NCBI GenBank assembly: GCA_030068145.1
Contig: JAPJBO010000629.1
Location: forward strand, 1 to 64,000
Length of the DNA stretch: 64,000 nt
Reading direction: 5' to 3'
Origin: Diplonema papillatum
Taxonomy: Eukaryota; Euglenozoa; Diplonemea; Diplonemida; Diplonemidae
In this document: in pieces, positions 1 through 64,000 of the stretch
Position numbering within the stretch: the first letter of the stretch is position 1
How the letters are laid out: each line of letters opens with the position of its first letter
Notes under the pieces: model-generated
What the model was told of the DNA's origin: nothing
Seen by the model: only the letters and a program-made list of their open reading frames with translations
Databases searched by the model: none
Program-made: the position numbers and the translations under genes

Positions 1-2586
1 ACAAACGCCTGCGGCCTTGGATTGCGGGGCGGAGGCTTCGGGGAGTGGACGACTGAACGCAGCTCCTGTTTGAGGAACGCGTAGGCCTCTCTGTACTCCT
101 CCTTCTCCTGGCGGGCCCTGTCCAGCCTGTCCTCCGACGCCTTCAGCTTTCGGTTGCTGCGGTTGATCGCGTTCTTCACGGAGACGTGGCTACTTTCCAT
201 GTTCACCCACTCGTCGGCCGTTTTCTTCCAGCAGTCCTCGAGGCGCTTCATGCACAGGTCTATTTCGATGAGAGACGGGCTCGGCCCCACCGCCGTCGCG
301 TTGGTGAGCTTCGAGTACTTCAGAAACTGCCCCGAAGTCGACGTTCGGAACACAAGCTGCTTGGGGGAGAAGCTTTCGATCTGCGACGGGATGTCGAGGC
401 CTTCTACCTTGTCTACGACCTGTTGGTGAGGATGGCTGGGGTGTGATCGGGCACGGGTATTGTCTTTGGGTTTTGTGTAGTCGGAGAGGTTGGCCTGTGA
501 AGGAGACTGGAATCCGCGCCTGTGTACTCACAGAAACCAGCCAGTCAAACCTTGCCCTGCATGGCTTCTCACTTTTCTGCGCCATGTGGTCAATTCAATA
601 TGTGTCCTACCAGCAGGGACACACAACTACGAAGCTATCAGCCTATCAGCCTCCTCTGTCCCCAGACAGACGAACCGGACAAAGGCATGTGGAACTTAGC
701 CATAGGCTACCTCTAAGATACCACGACTTTTCTGTTTCAGCGTAACTTCGAGGTCCAGACCTCTATGTTACACTGCAGTTCCGCGTACTCCGATAGTCTA
801 GGGCTAAGCTCCAAATGCTTACCGTCTCACTGCGGGAATGCTGCTGCGCAGTCGTCAAGCCACCCAAGAACCAGGTGGTTGGGGGGGGTGTCGTCGGACG
901 GGAAGAAAACCCACCCTCCCTTCCCCCTGTGACCTTGTCCAGACAAGCTTATTTCCGTAAGTCCCCTGGACGGGTATTTTCATCTTGCCCCTACGCAATG
1001 TAAGTGATAGATTTACCCTGGATGGTTTGATTCCTCTTCGTTCTTTCTTGCAGGACGATGACGACTTCCAGGATGCAGACTTGGAGGATGCACTTTCCCG
1101 TGAAAGCATGCTGTCGCTTGCAGATGAGATAGCAGTTGCCAAAAAGCCATTCCGGAGACTTACAGACTCAAATGGACGGCAAACAGGCATTTTGCCACAG
1201 TGACTACGACGACCCCCCCCCCGTTCGTGAGAAAAAGCGAAGAATATAAACACCCTGTTTTTTCCATCTATCTTTGTCAAGAGCTGCAACTCAACTATTC
1301 TTGTCGCAACCCTCAGAACAAGTAGGTACGCATGGCTTTGGACACGCGTACCCGACAAAGTCTGCGCTGAGTGAAACGGGAACGGGCACGGATCGGGCAA
1401 AAAACAGCGGAACACGAGCGTAACATGCCCAATTTACTAGTGATTTTACAAGTGCACTTCTAAATTTTACAAGTGCATTTTCACCTGTAAAATCACTAGC
1501 GAATTTACTGGCGAATTCCTTTACTACTGCACCGTGTATACACTTTCATGGAACGAACCGTACCTGCCGGTCGCAGAAGTCGCGCAATCTGTGGAGCTCG
1601 TCGAGCCGGAAGCTCACTTTGGTGAGGTCGACGGGGTACCGAGACGCCAGGTACCCCAGCTGCGGCAGGGCCGCCTTCACCGCCGCTTCGTCGGCGGGGG
1701 AGAACGTCTCGCCGCCCCTGCTCTTGTTGAGGAACTGCACGACGCCGACGGGCTCCGACGAGCCGAAGCCGCGGATAGGGAAGCAGAGCATGTTGTGGAT
1801 TCTGTACTTCAGGTCGGGTTGTTTGTACATGCGGCTGTCGGGGTACGTGGAGTTGAGGTTGAGTGCGATGCCGGAGGTGAACACGGACCCCGCGAAGCCT
1901 TTGTCCGCAGGGACGCAGAGCCACCGAGCCTCGACTTCAGGCGTGTTGACCGCAGCAATGCCCTGCAGCAACTTAGCAGACGGGATGTACGTGAAGAGTG
2001 TGGCGCGGTCTGCGTTCACAGCGAACGCCAGGCTCTCGAGCAGCAGCGTGAGGGCGCAGCTGACGGCACTCTCGTTCGTGTACGGCCGCGCCTGCGCGCT
2101 CTGTCGGGCGGCCCCGCGCAGCCGCAAAGCCTGGATCTCCGCCGACTTCTGCTGCACCGCGCCGCGGAGCAGGCGGACCTGCTTTTCGAGCTCCCGGTTG
2201 CCCGCCGACCCCGCCGTGGCCTCCGGCTTCTGGTTGGAGGACGCGGGGCACTTTTTCCAACCGGCCTTCGCTGGGCCATGGTCCCCACCGCCAGCAGCCG
2301 CGGAAGTACCGGGTTCCGAGGCACCCGGGAGGAGGCACGCCGTCGTCTCTTGGTGCAGGGCGATGCCGCCGTCGAGGAGGCGGGAGAAGTCCCTCTTCAC
2401 GCAGTGCATGAAGTCCCGCAGCCCGCCCGCCATGTGCCGCATGAGGCCGCTCATGTCGTTCAGCATCGGGTGCACCTCGGCGTCGCACTTCTCGACCGAC
2501 GCTGACTTCAGCTGCTCTGTGACAGTCGCGATGTACCATTCCAATTTCTGATACGCATCGTTCGTGGCATTGCTCAGCTCTTGCAT
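1..2586 (-). CDS. GAF-domain protein, two exons visible, 3' end beyond window
   Basis: Two minus-strand exons join in phase: 1564-2586 (341 codons from the ATG at 2586) and 419 down to 1, where it leaves the window without a stop. The donor after the last CAG is CAG|GTACGG at 1563, and the acceptor is ccaacag at 420-425, giving a 1,144-bp intron. Residues about 1-70 are a helical N-terminus, 90-150 are low-complexity and coiled coil, and about 172-320 form a GAF fold with RATLFTYIP, DKGFAGSVF, ML.FPIRG and VGVVQFLNK. This is the pattern of GAF modules in phosphodiesterases and cyclases. The second exon continues as a Lys/Glu-rich coiled coil. GAF domains usually bind cyclic nucleotides or mediate dimerisation; the ligand cannot be told here. 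No catalytic domain is visible before the edge. The 5' end is part of a tandem duplication (see 2550-3000). Confidence 0.75.
1054..1203 (+). CDS. possible terminal exon inside the GAF gene intron, opposite strand
   Basis: A good acceptor (ttctttcttgcag) ending at 1053 is followed by 49 open codons of acidic, ordinary composition (DDDDFQDADLEDAL...), closed by TGA at 1201-1203. It lies antisense within the 1.1-kb intron of the GAF-domain gene. The opposite strand is also open here but reads as a serine-rich shadow. I found no convincing upstream exon on the plus strand, so this may be a nested gene fragment or chance. Confidence 0.25.
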   Translation, partial: DDDDFQDADLEDALSRESMLSLADEIAVAKKPFRRLTDSNGRQTGILPQ

Positions 2587-3000
2587 GATTGAGGAGCGGC
2601 GGGTTGTAGGTAGACCTAATTCCCACGTAGTGTTATTAGAATCCTCTTGAGCTGTAAAAGCCTGGGGGTTTCTAACTTGTGATACGCATCGTTCGTGACA
2701 TTGCTCAGCTCTTGCATGATTTTAGAGCGGCGGGTTGTAGGTAGACCTAATCCCCACGTAGTTTGTGACTAGTATTAATAGAATCCTCTTGAGCTGTAAA
2801 ATCCTGGGGGGTTCTAACTTGTGATACGCATCGTTCGTGGCATTGCTCAGCTCTTGCATGATTTTAGAGCGGCGGGTTGTAGGTAGACCTAATCCCCACG
2901 TAGTTTGTGACTAGTGTTATTAAAATCCTCTTGAGCTGAAAAAGCCTGGGGTTTCTAACTTGTGATACGCATCATTCGTTGCGTTGCGCAGCTCTTGCGC
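2550..3000. repeat. tandem copies of the 5' end of the GAF gene
   Basis: Units starting GATACGCATCGTTCGTG lie at 2550, 2681, 2823 and 2964, periods 131-142 bp. The first includes the start codon and first dozen codons of the GAF gene on the minus strand. The second and third keep the ATG and the codons MQELSN-TNDAY; the fourth is diverged and lacks the ATG. Spacer parts such as GCGGCGGGTTGTAGGTAGAC are shared by copies 1-3. Confidence 0.85.
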
Positions 3001-3518
3001 GGTTGAGGTTTCTTGTGGTAGTAATTCTAGTTTTTTTTAGAGTGGACGGACACATACAACTACTACTAGAGTGGACGGAGTGGTCCATCCAAAAGAGCTT
3101 TCCCGGGGTTTGCCCCTGGGTGGTCGGTTCACACCAGGATAAGTTCGCGTTTTAGTGGATTGGGAAGGTGGGTGTATAGCCTCATGGTGGTTGCGTTTTT
3201 TTTGTAGCGTTTATTGTGGTTTAGAGGTTCGGTGATTTAGGGCCTCCGGTTGACCATTGAGGCTGTGAGGCGGGTAGTATGAGGGATGTAGGCATGAGTA
3301 CCCACTTTAACTACGGCTTGTCAAGTTTGTAAGTTTTGTCTGCACACAAGATGGATCGACAGAGGGCGTCGACTTGTCCGAGGAAAAGCGGGTGCGACAC
3401 CCGCTTTCTCGGGGTCTGTCTCCCACACCAGATGGCCACTTCCGATAAGACGGTGCAGTTTGCGCACGCTTCTCTCGCCAGAAAGCAGCAATTCCAGTCT
3501 CTCGGGAGACTCTGGGTA
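3001..3518. other. no gene seen
   Basis: Between the GAF-gene repeats and the next repeat pair I see no credible coding exon. The stretch is T/G-rich with short direct repeats of GAGTGGACGGA near 3040-3080. Confidence 0.5.
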
Positions 3519-3840
3519 AGGCAACACGACATCAGTCTCAAGCTTTGCCGGGTTGATGCCGTGTTTTTGCCTGGTCCCGAGTTCTACGAAAGGGTGCGGA
3601 TCACACCAGACACTGGTGCATCGTCTTAGAAAACGGATGCACGGAAGGGGACCAAAGTGGCGCGGCAGCCCAAGCGATCCAGCTTGGTTGAGGCAACACG
3701 ACAGCAGTCTCAAGCCGTGGTCTTGCCTGGTGCCGAGTTCTACAAAAGGGTGCGGATCACACCAGACACTGGTGCATCGTCATAGAAAACGGATGCACGG
3801 AAGGGACCAAAGTGGCAACCCAAGCGATCCAGTTTGGGGA
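3519..3840. repeat. two direct copies, about 172-bp unit
   Basis: The unit begins AGGCAACACGACA at 3519 and again at 3691. Shared parts include GTGCGGATCACACCAGACAC and AACGGATGCACGGAAGGG. The two copies differ by several small indels. Confidence 0.8.
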
Positions 3841-3894
3841 CCCACCTTGAAAAAACTCTGCCCGGCGGGATCCGAACTCAGGACACGCGCATAT

Positions 3895-6800
3895 CTTCGA
3901 CATCCTCGCTTCGCCTCGAAGTGCGCAGGCAATGTGTTTCTCGCTGTGTGACACCTGCGAGCCCGTCGCGTTCATGTCTTTAACACTCGCGGCCAAAGTA
4001 GCACACGCCTCCCCTTTGGTCCCGCTTCGCCTCGAAGTGCGCAGGCAATGTGTTTCTCGCTGTGTGACACCTGCGAGCCCGTCGCGTTCATGTCTTTAAC
4101 ACTCGCGAACCAAAGTAGCACACGCCTCCCCTTTGGTCCCGCTTCGCCTCGAAGTGCGCAGGCAATGTGTTGCTCGCTGTGTGACACCTGCGAGCCCGTC
4201 GCGTTCATGTCTTTAACACTCGCGACCAAAGTAGCACACGCCTCCCCTTTGGTCCCGCTTCGCCTCGAAGTGCGCAGGCAATGTGTTTCTCGCTGTGTGA
4301 CACCTGCGAGCCCGTCGCGTTCATGTCTTTAACACTCGCGGCCAAAGTAGCACACGCCTCCCCTTTGGTCCCGCTTCGCCTCGAAGTGCGCAGGCAATGT
4401 GTTTCTCGCTGTGTGACACCTGCGAGCCCGTCGCGTTCATGTCTTTAACACTCGCGACCAAAGTAGCACACGCCTCCCCTTTGGTGCGCAGGCAATGTGT
4501 TTCTCGCTGTGTGACACCTGCGAGCCCGTCGCGTTCATGTCTTTAACACTCGCGGCCAAAGTAGCACACGCCTCCCCTTTAGTCCCGCTTCGCCTCGAAG
4601 TGCGCAGGCAATGTGTTTCTCGCTGTGTGACACCTGCGAGCCCGTCGCGTTCATGTTTTTAACACTCGCGACCAAAGTAGCACACGCCTCCCCTTTGGTC
4701 CCGCTTCGCCTCGAAGTGGGCAGGCAATGTGTTTCTCGCTGTGTGACACCTGCGAGCCCGTCGCGTTCATGTCTTTAACACTCGCGGCCAAAGTCCCGCT
4801 TCGCCTCGAAGTGCGCAGGCAATGTGTTTCTCGCTGTGTGACACCTGCGAGCCCGTCGCGTTCATGTCTTTAACACTCGCGACCAAAGTAGCACACGCCT
4901 CCCCTTTGGTCCCGCTTCGCCTCGAAGTGGGCAGGCAATGTGTTGCTCGCTGTGTGACACCTGCGAGCCCGTCGCGTTCATGTCTTTAACACTCGCGACC
5001 AAAGTAGCACACGCCTCCCCTTTGGTCCCGCTTCGCCTCGAAGTGCGCAGGCAATGTGTTGCTCGCTGTGTGACACCTGCGAGCCCGTCGCGTTCATGTC
5101 TTTAACACTCGCGAACCAAAGTAGCACACGCCTCCCCTTTGGTCCCGCTTCGCCTCGAAGTGCGCAGGCAATGTGTTGCTCGCTGTGTGACACCTGCGAG
5201 CCCGTCGCGTTCATGTCTTTAACACTCGCGACCAAAGTAGCACACGCCTCCCCTTTGGTCCCGCTTCGCCTCGAAGTGCGCAGGCAATGTGTTTCTCGCT
5301 GTGTGACACCTGCGAGCCCGTCGCGTTCATGTCTTTAACACTCGCGGCCAAAGTAGCACACGCCTCCCCTTTGGTCCCGCTTCGCCTCGAAGTGCGCAGG
5401 CAATGTGTTTCTCGCTGTGTGACACCTGCGAGCCCGTCGCGTTCATGTTTTTAACACTCGCGACCAAAGTAGCACACGCCTCCCCTTTGGTCCCGCTTCG
5501 CCTCGAAGTGGGCAGGCAATGTGTTTCTCGCTGTGTGACACCTGCGAGCCCGTCGCGTTCATGTCTTTAACACTCGCGGCCAAAGTCCCGCTTCGCCTCG
5601 AAGTGCGCAGGCAATGTGTTTCTCGCTGTGTGACACCTGCGAGCCCGTCGCGTTCATGTCTTTAACACTCGCGACCAAAGTAGCACACGCCTCCCCTTTG
5701 GTCCCGCTTCGCCTCGAAGTGGGCAGGCAATGTGTTGCTCGCTGTGTGACACCTGCGAGCCCGTCGCGTTCATGTCTTTAACACTCGCGACCAAAGTAGC
5801 ACACGCCTCCCCTTTGGTCCCGCTTCGCCTCGAAGTGGGCAGGCAATGTGTTGCTCGCTGTGTGACACCTGCGAGCCCGTCGCGTTCATGTCTTTAACAC
5901 TCGCGAACCAAAGTAGCACACGCCTCCCCTTTGGTCCCGCTTCGCCTCGAAGTGCGCAGGCAATGTGTTGCTCGCTGTGTGACACCTGCGAGCCCGTCGC
6001 GTTCATGTCTTTAACACTCGCGACCAAAGTAGCACACGCCTCCCCTTTGGTCCCGCTTCGCCTCGAAGTGCGCAGGCAATGTGTTTCTCGCTGTGTGACA
6101 CCTGCGAGCCCGTCGCGTTCATGTCTTTAACACTCGCGACCAAAGTAGCACACGCCTCCCCTTTGGTCCCGCTTCGCCTCGAAGTGCGCAGGCAATGTGT
6201 TTCTCGCTGTGTGACACCTGCGAGCCCGTCGCGTTCATGTCTTTAACACTCGCGACCAAAGTAGCACACGCCTCCCCTTTGGTCCCGCTTCGCCTCGAAG
6301 TGCGCAGGCAATGTGTTGCTCGCTGTGTGACACCTGCGAGCCCGTCGCGTTCATGTCTTTAACACTCGCGAACCAAAGTAGCACACGCCTCCCCTTTGGT
6401 CCCGCTTCGCCTCGAAGTGCGCAGGCAATGTGTTGCTCGCTGTGTGACACCTGCGAGCCCGTCGCGTTCATGTCTTTAACACTCGCGACCAAAGTAGCAC
6501 ACGCCTCCCCTTTGGTCCCGCTTCGCCTCGAAGTGCGCAGGCAATGTGTTTCTCGCTGTGTGACACCTGCGAGCCCGTCGCGTTCATGTCTTTAACACTC
6601 GCGACCAAAGTAGCACACGCCTCCCCTTTGGTCCCGCTTCGCCTCGAAGTGCGCAGGCAATGTGTTGCTCGCTGTGTGACACCTGCGAGCCCGTCGCGTT
6701 CATGTCTTTAACACTCGCGAACCAAAGTAGCACACGCCTCCCCTTTGGTCCCGCTTCGCCTCGAAGTGCGCAGGCAATGTGTTGCTCGCTGTGTGACACC

Positions 6801-7555
6801 TGCGAGCCCGTCGCGTTCATGTCTTTAACACTCGCGACCAAAGTAGCACACGCCTCCCCTTTGGTCCCGCTTCGCCTCGAAGTGCGCAGGCAATGTGTTT
6901 CTCGCTGTGTGACACCTGCGAGCCCGTCGCGTTCATGTCTTTAACACTCGCGACCAAAGTAGCACACGCCTCCCCTTTGGTCCCGCTTCGCCTCGAAGTG
7001 CGCAGGCAATGTGTTTCTCGCTGTGTGACACCTGCGAGCCCGTCGCGTTCATGTCTTTAACACTCGCGACCAAAGTAGCACACGCCTCCCCTTTGGTCCC
7101 GCTTCGCCTCGAAGTGCGCAGGCAATGTGTTGCTCGCTGTGTGACACCTGCGAGCCCGTCGCGTTCATGTCTTTAACACTCGCGAACCAAAGTAGCACAC
7201 GCCTCCCCTTTGGTGCGCAGGCCATGTGTTTCTCGCTGTGTGACACCTGCGAGCCCGTCGCGTTCATGTCTTTAACACTCGCGGCCAAAGTAGCACACGC
7301 CTCCCCTTTGGTCCCGCTTCGCCTCGAAGTGGGCAGGCAATGTGTTTCTCGCTGTGTGACACCTGCGAGCCCGTCGCGTTCATGTCTTTAACACTCGCGA
7401 ACCAAAGTAGCACACGCCTTCCCTTTGGTCCCGCTTCGCCTCGAAGTGCGCAGGCAATGTGTTGCTCGCTGTGTGACACCTGCGAGCCCGTCGCGTTCAT
7501 GTCTTTAACACTCGCGAACCAAAGTAGAACACGCCTCCCCTTCGGTCCTGCGTCG
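3895..7555. repeat. 116-bp satellite array, about 31 monomers
   Basis: A nearly homogeneous tandem array of a 116-117 bp monomer, each with GCTTCGCCTCGAAGTGCGC, TGTGTGACACCTGCGAGCCC and CGTTCATGTCTTTAACACTC. The one-base length variant carries gaaccaaag instead of gaccaaag. CTTCG-CCT-CGAAG in each monomer can form a small hairpin. Two deletions are shared: one fuses ggccaaag directly to tcccgctt (near 4786 and 5578), the other fuses tttggt to gcgcagg (near 4482 and 7214). Open frames of 85-94 codons recur because of the 117-bp variant and are not genes. Confidence 0.97.
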
Positions 7556-8022
7556 CCTGCGTGCTGCCATTCTCCGACAGTGGAATCAGATTCTGCATTC
7601 GCAGGGGCACACTTGAGCACTTGGGTTGGAAACACCAAGCGCCGACCCTGAGGATTCGAACTCGTTGGTTCGAGGAGAGAAACGGGGTGGCAGCATCTCC
7701 GGATGGTCTCCGTACGGGGAAAATGCGTTGACACAAGACTCCAATAAAAATGGAAAAAACAGAGGTGGGTTTATTGATGCAAGAGGAAAACGGGTTCGCG
7801 GGTACGAACCCACGGTGGAAAAGAGAAAAAGGAGAAGTGGGGTGTGTGTGTTTGATAAGCGAAAAAAACGAAAGGATGCTTGAAAAAAAGGTGTGGTCAA
7901 GGCGATATGGTTTTCCAGCGAAAAAGAAGTTTTCGCTGACGAAACGCACGCGAGGAAAAAAAAAGAACTGTTTGCTTCTCGTTGGTTTCCTCCTCGATGA
8001 AATACTCCCAGAGTATCGGGGG

Positions 8023-8110
8023 GGAAATCTTAGTTTGATGTTTAGGCAGAGCACTGCCTCTCATGCATGGTTGATGCTAGCATCAAGTCTTCGAGGAAGA
8101 TGTCGTCTAG
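8023..8110 (+). repeat. dispersed repeat F
   Basis: Starts at a G run followed by AATCTTAGTTTGATGTTTAG, then GGCAGAGCACTGCCTCTC (itself partly palindromic) and ATGGTTGATGCTAGCATCA. The same order is found at 58372-58460, and the first part again at 58313. Confidence 0.8.
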
Positions 8111-8392
8111 GAAAGGGATGGTACGGGGGTATGTACATTGTCATTTCGGTACTCCTATGGACTACGGAGATGTTCTGCGGACATAAACCTTTTGGTCAGC
8201 GTCGGCGTCGGCGTCGGCCAAAGTTTTGGGAAAGTTGAAGGCCAGAACGAAAAAAAGCTAACTGACCTGCTCGTAATAAAGAGAACGGCCTAGCACAACA
8301 AAGAAGCACAACGAGAGAGAAGCAGGAAGAACAGAAAAAAGAAAACGGCGGATCAAAGAAAATCGTGCGGTGCGGCGCCTCTTTTTAGAGTA

Positions 8393-8607
8393 AAAGTTCG
8401 CTTGGAACTCCGCGGGTTTAGGGTCTCCGTGTGACCGTTCATGAGTGGGTTCTCTTAGAGCAAGAAAGGGCTATATGGTTACGGTTTGCACAGTTGGTGC
8501 ACGCTTTCGTTATGGGTTATGGCTAGCCCTGTCCGGGACTGTTTATGACCGACCGACACCAAATACATTCCTTCGTGGAGTGTAGTCTTGGCCCCCCCCA
8601 CGTTTTT
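8393..8607 (+). repeat. dispersed repeat E
   Basis: About 210 bp recurring at 60843-61043 with about 90% identity by eye. Shared blocks are TAGGGTCTCCGTGTGACCGT, GAGCAAGAAAGGGCTATATG and TACATTCCTTCGTGGAGTGT. A shorter relative lies inside the repeat A copy near 62930-63005. Confidence 0.85.
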
Positions 8608-9258
8608 AGAGTTAAAGTTTTTGTTCGTGTTTTATTTATTTATTTTCGAGCTGGTCATTTATTTTTTCGAACTCAAAAACGCCGCTTTGTTTTTTTTAGA
8701 GCGCGAGGTTTTCTTCCATGGGTCTGCACGGTTCTCAGAGTTGCCAGCAGAGCGCGCAGCCAACAGCTTCGGCGGTGCGATCGCGCAACACGACTTTAGT
8801 TTCTCCCGAGAAGGGGGCGTGGAGAGGACAGGGAGACTAGGGGAGGGGGTCGTAATCCTACCGCCGCAGTATTTCCCGCTGTTTGCTGGAGAGAAGAGGG
8901 AGAAAAAGACAGGCGCTTCGTTTTATTTTGTGCGCGCGGGTTGGTCGTTTTTTTTTTTCTCACTTGTGCACGCCCTGATCAACGACGCAGCACTTGCTGG
9001 GTGGGGTTCCTTGCCCGGCAACCTTGTCCGGCAACAAGGGAAACACTGTTTGAGTCTTGCGATGGGAACGAAGAAATGACAGGGAAAGTTGGCGAGGGGG
9101 TGACAGAAATGGGTACGCGCAAGTCTCGGCAAGAACGAACAAGGGTCTGTGCTTTTTTTTTTTTAGTGAAAAGCTCGCTTGAACCTTTTGACTCTCAAAA
9201 AAACCCCCCCCCCCCAGGCATCTTGTTAAGAACCATCCATCCATCCATCAGCCGGCTG

Positions 9259-10075
9259 ACCCCCCCCCCCTCAGCCTATTTTCACTGTGGAGGGGGGAGA
9301 CGCTACCTGTCACACTCTAAGGTGGTCACCACGGTGGGCGGTCAGAAAAAAAAAATTTTTTTTTTTGCCCCAAATACCCCAAATACCACACTTTGGAAAA
9401 TTTTTGTGGGCCCACTTTTGGCAGGGAATTTTGACCATTTCACCTTAGAGAATTTGACCACCCAGCCTCCAAGGCAACTGCACTGTAGAGGGGGGGGGGG
9501 GGGGGGGGTCTGGTTTATCCGGCCATCCGGCCAAAGTGGCTGATCCTTAACAAGAGCGCTGGACCCCCCCCCCTCAGGCTATTTTCACTGTGGAGGGGGG
9601 AGACGCTACCTGTCACACTCTAAGGTGGTCACCACGGTGGGCGGTCAGAAAAAAAAAATTTTTTTTGTATAAGCACCTGCTTTGTAGGAAATACTTGAGG
9701 AGGCTGCCAGCTGCAAAAGATCAAAGGAGGTAAATGCGCTGTAGCCCACACGAAACACAGGTGAATCTGGGTTTAGTGGCGGGCGTAAGCGTTCAACAAA
9801 AAAGACCCATTTTGTAGTTGTATTGTTTCTCCCCCTCTAGCCTCCTTCGAAGTAAGCACAAGGCAGCCCCTCGAGTATTTTTGCCCCAAATACCCTAAAT
9901 ACCACACTTTGGAAAATTTTTGTGGGCCCACTTTTGGCAGGGAATTTTGACCATTTCACCTTAGAGAATTTGACCACCCAGCCTCCAAGGCAACTGCACT
10001 GTAGAGGGGGGGGGGGGGGTCTGGTTTATCCGGCCATCCGGCCAAAGTGGCTGATCCTTAACAAGAGCGCTGCCC
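9259..10075. repeat. two copies of repeat D, the second interrupted
   Basis: Copy 1 (9259-9560) and copy 2 (9566-10075) share a C run, GGAGACGCTACCTGTCACAC, an A/T run, ATACCACACTTTGGAAAA, TTTTGGCAGGGAATTTTGAC, a G run and TTATCCGGCCATCCGGCC. Copy 2 is split by repeat A at 9667-9877, after which the sequence resumes exactly. Confidence 0.9.
9667..9877 (-). mobile_element. repeat A, MITE-like, inserted in repeat D
   Basis: This 211-bp block is absent from the uninterrupted copy of repeat D. It reads GTATAAGCACCTGCTTTGTA ... CCCCTCGAGTA and recurs at 17628, 53667, 61061, 62847 and 63283 in the opposite orientation. Its ends are imperfect inverted repeats (AATACTTGAGGAGGCTGCC against AATACTCGAGGGGCTGCC). 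Flanking T runs total 13 against 11 in the empty site, which would fit a very short target duplication. Confidence 0.8.
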
Positions 10076-10250
10076 CCCCCCCCCGCTCTTTACTGTTTGG
10101 GTGTGTGTGAGTATGTGGGGGCTGTTATTTTTCTTTTTTTTGTTTCCTTCTTTTTCTTGGTCAGAAAAGCATAGGACAGAGGTGACAACAGAACGCATTG
10201 CAGGCAAGGAACTGGAAGAGAGCTAGAACGAAACGGAGCAGGGAGCGGGC

Positions 10251-11875
10251 TTAGTCGGAGTCGGAGTCGTCGAACGTCTTGACCTGGTTCTGGGTACCGG
10301 CGGCGTCGACGTCGAAGCTGGCGTTGTTTCTGCTCGGGGGTCCGTAGTCACCCTTCTTGCCCTTCTTGCCACCCTTCTTTCCGCCCTTGTCTCCCTTTCC
10401 TCCCTTCTTGCCTCCCTTGTCACCCTTTCCTCCCTTGTCGCCCTTCGGCTTGGGGGTGAAGCCACCAGCCCACTCGATCCACACCTGGCTGCCCTTGATG
10501 TCGATTTGGCCCTGTTTGTGGAGGTTTGCGGAGTGGGCTCATGAAAATGTATCGGGCAAACAACAAGCCTGGTGATGCACTACGATACAACCCTCAGCTC
10601 GATTGGCAGGTAGTGTCAGTAGTTTGAACTTGCTATGCAGCAACAATCTGTAACGATAGACAGCACAAGCCGCTACAGACTACCTCTTTGCACGCGTCGT
10701 GTCATGCTTCGGTCGCTTCTTGCCCCGCGCACTGTTTGTCTCCGGTGTGCACTTCACGTCCGCTGTGGAGTCTGACGAGCCCGAGGAATCACCAGACGAT
10801 TCGGCGCATTTTCCATTTCTCCCTCGCAGGTTGTCTCCGCGGCCGAAATCTCGACTCCCCAGTAGTTTGAGCTTGACAATATTATGCAACAACTGTCTGT
10901 GACGATAGACTGCATAGCAGTTGTTATCCCTGCAGATACGAGAGCAGTGTTTGCATTCGAACAATTCGAGCGCAGAAACTGTCAAGCCGTGTCAATTGGC
11001 AGACGGGAAAAAAAGCTTTTTCCGACGACTCGGTCCCGCCGGCATTTCAGAGGTTCGCGGGAGCATTTTTAAATGAAAAGAAAGCACACCGGCTTCGCGG
11101 CTTCAACGGCGGACTCTTCGCTGTCGAGGGTGACGAAGGCCTTGCCAGTCGAAACACCCTCACGCATGATCCAGCGGCAGCGGCTCACCCAGTAGTCCTT
11201 GAGGGCTCCCTTGATGTCTTCCTCGGTGCAGTCCTCCGGAAGCTTGTTGAGGCAGACCTGCATCTTCGACTGCTGTGCGTAGTAGTCCTCGTCCGAGAGC
11301 CACTCTCCCTTGTTGCCGCCCTTGTCGCCCTTCTTGCCGCCCTTCTTTCCTCCCTTGTCGCCCTTCTTTCCCTTCTTGCCTCCCTTCTTGCCGCCTTCTC
11401 CCTCTTCGTCGTCACGCTTGCGCTTCTCGCCCACCTCGGCCACTGCCTTCGGTGACTTCTTCGCTGCCGGCTTCTCGTCAGAGTCGGAGTCGGAGTCCGA
11501 GTCGGAGTCGTCAGAGTCGGCCTTGACAGCTTTAGCGGCGCCGTTGGTCGTTTTGGCTGCCTTCGCGGGGGGTTCGTCGTCGGACGATGAGTCGTCGTCG
11601 GAGGAGGAAGAGTCCTTCTTGGCGGCTGCCTTCTTAGCAGTGGCCTTGGGGGACGCCTTGGCCTTGGGGGCCGGCTTGTCGTCGGAGGAGGAGTCGTCGT
11701 CAGAGGACGAGTCCTCCGCGGCTGCCGCCTTCTTCGGCACTGCCTTCGGCGACGCCTTCTTCGCCGGGGCCGGCGCGTCCGAAGACGAGTCGTCGCTGCT
11801 GCTGTCTGAGTCGGCGGCGGCGGCGGCCGGCATCTTCACGATGTCCTCCAACTTGTTCGTCAGCTTCGCGGCTTC
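10251..11875 (-). CDS. nucleolin-like acidic RRM protein, copy 1
   Basis: Exons 11875-11090 and 10511-10251 on the minus strand, with a 578-bp intron (donor CCG|GTGTGC, acceptor cctccacaaacag) in phase 0. The first in-frame ATG is at 11833, giving 334 aa. The frame is conserved between paralogues back to an acceptor (ttcag) at 11876, so a 5' exon probably exists. Order: alternating acidic Ser/Asp and basic Lys/Ala tracts as in nucleolin or Nopp140, an NLS (GEKRKRDDEEGE), Gly/Lys repeats, then one RRM with RNP2 VCLNKLP and RNP1 GKAFVTLD. The RRM is completed across the intron (AAKP|GQIDIKGSQVWIEWA). The tail is Gly/Lys-Gly repeats in place of the usual RGG, ending DDSDSD. Likely a nucleolar rRNA-processing factor; that role is inferred from composition. 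Confidence 0.85.
10626..10682 (-). promoter_or_regulatory. gene-end module, intron copy
   Basis: Starts with the TAG stop. ATCGTTACAGAT follows, with CAGAT beginning 32 nt after the first base of the stop, then CTGCATAGC. Here the first stem-loop of the module is weak. Confidence 0.55.
10680..10850 (-). CDS. exon with basic KHDTTRAKR terminus, inside intron
   Basis: Minus-strand frame open for about 57 codons before TAG at 10680-10682. It has a Ser/Asp stretch (SSGDSSGSSDSTAD) and ends GKKRPKHDTTRAKR. The tail matches the ends of exons at 30746-30950 and 53440-53659. It sits on the same strand as the nucleolin-like gene and within its intron, so it could act as an alternative last exon. An acceptor near 10862 is only weakly supported. 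A conserved 3' module follows the stop (10626-10682). Confidence 0.45.
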   Translation of the reverse strand, partial: DFGRGDNLRGRNGKCAESSGDSSGSSDSTADVKCTPETNSARGKKRPKHDTTRAKR

Positions 11876-11998
11876 CTGAACAGTTTTCGTGTTTCATCCC
11901 ATATGGCGTACAGATTGGTGTCCTTCGACCTTTTTAATGAAAGTTCATCTGAGAACCCGAGGCTTTAAAGTCTTCGGAATGATTTTTTTTTAACCAGG

Positions 11999-12176
11999 GT
12001 GGCGTGTGTCATTGTCATCCCTGCAGGAGGTGACAATTCCAAACGCCGCCGTGTATACACACGGGATAACAGAAGACTGTCTCATTAGTGAGCATACACG
12101 GTGGCGTGTGTCATTGTCATCCCTGCAGGGGTGACAATTCCAAACGCCGCCGTGTATACACACGGGATAACAGAAG
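11999..12176. repeat. 78-bp direct repeat pair
   Basis: GGTGGCGTGTGTCATTGTCA ... CACACGGGATAACAGAAG occurs at 11999-12077 and 12101-12176, separated by about 23 bp, with a two-base indel. No coding function is seen. Confidence 0.9.
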
Positions 12177-12263
12177 CTACCCTAGGTGGTAAAAAAGCCG
12201 GTCCATCTCCTGCTGATGGACCGGACTGTGGTATACCGCGATAATGATAGTCGAATTTCTTCA

Positions 12264-12317
12264 GTGAGAATGCAGAGAATCTGTGGCGACAGTCTGCATT
12301 AGTCACTCGGGTGACTA
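12264..12317 (-). promoter_or_regulatory. gene-end module after stop codon
   Basis: The stop codon lies in the stem TAGTCAC-CCGA-GTGACTA. It is followed by AATGCAG ... CTGCATT, a second possible 7-bp stem, with GTCGCCACAGAT between. CAGAT begins 34 nt from the stop. Confidence 0.6.
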
Positions 12318-12452
12318 CCTCTTCGAACACCCCAAGGCGTGTTTACGGTGCTTCCTCTCGCCCCTCTCTTCGCCTTCGCGCGCCCGCTTGGCGATGTTAC
12401 CGTCCCTAGCTGGTATGCCTCCCTTCGATTGTATGCATCCTCCGTCGTTCCA
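12315..12452 (-). CDS. basic terminal exon ending KHALGCSKR
   Basis: A strong acceptor (cacctgcag at 12453-12458 on the plus strand) opens a frame of 45 codons beginning WNDGGC and rich in Arg/Glu/Lys (AKRAREGEERGERKHRKH), ending CSKR and TAG at 12315-12317. It has no start codon, so it reads as a last exon. Upstream exons were not identified. The ending and the 3' sequence belong to the gene-end module shared with 10680, 30948 and 53440. Confidence 0.45.
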   Translation of the reverse strand, partial: WNDGGCIQSKGGIPARDGNIAKRAREGEERGERKHRKHALGCSKR

Positions 12453-12979
12453 CTGCAGGTGACGATGTCAGCACCCTCCTCGTTGGTGTCGGTGTCGTGG
12501 GCGGACGCTCGCATTGTGTCGTGGTGAGCTGTGTAAGTTCAGGATCCTTGTCCAGGCGTGAAGGCCCGTGCGTTGCAGTCCTGTGCCGCGCGGTGGTTTA
12601 ACCCGATCACCGGATGTTGCCGACGGAGGTGAGCCTCCGCGCGTTCTCCGGCGCCATTGCTTGCGTAGTCATCCGGCGGTGGTGGAGCCATTGTCCGGGG
12701 CGTCGGGTAGAGGTCCGCCAACCCTTGCAGTCTTCGCAGGCACCCATGGTGCTTGTGCCTGCAACACTCTGTGATTGTCTCACGTGTCGCGGAAATCGAC
12801 ATTCGGTGTTCTCGCGCAGTCCACGGCGGTCCCTCACAGCAGAACGCCACTGATCTGCTCAGGGGGTGACGCTCTGCGACGCCAAAAAAAATGGTATTAT
12901 TGGATGGCTGGCCCCAGTGGGAGCCATCCGGCCTTCTTGACAAGTGACAAGGATACGCAAAAGCTGCGTTACGGATCGT

Positions 12980-13740
12980 TAGGTTCTCCACAGTACGCGA
13001 CTGGGTTCGTGTCTGGCGCAAGTCCATAATGGACTGAAGACTCTGCTGGGTTCGGTATCCCCTTGAGGCCTCCGAGCCTCGGTGTGACCCGCCGTAAACG
13101 TCGTGGCTCCGCCCCGGTCGATCCCTGCAGAATCCCATTCGTCACGCGAGCAGGCTTCTCCATCCCCGTGTGCTGTTTGAAGCATCCATAGCCTAGCGCA
13201 CACGTCCCCAGGGTCTTGACTCGAAAACTTCGATCAGCCTCGGTGCGACCGGCTGTACATGCTTCCAAGATCGTGACACGAGGTCTTCAACAGCCGAGGT
13301 GCACGCCGCTGTAAACGTCGTGGCTTCACCCCGGTCTGTCCCTGCAGAATCCCATTCGTCACGCGAGCAGGCTTCCCCATCCCCGTGTGGTTCCCCATCC
13401 CCGTGTAGCCTCGGTGCGATCGGCTGGACATGCTTCCAAGATCTTGGTCTTCAACACGCCTAGGTGCGCGCCGCCGAAAATGTCGTGGCTTCACCCCGGT
13501 CTGTCCCGGTCAGAATCCCATTCGTCACGCGACCATCCCCGTGTGCTGTTTGAAGCATCGCCATCGTCTGCACACGTCCCCAAGGTCCTGACTCGAAATC
13601 TTCGATCAGCCTCGGTGCGATTGGAAACGTCGTGGTTCCACTCCGGTCTGTCCCTGCAGAACTCCATTCGTCACGCGAGAAGGCTCTCCCTCAGTATGAA
13701 GCATCTCCATAGCCTGGCGTACACCTGACTCGAAGTTCTA
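12980..13740. repeat. degenerate tandem repeat, about 170-220-bp unit
   Basis: Three to four diverged copies share GCCTCGGTGCGACCGGCTG, AAACGTCGTGGCTTCACCCC, CAGAATCCCATTCGTCACGC and CCATCCCCGTGTG. I saw no gene between 12453 and 13740. Confidence 0.75.
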
Positions 13741-13785
13741 TATCAGCCTCTGCTTGAGTGAATCTTCGCGGACGCAGCGGCCACA

Positions 13786-14349
13786 ATGGGACCTTCGCCG
13801 GTCCGGAGGGCACTCACGTACGGGGCACGCCTTCACGTCGACTGCTGTGTCGATTGTGGCAAGATCCACACCGCGGGGGCGTTCTGCGCCCGGTGCGGGA
13901 AACGGGGTCTGGCCACCTGCCTGAAAGCGGCGCCCCCGAGGGAAAATCGCCCCTGTTCGTTGATCGTTTTAGCGGCGGACGGGTTCGTGTGCCCCGCATG
14001 CATAGTGGCGGTGCCAGGGCTGGAACCACTCTTCTCAAGAAGAGTTCCAAAGAAAGATCGGAAGTGTTGCAGCAGAGCACGACGCTCCGACGAAGCTTGG
14101 CGCGAGAGCCTTTGCTCGCTGCCGTTGAGGAGGGCCCGGTCAAAAGACCGCTCTCCTCGCCTTGTTCGCTCAGTCCACCTTGGCAGGCACGCATCGCTGG
14201 GCCAGCGGTGTTCGATCGTCGCCATGAGCGACCTGCGCACCTACGAAAGGACGCTCGCCTACATTGCGGGAATGGATGGGCGGACGCGACCGACCTGGAC
14301 TGCCCATGGTCAACGAACCCAACGTGGCCAAAAACTCGTCAAATGGTAA
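13786..14349 (+). CDS. Cys-rich ORF, possible recombinase N-terminal fragment
   Basis: An ATG-initiated 187-codon frame. Residues about 19-46 hold paired CxxC motifs (CCVDC, CARC) and a later CPAC, suggesting a zinc-binding module. The middle is Arg-rich. The C-terminus has SDLRTYERTLAYIAGMDG, which resembles the helical core-binding start of tyrosine recombinases in DIRS/VIPER-like elements. That resemblance is weak and there is no catalytic domain. It may be a transposon remnant. Confidence 0.35.
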   Translation: MGPSPVRRALTYGARLHVDCCVDCGKIHTAGAFCARCGKRGLATCLKAAPPRENRPCSLIVLAADGFVCPACIVAVPGLEPLFSRRVPKKDRKCCSRARRSDEAWRESLCSLPLRRARSKDRSPRLVRSVHLGRHASLGQRCSIVAMSDLRTYERTLAYIAGMDGRTRPTWTAHGQRTQRGQKLVKW

Positions 14350-14484
14350 AGTGGTAAGTTAGGCTGACGTATGCCTTTTTCCTGCGACTACAACTATTTG
14401 AGGGAGTACACCCGGTACGTTTGCCTATTCCGCCTCTTCTGGCATTCGTCCAATCGGTCACATAACGTTAGCCGTGCACGTGCC

Positions 14485-15380
14485 GTGCGTATAAGTCCAA
14501 CTTTGAGTGCGTGAGCCTCTCCGAAGAGAGGTCCATCACACTAGTTCCAGGCTACTTAGCCCGGGTCTCCGGGTCGCGTCCCCTCCTTCTCTTGGTCGCC
14601 TGGTCTTGCGTCTTGCTGGTCCGTCCGGGCTGGTCACTTCGCGCTTCGTGCACCTTGTACCACTCCCTGCTGCACGGGTTTCTTCCGTTCGTGCCACCTG
14701 CGACGCGGACCGCTTTTCTGCTCGTCTGCGCATGGGCTGCTCTGTACTCCTTGCCTTATCCGCGTTTGCCGCTTCTCGTACCGACCGCGCCTGCCTTTCC
14801 TGTTCTGCCTTCCTCTGTGTCCGTCGGCCGCTTCTCGTACCGACCGCGCCTGCCTTTCCTGTTCTGCCTTCCTCTGTGTCCGTCGGCCGCCTCTCGTACC
14901 GACCGCGCCTGCCTTTCCTGTTCTGCCTTCCTCTGTGTCCGTCGGCCGCTTCTCGTACCGACCGCGCCTGCCTTTCCTGTTCTGCCTTTCTCTGTGTCCG
15001 TCGGCCGCCTCTCGTACCGACCGCGCCTGCCTTTCCTGTTCTGCCTTTCTCTGTGTTCGTCGGCCGCTTCGGCTGCGCGTGCCGTGCGTATAAGTCGATC
15101 TTTGAGTGCGTGAGCCCCTCCGAAGAAAGGTCGATCGCACTAGTTCCAAGCTACTTAGCCCGGGTCTCTGGGTCGCGTCCCCTCCTTCTTCTTTTTGGTC
15201 GCCTGGTCTTGCGTCTTGTTGATCCGTCCGGGCTGGGGGCTTCGCGCTTCCCCTTCGTCTTGCATCACCTCGTCTCCACTCCCTGCCGCACGGGCTCCTA
15301 CGTTTTGTGCCACCTGCGACGCGGGTCGCTTTACTGCTTTTCTGCGCGACGGCTGCTCTGTACTCGTTGCCTTATCCGCG
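14485..15380. repeat. duplicated 3' region of the LINE
   Basis: Two direct copies of about 290 bp (from about 14486 and about 15078) share GTGCCGTGCGTATAAGTC, AGCTACTTAGCCCGGGTCTC and CCACCTGCGACGCGG. Between them the 60-bp unit CGTACCGACCGCGCCTGCCT ... GTCCGTCGGCCGC is repeated five times (14765-15070). On the LINE strand this encodes Arg/Lys/Gly-rich peptide repeats. Confidence 0.85.
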
Positions 15381-17605
15381 ATTGCCGCTTCTCGTCGTAC
15401 CGACCGCGCCTGCCTTTCCTGTTCTGCTGTGGTCCGTCGGCCGCCTCAGCTCGGGCGTCCTGCTGTGCTGTCTGGATCTCCTCGTCTTCCTTCTTACGTT
15501 GCTTGGCACTCCGTGCTGCCCGCGCCGCTTGCGGCGCGGGCCTCTTCAGAGCCGGTCGTCCTCGTGCGCGCTGTTCCGCCTTCGTATCCTGGTTCGCGCC
15601 CTCTGCCTCCGGCGCACCTCGTGACACTTCCTTGCCCTGGGCGGTGTTCCTCTTCGAGCTCCTCCCTCCTCGTCCCGCCTGATTCTCCTGTTCCGCTAAG
15701 GTGAACCACTTCTGGGCCCGTCGCCCCCTTTCCTCGTCCGATGGGTACCACTTTTTGAAATCGAATTTTCCTAGTCTCTCCCCGTCTTCCCTGCGCTCTG
15801 CTTGTACCTTTCCGTGTTCTGCCTTCGTGTACTCTCCTGCCGACACCTCGAGCCCTCGCAGCGCTTGCAGGGTATCTCTGCCCAGGATACAGCGCCTCTC
15901 CAGACCCTCCGTCCACCGTCCTGACGCGCCGAGCCGCCGAAGCCAACCTATTGATTTCTTTCTTGCCGGCAAAAGCTCCCCATCGTGGGTTCCTTGGAGC
16001 GTCTTGAGCATCCCCAACAGCGTCCTCATTTTTCCCGCGAGCGCAGCTCCTCCATGCGCTTCCCCTTTCTGGCCTGCGTCCTCCTCTCCGTCCTCTGCGT
16101 CTTCCGGCCCAACCGCCTTCTGTCCGCGTCGCGGCAGGTCCATTCCGGATTCGACTTCAAAGTCAACGGCGAGTTCTATGAACGTCACCGCCATCTCTTC
16201 CTCGCTCTTGGCCCAACGCAGACTCGCCAGCCAATGCGCCAGCGCTAAGTATAGCGCCCTTCCATGCTTCCAGTTTCTGGGCATGTAGTCCGCCAGTGAA
16301 TTCTGGATCACTTCCGTCTCCTGCGGCGCCCACTCCCAAGGATATGCAAGCCCACGTCCGTCGTTTTCCCGCTGCACCGGCTTCTTGTCCCTCCTCTGCC
16401 TCTCCAGGGTGATCTGGACCATCATGCCCTGCACACTGTTGACAAGTTGGCGCGTCAAGCCCCTGCAGACCCATGCCCCTGCTCCTTCACCTCCTCTCTC
16501 TCTCTTCGGTTTGATCCCGCAAACGGACATACACTTCGGCCATTTCTGCCATTCTAGCGCGGTTACCGCATACGTCGTTCGTATGGCGTCCCACTCTCCA
16601 CATCGCCACCACATGTGTAGGTGGTCCTCGTCTTCCTTTCCGCAGTACTTGCACGTTGCGCTCGGTTGCATCTTCCGTTGGTGCAACCGCGTCTGCGGCA
16701 GCACTGCATCCGCCATGATGTGCCTGAGCACACCTCGTTCATACGCGCTAAGGTTGACGGCAGTCGCTCCGCGCTCTTCCCTAGCCTCCCCTTTCCCGCG
16801 CCCTACTTCCAGCAGTCGCAACGTTGCGTTGCGGTCCACGCCCTCACCAATCCCTTCCAGGTTCTTCCTGTCGATGTTCCGCCACCGCCAGAGCCTCAGG
16901 GCTTCGCGCGCCAGGTGCCCCAGCTCCTTGAGGTCGTCCAGTGTCCTCAGATCGACTTCCTTCCCTCGCCCGTCGCCCGTCTCCGTCTCGTCTGTATGGT
17001 CGTCGGGAATTCGGATCGACCACGGTCCCGTCCTTTGCCACTTCATGGCCTCTAACGTCCCGTCAAGCAAGTGTACCGGCCCCGAGGTGCTCGGGCAGGG
17101 AAAGACGCGGGCCGCCGCTTGCATGTGCGCCCTACACCTCTCTGAGTCCTTCATCAGCGCCATCCACGTCATGACTCGTCGGTAGTGCACGGCCACCGGT
17201 GGATCCACCAAGTGACCCTTCCTCACGAGCGAGAGGCTAATCGCGGCGCAACGTCCCCGCCTATCCCTACCTGCAAGTCCCCTTTCAATTGCAGCTGTCA
17301 ACTGTGCGAGCCACTTCTTCTCCGGCCCCTGTACCTCTACCCCGTAAATTGCCTTCGGGATCACGACCGAAGCGTAGATCCTCTCCTGCGGCAGGGGCAA
17401 CTTGCCCGCCCTTTTCGCGATTTTTGACGCCTCGTCCAACCTGCTCGACAAGACCTTCTGGGCGCCTCCGTCGGTACCCAAACCTGCCCCCAAGCACTTC
17501 AACCACGCCACCTTCTCGACCTCCTGGCCGGCTATCCGAGCCGTGGCTCTGCAGTACCGCCGAACTTGGCTCCCGTGTAGCAGGCTTTCCCTGGTACCTA
17601 GTGCA
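15331..17605 (-). pseudogene. non-LTR retrotransposon, C-terminal part only
   Basis: The long minus-strand frame carries the thumb-side region that follows LINE reverse transcriptases (VAWLKCLGAGLG, YASVVIPKAIYGVE). About 350 codons on is a CCHC motif, CKYCGKEDEDHLHMWWRC (near 16590-16665), typical of the C-terminus of R2/Jockey-type proteins. The tail is Lys/Arg/Glu-rich. The catalytic palm domain, which should lie further 5', is missing: recognisable homology ends near 17600 and a repeat A copy begins at 17628. The copy is thus 5'-truncated, as is common for LINEs, although its frame remains open. Confidence 0.8.
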
Positions 17606-17627
17606 CAACGAAATATACAAAAGAAAA

Positions 17628-17830
17628 TACTCGAGGGACAAGCATTCCGAAGGAGCTTAGAGGGAGAAGACAATACAACTACAAAGTGGGTCCTTTTTGT
17701 GGAACGCTTACGCCCGTCACTAAACCCAGATTTACCTGTGTTTCGTGTGGGATACAACACATTTACCTCCTTTTGATCTATCGCAACTGGCAGTCTCCTC
17801 AAGCATTTCCTACAAAGCAGGTGCGTATAC
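17628..17830 (+). mobile_element. repeat A copy at the LINE 5' end
   Basis: Starts TACTCGAGGGACAAGC and ends AAAGCAGGTGCGTATAC. Internal blocks are CAATACAACTACAAAGTGGG, TTACCTGTGTTTCGTGTGGG and CGCAACTGGCAGTCTCCTCA. It is the most compact full copy, about 203 bp. Confidence 0.85.
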
Positions 17831-17876
17831 AAAAAAAAAACGCGCAATCGAAAACATAGCATACAGCTTCAACTCC

Positions 17877-17935
17877 GCTAACGGCCGATGAGAAGGCCTT
17901 CGCTGCCTTCGGCGCGACAGGCTTCAAGTACTGTG
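17877..17935 (+). pseudogene. duplicated exon-like segment, copy 1
   Basis: After an acceptor-like catacag, about 20 codons read STPLTADEKAFAAFGATG. The same peptide occurs at 38538-38612. Shared non-coding flanks show that a block of about 130 bp was copied. No other exons are seen. Confidence 0.4.
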
Positions 17936-18060
17936 TTGGTGGAGGTGGGGAGGTGTGTTCTAAGCGCTGAGAAGGACGGTGAAAATGTGGAGAAAAGGCT
18001 CATTCATAAAAGATATTCTTGTTGCATGCGTACCAAGGTTGTTCCTGGGTCTTGCGCCTG

Positions 18061-18204
18061 AACGTAACTAGGCGAAGTACAGGCGCCGCTCAGTAACCGA
18101 CTAGTCTTCCAGAAGAAAATAGTGAACCCTGGGTGTAACTAGGCGAAGTACAGGCGCCGCTCAGTAACCGACTAGTCTTTTAGAAGAAATAGTGAACCCT
18201 GGGT
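18061..18204. repeat. 72-bp tandem duplication
   Basis: GTAACTAGGCGAAGTACAGG ... GAACCCTGGGTG occurs twice in tandem with two small differences. Confidence 0.9.
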
Positions 18205-18369
18205 GATCCAGCTTAGATGATGGTGCTGTAACAGTCTTCCGAGGCAGGCACCGGGCAAAGGACTTCACCGTTGTGATGCAGAGTGAGAAGGCTCAGCCGC
18301 GCCAGTGTCAGACGAATCAGCCAGGTGAAGCCTGCCTCACCTGGACAAGGTAGGGGTGAATATACGGTG

Positions 18370-18660
18370 TGTTTCTCGGGTTGGCGACGGGATGATAACC
18401 TTGTACAAATGTTTTTTCTCGTCAGAATAGTATCAATCTTCTAAGATATCTTCGATCTTCGCTTACACCACCGTGTGTTGTTTTCTCACTCAGGACTTTG
18501 ACCGGTTGTGTGTGAAGAGGGCATACCTTGAAAACGTAGGCGTTCAACGACATTTTGCTTTTTTGATGAGTGTGTGTTGATGGTCTTTTGCTCTGGAGAA
18601 AGTAGATGAGGCGGGTAGTCCCTGCATATTTGTTTAGAGTGACGTTTGCTTGACTCGCCA
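18370..18660 (+). repeat. composite of dispersed repeats C, H and G
   Basis: Contains TATCAATCTTCTAAGAT (repeat C, see 36660 and 60470), CACCACCGTGTGTTGTTTTC followed by acceptor-like tcactcag (repeat H, see 31290 and 59083), and ACCTTGAAAACGTAGGCGTT to CCCTGCATATTT (repeat G, also at 40035). From here to 19160 I see no gene. Confidence 0.7.
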
Positions 18661-19456
18661 CCCCGTTCCGGCTGCTTGAACGACACGCAAGGCACTCGGC
18701 AATCAGAGCAGACAGAAGGTAAAGAGAGAGCAGTAAAGAAGGCGACACGTTCTGCGGTTTACCTTTTCCCTTGGTGCCAGGGAAAGCCGGAGCCAAGCTT
18801 CACGCGGCGGTACTCGGCGGTACTGCAGAGCCTACGGGTCAAGTGGCTCAAACTAAAGCACCAAGGCGTGGCGCACCTTGGGGCTTGGCGCTCGCGCTGA
18901 ACACAAGCTCGTCGAGACGGTCAGCCGCAGGGCAGAGCGGACGGGGTTGTAGCACTGTGCTGCCTCCGACTCCGACTCAAGCTTTGCAAGATGTGGTTGA
19001 CCGTCACGTTCCTGGACCAGGAGCGGCCTTTTGCTTCTTTCTTCTTTTCTTGATCGCGTTTGCTGTGGCGCCGGTTCACGGCCACAAAGACTCGGGGCAG
19101 CCTGGGGTTAAGGTACCGTAATTGGAATAACGTTGCACCGGGTACCTTCTTCTCCAAGCCACAAGGTTTACCGTGGGAATTGGAGCAAAGCGCATGGCAG
19201 GAGGAGCACCTACCCAAACCAACACCAGAAGAGTTTGGGAGGAGGCGGGGGTAACTACTAGTCACTCTGGCAGCAACAAAAGCCCAAACCCAGCAGGAGC
19301 AAAGAATGTCAGTCTCACCTTCCTCTTTCTTTTGCCGCCTTGCACACCTCTTTTTTCGGTAAAGCACACAAACACCCACGACCAGAAGAAACCCGCGACA
19401 CGCTTCCATTTCCTCTTTTTTCGCTGATGTCGGGATGAGAGACCGGAAGACGAGCG

Positions 19457-21784
19457 ATGTGTGGCGGGACCTCGGATGCGGTCAGCGCCGAGGACGTGAT
19501 TCTCGAGCTCCAGCTCGAGTATGTTGTTCCGGGGCACGCGTTCGGATCCGACTGCGTGTGCGCGTTAGAGAGCCGGTTCGAGCCCTTGAGGGAGTGGCTC
19601 TATGTCGCGGAGTCGCTCGAGGGGTGGCGTGGTCGGCGTCAGTTCGTGTCATTGGGAGAGCTGTTGCTGCGGGAGCTGCGCATCGAGTTCGTGTGCGCCC
19701 GCGACGGGTTCTCGCGGAAGGAGTTCCGGATGCGGTTGCAGCTGGAGAGCGAGGATGCGCTGGACAGGGCCGTGGCTGAGCTCTGGTTGGATCGTCGGAA
19801 GATGGGCAGCGCACCGCCGTCCGAGGAGAGGCGGCCCAGGAGGAGGAAGCGCATCCCCCCGGCGATACGGCGCCGGCGCAAGCGCGACCAGTGCGAGGCA
19901 GGGGCGCCTCCGCAGCAGCCGAACCCATCGGGGGCTCCCCTCCTCCCTCCCCGAACAATCAACAACAACCCAACCACCCCCACGGGATTGGTCAATGACG
20001 AGCACCGGCAACGCAACGCCGCATCGTCTGACTCCCGTGGGATCCGTTCAACTACCCGAGCTTCCCCGAACGAAGGGGAACCCCCAGCGCAGCGACTCAG
20101 CCTGGACCCAGGTCCGCAGAGCGACGCAGCGCGAGGCCCCGCAGGCGCAACGACCTGCGGTTACGCAGCGCAAGACGTCGGCCACAGCGGTCGTGTCGGG
20201 TGTGACAACCCATGCCCCGATGTGCTGCGACCCGGTCCGGTTGGTAGTTTCCCGTCAGGGGGACACGTGGCGTGCTCAAGCAATGCGCTGCGACCCGGCC
20301 CGGAGGAGGACCTTTTGGGGGCGAGACGTCTCGCAGTGGGCGGATGGAGTCCTGCCCTCGGGATGGCACCCGGGGTGGTAGATGGGCTAGGCCCGCTTTT
20401 GCCGCCAATCCCTGTGCAACCAGGAGTAACTCAGCTAGGTGTCACGGGGTTCGCTCCTTCTGTTTTTGACATATGGGAGGTCGGCGCTCCTTTTCCTTCT
20501 TCTGAGCTAGCCTTTGCAGAGGGAGCGCCTTCTCCGGAGGGTTTTTTCCCCTTGGCCTCCGCACTTCAGAGCGTTCCGGAGTTCAGGGTTGCTGATCTGC
20601 TGCCCGTCGAGGAGTTGCCCGCTCCGCCAGCCATGCCCGGCGCTGGGTTTACAGCTTTGCCGCCGCACGTGAAGGGGGATTGTCTAGCTCCGCTGAGCGA
20701 CGTGGTGGGCCGTCGGGTCCACGGCTTTACCAGACGCGCGCACAACACGCGCATTCCACAGTCGCAGGCGGAAAAGGAGGCACCTCTCCACGTGGCGGCG
20801 GTGCCGGCCATGGACACCGCAGCGCTCCGGCACAGGATGCGACCCGACGTTCGCGCCAGATTCGACTCAGTCTGGAAAGCCACGTTTTTCCCCGTCCGGG
20901 ATGTTCAAGGAGAAAACGCGTCCGAGGGCCAGCAGAGGAGGAGTCACCTCATGCACTCCCACGCTTCCGAGCTCGTGCGGCTAGGCATTGCGTCACCCTC
21001 CGACACGCCGGGCACTTTCCGCAACGTGCCTTTCACGGTCGTGGAGGACAAGGCGGGCCGCCTGCGCCAGCGGTTTATTTTGTGGACGCAGGAGGCCAAC
21101 GACTTGCTGAGCCGCCAGGGCTACGTGGCCCAGGTACCATTGGGTCATGTCTCGGAGTATCTTGACGTAGTCGAGTCGGAGTGCGCCACAACGCGTGATT
21201 TGCGTTGTGGCTTTTATCAAGTAGAGGTCCCGGAGGAGGCTCGAGAGAACTTCGGATTCCTCGATGAACAAGGCAATGCCTACGTCCTAAATAGGCTGCC
21301 AATGGGACACTCGTGTGCACCAGAGCTGATGCACACGCTAACAGCTGTGTTAGCAAGTCACCCAGACTTCGTTGGGCCTGAATTCACGGCCGACGGTGTA
21401 ACAGTCCATGTCTGGGTGGACAATATTCGTTTTTGTGGGTCCCGTGCCGCAGTGCTCTGCCAGACCGAGAAACTCGATCGGCTGGCCGCACGGGTACATG
21501 CTTCTTGGAAGCCCGAGGATAGTAACGACGCTTCCTCGGGTTATGATTTTATAGGAGTAACTTTTGACCATGGTCGGAAGACCGTCTCTCCTGCGGCTCG
21601 CTTGATCGAAAAGATCCGGGCCGTAGATCTGTCTAGCCCCTCCGCCGGCGATTTAGAATCGCTCAGCGGCCGCCTGCTCCATGCGAGTGCAGTCGCGAAC
21701 GCGTTCCCCGGCTCGTTCTGGTTCGCCGTCAAGTTCTTACGACGGATAACGAACAGCCTCAACAAGGGAACTCGCACACAATAA
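19457..21784 (+). CDS. reverse transcriptase polyprotein with gag-like N-terminus
   Basis: 775 codons from the ATG at 19457 to TAA at 21782-21784. Residues 1-130 are an unrecognised helical domain, followed by an Arg/Lys patch (RRPRRRKRIPPAIRRRRKR). Residues 150-400 are Pro/Ser/Gly-rich linker. The RT lies at about 450-760: motif A near 578 (TRDLRCGFYQVEV), motif B near 613 (RLPMGHSCAPEL), and motif C near 650 (VHVWVDNIRF). VDN replaces the usual YxDD, as in the second RT at 34.4 kb. The reading frame continues past the stop directly into RNase H. DIRS/VIPER-like RTs are the nearest group I can name. Confidence 0.8.
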   Translation: MCGGTSDAVSAEDVILELQLEYVVPGHAFGSDCVCALESRFEPLREWLYVAESLEGWRGRRQFVSLGELLLRELRIEFVCARDGFSRKEFRMRLQLESEDALDRAVAELWLDRRKMGSAPPSEERRPRRRKRIPPAIRRRRKRDQCEAGAPPQQPNPSGAPLLPPRTINNNPTTPTGLVNDEHRQRNAASSDSRGIRSTTRASPNEGEPPAQRLSLDPGPQSDAARGPAGATTCGYAAQDVGHSGRVGCDNPCPDVLRPGPVGSFPSGGHVACSSNALRPGPEEDLLGARRLAVGGWSPALGMAPGVVDGLGPLLPPIPVQPGVTQLGVTGFAPSVFDIWEVGAPFPSSELAFAEGAPSPEGFFPLASALQSVPEFRVADLLPVEELPAPPAMPGAGFTALPPHVKGDCLAPLSDVVGRRVHGFTRRAHNTRIPQSQAEKEAPLHVAAVPAMDTAALRHRMRPDVRARFDSVWKATFFPVRDVQGENASEGQQRRSHLMHSHASELVRLGIASPSDTPGTFRNVPFTVVEDKAGRLRQRFILWTQEANDLLSRQGYVAQVPLGHVSEYLDVVESECATTRDLRCGFYQVEVPEEARENFGFLDEQGNAYVLNRLPMGHSCAPELMHTLTAVLASHPDFVGPEFTADGVTVHVWVDNIRFCGSRAAVLCQTEKLDRLAARVHASWKPEDSNDASSGYDFIGVTFDHGRKTVSPAARLIEKIRAVDLSSPSAGDLESLSGRLLHASAVANAFPGSFWFAVKFLRRITNSLNKGTRTQ

Positions 21785-22372
21785 GAGACTGTGCCTGTGC
21801 TGGCCTCCGTACGGAGAGATTTGCGATCGTGGATCGATTCGGTCGATGTGAGCAGAAAGTTCACGCGCCCGTCCACGAATCGCCCGTACGCGGTCTACGT
21901 AGACGCGTCACTGCAGGGGTGGGGTGCTGTCCTGGTCGACCGGCAGACAGCAGAATTGACTGTGTTGGGTGGTACATGGACCGAGCAGGAAGCTCGGCAC
22001 CACATCAACACACTCGAAGCACTGGCTCTGAAGAGAGCGGTGGATGCGCTACCCCCGTCAGTATCAGGGAGCGTGGTCGACGTCCATGTCGACAACACGA
22101 CCGTGGTCGGGGTGGCGCGAAAGAAAAACTGCATGTTGAACAAGTCATTGAATGACGCAGTTGTGCACGCGTTGACCCGACTACGGGATTTGAAATGTTC
22201 CTGGTCCATCTCGTGGATCAGCACGAAGGAAAACCCGGCCGATGTCCCTTCAAGAGTTGCCCTTGCCGCTGACGCCTCGGAAGAGGATCGACAGCGACTT
22301 TTACTTGCGGTGAGGGCATTCTTTACTCGCGAGGGGGCAGGTGGCGTGACGTCGTCCCGGCGGCGATCATAG
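21785..22372 (+). CDS. RNase H domain, in frame after one stop codon
   Basis: Same frame as the RT; only the TAA at 21782-21784 separates them. The domain shows the four acidic positions of type I RNase H: VYVDASLQGWG, NTLEALALKRA, VHVDNTTVV and the late KENPADVPSR segment. It degrades the RNA strand of the RT hybrid. Length to TAG at 22370-22372 is about 195 codons. Either a single nonsense mutation inactivated the polyprotein, or readthrough or reinitiation (GTG at 21791) makes the domain. No other defect is seen in the domain. Confidence 0.8.
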   Translation, partial: ETVPVLASVRRDLRSWIDSVDVSRKFTRPSTNRPYAVYVDASLQGWGAVLVDRQTAELTVLGGTWTEQEARHHINTLEALALKRAVDALPPSVSGSVVDVHVDNTTVVGVARKKNCMLNKSLNDAVVHALTRLRDLKCSWSISWISTKENPADVPSRVALAADASEEDRQRLLLAVRAFFTREGAGGVTSSRRRS

Positions 22373-22455
22373 CTTGCCTCATGGTCGGTGTTCCCCTTCG
22401 TTTGTTTTGTGAGTATCCTGACTGGTGACCTTTTACCGTTCTCTTTCAACTGGAG

Positions 22456-22559
22456 TGGCCACGGCGGAACCCGTCAAGTGGGAGAACCCACCAACAGACG
22501 AACGGAGGAAGGAGCTCAGGCCGAAGTTTGTAGAGCATCTGTGTGAAATCGGAAAGTAG
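22456..22559 (+). CDS. possible small terminal exon inside the retroelement
   Basis: After an acceptor-like ctctttcaactggag, 34 codons read with normal composition (ATAEPVKWENPPTDERRKEL...) and end EIGK-TAG at 22557-22559. It lies between RNase H and the right inverted repeat. No function is recognised. It could be a residual part of a third ORF. Confidence 0.3.
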
Positions 22560-22910
22560 GTGCGAGAACAGGCAAACCTTGTGCGCTAGCTTCGTTCAAC
22601 CGTGAATCAATAAGCAGGGCCTACCCCACATTCTCACTGTCATTTGAGAGAGAGAGAGAGCGCTGCCAGAGGAAAGCCAGCCGAACAACGGCTGCAGACC
22701 CCGCCTCAGAACGAGTGCGATGATGCCAGAAGAAGCCAAAAAAAGAAAGAGGAAGGTGAGACTGACATTCTTTGCTCCTGCTGGGTTTGGGCTTTTGTTG
22801 CTGCCAGAGTGACTAGTAGTAACCCCCGCCTCCTCCCAAACTCTTCTGGTGTTGGTTTGGGTAGGTGCTCCTCCTGCCCTGCGCTTTGCTCCAATTCCCA
22901 CGGTAAACCA

Positions 22911-22933
22911 TAGTAGTAGTAGTAGTAGTAGTA
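22911..22933. repeat. (TAG)n microsatellite
   Basis: TAG units adjoin the outer edge of the right inverted repeat of the retroelement. Confidence 0.9.
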
Positions 22934-22959
22934 TGTGTTGTCTGCCGAAGCAGCCGGAG

Positions 22960-23925
22960 ACAGCAGGCGCAGGGGGCAGGTCTTGCTTTACTTTTCTCTT
23001 CTGCATGGAGACCCGCCCCCGGCATCCCGACTGTCCAATCACTGTCGAGAAAGGTTTGCGCCTATTGTGATGAGGTGGTTGACCAGGCCCCCACGAAGCC
23101 TTATACACAACACGGCTACAACACGAGGATGCAGCCCTGCTTTGGTGTCCACTCAGCCATCAGGCCATTGGCTGCTAAGCACCCCCCGACCGGTCGAGTT
23201 GCCACTTTTGTGGCCCTCTCTTCGCCGGGCGGTGCTGTCAGCACTTGTTCCGCATCGCATCAAGTACATGATGCTGACGGTTGGGGGATCCGCGACCGCG
23301 ACTCAATTAAGGTGCGGTCAACAGTAGGCATGTTTACTCTACCGGCAGAAATTGTTTGGGTTGGCGCTTGTGTTTCTTCTCTTCAGTGACAGTGATTTCA
23401 GTGTCATCAGGGTTGAATATATGAATCGGTCCTGTGCATTCCTTCACATGCACGTGGGGGTGGTTGATTGTACCAAGCAGGTGTCAGTAGGAAGCTGCAC
23501 TGGTTGCTTCGGGTGGCCTTCCCCTCAGATGCCAGTACCTGATACTTGTCACAGTTTTTGGTGCAGACCTGAGCGGAACTAGAATCAAGTAGAGAACTAT
23601 GAATTAGGACAGCGTGCATGGTGAACGGAGTAGTACAGGTGAAGGATAGCTGCTGTCGTACTCACCCTCACCCCTCTGAACTACGTCCTCAAAAGTAAGG
23701 ACCCTTTCGCAAAAGGGTCAACGAAGTCGGCAGTGACTGGCTCACCAGACTGAAAACTGGACGCTGTTGTCGCAAAACCCGTCTGATGGGCAGACCTTCC
23801 AAAGATCAGCCGGCTGATTCTCAGCGGGTCAGTTTTTCAAGAACTGTTTTTCCGGCTGAAATCAGCGCTTTTTTCCTTAGCGCGAGCACTGTTAGTACTT
23901 CCCGTATGAGCTTCACAGGTACGTC
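22960..23925. other. no gene seen
   Basis: Mixed-composition DNA between the retroelement and the 68-bp array. Open frames here are short and overlap on all strands. I support no gene. Confidence 0.5.
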
Positions 23926-23929
23926 CCGT

Positions 23930-26900
23930 GAGCTTCCCGAGTGCACCCCTTGTGCACCCAAGTAAGGCCACCGGATCACTTCCCATGAACTCACCAAGAA
24001 GTTCCCGAGTACACCCCTTGTACACCCAAGTAAGGTCACCGGATCACTTCCCATGAACTCACTAAGAAGTTCCCGAGTACACCCCTTGTACACCCAAGTA
24101 AGGCCACCGGATCACTTCCCATGAACTCACTAAGAAGTTCCCGAGTACACCCCTTGTACACCCAAGTAAGGCCACCGGATCACTTCCCATGAACTCACCA
24201 AGAAGTTCCCGAATACACCCCTTGTACACCCAAGTAAGGCCACCGGATCACTTCCCATGAACTCACCAAGAAGTTCCCGAGTACACCCCTTGTACACCCA
24301 AGTAAGGCCACCGGATCACTTCCCATGAACTCACCAAGAAGTTCCCGAATACACCCCTTGTACACCCAAGTAAGGCCACCGGATCACTTCCCATGAACTC
24401 ACCAAGAAGTTCCCGAGTACACCCCTTGTACACCCAAGTAAGGCCACCGGATCACTTCCCATGAACTCACCAAGAAGTTCCCGAGTACACCCCTTGTACA
24501 CCCAAGTAAGGCCACCGGATCACTTCCCATGAACTCACCAAGAAGTTCCCGAGTACACCCCTTGTACACCCAAGTAAGGCCACCGGATCACTTCCCATGA
24601 ACTCACCAAGAAGTTCCCGAGTACACCCCTTGTACACCCAAGTAAGGCCACCGGATCACTTCCCATGAACTCACCAAGAAGTTCCCGAATACACCCCTTG
24701 TACACCCAAGTAAGGCCACCGGATCACTTCCCATGAACTCACTAAGAAGTTCCCGAGTACACCCCTTGTACACCCAAGTAAGGCCACCGGATCACTTCCC
24801 ATGAACTCACTAAGAAGTTCCCGAGTACACCCCTTGTACACCCAAGTAAGGCCACCGGATCACTTCCCATGAACTCACTAAGAAGTTCCCGAGTACACCC
24901 CTTGTACACCCAAGTAAGGCCACCGGATCACTTCCCATGAACTCACCAAGAAGTTCCCGAGTACACCCCTTGTACACCCAAGTAAGGCCACCGGATCACT
25001 TCCCATGAACTCACCAAGAAGTTCCCGAGTACACCCCTTGTACACCCAAGTAAGGCCACCGGATCACTTCCCATGAACTCACCAAGAAGTTCCCGAGTAC
25101 ACCCCTTGTACACCCAAGTAAGGCCACCGGATCACTTCCCATGAACTCACCAAGAAGTTCCCGAATACACCCCTTGTACACCCAAGTAAGGCCACCGGAT
25201 CACTTCCCATGAACTCACCAAGAAGTTCCCGAGTACACCCCTTGTACACCCAAGTAAGGCCACCGGATCACTTCCCATGAACTCACCAAGAAGTTCCCGA
25301 GTACACCCCTTGTACACCCAAGTAAGGCCACCGGATCACTTCCCATGAACTCACCAAGAAGTTCCCGAGTACACCCCTTGTACACCCAAGTAAGGCCACC
25401 GGATCACTTCCCATGAACTCACCAAGAAGTTCCCGAGTACACCCCTTGTACACCCAAGTAAGGCCACCGGATCACTTCCCATGAACTCACCAAGAAGTTC
25501 CCGAATACACCCCTTGTGCACCCAAGTAAGGCCACCGGATCACTTCCCATGAACTCACCAAGAAGTTCCCGAGTACACCCCTTGTGCACCCAAGTAAGGC
25601 CACCGGATCACTTCCCATGAACTCACCAAGAAGTTCCCGAGTACACCCCTTGTACACCCAAGTAAGGCCACCGGATCACTTCCCATGAACTCACCAAGAA
25701 GTTCCCGAATACACCCCTTGTACACCCAAGTAAGGCCACCGGATCACTTCCCATGAACTCACCAAGAAGTTCCCGAGTACACCCCTTGTACACCCAAGTA
25801 AGGCCACCGGATCACTTCCCATGAACTCACCAAGAAGTTCCCGAGTACACCCCTTGTACACCCAAGTAAGGCCACCGGATCACTTCCCATGAACTCACCA
25901 AGAAGTTCCCGAATACACCCCTTGTACACCCAAGTAAGGCCACCGGATCACTTCCCATGAACTCACCAAGAAGTTCCCGAGTACACCCCTTGTACACCCA
26001 AGTAAGGCCACCGGATCACTTCCCATGAACTCACCAAGAAGTTCCCGAATACACCCCTTGTACACCCAAGTAAGGCCACCGGATCACTTCCCATGAACTC
26101 ACCAAGAAGTTCCCGAATACACCCCTTGTACACCCAAGTAAGGCCACCGGATCACTTCCCATGAACTCACCAAGAAGTTCCCGAGTACACCCCTTGTACA
26201 CCCAAGTAAGGCCACCGGATCACTTCCCATGAACTCACCAAGAAGTTCCCGAGTACACCCCTTGTACACCCAAGTAAGGCCACCGGATCACTTCCCATGA
26301 ACTCACCAAGAAGTTCCCGAGTACACCCCTTGTACACCCAAGTAAGGCCACCGGATCACTTCCCATGAACTCACCAAGAAGTTCCCGAATACACCCCTTG
26401 TACACCCAAGTAAGGCCACCGGATCACTTCCCATGAACTCACCAAGAAGTTCCCGAGTACACCCCTTGTACACCCAAGTAAGGCCACCGGATCACTTCCC
26501 ATGAACTCACCAAGAAGTTCCCGAGTACACCCCTTGTACACCCAAGTAAGGCCACCGGATCACTTCCCATGAACTCACCAAGAAGTTCCCGAGTACACCC
26601 CTTGTACACCCAAGTAAGGCCACCGGATCACTTCCCATGAACTCACTAAGAAGTTCCCGAGTACACCCCTTGTACACCCAAGTAAGGCCACCGGATCACT
26701 TCCCATGAACTCACTAAGAAGTTCCCGAGTACACCCCTTGTACACCCAAGTAAGGCCACCGGATCACTTCCCATGAACTCACTAAGAAGTTCCCGAGTAC
26801 ACCCCTTGTACACCCAAGTAAGGCCACCGGATCACTTCCCATGAACTCACCAAGAAGTTCCCGAGTACACCCCTTGTACACCCAAGTAAGGCCACCGGAT

Positions 26901-27168
26901 CACTTCCCATGAACTCACCAAGAAGTTCCCGAGTACACCCCTTGTACACCCAAGTAAGGCCACCGGATCACTTCCCATGAACTCACCAAGAAGTTCCCGA
27001 GTACACCCCTTGTGCACCCAAGTAAGGCCACCGGATCACTTCCCATGAACTCACCAAGAAGTTCCCGAGTACACCCCTTGTACACCCAAGTAAGGCCACC
27101 GGATCACTTCCCATGAACTCACCAAGAAGTTCCCGAATACACCCCTTGTGCACCCCAAGTAAGGCCAC
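23930..27168. repeat. 68-bp satellite array, about 47 copies
   Basis: An uninterrupted array with exact 68-bp period: AAGTAAGGCCACCGGATCAC, TTCCCATGAACTCACCAAGA, AGTTCCCGAGTACACCCCTT and GTACACCC. Copies differ mainly at three sites (accaag/actaag, gagtac/gaatac, gtacac/gtgcac). Only the first copy (to 23965) is strongly degenerate. The array ends abruptly at 27168, about 270 bp from the duplicated nucleolin-like block. Confidence 0.97.
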
Positions 27169-27503
27169 CCGACCACACCACCACAGGTGCCGATTTTATG
27201 TAAGACCCTTCAGGGACAGTCTTCCACCTGTAGATATTCGACCCCCTTCTTCCGTTAAAGCTCTTTTGGCCACCCTCAGCGAGGGCGACCCTTGGTACAT
27301 TAAGCGCGGCTTCGGCCACTTCGGGACGGCTGGGCGTGATGCAATGGCGTGTGAATGAATGGGTGTGGTATGATGTGTCTCCTTTTTTTTTCTCCGGGAC
27401 ATTTCCTTCGGAAAAGCGTAGTGATACGATGATGATGACAACAGAACGCACTGCAGGCAAGGAACTGGAAGAGAGCTAGAACGAAACGGAGCAGGGAGCG
27501 GGC

Positions 27504-28797
27504 TTAGTCAGAGTCGGAGTCGTCGAACGTCTTGACCTGGTTCTGGGTACCGGCGGCGTCGACGTCGAAGCTGGCGTTGTTTCTGCTCGGGGGTCCGTAG
27601 TCACCCTTCTTGCCCTTCTTGCCACCCTTCTTTCCGCCCTTGTCTCCCTTTCCTCCCTTCTTGCCTCCCTTGTCACCCTTTCCTCCCTTGTCGCCCTTCG
27701 GCTTGGGGGTGAAGCCACCAGCCCACTCGATCCACACCTGGCTGCCCTTGATGTCGATTTGGCCCTGTTTGTGAAGGTTTGCGGAATGGGCTCATGAAAA
27801 TGTATCGGGCAAGCAACAAGCCTGGTGATGCACTTGATATGCGGTTGATATCCCCACAGATACGAGAACAGTGTTCGCATTCGAGCGCGGTGGCAGCAGA
27901 AACTGTCAAGCCGTGTCAATTGGCAGACGGGAAAAAAAGCGTCGTCGGAAGCTTTTTCCGACGACTCGGTCCCGCCGGCATTTCAGAGGTTCGCGGGAGC
28001 ATTTAAATGAAAAGAAAGCACACCGGCTTCGCGGCTTCAACGGCGGACTCTTCGCTGTCGAGGGTGATGAAGGCCTTGCCAGTCGAAACACCCTCACGCA
28101 TGATCCAGCGGCAGCGGCTCACCCAGTAGTCCTTGAGGGCTCCCTTGATGTCTTCCTCGGTGCAGTCCTCCGGAAGCTTGTTGAGGCAGACCTGCATCTT
28201 CGACTGCTGTGCGTAGTAGTCCTCGTCCGAGAGCCACTCTCCCTTGTTGCCGCCCTTGTCGCCCTTCTTGCCGCCCTTCTTTCCTCCCTTGTCGCCCTTC
28301 TTTCCCTTCTTGCCTCCCTTCTTGCCGCCTTCTCCCTCTTCGTCGTCACGCTTGCGCTTCTCGCCCACCTCGGCCACTGCCTTCGGTGACTTCTTCGCTG
28401 CCGGCTTCTCGTCAGAGTCGGAGTCGGAGTCGTCAGAGTCGGCCTTGACAGCTTTAGCGGCGCCGTTGGTCGTTTTGGCTGCCTTCGCGGGGGGTTCGTC
28501 GTCGGACGATGAGTCGTCGTCGGAGGAGGAAGAGTCCTTCTTGGCGGCTGCCTTCTTAGCAGTGGCCTTGGGGGACGCCTTGGCCTTGGGGGCCGGCTTG
28601 TCGTCGGAGGAGGAGTCGTCGTCAGAGGACGAGTCCTCCGCGGCTGCCGCCTTCTTCGGCACTGCCTTCGGCGACGCCTTCTTCGCCGGGGCCGGCGCGT
28701 CCGAAGACGAGTCGTCGCTGCTGCTGTCTGAGTCGGCGGCGGCGGCGGCCGGCATCTTCACGATGTCCTCCAACTTGTTCGTCAGCTTCGCGGCTTC
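27504..28797 (-). CDS. nucleolin-like acidic RRM protein, copy 2
   Basis: Exons 28797-28024 and 27764-27504, minus strand, intron 259 bp with the same donor and acceptor as copy 1. From the ATG at 28755 the product is 330 aa. It differs from copy 1 by loss of one SDSD pair in the acidic tract (four residues) and Val to Ile in RNP1 (KAFITLD). The last exon encodes the same 86 residues. Identity between the blocks starts near 27436 (10184 in copy 1) and stops exactly at the acceptor of the conserved exon (28798). Upstream sequence is unrelated in the two copies, so each may use a different first exon, or both start at the internal ATG. Confidence 0.85.
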
Positions 28798-28801
28798 CTG
28801 A

Positions 28802-29141
28802 AGAATTATTTTGTCCCTTCACGCAATGTGTGAGACTGAGCCGCCCGAGTGGATCCTGAACCACGTCCAGAATTGGGGTGCAGGGAAGTCACCCCCCCCG
28901 GGAATGCGGCCAAAAAAAATATTATTATTTCTCTTATTCTCGCGGTGTACGGTTTTTAGTGAAGATTCGTCCGTATAGGTTCAAAGAGATATGAACCCAT
29001 AGTGAATCTGTCAGCCGACAAAGTTCCGTAGCTTCGAGAACGCGCCAGTTAGACGATGCACAATTAAACATATCGTATGAGAGAGAGAAAGAGAGACGAG
29101 CTAGAGTGCGAGGACTGCTAAAGCGGCCTTACCGACACGCA
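28802..29141. other. no gene seen
   Basis: AT-rich stretch upstream of the nucleolin-like copy 2 with a C run (near 28890) and a GA-rich run (29075-29095). It would hold any first exon or promoter of copy 2, but none is recognisable. Confidence 0.5.
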
Positions 29142-29507
29142 ATGCGCGAGATCGGCAAAGGAGGTGGACGTCATCATCGAGAAGTGACACCGTTGGCGCC
29201 AAGCACGTTACGAGAGGCGGCCGGCCTGCTGCTTGCGCCGAAAATGGAGGACGCGAACGGCCGTTGTGGCGCACAGTCCACCGCCGGAGGAGGTTCTCAA
29301 GACATGCTGGACGGGACCCTCTGCACGCCCGCGAGCTCACCCGCGGTGACGAGAGAAGAGCGGAAGCCAAGAATTGGCATGAGAAGGCTCGCTCTCACCG
29401 TAGCTGGTTCCAATGTTGAGCTACTGAGGGCGTGCACATGCGAAGCGGAAAATTGCGCTTCTTGCTTTGCGGCGAGGAAGAAGGCGAAGCAAGACGAAGT
29501 CGCCTGA
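29142..29507 (+). CDS. hypothetical protein, Cys-containing C-terminus
   Basis: An ATG-initiated frame of 121 codons ending TGA at 29505-29507. Composition is ordinary. The C-terminal part has ACTCEAENCASC followed by a basic FAARKKAKQDE, which could be a small zinc site. No family is recognised and no introns are evident. The opposite strand is also open, so coding status is uncertain. Confidence 0.35.
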   Translation: MREIGKGGGRHHREVTPLAPSTLREAAGLLLAPKMEDANGRCGAQSTAGGGSQDMLDGTLCTPASSPAVTREERKPRIGMRRLALTVAGSNVELLRACTCEAENCASCFAARKKAKQDEVA

Positions 29508-29599
29508 TTGCAAAGTCATTCTGACACAAGCGGCACTGGCGAGAACCCCCTTCCATCACCCGGACACGCCCTGACGGCGCGCCTCGTACTGTCACGACA

Positions 29600-29645
29600 A
29601 CCGGTGCTCTACGCCTACCGTACCCGGTAGGCGTAGAGCACCGGT
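29600..29645. repeat. perfect 21-bp stem-loop
   Basis: ACCGGTGCTCTACGCCTACC-G, loop TACC, then its exact complement. No T run follows. It stands alone between a hypothetical ORF and the 135-bp repeats. Confidence 0.95.
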
Positions 29646-29954
29646 AGTGCGTAAACACTCCGACCGACCCAGTGCAAGACAACCCGACACAGACGATTTG
29701 GACAACGATACCACCGCCGATACACGCATCTTCAATCGAAGCCCGTCGGAGAAGATCTGACGAACAAAGTCCTCAATAGCAGAGGCAACCCGAAAACACC
29801 TGCTGCCAGGGACATTGAAGAGAATCCCGGCCTGCGATGCTTGCGCGTCGCGACGCGCAACGTGACTTCGCTATTGCGGCAGTCGCCTCGTGAATAATGC
29901 AACAGATATGGTGCCAACCTCAAACTGTTGTGGTACGTCGCGGCCGTGAAAGGA

Positions 29955-30740
29955 GTGCGCGCCGACATCCTCTGCTGCCAGGTGTCCTCGAGACAAGGCC
30001 GGAACCGGAGATGCATCGAGGACTGGAAGTGCAAATGGGGAAGAGAACCGATGGGAAGGAGCTGTCGATCCTTCCCGAGCGCCGGTCCGGACGCGCCGAC
30101 ATCCTCTGCTGCCAGGTGTCCTCGAGACAAGGCCGGAACCGGTGATGCATCTCGAGGGCTGGAAGTGTCCATGGGGAAGAGAACCGATGGGAAGGAGCTG
30201 TCGATCCTTCCCGAGCGCCGGTCCGGACGCGCCGACATCCTCTGCTGCCAGGTGTCCTCGAGACAAGGCCGGAACCGGAGATGCATCGAGGACTGGAAGT
30301 GCAAATGGGGAAGAGAACCGATGGGAAGGAGCTGTCGATCCTTCCCGAGCGCCGGTCCGGACGCGCCGACATCCTCTGCTGCCAGGTGTCCTCGAGACAA
30401 GGCCGGAACCGGTGATGCATCTCGAGGACTGGAAGTGCAAATGGGGAAGAGAACCGATGGGAAGGAGCTGTCGATCCTTCCCGAGCGCCGGTCCCGGACG
30501 CGCCGACATCCTCTGCTGCCAGGTGTCCTCGAGACAAGGCCGGAACCGGTGATGCATCTCGAGGGCTGGAAGTGTCCATGGGGAAGAGAACCGATGGGAA
30601 GGAGCTGTCGATCCTTCCCGAGCGCCGGTCCGGACGCGCCGACATCCTCTGCTGCCAGGTGTCCTCGGAACCGGTGATGCATCTCGAGGACTGGAAGTGC
30701 AAATGGGCGATGGGAAGGAGCTGTCGATCCTTCCCGAGCG
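29955..30740. repeat. 134-137-bp tandem repeat, six copies
   Basis: Units begin GCGCCGACATCCTCTGCTGC at 29959, 30093, 30229, 30363, 30500 and about 30636; the last is shortened. Because the period is near a multiple of three, long frames stay open on both strands, with none favoured. The array directly precedes the terminal exon at 30746. Confidence 0.95.
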
Positions 30741-30745
30741 CCGGT

Positions 30746-30950
30746 CCCGGCCCCGCCAGTGAGCAAAACGAAGACAAGGGACGACGCCCCCCCCCCAACG
30801 GAAGAAGTGTCCATGCCCCGCGTGAAATCGAAGGCAGGGCTCGCAAAAGCATGCACACCGGCGAGAAAGAGAAAGGACGCAAAGCGACCGCGCGGAGACG
30901 ATGATTCGAATGAGTGCCTGAAGCACGACACGGTACGGTCGAAGAGGTAG
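30746..30950 (+). CDS. basic terminal exon ending KHDTVRSKR
   Basis: Following ccccgccag, a frame of about 65 codons runs to TAG at 30948-30950. It is Lys/Arg/Pro-rich with an NLS-like ARKRKDAKRPRGDDDSNE and ends LKHDTVRSKR. The tail is shared with exons at 10680 and 53440. It is probably the last exon of a nuclear protein gene or of an element. Whether upstream coding lies in the 135-bp array is unclear. Confidence 0.45.
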
Positions 30951-31118
30951 TCACCTTGTGACTAATGCAGGCCATCGCTACAGATATTCTGCATGCTAAC
31001 CTCAATAGCCTATCGACAGTTTATCAGCAGGCTAGCATAGTACACGACACGGTACGATCGAAGAGGTAGTCACCTAGTGACTAATGCAGGCCATCGCTAC
31101 AGATATTCTGCATGCTAA
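30948..31118 (+). promoter_or_regulatory. gene-end module, tandem pair
   Basis: Copy 1 (30948-31001) and copy 2 (31067-31118) each have the stop codon inside the stem TAGTCAC-CTW-GTGACTA, then AATGCAG ... CTGCAT around ATCGCTACAGAT, with CAGAT 33 nt from the stop. Copy 2 keeps the codons HDTVRSKR-stop before it (31043-31069) but no exon, so the block was duplicated with its stop codon. Confidence 0.65.
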
Positions 31119-31289
31119 AATTATTGCGGTACATCCCACGGATTGGAAACGATCGTTTACGAGAATTCGTGATTTTGGCCTGAAAAAAAACGATCGTGAA
31201 AATACTCGACGTAGCTGCTTCGACTCCGAATGAAAGGGGGGAAATATAGAGGTAAGGGGCAAATACAATACAAACACAATCTGATTTGT

Positions 31290-31425
31290 TCTTCGCTTTC
31301 ACCACCGTGTGTTGTTTTCTCACTCAGGACTTTGACCTGTTGTGTTTGTGTGATTTGTCGTGTAGGGGTAGACCCGCATGACCTCACGTCCGTTCAACAC
31401 GTGGTTCGGTAGTTACAGCACTTGG
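31290..31425 (+). repeat. dispersed repeat H
   Basis: CACCACCGTGTGTTGTTTTC, acceptor-like tcactcag, GACTTTGACC, then GACCTCACGTCCGTTCAACA and CGTGGTTCGGTAGTT. An inverted copy is at 59083-59215 and a partial one at 18462-18507. Confidence 0.85.
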
Positions 31426-31919
31426 GATCCCTTCTGTTCTTTGTCGGGCAGCATCGTCGAGCATTTCCTTTCAAGCTGGCGCTTATGTAAAAAAAAAAAA
31501 AAAAAAACGATCGTTTTTTTTCCCATAGGGGTCTGCTTCGGTGTGTCGAGTGACGAGTAGTACGAGTAAGGGTTTGTGTATCACGTTATTGCCACGACAG
31601 CGCTATGGCACTGGAACGAACAGACAGTCGAGGGTAGGCATCAGATTCGTCTTTGAAGGAGCCCCTATCTCGCGTTCTGTTACCTCTACTTCAATACTAA
31701 CTATCTCTTGCGGGTTGCCCTTCAATGTGTCAGCAGGTTGAAAAGACGTAGCGCGTTTTGGCGGTTGATCAGAATACCTAACCTGAAAATGAGATTCAAG
31801 TGGGAAAACGACCAACCGGCTCGCACAACCAAAACGAAGCGCCGCTGTCTCTTTTTCGCCGTAGCAGCGAATCGCAAACTCGAAAGAGAACGCTCTAACT
31901 CTTACTGCGTCAACGTCCT

Positions 31920-32185
31920 CGGCGGACGCGCGAAACCCGGCTACGGCTGTCCCTACCTACTATCTGGCGAAACAGCAGTCAAAGAGAACGGACTTGAAAC
32001 TTTCAGCGGGGAAAGAAGACCTTGTTGAGTTTGACTCTAGTCTGACTTTGTGCAGTGACACGAGAGGTGTAGAATAGGTGGGAGGCCGCAACAATGAAAT
32101 ACCACTTCTCTTGTTGTCGCTTTACTTATCCAATGATGGGAAGACGGCAGCTGCTCCCTTGTGGGGTTAGGGTCTTCGGATCCGT
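31920..32185 (+). repeat. coding-like repeat with inverted copy at 56.3 kb
   Basis: Matches 56270-56530 in reverse. Both encode [12 protein letters not shown], and the 56-kb version continues [15 protein letters not shown] to a stop after RGVE. The copy here is disrupted by an early TGA at 32026. Shared downstream DNA includes GCTTTACTTATCCAATGATG. Probably a dispersed terminal exon or transposon fragment. Confidence 0.6.
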
Positions 32186-32623
32186 AGCTTATCCGTACGT
32201 CGGGTTAGAATCGTCTGCAGTTCGGATGCAGAATGTCTGCAGTGACGGTCTACATCAGTCACGGGCGGTGAAACGTGAGCCTCGCGCCGCACCGGCCCGG
32301 GACAATGGGCCACGACGGACACAAGCCGAGAACAGCCAATCAAGGAACCCGAAGACAGAGGGAACCCCACGGCGGTGAGGTATTTGCTCGCTTGAGTGAG
32401 TCGATGAAGCCCCTTTTTTAACCAACGGCTGCGACATGCTGCCAGGTCAAATTAGTCACTGGGCACCAGACCTCTTTATGTGGGGATGGCATTTGGATGC
32501 AAACAACCCAAAAAAAGAACAGGGCGCTGTCTTGTTGGCGCCGGGGGGAGGTACCAGCCTGTTTGTGAGTTAACATGATCGTTAGATTCATCTCCCCCCA
32601 ACCACGTTGCCAGCTAGTGTGTT

Positions 32624-33466
32624 TTGAGGTTGTGTGTAACCCGCACAAGCAAACCAATTGTCTTCGCGGAGTTTTTGAGTCTTCCCTTTGATTTCGCACG
32701 GGCGTCTGCGGCAGCCGAGGTTCCTGAGAAGGTGAGAACGTGGAGCATCAAACTCTCGAAAGAAGCAGGTGTGTGCAAGTCCTGTCTCCACTGGGACTCT
32801 GCGCCGCATTGCCAGGTCTGCAAGACTGTGCTGTCAGCACCGAGACTCAACACTGCCAGCAGGAGTTCTGTGGTCAATCTTGATCCTTGGGTGCCTGAAC
32901 ACACCCGTGTTGAAGTACACGGTCTCTTCGCCCACCGCTTGCGTGCGGATGTCTTTGATCTACCTCCGTCTGTTCGAATGCGTGCAAGCTCCCGAAGTAT
33001 GGCACGGTACGATTGGCAAGAGGTCGTCAAAAGTTACGTAGCGACTAATGCAGGCCATTGCTGCTCTGCATTCTACCTCCTTTGCTATTCGTATGCGCCT
33101 CGTTTGCGAATTGCTGCTGGGTCGCAGCTGTGTCAGGTCACGTGGCGCAACTCGTCGGAACGGTTCATCGGAGTTCGCCGGAGTCGAAGCATTGCCTCAG
33201 GTGAAGGAGTCAAAACTCAAGTTAATCATGAAGAAGTATATCAAAATTGACGAAGAAGAAAGTGCGAGACCAGGGGGAGGAAGGTGTCAGTACGAACATT
33301 CACCTAAAACCTGGACGGACGAGCTGGACAAGAAGCTGGGAATAGCAGAAATTTGTTGGCTTGGTCAAGAGTGCCACAAGCCGCCACAGCACAGGAGTGC
33401 GGCCGAGGGCATCCGGCAGGAGAAGCCCCAGCTGGGAAGCGCAACTGCAGCTAGTGTTCGAGGATG
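32624..33466 (+). CDS. two overlapping hypothetical frames, coding uncertain
   Basis: A 208-codon frame (32624-33250) has CKSCLHWDSAPHCQVC, a possible zinc-binding CxxC pair. A second frame (33048-33466) has a plausible exon from about 33180, VKESKLKLIMKKYIKIDEEE onward, ending SVRG-TGA. Both contain ordinary residue mixtures but no family is recognised. At 33001-33080 the DNA matches the gene-end module without its stop codon (GGCACGGTACGA, ACTAATGCAGGCCATTGC). This may be two exons of a broken gene. Confidence 0.3.
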
Positions 33467-33683
33467 AGTCCACAAGTAAGTCAGTCTACGCCGCCAGCCT
33501 CAGAGTTGAGTTGGAAAGGATACATATTGATAATCGTTGAGTGGGCATAGAAAGCGCATGATTGCGGGAAAGGACGAGAAAAAGAGCATGCGACTCATCA
33601 ACCCTGCGAACAGCCTTTTTGAGGAGCGCAACACTTGACCTTTTTGCAGTTTCTGAGGATGAGAACGACGTCAACAGCGCGGG

Positions 33684-34250
33684 TAGCACCCGAAAGCGCC
33701 ACTCACAGCACCTTCAATCTGAGGCCAGACCTGACACTTCATTGCGGGCACAACATGCAAGAAGGCCTGGAAGAAATCAGGAGCCGCGGGTAGCACCCGA
33801 AAGCGCCACTCACAGCACCTTCAATCTGTGACACTTCATTGCGGGCACAACATGCAAGAAGGCCTGGAAGAAATCAGCAGCCGCGGATAGCACCCGAAAG
33901 CGCCACGCACAGCACCTTCAATCTGAGGCCAGACCCGACACTTCATTGCGGGCACAACATGCAAGAAGGCCTGGAAGAAATCAGGAGCCGCGGGTAGCAC
34001 CCGAAAGCGCCACTCACAGCACCTTCAATCCGAGGCCAGACCCGACACTTCATTGCGGGCACAACATGCAAGAAGGCCTGGAAGAAATCAGCAGCCACGG
34101 ATAGCACCCGAAAGCGCCACTCACAGCACCTTCAATCTGAGGCCAGACCCGACGCGGGCACAACATGCAAGAAGGCCTGGAAGAAATCAGGAGCCGCGGG
34201 TAGCACCCGAAAGCGCCACTCACAGCACCTTCAATCCGAGCCCAGACCTA
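33684..34250. repeat. about 107-bp tandem repeat, six copies
   Basis: TAGCACCCGAAAGCGCCACT, CAGCACCTTCAATCTGAGGC and CACAACATGCAAGAAGGCCT recur with periods 97-108 bp. A diverged single unit recurs at 58905-59000. The array abuts the truncated 3' end of the recombinase-RT element. Confidence 0.92.
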
Positions 34251-34360
34251 AACCCGCACTGGCAATCCCGCATGTGTCCTCAGAGCCAATCCTTTTCCCG
34301 AAGTTACGGATCCAGTTTGCCGACTTCCCTTACCTACATTGTTCTGTCGGCCAGAGGTTT

Positions 34361-35206
34361 TTAGCCTTGGAGACCAATTGCGGTTAACGGTACGGCCCGA
34401 TGCAAGAGAATGAGATATCCCCTGTTTTTTCCCAGCCACGCCACGCGCGATCGCGGGGTGTACTTCTCGTCTTTCGTCTTCAGACCGATGTAACCCGATG
34501 CTTCCTTCCACGCCTCCCAAGTGGACCGCATCGTGCGGGAATCCGGAGCCGACAGGAAGAAATTGTCGACCCAGGGTGTAACGCGTCCCGCCGGGCACCT
34601 CTGCTTGACCGCCTGCGCCAGCAGATCGGCCAGAGTCGTCGCAACTCCCATCGATTTGTCCCAGCCCATGGGCATCACCTTCAGTACCCGTTTTCCGTGC
34701 CTTGGAAGCCGCATGCCAAAAGCCATCGATATCGAGGGGTGCATCGGAAACGCGTGGAAGAAGCTCACAGCGTCAACTTCGATGCCCATGGTTGAAGTGC
34801 GTATCGTCTCCCATACCTCCTCTCGCGAGGGCAAAATCGCCGCGGGGCTCGGTTCGCGGGTCGGGTGCTCGTTCAGCGCCTTCGGCCAGCATATCAGGCG
34901 GCCCTCGTCTGGCGTCTTCTTTGCGACCGTAAAAACCCGCATCTCAACGATGGGGGCATTCCTCGGAACACGGCCCGTGATCGTAGACGTAGCCACATCT
35001 GCTGCATGGCTGGGGTGAAGCCTCGAGAGCGGCTCCAGCAGCCGCCGCCCTTCGAAACAGTCGTAGTTGGCGTAGAAAAACCCGGGGTCGCGAATCCATC
35101 TGGAGGCCTCCAACCACGCGTGACCGCCAGCGCTTCTCGCTATCTCGTCTGCGCGCAAAAAGTCCAACAGCGGCGGTGGCGCTTGGGAGATCCTCGCCGC
35201 AGGCAC
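34361..35206 (-). pseudogene. reverse transcriptase, 3'-truncated
   Basis: A frame of 281 codons starting at a GTG. Motif A: GIEVDAVSFFHAFPMHP with the catalytic Asp; motif B: VMPMGWDKSMGVATTL; motif C: VTPWVDNFFLS. VDN again replaces YxDD, as in the RT at 19.5 kb, but the rest is clearly different. The domain ends at RVAWLGKN, where RNase H should follow. Instead the frame enters unrelated sequence and then the 107-bp repeats. Confidence 0.7.
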
Positions 35207-35317
35207 GTGTGTCGTGCTCTTCCTCGTCGTTCAAATCCCAGAGCAAGACGGCGTTGCTCAGCGACGGCTTCACGGCAGTGTCATCGTGAAGAAGGGAGGC
35301 AAATTCCTCTCCCTTTG

Positions 35318-36100
35318 CTATGCGGTCAGGGTCCTTGACGCGTGGAGTTGCGTTCGGACGTGGCAGTTGGGGGCGTAGCGGATCAGGCCCATCAGGGTCG
35401 CGTGGAGGGTCAGGGTCCGGACCGACTCGGGGTCGGCGGCCGTGAGGGCGTGTCGCGCGGCTCCCCTCCGGATGGAGTGCGCCCTGTGACCCCGCGGCAG
35501 AAGTGCCGCGTACTAGGCAGTCGTCCTGACACCGCCTAGTCAGCCACGCGACCGCGAGAACCACAGCGGCCTGGGGGTCGACCGTCGTCAGCACGTCCAC
35601 CGTCCGATACATCGTCTCCTTCGATATCGGCCTCGCTTGCCGCACCTCTCCGGTTTTGAGCTTGGCGAGACCCCTCAAAGCCATCGTGAGGCGGTGGTCG
35701 TTGAGCACAACTCCTTCCAGCCGAAGGGTCCGCACGTTGGCCACTTCCGTGAGGATCGACGAGGGCTTCAGCCCCTCGGCGTGGCACCACCCGATGAACG
35801 CCAGGAGCTGATCCGCGTGCGGGTGACTCTGCAGGTGGGCCTGCGCAACGAACCTGGCCCTTGGAGGCCGAGTACCGCATGTTTCTCCACGTCGCTTCCG
35901 CGTACGACGCGCTGTAGATGCGGTGGAGGGCGTCGGTGATTCGCTCCCGCGTCACGTCTCCAAACCTTCTCAGCGGCCGTCCCGGACGTGGGGCGCTGCG
36001 GCTTCGGGGACGCAGCGGGACGTCGCTTGCGAAGGGGTAACCTTCACCACCGATTTCCCTTACCGGAGGGCCACCCCCCTTTCTTTCCGCCTTTTCGGCT
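35318..36100 (-). pseudogene. tyrosine recombinase, frameshifted and internally deleted
   Basis: Three frames carry consecutive parts. The first has an N-terminal helical part (ERITDALHRIYSASYAEATW). After a shift near 35855 comes the core-binding domain and box I region (AFIGWCHAEGLKPSS, VAWLTRRCQDDCLV). After another shift near 35490 comes HSIRRGAARHAL, the HxxR box, then ATLMGLIRYAP with the likely nucleophilic Tyr, and TAG at 35318-35320. Only some 15 residues separate box I and HxxR, far fewer than an intact enzyme needs, so an internal segment is lost. The HSIRRG signature supports a YR-retroelement or crypton-type enzyme over a phage integrase. Confidence 0.6.
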
Positions 36101-36101
36101 G

Positions 36102-36614
36102 TCACCTCGAAAAGGAGCGTCTCGGTGGGCGCTGCTCCCGCGGTACCCCTTGCCGCCCTGCCGTACGAGACTCGGGGCCCCTGGACCGGAAGCGGGGTTT
36201 CGTCTTTTTGACCTCCTTGTCGTACTCCTCCCTGAGCTCGACAATCTCCGACGGGAAGTCGGCCCACTTCTGGCGCTGCTCAGCCGCCGCCAGCGCCCTC
36301 GGGTTCCACCTCCGTGTGATGGGGGGCGCGCGCAGTCCTTCGCTCGCCTCGGTCCTGCGTGCTAGGTGTGCCCCCGCGCCTGGGTGTCTCGCCTCCGTAT
36401 CAGATGCCTGCCCAACGCCATCTTCAGAGTCCTCTCCGGTGGATTCGTCGTCGCTGTCCTCGAGGGGGGCGCCTTCCTTCTTTTCTATGAGGCGCTCCTT
36501 GACTTCCGCCTTGGACCGCAGGCCCCTGACCTCGACGCCGAGCTCCGCGGCGACCGCTCGCAGCTCTACCAGCTTCAGGCTGGACAGGTATTCTTCCGTC
36601 ACTGTCTTTGGCAT
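36102..36614 (-). CDS. SAP-domain ORF (gag-like)
   Basis: From the ATG at 36614, 170 codons to a stop at 36102. Residues 8-42 fit a SAP motif (LSSLKLVELRAVAAELGVEV, then a conserved Gly-Leu and VKERLIEKK), a helix-extended-helix that binds AT-rich DNA or RNA. An acidic stretch (DSDDESTGEDSEDG) and a basic C-terminus follow. It is the first ORF of the element and overlaps the start of the recombinase frame. A structural or nucleic-acid-binding role is inferred from position and domain. Confidence 0.65.
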   Translation of the reverse strand: MPKTVTEEYLSSLKLVELRAVAAELGVEVRGLRSKAEVKERLIEKKEGAPLEDSDDESTGEDSEDGVGQASDTEARHPGAGAHLARRTEASEGLRAPPITRRWNPRALAAAEQRQKWADFPSEIVELREEYDKEVKKTKPRFRSRGPESRTAGRQGVPREQRPPRRSFSR

Positions 36615-36659
36615 GTTTTCCAAGCGGGGGCAAGGGTGGGTGGGCAAGCGAGGGGTGAA

Positions 36660-36770
36660 GTTACGATGTTTTCGGGATAGCGACGGGGTTATTTAACCTG
36701 TAACGAGTGTTCGGTATTCGTCGGATATATTAATCTTCTAAGATCTGCGATCTTATACGACAAAAAAAAA
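36660..36770. repeat. repeat C at the 5' side of the recombinase-RT element
   Basis: CGATGTTTTCGGGATAGCGA to GATCTGCGATC-TATACGAC and an A run. An almost identical block is at 60470-60585, with a relative at 18373-18460. As it sits upstream of the SAP ORF it may be the element's terminal or promoter sequence. Confidence 0.75.
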
Positions 36771-36889
36771 TTGGAAAAAAAAGAATTTGCTCAACTTCCT
36801 CAAAAATTACTGCAGAGTTTGTTCCAAAACTTTAAAATTCAAAAACCCCAATTTTTTTCCGGAAATTCTTTTTTGGCCATTTCTAAAAA

Positions 36890-37390
36890 GACACAAGGTT
36901 TTGACCCTGCATGTTACAGGGATGGTCCCGACCCTCCCTACGCACGTTTCGCGGACACCTACCAGCGCTACATCGGGGGGCACCCTCGGGAAGTAGGCGC
37001 ACGGCCAGGAGGCGACCACGCTGGAAGGTAAGCGCGCCGCGGCAAACGCTGGGGAAATGGACGATGTACTCCAGGACGCACGGCAACATCTTCTTCGTTC
37101 TAAAAACCGTATCGAGGTTCTGCTCGACAAAGATCACCGATTCCAGTGCGCAGGTTGGGGGTGTCGCCCAAGGTGACGGGCGAGTGCAGAGGTGGCCGAC
37201 GCGTATCTCCAGCCGGCTTCCGACTCGTATGCCGTGCTGTTCGTGCCCTCGTCGTTGTTTGTTCCCGGCGCATCCGTGGGATCCAGTCTTCCGTGCTCAC
37301 AGAGATGGTCCCCACCCTCCCTGCGTACCTTTCGCGGACCGCTACCAGCGCTGCATCGGGGAGGACCTCGGAAGTAGGCGCGTCTTGGGC
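36890..37390. repeat. diverged direct repeat pair
   Basis: GATGGTCCCGACCCTCCCTA ... TACCAGCGCTACATCGGG at 36920-37010 recurs as a variant at 37303-37385. The sequence before copy 1 (AAAAGACACAAGGTTTTGAC) is also found in the fold-back element at 59570-59781. No gene is supported here. Confidence 0.7.
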
Positions 37391-37569
37391 GCCGCAGGGC
37401 AGCAAAGGAAAGGCAGAGCTGCAAGAACCATCTCACGGCGCACTTTTTGATGCATATGCCATGGAGCATAGGTATTTTATATGTGATTCTCCCTGTCGGC
37501 CTGATGACCAAGGGCCACTCCATATTTTGGAGCTTTTCATAAATTACCAAACAAGCCTCAACTTTTCAT

Positions 37570-38510
37570 AAACGACCAGAATGACCAACAACTTACCAGA
37601 AATTACCAAACATGGCCATGCATACTTACTATATCTGCATTCCCTTGGCGCATACTCGCCTTTTTGCCACTGATTATTCCCATTTCTTTACATATAAGAT
37701 CCTCACCCTATGCCTGTGTCGGTCTCGTCCACCGCTCCTGTGGTTGGAGTAAAAGGTGCCAGAAAGCTGCGGATCTTGCTGCTGAACAGATGAGGTGAAA
37801 GCAAGCTACTTCGTTTCTCTGGACGGACGGAGCGGCAGACCTGTCGTTCGGAATATTTTTAGTCTTCAAAAGACCCTTTTCCTACAAAATTATATTCTCC
37901 TTGGTGTGCGTCTCGTGCTGCGATTAGCTTCAGTCTCAGTGCCGCTGCGTAAAAGGGTAAGTAGAAAACGAACCAACTGTTAATGATCTTCGTGCAGGGG
38001 TTACTCTTTTGAAATACCTGCTGAAAATCAGCGTAGGGTCGGGCAAAAGAAATAGAGCATAGGGGCAGTGTGTCTCCGGCCTCAACCCTCCAGTGTCGCG
38101 GTGGTGAGCAACAGCAGGATCTGCCGTTTCTGCGGTTGATTCCGCAGATGAATCTGCAGAAAAGATAGTACGTGCTGATAACGTACTGATTTCAGCACGT
38201 GTACACGTACTGATTCAGCATGTGTACAAAAAGAAACTAAGAAAATTAACGTGCTGAAATCAGTACGTTCAGCATGCTGAACGTAAGGCCTGTCTTCGTG
38301 TGTTCGCCACATTTCCATCGTGGCGCCTCAAGCCACGGAAAGCCAGGGGGGCGGGATGGTGGGTAAGCAAGAGCGTGAGCGGTTGTGAGAGGGAGCGAGA
38401 GTCCTTGTTTCACAGTGTAGCATTAGTCGGTTCATATTAATAATCTGCTAATAGACTAGCCGTCTTAAACAAAAGAAACGCAGACGAGAAAGAAATGCGT
38501 AGTAAGAAAT
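37570..38510. other. no gene seen; inverted GTACTGATTCAGC repeats
   Basis: AT-rich DNA. Between 38168 and 38285 several inverted copies of ACGTACTGATTTCAGCACGT can pair. The only start-like context is ATG at 37712 after a TATAAGA, with 26 codons, which is too little to call. Confidence 0.5.
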
Positions 38511-38537
38511 GCTCAATGGAAACAAAGCACCATACAG

Positions 38538-38612
38538 CTTCAGCTCCGGCGACGGCCGACGAGAAGGCCTTCGCTGCCTTCGGTGCGACAGGCTTCAAGT
38601 ACTGTGTTGGTG
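38538..38612 (+). pseudogene. duplicated exon-like segment, copy 2
   Basis: After caccatacag, codons read SAPATADEKAFAAFGATGF and continue KYCVG up to GTGAG, a possible donor. Copy 1 is at 17877. Both keep the acceptor-like and donor-like edges, so a real exon may have been copied twice. Confidence 0.4.
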
Positions 38613-38784
38613 AGAGGAGTGTACAAAGCACTGAGAACGACCGTGGATGATTGTCGAGACAGGAACAACTCTCCCGTACGGGCATCCGGTCTCTGTCGCT
38701 GCAGAAAAAGATACCGCAATTGGATTAATGTTGAACCGTGTAAAACCTGGGACACCCCCAAAAAGGCCCTTTTTCAAGGGGGGT

Positions 38785-39190
38785 GGGGGATTGCAAGAAC
38801 GTGCTTGGAATGGGTATGTGCTCAACACCGCACTGGTCCCGTCTGCGCCGTGAACCTTAGTGTCTGCAGACAGGACTGCGGTGTGAGTCTGGTTTGTCAG
38901 GCGGCTGTTCGTAGCTCGTCACAGCCAGGACCACCCGTGCTACCAGAGCACAGGCGAATCCGTCACGGGGAGAAGGCCCCTATAACCGTGTCTGAGCAAT
39001 CAGTTTAAAAACTCAGGGCACTCGCCCTGATTGTGACTGCGGCTCGCTAGGCAGCACTGACTTGTCTTCTTTTTACGGTGGCAATCTGCAAAGTAAACTC
39101 CGCAGAGCACAGTGGACATGGGGTTGCCGTGTGCAGCACCAATGGTTGAAGTACCAAAAGGAAAAAGGGGTCCCAGGTCTAGATGCCGCT
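38785..39190 (+). repeat. dispersed repeat B, long copy
   Basis: Begins at a G run with ATTGCAAGAACGTGCTTGG, then AACACCGCACTGGTCCCGTC, GTCAGGCGGCTGTTCGTAGC, GCACTCGCCCTGATTGTGAC and ends near AGTACCAAAAGGAAAAAGGG. Other copies are at 40690, 57375, 57960, 59990 and 61705. No TIR or coding potential is seen. Confidence 0.9.
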
Positions 39191-39382
39191 GTCATAGGAG
39201 GCTGCAGGACCACCACTGGTGCAGTCACGCAGGTGACTACCTGGGAAACCCACCCTGGGTGTCCCAGGCTTTACCCGGTCTGTCATTTACCCGTTCCAGC
39301 TTTAGCCCGGCTCAACATAATTCCAGTTGCGGCAAGTAGAACCGAACCGACTTGTCACAGGTTTGTGCCTGATTATGCCTAG

Positions 39383-39775
39383 GTGTGCGTCTGGTTCTTC
39401 TTGCCGACTTGGTGCCTGGTTCTGGCCAGGTTTGCGTCTGGTTTTTCTTGCCGACTTGGTGCCTGGTTCTAGCCAGGGTTGTGCCTGGTCTTGTTAGCTT
39501 TGTGCCTAGGTTTGCGTCTGGTTCTTCTTGCCGACTTGGTGTCTGGTTCTAGCCAGGTTTGCGTCTGGTTCTTCTTGCCGACTTGGTGTCTGGTTCTAGC
39601 CAGGTTTGCGTCTGGTTCTTCTTGCCGACTTGGTGTCTGGTTCTAGCCAGGTTTGCGTCTGGTTCTTCTTGCCGACTTGGTGTCTGGTTCTAGCCAGGTT
39701 TGCGTCTGGTTCTTCTTGCCGGCTTGGTGCCTAGGTGTACGTCTGGCTCTTCTTGCCAGCTTGGTGCCTGGTTCA
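39383..39775. repeat. 47-bp tandem repeat, about eight copies
   Basis: AGGTTTGCGTCTGGTTCTTC, TTGCCGACTTGGTGTCTGG, TTCTAGCC. Edge copies are diverged. Confidence 0.95.
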
Positions 39776-40034
39776 ATGATCTTCGTGTGTTTGCCACGTT
39801 TCCCATGTGTGTGAGAGGGAAGTCCCCTGTGCCGCAGCATGGTAGTAGTCGGCTGATCAATCTGTCAAAGGCCAACGTCTCGTTCGAAGAATGAACATGA
39901 ATAGGCTTGTCCATGATGCGAATGACAAAGTACGTGAGATCATCGCCATCGTCGTCTATCATCCATCGTGCCAGACTGATGAACCCCTCAGCTGGCCCAA
40001 GAAACCTGAACTCTACGGGTTGATACGTGCGAGA

Positions 40035-40145
40035 CATACCTTGAAAACGTAGGCGTTCAACGACATTTTGCTTTTTTGATGAGAGTGCGTTCTTGTTGAT
40101 GATGGTTTTCTTCTGATGAGGAGGATAGTCCCTGCATATTTTTTA
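40035..40145 (+). repeat. repeat G copy
   Basis: CATACCTTGAAAACGTAGGC, TTCAACGACATTTTGCTTTT and TAGTCCCTGCATATTT match 18522-18635. The surrounding 39780-40690 holds no supported gene. Confidence 0.8.
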
Positions 40146-40689
40146 GAGTGAACGGTTGCTCACGCACCCCACCCGTATTGCAACACGATGGACCGGCAGT
40201 TACAGGATTCTCTACTTGCACAAACCGCAAGCAGCACGCAAAGTACACGAAAAGAGACAGTCATACGGTACCAAGAAAGGCAGACAGTCACCTACTACGG
40301 CACCATACTGAGGAGGGCCTGCCGTAAGGTATGTGGATAATCGCCGAAACCACGAATAATCAACAACAAAGGAACACACCGACTCTCTTGCCTCATGGAA
40401 TCACCACCCTCAAGATTACGCAGAGCACAAAGGATTCTTCTCATGTTGCTAAAATTCGCCCGGACTTCACTCCGGAGTCTCAAGCGAACTTTCGCTCTAA
40501 GAAAGAACCTGCTGGTGTTGCATGACGCACTGCGCGTTCATCATTTCCGACGAATCGGAAGAATAGCGTAGTTTCGTTCAAAAGCAGGGACAGGGAGAAG
40601 GAGCGCCCGAGAACGCATCAAAACAAGTCAGAAGCTTGTGGGTCTTTACCGTTAGGTGGGCCAGGCTAGATTTCTGTGGCGGCTCCCTG

Positions 40690-40905
40690 GGAGATTGCAA
40701 GAACGTGCTTGGAATGGGTATGTGCTCAACACCGCACTGGTCCCGTCTGCGCCGTGTTTCGGTCCTTTAAGCCACGGACACATAAGGCGGACCATCATCA
40801 GCGCGGAACCTGAGTGTCTGCATACAGGACTGCGGTGTGTGTCTGGTTTGTCAGGCGGCTGTCGTAGCTCGTCAGCCAGGCGGCTCCCTGGGAGAGGGGC
40901 GGGAT
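40690..40905 (+). repeat. repeat B, partial copy
   Basis: Starts ATTGCAAGAACGTGCTTGG and includes CCATCATCAGCGCGGAACCT. It breaks off after GTCGTAGCTCGTCAGCCAGG. It is flanked on both sides by GGCGGCTCCCTGGGAGA (40678-40694 and 40878-40894), which looks like a duplicated target or a repeat-internal duplication. Confidence 0.75.
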
Positions 40906-41675
40906 GGTAGCCACGCCTTAGCAGCCCCAGGGCCTCTCCCCGCCCACCTATATGTGTTCTGATAGCCATCGCTACCGCGCTGCCCGCTCGCGAGAGACAG
41001 GGGGAAGAACGGCTGGGGATTTCGTAGCTTAATGTGTAGGCAGTACTGTCTCTGCCTTTCACTCATGTTGTGATCAAGTCTTCCTGGGAGAAGAAATGAG
41101 ATACGTCGGTTTGTTGTTTGAGAAACGAGAACGCTCTCTGTCGCTTTAGCTGACAGGGCAATTAACTCAAAATTGACCGCCGGAAGCGAGGCCGGGATCA
41201 AGGAAGAGGGTAGGTGTCCTTGATATTTTGCTTGCTGAATCCGAACCCTTGAGTTTTTCTCAATTACACTGTGGGAATCGGACATCAACCCCAGAGCAAG
41301 ACAACACGGCAGTGTGGGCTACTCGAGAACCAAACTAGGTGACCTCGACATTTTAGGCCGAGAAGTACCCCAACAGTCCTGCAAGTTTGCCATTGTGATT
41401 CCCAAACGATCTGGCACGAGGCGATTGTTCTCGATTGGTTCCCCCTTTTCTATCTGCTCTTAGTGCCGATGAAACAGTCCCCGAGTCATCCCCCTTCCAA
41501 CCTTGCTCTCGTGGCAGGGGTGCTTGGCGTCATTTGGATGGAAATCCAAAAACACCACACCACCCGACAAACTCTTGGTAAAGCGTCGAGGGTTCTCGAG
41601 TCCAGTCTGCAAGCGTGCCCACCCCTATCCCATGACTTGAACTGCATCAAATTGCCGCTGTAGTATCACGCTGTA

Positions 41676-42017
41676 GCACGGTACATCACGATCAACATGA
41701 CGACAGACCTTAACTACAGATTCTTTGTATTCTAACCGATGTAAGTTCACGGTGTGCCAACCACGGTACATCACGATCACATGATGACAGACCTTAACTA
41801 CAGATTTTTTGCATTCGAGCCGATGTAAGTTCACGGTGTGACATCACGATCAACATGATGACAGACCTTAACTACAGATTCTTTGCATTCTAGCCGATGT
41901 AAGTCCACGGTGTGCCAACCACGGTACATCACGATCAACATGATGACAGACCTTAACTACAAATTCTTTACATTCTGGCCGATGTAAGTTCACGGTGTGC
42001 CAACCACGGTACATCAC
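41676..42017. repeat. about 82-bp tandem repeat, four copies
   Basis: CACGGTACATCACGATCAAC, ATGATGACAGACCTTAACTA, CAGATTCTTTGCATTCTAG, CCGATGTAAGTTCACGGTG. The CAGATTCTTTGCATTCTA part resembles the 3' half of the gene-end module, here amplified without a coding exon. Confidence 0.9.
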
Positions 42018-42145
42018 GGCCTTTCAGGAGGAGATGCACCGGCCTAGCTACAGGTGTGCTGGGCCGTTCGATTGTCAGGCTTAGCTTTTAGCGCTGGGTC
42101 TGCCGGCTTAGGAACGAAAGCCCGGCACTGTCACACTGAGCCTAG

Positions 42146-42226
42146 ATCTCTTCCTTCACGAACGTGTTGTACAGCAGATCAGCGCGTGTGTCGAAGATCC
42201 ACATCTGGCCCAAGCCGCTGCAGCTG
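42146..42226 (-). repeat. partial duplicate of the four-TM gene's coding sequence
   Basis: GATCTCTTCCTTCACGAACG ... CCAAGCCGCTGCAG repeats 42480-42595 of the neighbouring gene with an internal deletion of about 30 bp. It lies just 3' of the gene's stop. Confidence 0.85.
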
Positions 42227-42237
42227 CCACACCGAGT

Positions 42238-42702
42238 CTACGATGCAGCTGAGGGCTGGGGAGGGTATCGAGGTGGGCTGAAGAACAGGTGTGTGAGGAT
42301 CAGGTTCACGATCGTGAAGGTCATGCAGACCCACCCTAGAACGAATGGAACGTCGTCGCCGTAGGTTGCGTTGCTGTACCAACACTTCGCGTCTTTCTTC
42401 AAACGAAGGAGTGTCAGCGGGATAGACAAGAAGAAGAAGATCTGCGCCACTTCGGTCGAGATGAACAACGTCCGCCACTTGATCTCTTCCTTCACGAACG
42501 TGTTGAACAGCAGAACAGCGCGCGTGCCGAAGATCCAAAGGTTGAACCCGATCATGAAGCAGACGATGATCCACATCTGACCCAAGCCGCTGCAGTCGAC
42601 CCGCCCGATGAGCATCACCACAGTCATCACCCACACCGCCAGCGAAAGCGTCATGTACGCCGCCAGGTGTGCCTTCGCACTCGTCGGGAGTTCCAGCGTC
42701 AT
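42238..42702 (-). CDS. small four-TM membrane protein
   Basis: A single-exon frame from ATG at 42702 to a stop at 42238, 154 aa. Four hydrophobic segments are clear: about 14-34 (YMTLSLAVWVMTVVMLIG), 43-67 (MWIIVCFMIGFNLWIFGT), 79-100 (LFISTEVAQIFFFLSIPL) and 119-142 (VPFVLGWVCMTFTIVNLILT). The short tail is Pro/Ser-rich (SPPRYPPQPSAAS). Topology with both ends in the cytoplasm resembles small tetraspan (MARVEL-like) proteins, but no signature fixes a family. A degenerate partial copy follows its 3' end. Confidence 0.65.
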   Translation of the reverse strand: MTLELPTSAKAHLAAYMTLSLAVWVMTVVMLIGRVDCSGLGQMWIIVCFMIGFNLWIFGTRAVLLFNTFVKEEIKWRTLFISTEVAQIFFFLSIPLTLLRLKKDAKCWYSNATYGDDVPFVLGWVCMTFTIVNLILTHLFFSPPRYPPQPSAAS

Positions 42703-43254
42703 GGCTACGTTCCCTTTTGAGAGTGTAAGCGCTTGGGGATCCGGAGTTTTAAAGCATCCGTGTGACTCTTGGTGCCCTTATTTCTTTCTCTCGCTCTCTC
42801 TCTCCAGAGAAAAAAAAACCTCTTAGTGAAAATTGTTTGGTTTTAGAGTAAACCACGAGAAAGAAACGCGTAGTTGGTGTGGTCGGTGGGCCAGTTCCCC
42901 GTAGTTCCCCCGTAGTTCAACCAGGGGGGGGGGTGTCGTTTTTTTTTTTTGCTTTTTCAGTTTTTGCTGAGTACTTCAGGGCTGTGATTCTTGATCTTGG
43001 TGAGCACTTCCTAGCGACTTTGCACCTTTCTGTCACACAATGTGGACAATTCTGATGATATTTGGCCCACGAAGGTCGGAAAGCCAAGAGGATGAAGAAG
43101 AAGACACTGCGTAAAAACAAAATAAAACGACCAAAAAACAAGACGGCACACGTCCTCCGGAAATTGGAAAGCGAAATTTGTGGGATCTCGACGGTCAAAC
43201 GGTTCCAACATCTTGATGAAATAACCCAGTCTGCAAACCTGTGACGTTTCTGCG

Positions 43255-45606
43255 CTACATCTCCTCGCTGCTTTCACTATCCTCGCTATTAGCTGTCTCG
43301 AAGCGCACCTTTTTCAGGGGGGGCTCGTCTTCTTGGGGTTGCTTCTTTCGCTGCCGGGAGGGAGACCTCGGACGCGGCAAAGCCTCGGGTTCTTCGGTTT
43401 TTGCATCCTTCTGTTCCAGGTCATGGAGCAACTTGCCAGCAACAACATTAGCCCGGAATCGCATGCTTCGGGCAAGGGCGTGCTGTTTTAGCTCGTCAAG
43501 AAGCAACTTCTCATCAGCTTCCTGACATGCAGACACAAGCTTGTCTTTGCTCCAGTTTTGGCAGGACTTGATACCTCGCCGTTCAGCTTGCTGCACAAGC
43601 GCATCCTTTCGCCAATGACTGTCTGCATCGAATCGCCAAGGAATCCTTTTGATGAAGTCATTGCGTTCTGCCTGCCACTTTTTCCTGTCGTCATGAGAAA
43701 CTTGCTTCGCCTTGTAGTGGGTCAACTTCAGCAAACCGCATCGGTCTTTCCTCGCCTGGATAGTTTCTATCCTTTGCGCAGCATATTGCTGAATTGTCTT
43801 TGGGTAGGGCTGGTGAATGCTCAGGTGAGCGTTGGTGCTCGATAGCTTTGCCCTGATGCATTCATCGCGGATGCGCGTGTTTGTCTGCTGTTGCAGGTGA
43901 CGTTTCATGGATCCAACGGTGCCCTCTATGAGACTCGGTCCTAGCTTTACGGGTCTTGGGGTATCCGCTGTTGCCTTGCTGTACATGGTCAGCTCTGCAA
44001 CAATGCCGCAGGCAAACCTGTGGGCAACAGAAGACAGGAAAGCTGAATCTGTTGCCTCGTCTATGGGTTTAATGGTTGGCATCTGCACGCCGGGACCTCC
44101 GTAATAGCTCGCAATAGAGCCAGCCGCGTCTAAGTGGGCTTTCATACGCCGAATGAACTGCTGAACGGAGTTCCGCTGGCACACAAACTTTACTTCCGGG
44201 GCCTTCGTAGGAAATGTCACACCTCGTCTCGCTTTTTCCATCCACAGCGGATTCCCGAAAATGTCCTTTCCAGTTCGAATTTTTGTGAAATAGAGACCCA
44301 GGGTAGCCATCAAATCGCTGGCAAAGCCGGCAGTAAAGTCGTCGTCGAGTACTTCTTCCCCAGCGTACTGCCAGATTCGCCTCAACGCCGGATATGCAAT
44401 GATCTCAAATGCTAAACCTATTCGACGGAAGCGCTCCTGGGTACCACGAGGAGTCAGGTACATGACGATATTCTTCTTTTTTTTCGAATACTCTGTCGTT
44501 TCATCAAAGCTGCCGAGGAAGTCCAAGTACCATCCCAATAGGGTCTTCTGACCAACGGTGCATGATAGAGACCACGCGGCTGCCCAGGACGTTCCGAATC
44601 TCCCTGTCGTCGCCCTCTGCCACAACACACCTTTCAACTCCGGGCCGCCCTGTTCCCGCAGCCATACAGCAAATGCAGGTGAAGATGCCACGTCGTTCGC
44701 TGCTGCACACAGGAACGTCATCTCCTTCCCAATCTTGAGCTCGGTCACAACCCTGCTCATCGTCCGATGCAACCTGTGCACTGGTTCGTATACCCGGGGT
44801 TGTTTGAGGCCCCCCACACCTGCTCCGCGGTCCGTAAACATACAGCAGAAGCGGTCTTGCTCGAAAAAGGCATCAGGGCCGAGAACGCCAAGCCCTCGAA
44901 GTTCTTGCGTGAGAGACGAGAAGTAGCAACAGATTTCTGTCACTGCGTCTTCCACCATGCTGCCATCGTGCACGGTTGAAAGGCACGCCTTCAGGAAATG
45001 GTGCCTTTGTGATGTTCCTTGCATCCAAGTTGCTGTCAAGTGGATTGCATGCCAATTCTCGTTAACAGGTGTGCTATCGTGCTGCAAGGCGACATCCTTG
45101 TCTTCGATGGCACACAAAAACGAGATATCACGCGCAACCAGGTTGCTCTGCCATGCTCGCTCAACCCTGAAACGACTCACTTTTACTCGCTGGATAATGA
45201 GGAGTACCCGGGGTATGCGTCGGATCTTGACATCTTCCGCCATCAGGCTGTCTACGATACCTCGCAGTTCTCCGTCGGCCAGGCCTCCGCCGTCCGTCAC
45301 CACAGCGCGATTCTTGTCGAGGACTGGTACAAGCACGCAATGGCCGCAACTGAGCTTCCACAAGTCCTCTCTGAGAACAACAGGACAGTCGGCCAGACAA
45401 ACTGTTGAAGGGGGGCCGGTAGCGAGGCGCACATATGTCCCAGCAAGCGCGTAGCCAACCGACTTCGCAAGTCCTACGATAGCGTTCCAGTCAGCATTCT
45501 CGACGAGAAAACCTTCATGGCGCATTCCACACGGCTTCACGAAAGTAACGTCAATCTTCATCTCCCCGTTGTTCCAGGCTTTCCTGACTCGCTCTCGTTC
45601 CTTTTC
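43255..45606 (-). CDS. large protein of unknown family, transposon-associated
   Basis: 783 codons without a stop on the minus strand. The frame begins after an acceptor-like gggtttgttgcag, and the first ATG is at 45558 (16 residues in), so an upstream exon is possible. The N-terminal 200 residues have several Cys (VCLADCPVV, LSCGHC). The middle is mixed alpha/beta. The C-terminus has a SAP-like stretch (GIKSCQNWSKDKLVSACQEA) and an NLS (SPSRQRKKQPQ, PPLKKVRF) before an acidic end (NSEDSESSEEM). No catalytic motif I know is evident: I could not place a DDE/D triad or an RT box. A single huge exon here, in an element with inverted ends, argues for a transposase-like protein. Confidence 0.55.
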   Translation of the reverse strand, partial: EKERERVRKAWNNGEMKIDVTFVKPCGMRHEGFLVENADWNAIVGLAKSVGYALAGTYVRLATGPPSTVCLADCPVVLREDLWKLSCGHCVLVPVLDKNRAVVTDGGGLADGELRGIVDSLMAEDVKIRRIPRVLLIIQRVKVSRFRVERAWQSNLVARDISFLCAIEDKDVALQHDSTPVNENWHAIHLTATWMQGTSQRHHFLKACLSTVHDGSMVEDAVTEICCYFSSLTQELRGLGVLGPDAFFEQDRFCCMFTDRGAGVGGLKQPRVYEPVHRLHRTMSRVVTELKIGKEMTFLCAAANDVASSPAFAVWLREQGGPELKGVLWQRATTGRFGTSWAAAWSLSCTVGQKTLLGWYLDFLGSFDETTEYSKKKKNIVMYLTPRGTQERFRRIGLAFEIIAYPALRRIWQYAGEEVLDDDFTAGFASDLMATLGLYFTKIRTGKDIFGNPLWMEKARRGVTFPTKAPEVKFVCQRNSVQQFIRRMKAHLDAAGSIASYYGGPGVQMPTIKPIDEATDSAFLSSVAHRFACGIVAELTMYSKATADTPRPVKLGPSLIEGTVGSMKRHLQQQTNTRIRDECIRAKLSSTNAHLSIHQPYPKTIQQYAAQRIETIQARKDRCGLLKLTHYKAKQVSHDDRKKWQAERNDFIKRIPWRFDADSHWRKDALVQQAERRGIKSCQNWSKDKLVSACQEADEKLLLDELKQHALARSMRFRANVVAGKLLHDLEQKDAKTEEPEALPRPRSPSRQRKKQPQEDEPPLKKVRFETANSEDSESSEEM

Positions 45607-45827
45607 CTGCAACAAACCCCTGCATTGGTTTTGAACACACCGACATTACAAACGTTAATTTCTCTTCGTCAGCTAGTCGAATACCCGAGTTGCCGCCGGA
45701 TAGACAGGCCGTCGCTTCCAATGGACATCCAGAACAAAAGAGAATTGAGACAACAAAAAACTATAATTGATCGTCGGGAACACACAAAAAAAGAAATGCC
45801 TTTACGATGGAGGCTATCACCAGAAAG

Positions 45828-46058
45828 CTAGATTTTTGCCTCTTTGCGTGGGTTCTCGACCTCTGCTTCCTCGTCTGCCTTTCGTTTGAAGCCAACCATT
45901 TCAAACATCTTTTTGGCGTTGGCCTTTTCTTGTTCGGACATGCCCCTTGTGAGATCCTTCCTGGCCGCCACCTTCTTCTTATTTTTAGCAGCTTCTTTTT
46001 CTCTGAAAGCTTTTAGGTCTGCTTTCGCGTTCTTTGACAGAACTTCGGGCATCGACAA
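45828..46058 (-). CDS. small Lys-rich ORF
   Basis: From ATG at 46052 (MPEVLSKNAKADLKAFREKE), about 74 codons of charged coiled-coil-like sequence ending PRKEAKI-TAG. It follows the ORF at 46414 on the same strand, overlapping its end in another frame. It may be the last exon of that gene if a splice joins them, or a separate small ORF of the element. Confidence 0.4.
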   Translation of the reverse strand: MSMPEVLSKNAKADLKAFREKEAAKNKKKVAARKDLTRGMSEQEKANAKKMFEMVGFKRKADEEAEVENPRKEAKI

Positions 46059-46414
46059 CCGTGTCGTACAAACGACGTCCCGTCAGAAAGCCTGTCCGGC
46101 GGGTTGCTGACCTTTGTGCCACAAATACAAAGCACCCAAGAGGGTCCGAACTTCAGCCCCACCTTGCCGAACCTGTCACACAGCGCCTCCTCCAACTTGT
46201 TCGTAATCATCGAGCTACTGTCCGCCCGCGATGTGTATGAGTTGTCGTGCACTTCCGCGTCGTGTGTTAGCAGGTGCTTTCGGACGTGCTTTGCCGAGTG
46301 CTTTTTCAGCTCCAAACGGACCACTATATGGAGGTTCAACTTCTTTTCGACGACCTTCTGTAGTCCCGCGTCGTTGAGCACTTCCGTCTCGTCGTCGCGC
46401 TCCTTATAAAACAT
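46013..46414 (-). CDS. unrecognised ORF in the large element
   Basis: From ATG at 46414 a frame runs about 100 codons of good composition (KERDDETEVLNDAGLQKVVE, later NKLEEALCDRFGKVGL) up to a GT at CACAAAG|GTCAGC, a possible donor near 46115. Beyond that the composition worsens. GPSWVLCICG faintly recalls dynein light chains, but nothing else supports that family. An acidic frame (46580-46420, TEEREENDNSETEESD) lies just upstream with a one-base offset and may be the preceding exon or a frameshifted part. Confidence 0.4.
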   Translation of the reverse strand: MFYKERDDETEVLNDAGLQKVVEKKLNLHIVVRLELKKHSAKHVRKHLLTHDAEVHDNSYTSRADSSSMITNKLEEALCDRFGKVGLKFGPSWVLCICGTKVSNPPDRLSDGTSFVRHGCRCPKFCQRTRKQT

Positions 46415-46833
46415 TCCAGCAGGTGCGGCCGTATTGTGGACTCGACGTTTGCAGCGAGCCGTTAGTCATAAAGTCGGCGTTGTACTTCATGTCTTCTTCC
46501 TTCAGGTCGATGGTGTCGCTTTCTTCGGTCTCGCTGTTGTCGTTCTCCTCACGCTCTTCCGTCGTGCGGACTTGGAGATATTTCGTAAAGCAGTGAAACG
46601 TAACGCCGATACAGAATTGCATTTTACGCTTTTGAATTTTATTTCGTGCCTTTATTTGGGTAATTTCTTTTGTAGCCAGTTCAATGGAAACGATCATTTT
46701 ACGAGAGAGATGATTTGCGCTTTATTTAGAGTTCGAGCTCGCTTGAGATTCCGGATGCAAAAGTCACCTGTAAGGCGATTGCATCGTATTGGGGTCGCGT
46801 TTCGTTTAGGCTACAGCAGCAGATGTTAGAACA

Positions 46834-46884
46834 CAGAGAAGCATTTCATAAAGCTGTCTAGCTTTATTATGCAATGCTTCTCTG
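46834..46884. repeat. 51-bp hairpin
   Basis: CAGAGAAGCATT-TCATAAAGCT, loop GTCT, AGCTTTATTATGC-AATGCTTCTCTG. It abuts the MITE at 46885. Confidence 0.85.
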
Positions 46885-47303
46885 TTAAATTTAGGGTCAA
46901 CGACAAAACGGATTCTATATAACTGGATTACGACAAAGTGGATTCATAATCCACTTTGTCGAGACAAATTGGATTATAATCCACTTTGTCGCGACAAAGT
47001 GGATTATTAGTGGATTATAATCCAGTAATAATCCACTTTGTCGCTTTTGATAATCCACTTTGTCGCTTCTGACAACCGGCATGAATTATATAGGGGGACC
47101 CTTTCACAAAAAGTTCCCACAGGGAAAGTGACTATTTTGAGCTGTTTGAGTTCATTGAAACCATCAAAAGTGAGCTTAGGTCCGTCATACGGGGCGACAA
47201 AGTGGATTAGGCGACAAAGTGGATTGGCGACAAAGTGGATTATAATCCACTTTGTCGTAATCCAGTTATATAGAATCCACTTTGTCGTTTTCCCTAAATT
47301 TAA
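46885..47303. mobile_element. 419-bp MITE built of GACAAAGTGGATTA subrepeats
   Basis: Terminal inverted repeats of about 75 bp start TTAAATTTAGGG (46885) and end CCCTAAATTTAA (47303), and share TCTATATAACTGGATTACGA. Each arm is made of direct and inverted copies of CGACAAAGTGGATTA, so the arms can also fold on themselves. The centre (47090-47190) is unique. No ORF. Confidence 0.85.
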
Positions 47304-47304
47304 A

Positions 47305-47675
47305 CGCGCCGGTTTGAAGACCCCTGGCGCCCCTGTCCACCAACACCCCCAAAAAGCCCCAAACCCTTTAACTAACTCCAAAGCCCCCGCAGTCTGAGGG
47401 AAACATGAGACCTATGCCCCTCAAGTACCACCAAAAAAAAAAAGGACACCCCAAGGCCAGTTCCCCGTAGTTCCCCCGTAGTACCCCATGGCTATACCGA
47501 TCACACCAGTAGTTTTGTTTTATTATTTTACTTGTGCGTTGTCGACAACATATTGTGGTTGATGTGTCAGATGTAGATCTAAAGCCGCCCACGTCAAATT
47601 GTTAAGCATTGAGTTCTTTTAAGTACATGAACCACATGGATTAGCATGCACTTTGTTAAGCAGCGGCTTAACAAT
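47305..47675. other. no gene seen
   Basis: Holds the right end of the large element (47444-47482) and an inverted GTTAAGC-agcg-GCTTAAC just outside the next element. No coding exon. Confidence 0.5.
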
Positions 47676-47789
47676 GACGGCAAATTTTACACAAAAAAAA
47701 AGGGGTACGGTGCCTTAGGGGACTAGTCCCACTGTGAAATGTGCCCTTAGGGGACTAGTCCCACTTGGAAATTGTTACCTTGAGCAGAT

Positions 47790-48480
47790 TTTGAGCAAAT
47801 TTTGGAAATTTTCATTTTTTCCAGATTTTCCAGATTTTTGCCGATTTTCCCAGATTTTGGCCATTTTGCCGATTTTTCCCATTTTTGGCCATTTTTGCCG
47901 ATTTTTCCCATTTTTGGCCATTTTTGCCCATTTTTCCAGATTTTGGCCGATTTTCCACATGTGTCCAGTTTATAATCTGGAAAAATCGGCAAAAATGGCC
48001 AAAAATGGGAAAAATCGGCAAAAATGGCCAAAAATGGGAAAAATCGGCAAAATGGCCAAAATCTGGGAAAATCGGCAAAAATCTGGAAAATCTGGAAAAA
48101 TCGGCCAAAATGGCCCAGATCTGCCAAAATCTTGAAAAATCGGCAAAAATGGCCAAAATCTGGAAAACCTGGAAAATTCGGCAAAAATAGCCAAAATCTG
48201 CCAAAATCTGGAAAAATCGGCAAAAATGGTCAAAATCTGGAAACCCTGGAAAAATCGGCAAAAATGGCCAAAATCTGGAAAAATCGGCAAAAATGGTCAA
48301 AATCTGCAAAACCTGGAAAAATCGGCAAAAATGGCCAAATTCTGGCAAAATCTGGAAAAATCGGCAAAAATGCCAAAATCTGCCAAAATCTGGCAAAATC
48401 GGCCAAAAATGGCGAAAAATGGCCATACTCCGAAAAATCCGAAAAATCTGAAAAATCTGAAAATTTCCGAAAAATTGCTA
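47790..48480. repeat. AAATCGGCAAAAATGGCC minisatellite with central inversion
   Basis: About 12- to 29-bp units (AAAATCGGC, AAAAATGGCC, AAAATCTGG) in varied order. Units before about 47958 are in reverse orientation to those after it, forming a near-perfect palindrome with arms of about 130 bp around ACATGTGTCCAGTTTATAAT. Both strands stay open for 100-200 codons of Lys/Phe-rich peptide, an effect of composition. Confidence 0.95.
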
Positions 48481-49059
48481 AAAATTTGCTAAGTACACTT
48501 CCCTGGCAAAAAGTCCAATGAAATTGTTTGCCCTTAGGGGACTACCTTATGCGGGTTTAATATGAAACGTGTTTAGTACGAAACGGTTTTAATACGAAAC
48601 GTGTTAATTAAGAAACACCCCGGATCTGAAGCTATGAAACATTAACACGTTTCGTATTAAAAACTGCACTTCCATAGGGGTTTTGAGGGGTTATGTACTT
48701 AGAGTAAACTGGGGATCGACAGTAAAAAAAGGACGCAGGAAAATTGACAGAAAATCTGAACCCGTCAAAAAAGAAATAGAGCGAAGCAGATTCGACAATC
48801 CGGGCGAGTTTCGTGGTGACCGGGTTGAGTGACGCAAATTTACTGGAAGAGAAAGTTTCCGATCCAACAGGAGATGAGGCCGACCAAGGTCTTCGTTGAA
48901 GACAGCCCCCAGGCAGTGTTGACGATGGCTCCCAGCTCTTGGGAGCTGGTTCTTCTGGCTCTTTGGGAGCTGGGAAGAGCCAGCGGGAGCTGGGTTTCTG
49001 GTGAAAATTTTGCTCGTGCGTGCAGCGGACCTTTTTTGACGATTTTTAGCTCGAGATGA

Positions 49060-49660
49060 GCTCCGATGGGGACCCGGGGGTCTTTACGAGATGCAGGGCA
49101 CCGGACATGGAAACCACCACGTTTGTGACGGGAAGGACGGGAATCGACCCCCTGGGTGCCGTTTTTTCGTTGTCCACGGAGCAGACCTTTTTCGACGACT
49201 TTTTGCTCGCGATCAGCTCCGATGAAGAGAACCGCGAAAATTAGACCTGGGGCTCAGAAAGTACGTGCGTGGTTCCCGGGTCTTTACGCTATGCTGGGCA
49301 CCGGGCATGGAAACCACCGGGTGTGTTGAAAAAGGCGGGAATCGATCCCCTGAATGGTGACATTTTCCCTCTGGTCCACGTAGCAGACTTTTTTCGACGA
49401 ATTTACGCTCGCGATCAGCTCCGATGAAGAGATTCGTGAAAATTAGACCCGGGGATTACAAACCATGTGCGTGGTTTGTGGGTCTTTGTAAGAGACAGGG
49501 CCCCGGTGCGGAAACCACCGGTGTGCATTGAGAAGGACGGGAATCAATCCCCCGAGTGGTGACTTTTTTTTGCTGGTCCACGTAGCAGACCTTTTTCGGC
49601 GATTTTTTGCGTGATCAGCTCCGATGAAGAGATCCGCAAAAAATAGACCCGGATATCCAA
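49060..49660. repeat. three tandem copies, about 190-bp unit
   Basis: Shared blocks: GATCAGCTCCGATGAAGAGA, GGGTCTTTACG, CATGGAAACCACCG, GACGGGAATCGACCCC and GCAGACCTTTTTCGACGA. Upstream GGGAGCTGG repeats (48930-48995) have inverted partners near 49725-49780. Confidence 0.88.
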
Positions 49661-49667
49661 AAAGAAA

Positions 49668-50416
49668 ATGTGCAAATGTTTTCTCGCATTTTGGGGGAAT
49701 TTTGAGATGGCTTTTTATTGTGCCCTGCTGGCTCCCGCTGGCTCTTTCCAGCTCCCGAGCTGGCTCCAGCTCCGAGAGCCACCGCCAACACTGCCCCAGG
49801 CCACCGGTTGCGGGGACAACGTTCTCGCCGAACTCCATCGCAACTTCAACGAATGTCTCGTACTGAGTGAATGCGCAGATTGCATCAACGTTCTGACTTC
49901 GCTGATTTTGACCAAGAGCTTGCAAACGATGAATGCGTTGCTGTGGAGGTGGATGCGGTTCATGCTAGTCTTGGGGCTGGCGAGCACGAGAAGAAGCTGG
50001 ATGGTAATCACCTGGAGACGCTTTGCTCCTTCTTTAAAAAAGGGCAACTCCGCCTTTGCTTGCGCTGCCCTTCCATACGACCGGCTTACCCTGTCATCAC
50101 TGACGCGTGCCCGCCTAATGAACACCTTCGTGAACACTGTGTCAGGAACTCGTGGTTGGCACTGGATGCTTGTAACAACTGACTCGCTCCGAAGATGCGT
50201 TGTATCTTGCTCGCTTTCTGACTTTTGCGGAAGCAAGATAGTCAGCCACCTTGCAACGGTCTTTTCCGCCGACACCGACTCTTGGTTCATAGAGACGGAC
50301 GCTCGAGGATGTCAACAAGACGATTGGAGCTGCGGTTACCATTCCTGGCATCCCAGAGCCCGCCCAAAATCTTCATGCACAAGTGCCAGAACGCTCTTGT
50401 CGCTAATACGCTGACC
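49668..50416 (+). pseudogene. Ulp1-like cysteine protease, degenerate
   Basis: The frame to the stop at 50414 carries GTRGWHWMLVTTDS (His of HW near 50155), a hydrophobic helix (KIVSHLATVF) and CQQDDWSCGYHSW (Gln and Cys near 50320), matching the order H, D, Q, C of Ulp1/C48 peptidases. In the preceding 270 bp a different frame (49871-50140) has better composition, which points to a frameshift near 50140. Such proteases are often carried by plant and protist DNA transposons. The fit rests on short motifs only. Confidence 0.4.
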
Positions 50417-50957
50417 GCGATACGTTTTTCCTGCTCAAAGGCTCGATAACCCCAAGATTTTCGGGAACAAAAATGGGGGATCATCATGGGGTTTCAACAG
50501 TTCTCAAATTTCACTAAGTACGTCAGACCCCATGTTTTTAGTACGAAACGTGTTAATTAAGAAACACTTTGGCCGAAAAAGTAGCTACGAAACATTTACA
50601 CGTTTCGTATTAAACCCGCATACGGTAGTCCCCTAAGGGCACATTTTCATTAAGAAGTACTGGGAAATGCACTTAGCAACTTTTTTGCAAATTCTTACCA
50701 GGAATTGTAATGCAAAATAGGGACTAGTCCCCTAAGGGCACATTTCACATTGGGACTAGTCCCCTAAGGCACTTTTCCCAAAAAAAAAAGACTTTTTTTT
50801 TTGTAAAATTTGCCGTCTGTTTTCTAGACCAAGCTTGTGCACGCGGACTAAGGTAGGGACCGCGCGCAGTTAGAGGGCTTTGTGACCAGTCGCTGTGTCC
50901 ACGCATCTGCAGAAAACCAAAACCTGCGAGGCACCTTGTTTATTATGAAAGACAAGC

Positions 50958-51775
50958 ATGCCAAAGAGACCAAGATGCGACTCTTCTGAAGAGACGTCCA
51001 GTGCAAGTGAGGTAGAAGAAGCAGAAGAGGACGAAGAGAGCGAACCCGGACCTACGACGTGCCAAGTGAGCAGGAAGACGAAGACAAGCCTGTCGCCGAC
51101 ATGTCTGAAAACGCTCAGGCGTATTACAAGTATTGGTATGAAAGAAGCGTGCGGGAGCTTGGAGCAGGTTGCGTTTTTGAGGTTGGGCTTCTGACCAACC
51201 GTACCCTGGGACGACCTATAGGCTGGTGACCGTTTGATTCGGCATGAAATCGTGCAGCACTGGATCAGTGACTTTCTTGTAGTGCCAGAAAGAAGAAGGA
51301 AAAGGTGATCCAGGCTCTGTTCCAGCTTTCGCAGGCTCCTCGCCTACCGACAGCAATCCGGGCGGACCGGCCAAGCTGTACCAGCATATCTGCGCCGGAC
51401 GCCACTGCAACGACGCGCTTCCGTAGCCTCTCGTAGAATCTCGACTGAGGAATGGGAGGAGTACGAACATTTGTCTTCGCTACAGCTTTTTCAGCGTTGC
51501 AAAAGAGGCGGTCCAACACATGCCAAACAGCACCGTTCGAACTTGCGGGGTGGCCTGCTTTCACTGAGCCAACAGGGCCGCCAAGAATTCCTTGGTGCTT
51601 CGAGAGGCTTCCCCCACATTGTTCACGAGGACGACGCTGACTTTGACGATGACTGTGACTGTGACAAGCCCAACGTCAGAATCAACACGTTCGACGCATG
51701 CTCGGCCTTTTACCATCGGCGCACAAATAGCGCAAGTTTTGCTGCCCTCTTTATACCGCGATTTATCCTATTATG
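50958..51775 (+). pseudogene. unrecognised protein pseudogene
   Basis: Coding-like sequence passes between frames. ATG at 50958 starts MPKRPRCDSSEETSSASEVE, a basic then acidic N-terminus. A shift near 51040 leads to EDEDKPVADMSENAQAYYKY and on to a TGA at 51227. Further pieces are IRHEIVQHWISDFLVVPE (about 51235), VIQALFQLSQAPRLPTAIRA (about 51305), and a long frame from about 51400 with STEEWEEYEHLSSLQLFQRC and an acidic DDADFDDDCDCDK. The pieces are collinear, so one gene has decayed. Family unknown. The transposon-type terminus at 52035-52044 lies downstream. Confidence 0.45.
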
Positions 51776-51779
51776 AGCT

Positions 51780-52615
51780 TCTTTCACATCTATGCAGTCA
51801 CAAGTCAAATTTGGCTATATTTTACAAAAGAAAAAGTCTTTCAATTATAGAAAGTGAAAAGAAGAAGATTATTTCCGGCCGCTCAATTTTACATATCCTT
51901 GAAGAATCTTTCGCAACTACGACTATTTGATGCAAGGTAAAGGAGAAAGTTGGAAGTTATTGGTAAGTTAATATTTTGTTGGGACCCTCGTAGCTCGCTG
52001 GGCCAGGCGCGCTACGTGCTGGGCAAAAAAAAAAGCGACACCCCATTTCAAGTGTTGCCGGATTTGTACCGGGTTTTTGGACGGGTTCGATCACGCCATA
52101 TTAAATGCACATATTTTCGTTCACGTAAGCTCAGCTTCTCGTTCCACGCGGCGAGGCCAATGGCGGGATTCCCGCATGCCGGGTGAAATCCCGACAGACA
52201 GGTGGCAAGTGGAAGGTTGCCACCCTTCCCTTTGTTTTGCTGCAGAGTTGCTGCATTGCTTCCATTGCCCTTTTTCCGTGCCAATTCCAAACTACATAAC
52301 TTCCAGCACCTTGGGTACAGACCCACTACAACATGCTCACAAAACTGAATCTGCATAGCCTCTCAGTCGAAACTGCGTAACATGCTCGCAGAACTGAGTT
52401 CCAAGATCTTACGTACAGACCCACCCGCCACTACGACATGCTCGCAAGACTGAATCTGCACAGTCCCGGGTTTGGGGGTTTGGGAATCGCGGTCGTGCGG
52501 CCGCCGGCGTCAAGCCCAACTGCAATGCCCAACACTGAGGATCGCCGATACATATTCTCCGGGCAATTTCGCACAGCCCATCCGGATGCGTACCAACACG
52601 GACCCATAACGGACC
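51780..52615. other. no gene seen
   Basis: AT-rich DNA, then an A run plus GCGACACCCC at 52035-52044 matching the ends of the 4.5-kb element, then mixed sequence with two partly matching ACATGCTC-CAARACTGA segments (52330, 52382, 52437). Confidence 0.5.
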
Positions 52616-52617
52616 AC

Positions 52618-53000
52618 GTATGCACACGCACAGTGCATGTACACGTAGTACGCACAGTGCATGCACAGTGCATGCACACGTAAGTATGCACAGTGCATGC
52701 ACACGTAGTATGCACTGTGCATGCACTGTGCATGCACACGTAAGTATGCACGGTCATGCACACGTAGTATGCACAGTGCATGCACTGTGCATGCACACGT
52801 AAGTATGCACAGTCATGCACACGTAGTATGCACAGTGCATGTACACGTAGTATGCACAGTGCAAGCACACGTAGTATGCACTGTGCATGCACTGTGCATG
52901 CACACGTAAGTATGCACGGTCATGCACAGTGCATGCACAGTGCATGCACAGTGCATGCACAGGTAGTATGCACGGTGCATGCACACGTAGTACCACCACA
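52618..53000. repeat. palindromic GTGCATGCAC / CACGTAGTATGCAC array
   Basis: I count thirteen exact GTGCATGCAC palindromes plus variants (TGTGCATGCACTGTGCATGC, CGGTCATGCACACGTA) joined by ACACGTAAGTATGCAC. It can fold in many ways. All six frames stay open as His/Ala/Cys-rich peptides, which is an artefact of the array. Confidence 0.95.
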
Positions 53001-53390
53001 AATCGGGATGGACCACATCCCGGCATGTAACGGTGCACAGGGGGGCAGAAGATAGACCCAGACAGTGGTGCTTCGTGTTAACCAGCGGCAGGCAATTCGA
53101 TGCAGTTTCAGCCTTACTGGGCTCCCTGAGAACGCAGCGGAAGGCTTAAACTTGCGCTAATCGAGTGAAAAGGAAGGCGACGGGGTGAACACGAACACGC
53201 CAGTTCTTCTACACGCAAGACAACCCAAATCAAAGGAGCGCAGTTGAGTGGTGCAAAATGAACGAATGATGCGGAGTCAGGCAGTGGAACGGAAAAACGG
53301 AAAGAAATGAACAGTGGGGGTCGGGGGTTACTGAATCTCTGGAGCTTCTGAGCATATTCACCGCCTGCCCGATCGAACGTTGTCGAGGGG

Positions 53391-53442
53391 TTAGAATGCA
53401 AAGAATCTGCGGCGATAATCTGCATCGCCGGCGTCGCGGTTA
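53391..53442 (-). promoter_or_regulatory. gene-end module after TAA stop
   Basis: From the stop: GGCGATGCAG, ATTATCGCCGCAGATTCT, TTGCATTCTAAC. CAGAT begins 33 nt after the first base of the stop. GGCGAT and ATCGCC can pair here in place of the TAGTCAC stem. Confidence 0.6.
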
Positions 53443-53659
53443 TCTCTTCGCACGCCATGTGTCATGATTTCGCCTCTTCGGCCCGACTTGAGCACCGCGC
53501 CCACGCTTCTCCTTCGACTGCTCGTCCAGCTTCATCAGCTGCGCGTCGATGTCTGCTTCTTCGAGGCCCTTGAGCGATGGCAGGTTCGTCGCAATCGCCG
53601 CGGAATCGAGCTCAGGTTGCTGGGTGGGGGTGAATTGGCACAGCTTCCTTCCTTTTTCT
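53440..53659 (-). CDS. terminal exon ending GPKRRNHDTWRAKR
   Basis: Minus-strand exon of about 73 codons from an acceptor (gagtattttcag) at 53660 to TAA at 53440-53442. It reads REKGRKLCQFTPTQQPELDS, then LPSLKGLEEADIDAQLMKLD and a basic GRGAQVGPKRRNHDTWRAKR. There is no start codon, so it is the last exon of a gene. Upstream lies repeat A, whose end (CCCTCGAGTA) forms the sequence before the acceptor. Upstream exons were not found. The ending belongs to the shared gene-end module. Confidence 0.55.
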
Positions 53660-53666
53660 CTGAAAA

Positions 53667-54025
53667 TACTCGAGGGACTGCCTTGTGCTCATTTCGAAGG
53701 AGGCTAGAGGGGGGCAATACAACTACAAGGTGGGTCTTTGCTTGTGCGCACTAGCGGAACTCACCTGCTTTGGTAAGTTTCATGTAGTACGCTGCCAACT
53801 ACTAATTTTTAGTACCAACAATGCTTTGTTAACGCAAAGAAAGCCCGCTAGTGCGCACAAACAAAGAACGCGCCATACTAATTTTTGCTGAACGCTTACG
53901 CCCGGAACTAAACCCAGACTTACCTGTGTTTGGTGTAGGCCCCGTGTGGGCTACAGCACATTTTCCTCCTTTGATCTTTCGCAACTGGCAGTCTCCTCAA
54001 GCATTTTACAAAGCAGGTGCTTTTA
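53667..54025 (+). mobile_element. repeat A copy with nested MITE
   Basis: TACTCGAGGGACTGCCTTGT at the start, CAACTGGCAGTCTCCTCAAG and AAAGCAGGTGC at the end. It is longer than other copies because of the inserted element at 53736-53866. Confidence 0.85.
53736..53866. mobile_element. 131-bp MITE with 22-bp TIRs
   Basis: CTTTG-C-TTGTGCGCACTAGCGG at the left and its complement at the right with one mismatch. The 16-bp inner part is perfect (53742-53757 and 53845-53860). The interior is AT-rich without ORF. Confidence 0.8.
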
Positions 54026-54032
54026 AAGGGGG

Positions 54033-55083
54033 GGGGGGGGGTAGATACTCCCAAATGTTGACTTTATTCGGATTTTGATGCAAAGGCACGCCCTGCAGCT
54101 GAACATGGGATCTTGGGGTCCGCAATCGGTCCCGGAACTCGTGTACCACCCTGGCAGTACCCAAAATGGCCCCCAAACCCCCCAGGAATGACGAAAGATT
54201 GAGCTCAGGAGGGGACGGCAGGACGATCAGCGAAGCCCTGTAGAGAGCAATACTGGTGCGAAAATGTGGTGCAGGAACAGTGCTAGACCCGCAAACACCT
54301 TGACACCATCTATACCGCAAACCCGGGTTTGCGGGCTTGCCTGCCAAGAATGATCTGATAGATCTTCCCTGACAAAGTGGGCAGGGACTCCGCCCAGTTG
54401 CTGTGCATAGAGAAACTCTGTTCCATACTCCAAGATGGATATGCGGAATACTTCGAGGCGCGGCAGCATTCATTGCTCGTTAGAGGCTTTCCGACCGTTA
54501 TGTGGCGATGGACAACCGCGCGAGCCAGCAAGTTTGTGCAGCGCTGTGCTAAAGAGCGAGAAGAAGTCGTATCAAAGTTGTCAGCGGACAACTAAACTCT
54601 CTGTCAGTTGTGCCCTTGCCCCGTGATGCGCATGCACGGCGTGTCGTGCGCGTGCACACGCCGTGCGGCCGGGCGCACTTTTCGCGGCGATAGGTAGTGA
54701 AAGGGGACCCGTGGCCAAGGCAGTCAAGGAGGGGACGTCGGCTGCATTTTTGCAGTGGGCTCACCCCGTTTCCCAAAGAAGTCACTTCCCTTGTGGTCTG
54801 GGTTCCTTTTTCAACATGTCTTCCGGTCCCTTCGGTCGGCAAATGCGACATAATCCAAAAATGTGGAAATTCAGGAATAAAGTCAACATTTGGTTTTGGC
54901 CTTTTTTATGGTATTTTGTCCACTTTTCAAAGGTGTTCTGGCGTTATTCCAGTAAAACCCCCATTTTTCTACCTCTCCGGTCAACGTGAGGCGCATGTAG
55001 CACATGCACACCCCATTTTCACCTCCAGATGCAGTAGTTAGAGGTGAAAAAATCCAAAAAATGGGAAAAGTATCTACCCCCCC
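54033..55083. mobile_element. inverted-end element with G-run termini
   Basis: The left end GGGGGGGTAGATACT has its inverse AGTATCTACCCCCCC at 55069-55083. CCAAATGTTGACTTTATTC (54051) has its inverse at 54876-54894, so the right arm carries an insertion of about 150 bp. Interior frames (54050-54850) are not convincing. Confidence 0.6.
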
Positions 55084-55893
55084 TAGGGCTATGTAGGATG
55101 GAAACGTTGGAAACGTTTCCGTTTCCGTTTCCGTTTCCGTTTCCGTTTCCTTCTTTTTGGCGGTGGATGGAAACGCCGTTGCTTTTGAAAGAAACGGCTG
55201 GTATGCCACTAGTATACTGGCTGAAGGTCCGACCGGAAATGTGTTCCGAACGGCGGACCCCGCAATCCAGTGGGAAACCATGGACAAGGAGGCTCCGAAA
55301 AGGAGGGAGGAAAGAAGCATAAAAGTTGCGACCGTGGAGCAGACGCAACCACACGCATCCGGTTGTGATGACTTTGAGATCTGCAGCTCTTTACACCAAT
55401 GGCTGTGGCGACGATGCTCTGTTATGCGAGGCCGTTGGCCAACGCGCTGAAGACGATCGGGAAAGCACATCCGCTTCCAATAATAGACTCTACAGATACG
55501 ATCGTTCAGCGCCACAGGCTACAAGACCGGGGTTTTTCGGCGGCGTAAGACAAAGAGGGAGTGCAATCAGCATCAGGAGGTGAGAAGGGCACACGTATGC
55601 CGGGGCAATGTTGAACCCGCCAGAAAAGCGATGGCCACGCAGCAACGTGTGCGTTAAACATCACTTGCCACAGTGCACCTTGCATACGACGACGGGTAGC
55701 AACCGTCACCGGAAGGGGCGCCATCGGGCGGTGTTGTCGGAGCATAGACAACGACGGCAGGAAGAACCACCAACAATGCAGAAGAGGACGGCAGATTCAA
55801 AAAGCCCCACTCACATGAGTGACATTCGAAAAAACTAAAAGAAACGGCGTTTCCATCCAACTTAGCCCTAGGGGGGGGGGGGGGGGGGGGGGG
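55077..55893 (+). mobile_element. 0.8-kb element with CCCCCCCTAGGGCTA ends
   Basis: Left CCCCCCCTAGGGCTA, GGATGGAAACG (55077-55106). The right inverse at 55848-55877 runs on into a G run of about 24. Next to the left end is (GTTTCC)n. The interior has coding-like frames: 55157-55450 (PTGNVFRTADPAIQWETMDK) then, after a shift near 55385, NGCGDDALLCEAVGQRAEDD to ISIRR at 55583. Function unknown; likely a decayed transposon gene. Confidence 0.6.
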
Positions 55894-56000
55894 GCGAAAA
55901 TAACAGTTATTTGACACACGTCTGGTTGTCTAAAAACACCACCACTATTTGATTCTGCTACTTTTCGGCTACCCGGAGCTTTTATTATTACTCGACAAAT

Positions 56001-56027
56001 CGAATAATAACACAGTGTTATTATTCG
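56001..56027. repeat. 27-bp stem-loop
   Basis: CGAATAATAACA-CAG-TGTTATTATTCG, perfect 12-bp stem. Confidence 0.95.
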
Positions 56028-56173
56028 ACCCCCCCCCCTTTACAAAAAATCTAGATAAGCCGCTCCGACCAAGTGAAGGAGGGGTCGTGCGTTCTAAGAA
56101 ATCGACCCCCCACCTTTTCCCGCAAGCACGCTACACGTGTATCGCAATGACTGACGCATGTCGTGTTGATGAG

Positions 56174-56217
56174 AAACCCCACGTGGGTCGCATGACACAT
56201 GCGACCCACGTGGGTTT
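56174..56217. repeat. stem-loop of 20 bp with CACGTG
   Basis: AAACCCCACGTGGGTCGCAT-G, loop ACA, then its complement with one C bulged. CACGTG is present in each arm. GGTCGCATGTCAC follows nearby as a partial third copy. Confidence 0.92.
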
Positions 56218-56269
56218 TAGCTGCTTTTCACATGTGGTCGCATGTCACGACTGTCCGCAGCAATCACAT

Positions 56270-56895
56270 GCTGTGCAACAATCCAAAGACCCTAACCCCA
56301 CAAGGGAGCAGCTGCCGCCTTCCCATCATTGGATGAGTAAAGCGACAACAAGAGCAGTTATATTTCATTGCTGCGGCCTCCCACCTATTCTACACCTCTC
56401 GTGTCACTGCTCAAAGTCAGACTAGAGTCAAACACAACAGGGTCTTCCTCCCCCGCTGACTGTTTCAAGTCCGTTCCCTTGACTGCTGTTTCACCAGATA
56501 GTAGGTAGGGACAGAAGGAATCTTATTGGTGCATTCATGCGCGTCTTTAATTAGAAGACGAGGCATTTCGCTACCTTAAGAGAGTCACAGTTACTCCCAC
56601 CGTTTACACACGAAGTCAGACGGGACGTCAAACTCAACAGGGCCTTCTTTCCCCGCTGTCAGTTTCAGTCCGTTCCCTTGACTGCTGTTTCACCAGATAG
56701 TAGGTAGGGACAAAAGGAATCATATTGGTCCATTCATGCGCGTCTTTAAATAGAAGACGAGGCATTTCGCTACCTTCAGAGAGTCATAGTTACGCCGTTT
56801 ACACACGAAGTCAGACTGGACGTCAAACTCGACAGGGCCTTCTTTCCCCGCTGTCACTTTCAGTCCGTACCCTTACTGCTGTTTCGCCAGTGCGA
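56270..56895 (-). repeat. inverted copy of the 32-kb block plus tandem copies
   Basis: 56270-56530 is the reverse of 31930-32185. Then about 190-200-bp units recur (GACTGCTGTTTCACCAGATA at about 56478 and 56680, relative at 56878). On the minus strand the first unit encodes [16 protein letters not shown] to DTRGVE-stop; the others are broken by small deletions. Confidence 0.75.
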
Positions 56896-57129
56896 AACAC
56901 TTCACGACAAGTGCCGTGCAAGTCTGCGAACACCTCCCAAACAACCGAAAATGGTTAAAGACACTCTACGCAGCTGTCCTTTCAGATGAAAATACCGGTG
57001 CTTTTTGCCGTGCACGGTGGAGTCCAGCCACAGAGGCATGGAGTTAAAGCTGGTGTTGAAAAAGTGGGTGCCCACGCCCGCTTGTTCGGGTGCTGGATTT
57101 TCACGCGTTTTGGTTGTAGCACACCCGCT

Positions 57130-57146
57130 TTTCGGGTGCGTATAAG

Positions 57147-57244
<98 letters not shown>

Positions 57245-57300
57245 AGTGCGCGAGCCCCTTCGAAGAAAGGTCCATCATAGGCACATCGCTTTTCGAGTGC
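57130..57300. repeat. LINE-end fragment split by (TA)n
   Basis: GTGCGTATAAGTCGAT, then about 90 bp of TA, then TTTGAGTGCGCGAGCCCCTT and CGAAGAAAGGTCCATC. The two sides match 15088-15140, where only CT separates them. Confidence 0.85.
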
Positions 57301-57374
57301 GGTGCGGCTCGCACCTTCCTTAGCCGGCGAGCTCCAGCTTCGCAGGCTGGACCTCGCCGTGGATTTGGTCGTCT

Positions 57375-58270
57375 GAGGGGGGGATTGCAAGAACGTGCTT
57401 GGAATGGGTATGTGCTCAACACCGCACTGGTCCCGTCTGCGCCCGTGTTTCGGTCCTTTAAGCCACGGACACATAAGGCGGACCATCATCAGCGCGGAAC
57501 CTGAGTGTCTGCAGACAGGACAGCGGTGTGAGTCTGGTTTGTCAGGCGGCTGTTCGTAGATAGCTCAACACCGCTCCCGTCTGCGCCCGTGTTTCGGCCC
57601 TTTAAGCCACGGACACGTAAGGCGGACCGTCATCAGCGCGGAACCTGAGTGTCGAACCATCTAGTTGCTGCTTCACTCCGAAGTTTCCCTCAGGATAGCT
57701 AGAACCAAAACAGTAAATACGCCAGGTAAAGCGAATGATTGGAGGCATTGGGGGAAATCGCTTCCTCGACCTTTTCTCAAACTTTAAATGGGCGTAAGCT
57801 CGGGGTTACTTCATTGAACCCTGAGGTAGAATCCTGGTTCTAAGTGGGCCACTTCTGGTAAGCAGGACTGGCGACGCGGGATGAACCGAGAGCTGACTTA
57901 AGGTGTCCGAGTGATCGCTCATCAGATCCCACAAAAAAAGGGTTTCGGTTCATCTTGACAGCAGGACGGTGTGGGTCGGGTTTGTTAGGCGGCTCCTCAC
58001 AGCCAGGACCACCCGTGCTACCAGAGCACACGCGAATTTGCCACGAGCCACGAAGGAGGCCCCCACAACCGTGCCTGAGCAATCAGTTTGAAAACTCAGA
58101 GTCCCTGCCCTGATTGTGGCTGCGACTCGCCAGGCAGCACTGACTTGCCTTCTTTTTACCGTGGCAAATCCGCGAAGTAAACTCCGCAGAGCACAGCGGG
58201 CATGGGGTTGCCGTGTGCAGCACCAGTGGTTGAAGGACCAAAAGGAAAAGAGTGCGAGGAAGGAATCCCG
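57375..58270 (+). repeat. repeat B, three partial copies
   Basis: 57375-57560 (5' part after a G run), 57560-57660 (inner segment again, GCTCAACACCGCTCCCGTCT) and 57960-58265 (3' part). The 300 bp between hold no supported gene. Confidence 0.8.
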
Positions 58271-58289
58271 CGAGCTGGGGGGCAGCAAG

Positions 58290-58480
58290 TTGGAATGTGG
58301 GGGGGGGGGGGGGGGGGGGGAATCTTAGTTTCGTGTTCAGGCGCTACTTGCCTCATGTGTTTGATGCATGAAGGGGGGGGGGAACTTAGTTTAGTGTTTA
58401 GGCAGAGCACTGCCTCTCGTGCATGGTTGATGCTAGCATCACGTCTTCGTGGAGGGTGTTCCAGCAAGCCTCGGTGGCGG
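58290..58480 (+). repeat. repeat F, two starts in tandem
   Basis: A G run of about 22 then AATCTTAGTTTCGTGTT (58322), and a G run then AACTTAGTTTAGTGTTTAGG (58381) through ATGCTAGCATCACGTCTTCG. Confidence 0.85.
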
Positions 58481-59080
58481 AAGTGCCCTTACTAAGAGGA
58501 ACAGTCTAAAATGCAAGAACGCGCTTGGCTTCGGCACGGTGCCTACTCGCGATTGACTTGAGCGTTGGCGTTTTCAGGGTACTGGGGGCAGAATGTCACA
58601 TTCCGCTGGCCGCGGCGGCGACGAAGCGAAAATGCTGCGGTTTAAAGTCGAAAGAGAATAAGGGCCATCAGAAGCCAGCGTGGGAAAGCATCTTCGACCC
58701 TAGGTAGTGTCGCCAGTCCCGGAAAGCGAACAGAGCCCGAAACCCCACAGACAAGAAATTCGTATCCTGTTTGGTGGGTTTCGTTCTCTGCCGGCGCTCT
58801 GCACGAAATTAGCTGGCATTAAATTCCCATGTAATCAACCGGTTGGGTCCTGTAGGTCGTGGCAGTTCCATACTGACACCGCACCGCAGGTACAACGTGC
58901 AAGAAGACCCGGAAGGGAACGGCTGCGGGAAACACCCGAGAGGGCCCACTCACGGCCCCTTCAACCTGAGCCCGGACCTAAACCCGCACTGACATCCTGC
59001 ATGTGTCCTCAGAGCCAATCATTTTACATAAGCACCAGCTTGGAAGGAAATGCTCGACAACAAAGAACCGAAGGAATCCC
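58480..59080. other. no gene; single unit of the 107-bp repeat
   Basis: Coding is not evident. 58905-59035 resembles one unit of the 33.7-34.3-kb array and its right flank (CCTAAACCCGCACTG, GCATGTGTCCTCAGAGCCAA). Confidence 0.6.
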
Positions 59081-59082
59081 AA

Positions 59083-59215
59083 GTGCTTTAACTACCGGAC
59101 CACGTGTTGAACGGACGTGAGGTCATGCGGGCCTACCCCTACACGACAAGACACACAAACACACCAGGTCAAAGTCCTGAGTGAGAAAAACAACACACGG
59201 TGGTGTAAGCGAAGA
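59083..59215 (-). repeat. repeat H, inverted copy
   Basis: Reverse of 31290-31425: AACTACCGGACCACGTGTTG, GGTCAAAGTCCTGAGTGAGA, CAACACACGGTGGTGTAAGC. Confidence 0.85.
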
Positions 59216-59569
59216 AAGTTGCGGATCCAGTTTGCCGACTTCCGTGCACTCCCTATTTCCGGTGGCCTAACCCGCACTTGAGTCGGACTTTAGTAAAGTC
59301 TTTAGCTCGAGCAAAAGTTGCTGGAGGTCACCGTGCAATAGAGTGTGCACACCCTATTTCCGGGTGTGGTCACACCCGCACTTGAGGCCGGACTTTAGCT
59401 CGAGCAAAAGTTGCTGGAGTTCACCGTGTACCTCACTTGCGGTAGGCCCTCCTCCGTATGGGTGCAGTTGTAGGTGACTGTCTGTCTTCTGGTTTGGTGC
59501 CGTGTGACCGTCTCTTTTCGTGCACATCCACGAAAGGCACGTGTCCTCTCTGCTCTGCGGCGTCTATGT

Positions 59570-59781
59570 GTACCATGCAGGGTCAAAACCTCGTGTCTTT
59601 TTGGTAACAGGGATTTAGACCCAAAAAAGATGGCCACTCATTCTTTTCCGGAAATTTTTGGGGTTTTTTCCGGGGGGGAAAAAATGGAACACAAACTGCG
59701 GTGATTTTTGATGAAGTTGAGTCGAAATGGGTCTAAATTCCTGTTACCAAAAAGACACAAGGTTTTGACCCTGCATGGTAC
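59570..59781. mobile_element. 212-bp fold-back element
   Basis: Arms of 53 bp: GTACCATGCAGGGTCAAAAC ... GGATTTAGACCC (59570-59622) and inverse (59729-59781), with a few mismatches. The spacer is a G-run-containing AT-rich sequence. One arm end also occurs at 36885-36910. Confidence 0.85.
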
Positions 59782-59989
59782 CAAGTGGAAGAGGGACGTG
59801 TGTGGGCCTGCAACAACGAGCTGGGGTGATGAGGTGGTGCGGGGACAGAAGCCAGAAAAGAGGGAAAAAGAAGGAAGCGGCATGAATAGAAACGCGGCAC
59901 GGGTAGATTACAACGAAAAAACCGGAACGAAACAGACTTTGGTAAGAAGGAAGCAAGCAGAAATAAAAAAAAGGGGTCTCCGGGAGGGT

Positions 59990-60230
59990 TGGGGGGGTAT
60001 TGCAAGATCGTGCTCGAAACGGGGTTATATGGTACGCAAACGGCGACCTGGTCCTATCTGTACTCTAATGTATCGGTCCTCTAAGACACGGACACACCAT
60101 CAGCGCGGAACCTGAGTGACGTGCAGACAAGACAGCGGTGTGAGTCTGGTTTGCCAGGCTGTTCGTATAGCTCGTCACAGCCAGGACCCACGCAAGCCAC
60201 CAGAGCGCAGGAGAATGTCGGTCTGAGCTC
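59990..60230 (+). repeat. repeat B, diverged copy
   Basis: G run then TATTGCAAGATCGTGCTCGA, CATCAGCGCGGAACCTGAGT and GTCTGGTTTGCCAGGCTGTT. Confidence 0.75.
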
Positions 60231-60469
60231 CACACGCACCAAGTGCCACGAGGACCCTGAAAAGTGCTCTGTACAACATTTGGTAGGATTTTACGTGGGG
60301 CTCAGAGCTCAAGCTACTTCCCTGAACGTGCAGAACACAAATAGTACATCCTCCTCCTACTGCGTATACTGGCTCCGTCTGCTGCTTCGTCTTCACCGTC
60401 GCGGATGATGCATAAATCGAAAGTAGAAAGACCGGGCAGTGATTCGGTGTGTTTCTCACAATCGTGGGG

Positions 60470-60585
60470 TGAAGACACGATGTTTTCGGGATAGCGACGG
60501 GGTTATTTAACCTTGTAACGAGTGTTAGGTATTCGTCGGATACATTAATCTTCTAAGATCTGCGATCGTATACGACAAAAAAAAA
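60470..60585. repeat. repeat C, solo copy
   Basis: Nearly identical to 36660-36770 but not followed by a SAP ORF. It could be a solo terminal sequence of the recombinase-RT family. Confidence 0.8.
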
Positions 60586-60842
60586 ACCCCCCAACCCTAC
60601 CCTATATGGGGTATACCTATAGTACAGTTGCCTTCGGGTTGGTGGTCGATCAGAATTTCTCGTGAGAAATTGATCACCTGGCACGCACAAACAAAAACGA
60701 AGCGCCTGCCTCCTGAGTTGCCTGCAGGTTTTCCTGAGAACTTGTTTTCCACCGACGTTGCAACCGCCGTGCTAGTTCTGGAGCGAAAAGAGGCGTGCGG
60801 TGCTGAGGGAATATCGGTTCTAGAAACCCCTCGTGAAGAGTT
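60586..60842. other. no gene seen
   Basis: CTGGCACGCACAAACAAAAA and nearby sequence weakly match 31815-31845. A frame of 75 codons (60628-60855) is open but unsupported. Confidence 0.45.
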
Positions 60843-61043
60843 AAAGTTCACTTGAAATTCCGGGGTTTTAGGGTCTCCGTGTGACCGTTCATGAATGGGT
60901 TATCTTAGAGCAAGAAAGGGCTATATGGTAACGGGTTGTATATTTGGTGCACGCTTTCGCTATGGGTTATGGCTAGCCATGTCCGGGACTGTTTGTGACC
61001 GACACCAAGTACATTCCTTCGTGGAGTGTAGTCCTGGGCCCCC
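60843..61043 (+). repeat. repeat E, second copy
   Basis: See 8393-8607; the order of blocks is the same. Confidence 0.85.
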
Positions 61044-61060
61044 CACGTTCTACAAGTTTT

Positions 61061-61470
61061 TGTTGAACGCTCACGCCCGCTACTAAACCCAGATTTACCT
61101 GTGTTTCGTGTGGGCACGTTTACCTCCTTCGGGTTTTGAATGTTGTTGCGATAGTGGGGAGACATCGGTATGTCGATCAGTACCACACTATGCCTGCCTT
61201 TCGTGCCTGGCGCGCAACCCGTCGTGGTGCAACCCGCGACGGTCTTCGAGATTCCGCAATTGGCAGTCTCCCCAAGCATTTCCTACAAGCAGCAGGTGCT
61301 TATACGGCAGTGCATAGATTGGCAAGCGAACTTCGTGTTCGCTTTTATTCGCTTCGAGATTCCGCAATTGGCAGTCTCCCCAAGCATTTCCTACAAGCAG
61401 CAGGTGCTTATACGGCAGTACACAGATTGGCAAGCGAACTTCGTGTTCGCTTTTATTCGCTTCGAGATTT
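61061..61470 (+). repeat. repeat A fragment with 110-bp tandem duplication
   Basis: CGCTCACGCCCGCTACTAAA and CAGATTTACCTGTGTTTCGT, then the 3' part GCAATTGGCAGTCTCCCCAA to GTGCTTATACGGCAGT duplicated (61250 and 61362), each followed by GCGAACTTCGTGTTCGC, itself a hairpin. Confidence 0.8.
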
Positions 61471-61704
61471 GCTCAAAATGTCGAAGCGAACCAAGCGAAT
61501 AAAGGCGAATAAAAGCGAATGAAAGCGCACGCTCTTCCTATCGTGTCGACAGCTTCAGCAGAACACCGTGGAATGAGAACGCCTATTGGGCGCACACGTC
61601 GCAGGCAGCGACTTTTCCTTTCTTGGGTTGAGCGGGCCGTGTGGTGCCCCTACAGTGGGCCTCTACCAGAAGCGCGGCTGTGCTGTAGGGTAAGATTGCC
61701 CAGG

Positions 61705-62115
61705 TTGGGGGAATTGCTAGAACGTGCTTGGAATGGGTATGTGCTCAACACCGCACTGGTTCCGACTGCGCCGTGTTTCAGTCCTTTAAGCCACGGACAC
61801 ATACGGCGGACCATCATCAGCGCGGAAACCTGAGTGTCTGCAGACAGGACAGCGGTGTGAGTCTGGTTTGTCAGGCGGCTGTTCGTAGCTCGTCACAGCC
61901 AGGACCACCCGTGCTAGCTACTAGAGCACAGGCGAATCCGTCACGGGGAGAAGGCCCCTACAACCGTGTCTGAGCAATCAGACGCAATCTGCGAAATAAA
62001 CTCCGCAGAGCACAGTGGACATGGGGTTGCCGTGTGCAGCACCAATGGTTAAAGTACCAAAAGGAAAAAGAGTGCGAGGAAGTAATCCTGCGTGCTGAGG
62101 GCAGCAAGTCGCGTT
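61705..62115 (+). repeat. repeat B, long copy
   Basis: Starts TTGCTAGAACGTGCTTGGAA. It has the full block order but lacks the CACTCGCCCTGATTGTGACT segment between about 61980 and 61985. Confidence 0.88.
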
Positions 62116-62846
62116 ACGCGAAGTACCCTACTGGGATGCGGGGCAGGTTGGGGGAAGGGGGGAGGCTGGATATCGCCAGCTCAAAGATCATCTATCATAG
62201 CCATCATCACTACTCTCTGGGGGGAGGCCTGAAAGGGGAGGGGTTGGATGGGGCGGAAACCAGGATTATTTCTTCTCTCAGCACACTGGAAGAAGAGACG
62301 AAGGTGCTCTAACAAAGGGGGGGGGGCGCGGGATATACGACCACTCCTTGACATGATATGGAAAGAGGGGAAGTAGAAGGGGGGCGGCGGGGGGGTCATG
62401 CCAACGAACATTTCCGGACTGGGCAGGCACTGATAAAACGACGCGTCAACTGAACAGTGATGCTCCAAAACCGTCCACCGCGAGTAGGAGAATGTAGAGG
62501 GAAACTAGAGTTTTCGTTGACCGCGCTACCCTGAGCAAATTCTGGACGTGGTTTCAGGTGGAAAATTGGCAAATGATCATGACCAGAAGGTCCTACTTGG
62601 GCGGTTCAGTTTCCTCACACATTGCATGCGGCTAGAAATATAATGATGAAGGTCGTGGTTTTTAGTTCCTTGTTCTGTGTTCAGGTTACAAACCTCAGGT
62701 GGGAAAATCTTCGTTTACGAGACTCCTGGATTCGTGATATTTTTGTTAGCTTCGTTTAACTTTTCATGTGCAACCGCCGTTGTCCGGAATTGTTCCCTTC
62801 AGTACGAACCGTAGCGGACGAAGATTAACGAACGTACTATTGAAAA
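62116..62846. other. no gene seen
   Basis: G-rich DNA with several G runs (62318, 62385). No credible exon. Confidence 0.5.
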
Positions 62847-63403
62847 ATGCTCGAGGGGCTGCCTTGTGCTTACTTCGAAGGAGGTTAGAGGGGGAGGAAC
62901 AATACAACTGCAAAGTGGGCCGTTTTTTTAGAGTTATAGTTCGCTTGAGAATCCGGGATGTTAGAGTCTCCGGGTGACCTTCGTCGAATGGGTTCTTTTA
63001 AAGCTAATACGTACTGGGTGGGTTTGGGGGGGCATGCATGGCTTCTTTCGTGTACACTTTACTTGCTCGCTTAGGCGAGTCAGGTTCGTTTTTGTTGAAC
63101 GCTTACGCCCGCCACGAAACCCAGACGCACCTGTGTTTCGTGTGGGCTGCAGCACAGTTACCTCCTTTGAGGTTTCGCAACTGGCAGGCCTCCCCCAAGC
63201 GTTTCCTACAAAGCAGGTGCTTTTAGAAGGAGAAGAAAAAAAAGAGACTCGGAGCCTATTTGTTTATAAACGGAGGCTAGTGCTTGCGCCCGTCATCAAA
63301 TACAAGGTCATGACCTGCGTTCCGTGCGAGCTGCAGCACGTTTCTTCCTTTTGCGGTTTCGAGGCTCCTCGAGTATTCCCTGCAAGGGCAGGTGCTTAAA
63401 AAG
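62847..63403 (+). repeat. repeat A, interrupted copy plus second fragment
   Basis: TGCTCGAGGGGCTGCCTTGT at the left. An insertion related to repeat E lies at about 62925-63085. The 3' part ends AAAGCAGGTGCTTTTA at 63225. A second, diverged 3' part is at 63283-63403. Confidence 0.8.
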
Positions 63404-63577
63404 ACTCGAAAACGGCCAGCGTTTTACCTGGCGTGAGCACTGCACGCGGGCGGCTCAGTTCGTTGGTGGTTGATTGGACAGTTTCTAGGGGGCCTTAACC
63501 TGAACCTGCGGACGAATGCGTCGATAAGCCTGTCCATCCCCTCCTGTTAGACCCTGGCGTACCCGTTGTGGTTTCAG

Positions 63578-63860
63578 TTGAGGATGCAGGACATCTGCCT
63601 TGGTCGCCACTGTAGTTTCAGCCAAGGATGCAGAACATCTGCCTTCGTCGCCACTGTAGTTTCAGTCAAGGATGCAGAACATCTGCCTTCGTCGCCACTG
63701 TAGTTTCGGTCAGATGCAATACATTTGCCTTCGTCGCCACTGTAGCTTCAGCCAAGGATGCAGAACATCTGCCTTGGTTTCTGTCAAGGATGCAGAACAT
63801 CTGCCTTCGTCGCCTCTGTAGTTTCAGTCAAGGGTGCAGAACATCTGCCTGGGTCATCAC
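63578..63860. repeat. about 50-bp tandem repeat, six copies
   Basis: GGATGCAGAACATCTGCCTT, CGTCGCCACTGTAGTTTCAG. Single copies have small deletions. Confidence 0.93.
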
Positions 63861-63864
63861 GCTG

Positions 63865-64000
63865 AAGGCCGCACAAGACAAGGTAACCCGAAAGACGAAG
63901 CAGCTGAATCTGCTGTCATCCCTGACTCGAGCGACCACTGCAGTGGACGCCACGAAGCCATTCGGGACTTCTTCTATGAAGAAGCCGTCAAGTTTAACAA
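63865..64000 (+). CDS. partial exon at the right edge
   Basis: A frame open to the window end reads AEGRTRQGNPKDEAAESAVI and then SDHCSGRHEAIRDFFYEEAV, of ordinary composition and better than the other frames. Its 5' limit is not clear: it runs out of the 50-bp repeat, with ag dinucleotides at 63865 and 63879 as possible acceptors. No family recognised. Confidence 0.4.

Follow-up and report, generated by a model that had tools for sequence, protein, structure and literature searches.

A gene-end module that recurs in a stretch of 64,000 nucleotides of Diplonema papillatum DNA (hereafter, the window) corresponds, judging from its sequence, to the 3′ end of a non-LTR retrotransposon (LINE), consisting of the last codons of ORF2 (a basic KHDTxRAKR tail), the stop codon and a short 3′ UTR with the potential to form one or two hairpins. 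The whole pattern is very probably explained by such a LINE end whose youngest family targets arrays inside an element with terminal inverted repeats (TIRs). The source genome comprises 271 Mb, with the diplonemid spliced leader present, and the module motif occurs at 6,834 places in it, versus 4 for a reversed control. Within the window, a 24-base motif gave four matches with ≤3 mismatches, a set that includes the copy at 31.06 kb and excludes the one at 10.68 kb, versus none in 100 dinucleotide shuffles. A post hoc regular expression (a KH...KR-like end, a stop, 26–34 nt and CAGAT) also gave four matches, versus none in 100 single-base shuffles. At the Rfam gathering cut-off, only three pieces of LSU rRNA were detected in the window and the module matched no RNA family; a tRNA search of the window returned none.

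The fullest LINE copies encode ORF1 and, downstream of it, a 1,845-aa open frame with an endonuclease and a reverse transcriptase, which ends in KHDTSRAKR-stop; the same frame was found in 27 of 37 scored copies. The reverse transcriptase is of the LINE type (PF00078, E = 8.9e-21), and its nearest solved chains are LINE-1 ORF2p and R2. The endonuclease domain (PF03372, E = 1.9e-13; residues 233–418 of P0004) lies in one open frame with it. The 3′ end was common to 19 of 20 fetched copies, whose 5′ stop points varied from 0 to 3.1 kb out. The module would thus recur because target-primed reverse transcription begins at the 3′ end and often halts early, and, as parts of a LINE 3′ end, the C-terminus, the stop and the 3′ UTR would move together. 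Homology extending far upstream had been named beforehand in the first-pass annotation of this DNA as speaking against its own reading, and copies of the young family are indeed homologous far upstream, into the reverse transcriptase ORF. A group II intron model also matched the LINE reverse transcriptase, far below its cut-off. The ten best-scoring reverse transcriptase loci (L029–L038) belong to another LINE group, and the sole 3′ region read for it (L047) was without the module on the strand searched.

The copy at 53.4 kb (53,391–53,602, minus strand) is assigned to the LINE with the 1,845-aa frame. It is a 5′-truncated fragment of the ORF2 end (...NHDTWRAKR-stop) plus the 3′ UTR. Its DNA is 77% identical to the LINE end within element L009c, its protein sequence matches the ORF2 end at 42% identity, and its 3′ hairpin 2 (ATGCAG...TTGCAT) is at 53,396–53,425. 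The fragment is held by a short TIR element of 294 bp (53,349–53,642, minus strand) with the inverted ends TGTGCCAATTCACC / GGTGAATATGCTCA. The element is flanked by a 5-bp target-site duplication (GAAGC on the minus strand, GCTTC on the plus strand), at 53,344–53,348 on the right and 53,643–53,647 on the left as read on the minus strand. The inverted repeats and duplication around this copy, and the homology that its family shows far upstream, go beyond the first-pass annotation.

The remaining copies in the window are taken as diverged relatives of the LINE, judged by their shared end and not by a shared ORF. Family B is represented by an old copy ending in ...KHDTVRSKR-stop (30,763–31,005, plus strand), with hairpin 1 at 30,948–30,964 (TAGTCAC-CTT-GTGACTA, the stop codon in the first arm) and hairpin 2 at 30,965–30,994, and by a second, tandem 3′-end copy (31,043–31,118, plus strand; 97% identity) with its stop at 31,067–31,069 and hairpins at 31,067–31,113. 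The old family D copy (12,263–12,436, minus strand; 76% identity over query 125–298) ends in ...KHALGCSKR-stop, with the stop at 12,315–12,317 and hairpins at 12,270–12,317 (hairpin 1, which holds the stop, 12,300–12,317; hairpin 2, 12,270–12,299). The family C copy (10,610–10,858, minus strand) ends in ...KHDTTRAKR-stop, with the stop at 10,680–10,682; (ACT)n forms the tail of this family. An extra copy of hairpin 2 only is located directly upstream of it (10,884–10,915, minus strand); this copy and the one at 31.06 kb add to those annotated in the first pass. The four sites that the first pass had described were found with the C-termini, stops and spacings it gave, CAGAT following the stop by 32 nt at 10.68 kb, 34 nt at 12.3 kb and 33 nt at 30.9 kb (also at 31.06 kb). 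At 53.4 kb the aligned CAGAT is 33 nt past the stop as counted by eye, and an earlier CAGAT is found at 20 nt. Its description of these sites as unrelated exons did not hold; they are truncated repeat copies, though homology among the four themselves hardly passes the C-terminus.

Families B, C and D yielded neither a reverse transcriptase nor an intact ORF. They might therefore be seen as independent short non-autonomous (SINE-like) elements with a borrowed LINE tail, as no long ORF was detected for B in 150 scored matches (frames of at most 324 aa) and the C copies in hand share a stretch of only a few hundred bp. We consider this unlikely, because coding sequence as far as the stop is itself conserved, differing mainly at third positions; across the last nine codons of five typed family examples, 46 differences fell at third positions versus 17 and 14 at the others. 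A fixed 5′ end of the SINE type was rejected for B and C, given that other C copies reach further upstream. The constant match starts (for B, many matches run from query 23–28 to 266 of 271) were traced to truncation of the query copies.

Where its flanks are still readable, the youngest family, A, is site-specific, located in 10-bp tandem arrays (TTACACTCGA) in one orientation and in phase. The arrays sit just inside both inverted ends of the carrier, and the LINE join reads ...GATTACAC|LINE|GATTACACTCG within a tandem array; as the array is repetitive, the target duplication of the LINE itself is not exactly readable. On contigs C1–C22, a LINE tail was upstream and on the same strand for 25 of 47 exact right ends of the carrier, at spacings of 39–41, 50–51, 60, 70, 80 or 130 nt, i.e., within 1 nt of multiples of ten. 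None of the 47 had the module on the wrong strand or side, and all five that we fetched of the 22 right ends without a LINE tail had an empty array. Conversely, an exact right TIR was within 200 nt for only 25 of the 99 exact modules on these contigs, and a recognisable one accompanied 15 of the 34 modules in hand, so many copies likely lie elsewhere or in decayed carriers. As for the mechanism, the ORF2 endonuclease would read the array and reverse transcription there would be the way in for the LINE, with the hairpins as the presumed RNA signal.

From its TIRs (TGAGCCAATTCACC.../...GGTGAATTGGCTCA) and duplications alone, the carrier looks like a DNA-transposon-like element. Its right ends numbered 709 at ≤3 mismatches, versus 0 for the control. 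An exact 5-bp duplication flanked 7 of 395 candidate TIR pairs, versus an offset mean of 0.47 (single offsets reach 17 matches), with one case at 4 bp and none at 6–8 bp. The module was present in all seven, from loci that had been chosen for module or reverse transcriptase content. A transposase was sought in L014, where open frames of 727 and 351 aa had no Pfam match; the carrier frames gave an NCBIfam match at E = 0.18 and solved-chain matches, all at chance level, and a single-sequence fold of the carrier protein (pLDDT 40) was too poor for use. hAT transposons make an 8-bp target duplication, which the 5-bp duplication of the carrier does not fit. By eye only, P0002 has a hAT-like order of motifs.

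That one 5-bp duplication flanks everything between the inverted repeats in the seven cases would also be expected if the reverse transcriptase gene were part of the TIR element and the short copies were internal-deletion derivatives of a single DNA-transposon-like unit. The joins make this very improbable: the left one is at the array, whereas the right one is at different ORF2 points (P0001 residues 63–67, 205, 529, 925 and 1014 in those compared). Arrays without any LINE also exist, the left one of L009 being empty, and LINEs occur in left as well as right arrays; a full-length LINE is in the left array of L074 and in the right arrays of L009, L014 and L023, and L028 has three copies, one in the left array and two in the right. 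Moreover, the carriers L009 and L023 are near-identical (98.6% over 1.8 kb) yet contain differently truncated LINEs. Least probable of all, and barely credible, is a terminal exon or 3′-end processing element common to many host genes, for although the stop and 3′ segment are conserved together and codon differences are mainly at third positions, the homology continues into the LINE reverse transcriptase frame, and the copies number in the thousands and occur in tandem and within TIR elements. Of the two readings offered in the first pass, the conserved host processing element is thus unsupported, and the mobile terminal exon stands insofar as a unit supplies both a C-terminus and a 3′ end (that of the LINE), with no support for an exon of a host gene.

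The hairpins may be the feature by which the RNA is chosen for reverse transcription. The first-pass observation that the stop codon forms the first arm of TAGTCAC/GTGACTA at 12.3 and 30.9 kb was confirmed and applies to the 31.06-kb copy as well, and to these three only. Folding relative to shuffles gave z = −2.8 at 30.9 kb and −2.6 at 12.3 kb, and the 53.4- and 10.68-kb copies fold differently, hardly above shuffles (z = −0.8 and −0.9). The alignment of 52 rows was obtained from 61 by dropping nine (six chance matches and three without one hairpin) and shortening three. In 21 chosen rows, which omit L018, L019 and L051 (these start with TAGTC and have only a partial hairpin 1), 97.2% of cells were paired, versus ≤46.8% when slid. 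Covariation was no better than in column shuffles and was rejected as proof of the hairpins, its score being reached by 156 of 500 shuffles and the count of both-sided changes by 288 of 500. When hairpin 1 was counted by itself, pairing extended to 150 of 175 cells (85.7%) in 25 rows, a count in which L022 was read at the wrong TAG and L052 was displaced by its insertion.

To our knowledge, there is one vertebrate case in which a LINE occupies a fixed point of a DNA transposon, reportedly that of the retrotransposon Tx1L in Tx1D of Xenopus laevis (Christensen et al. 2000). Family A resembles it in arrangement, since in both a LINE that encodes an AP-type endonuclease occupies a specific site of a DNA transposon with TIRs. 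The differences lie in the target, here a tandem array of 10-bp units close to each end, in the host, a diplonemid, and in the 5-bp duplication of the carrier. Transposons are among the targets of LINEs, and AP-type endonucleases occur in target-specific elements of the Tx1 clade, according to a published account (PMC4640811). The same account describes microsatellite-targeting LINEs such as Togen, to which the present LINE is similar in its insertion into short tandem repeats ((ACT)n at the end of family C), but the array of the young family belongs to another transposon-like element. Stringent-type LINEs have a conserved 3′ stem-loop that some SINEs share (PMC3747384), so the first-pass statement that no such element had been described fails for the module itself. 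A putative conserved 3′-terminal hairpin retained by truncated copies would be shared with these LINEs; unlike in them, the stop codon of some families falls within hairpin 1, and a separate-headed SINE partner was not found here. The ingi/RIME/SIDER elements of trypanosomatids (PMC12278014) are likewise LINEs of Euglenozoa that pair an AP-type endonuclease with a reverse transcriptase and have many short copies. In contrast to ingi, no RNase H domain follows the reverse transcriptase (in P0001, RVT_1 was the sole match with E ≤ 0.1), no poly(A) tail was seen in the flanks read and tails counted, and the 3′ end meets an array or (ACT)n.

Hairpinned LINE 3′ ends being known, the rarer feature appears to be that a DNA-transposon-like element contains a LINE in phase with its repeat, and keyword searches of the literature, in the records they returned, did not turn up such an arrangement for diplonemids. 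It would be a second LINE-in-transposon case, this time in a diplonemid, comprising hundreds of copies whose long open frames are nearly identical, and would provide a natural test bed for the target preference of AP-type endonucleases and for the co-evolution of two selfish elements. We tentatively propose, as a possibility that we rate somewhat below even, a lasting partnership in which one lineage of LINEs has become specialised for subterminal repeats in a lineage of DNA transposons, perhaps sites bound by the transposase of the latter. The LINE would thereby gain a harmless, self-multiplying landing place and could be taken to new sites by a moving carrier.

Sister carriers with TGAGCCGGTCC-type ends also hold LINE tails. 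In the window, GATGGACCGGC (12,197–12,207, minus strand) is like the right end of these sister TIR elements, with no left partner seen within the window. Comparing 100 of the 481 sister right ends with 82 B/D places and 7 A places, partial sets in each case, we found among the matches listed three B/D pairs (95, 137 and 179 nt) and three A pairs (32, 207 and 351 nt) within 600 nt. In every one of these pairs both members shared a strand and the right end came downstream; the opposite strand gave none. On the partnership reading, the LINE tails in sister carriers would suggest that the pair changed repeat and target together at least once.

The window sequence holds the four gene ends at 10.6, 12.3, 30.9 and 53.4 kb, each a basic C-terminus and stop followed by a 3' segment with CAGAT, as the first-pass annotation had them, and the stop-to-CAGAT spacing agrees with its values. 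The stop codon was again seen inside a stem in the 12.3- and 30.9-kb copies. In the 53.4-kb copy, a pattern scan met an extra CAGAT already at 20 nt, and a count by eye placed the aligned CAGAT at 33 nt. The window also contains a fifth copy of this module at 31.06 kb, in tandem, and near 10.9 kb a copy of hairpin 2 only (the ATGCAG hairpin that follows the stop-codon hairpin, hairpin 1). By eye, this lone copy (10871-10932, minus strand) sits within an inverted repeat of 8 bp, AACAACTG/CAGTTGTT, whose pairing would cross hairpin 2. In the searched genome (271 Mb, 2,910 contigs, with the window as part of contig C629), the 24-base motif was found at 6,834 places with ≤3 mismatches vs 4 for the control. 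The module has turned into tandem satellite at C393:22620-23347 (112-bp units), C304:152110-152364 (56-bp units) and C31:564563-565353 (units of about 253 bp).

Twenty 9.9-kb stretches retrieved around exact motif copies were aligned with the motif as anchor. Nineteen matched others from the 3' end back, stopping at differing points (about 0 to 3.1 kb), and one (L010) was without a qualifying match in this comparison. The longest open frames encode a reverse transcriptase (PF00078, E = 8.9e-21), to which LINE-1 ORF2p and the R2 protein are the closest solved chains, and terminate in KHDTSRAKR-stop. Given that the frame with the reverse transcriptase ends in the module, the basic C-terminus is the ORF2 end and the following segment is the 3' UTR; by its tested features, the module is a LINE 3' end. 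Among the best candidates, a 1,845-aa open frame was the same in 27 of the 37 genome copies scored, and all 37 had 99-100% identity to the query along the matched stretch. The N-terminal part of this frame, as read in locus L048, has a PF03372 domain (AP-type endonuclease, E = 1.9e-13) plus a weak OTU match below the cut-off, and ORF1 lies upstream when locus L074 is read jointly with L048. Comparing the last nine codons of five family examples (ten comparisons) gave 46 differences in third, 17 in first and 14 in second codon positions, a third-position excess of the sort expected where protein-level selection has preserved a coding end. A distant relative of ORF2 (26% identity) occurs in the window as an 845-aa open frame (15706-17652, minus strand), with the module absent from the 150 bases after its end.

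The 53.4-kb copy belongs to this young LINE (family A). Relatives of the 10.6-kb copy (family C) were 88-93% identical among at least 42 matches scored, and their upstream reach varies. The family C tail with (ACT)n was found at 1,051 places (≤3 mismatches; control 0), and an ACT repeat directly precedes the start of three of the copies examined (one in L044, two in L045). The 30.9-kb (family B) and 12.3-kb (family D) copies are members of diverged groups, with no frame >324 aa among the 150 family B matches scored. No intact ORF was found for families B, C or D in the copies examined, so their LINE status rests on the common C-terminus, stop and 3' segment. Four loci (L057, L059, L060 and L062) combine a B-type hairpin 1 with hairpin 2 of the A type, suggestive of an exchange of 3' UTR parts between families.

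Folding at the 3' end is plausible. Hairpin 2 (ATGCAG-R..ATC-6 nt-GAT..YTGCAT) forms in the folded examples of families A, B and D, and family C folds otherwise. Hairpin 1, whose first arm includes the stop codon, was detected in B and D; a few bases further on, family A has a short hairpin of a different kind. Folding z-scores of eight sequences ranged from -0.8 to -2.8, the 30.9- and 12.3-kb copies being the strongest. RNAalifold on 52 rows predicted hairpin 2 alone (eight pairs, of which two each show a single both-sided change). Within a selection of 21 B/D rows, which omits three with a partial hairpin 1, 97.2% of cells were standard pairs, with slid partners at ≤46.8%; almost all changes were of the G-U kind, with both-sided change in one pair of one row, and covariation was not above shuffles (score matched by 156 of 500, both-sided changes by 288 of 500). 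Over 25 rows, 150 of 175 hairpin 1 cells pair. By analogy with stringent-type LINEs, as treated in PMC3747384, the hairpins may mark the RNA for reverse transcriptase.

The 3' flank of young copies runs from TCTAAYCCAAAC through 10-bp repeats (ATTACRCTCG) to ATCAGGGGGTRGGTGAATTGGCTCA, followed by DNA differing between copies. The LINE end plus first repeat was found at 707 places (≤3 mismatches; control 0). The last block, ATCAGGGGGTRGGTGAATTGGCTCA, is the inverted repeat of TGAGCCAATTCACC, which lies upstream, and the two are the right and left ends of a carrier element. Among 395 candidate end pairs from the loci examined, exact target duplications of 5 bp were detected in seven, of 4 bp in one and of 6 to 8 bp in none (offset-flank control for 5 bp: mean 0.47, single offsets up to 17), and 3-bp duplications in 15 (control mean 6.3). 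All seven elements with 5-bp duplications (L009, L010, L014, L023, L026, L028 and window 53,349-53,642) have the module inside, most of these loci having been picked because it was present. L014 has 727- and 351-aa open frames, neither with a Pfam match; the 727-aa protein (predicted fold pLDDT 40) has by eye what we take to be a hAT-like motif order, as a lead only.

The phase of insertion was profiled on contigs C1-C22 (47 exact right ends, 99 exact modules). The module lies 39-130 nt upstream of 25 of the 47 right ends on the same strand, at spacings of 39-41 nt (16 cases), 50-51 nt (5), and 60, 70, 80 and 130 nt, while within 300 nt no module was detected on the opposite strand, and within 200 nt none downstream. 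Steps of ten correspond to the repeat unit, and some of the 25 linked cases may be copies of one another. Five of the 22 unlinked right ends were retrieved (L069-L073), all with a LINE-free array; at another, C13:130279, a LINE tail slightly upstream was missed by the exact motif. In L009 the left array has no LINE, and in L028 it contains one, reading ...CGATTACAC | LINE | GATTACACTCGATTACACTCG...; a full-length copy on C53 occupies a left array at 78 nt from the carrier's left end. LINEs cut at differing points are found in carriers that are almost identical (98.6% over 1.8 kb), which indicates that those LINEs entered independently. An exact right end was near only 25 of the 99 modules, and a recognisable one near 15 of 34 modules examined; numerous copies thus reside either in decayed carriers or at other sites.

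A related end, CAGCAGGRGGTGGACCGGCTCA, was found at 481 places (≤2 mismatches; control 0), and L010 and L026 are elements with ends of this type that have LINE tails as well as 5-bp duplications. Among the listed places (100 of the 481 ends, 82 for B/D and 7 for A), copies upstream of a sister end on the same strand numbered three of B/D (at 95, 137 and 179 nt) and three of A (at 32, 207 and 351 nt).

The anatomy, the phase and the empty sites are direct observations; nicking of the array, recognition of the RNA and any movement of LINE and carrier together are inferences. In the most likely mechanism, ORF2 would nick the array at a single point of the repeat, reverse transcription would begin at the hairpin-marked RNA 3' end, and most copies would stop early. 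Re-entry near the same carrier end could generate tandem tails, as in L023 (two modules) and L028 (three). The carrier would thereby be a source of many near-identical, harmless landing sites. Tx1L in Tx1D is similar in working, and the LINE described here is unlike ingi in that neither an RNase H match nor a poly(A) tail was found.

A 22-base diplonemid spliced leader query matched 666 places genome-wide (≤2 mismatches; reversed control 0). A by-eye comparison of the listed places with reverse transcriptase matches from a different LINE group showed three such matches (C91:365381, C192:14574 and C209:225006, all minus strand) preceded by a spliced-leader match in the same orientation, at a distance of 3.05-3.24 kb, as though the leader belonged to the 5' end of that element or served as its target. 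The window also contains a 68-bp satellite from 23775 to about 27.3 kb (48 register positions) and three 28S rRNA pieces (Rfam RF02543) at 57684-57888 (plus), 56533-56616 (minus) and 32036-32210 (plus). PMC10161547 describes a Diplonema papillatum assembly of about 280 Mb with 52% repeats and about 3,600 scattered 28S pieces, with which the three window pieces are in line.
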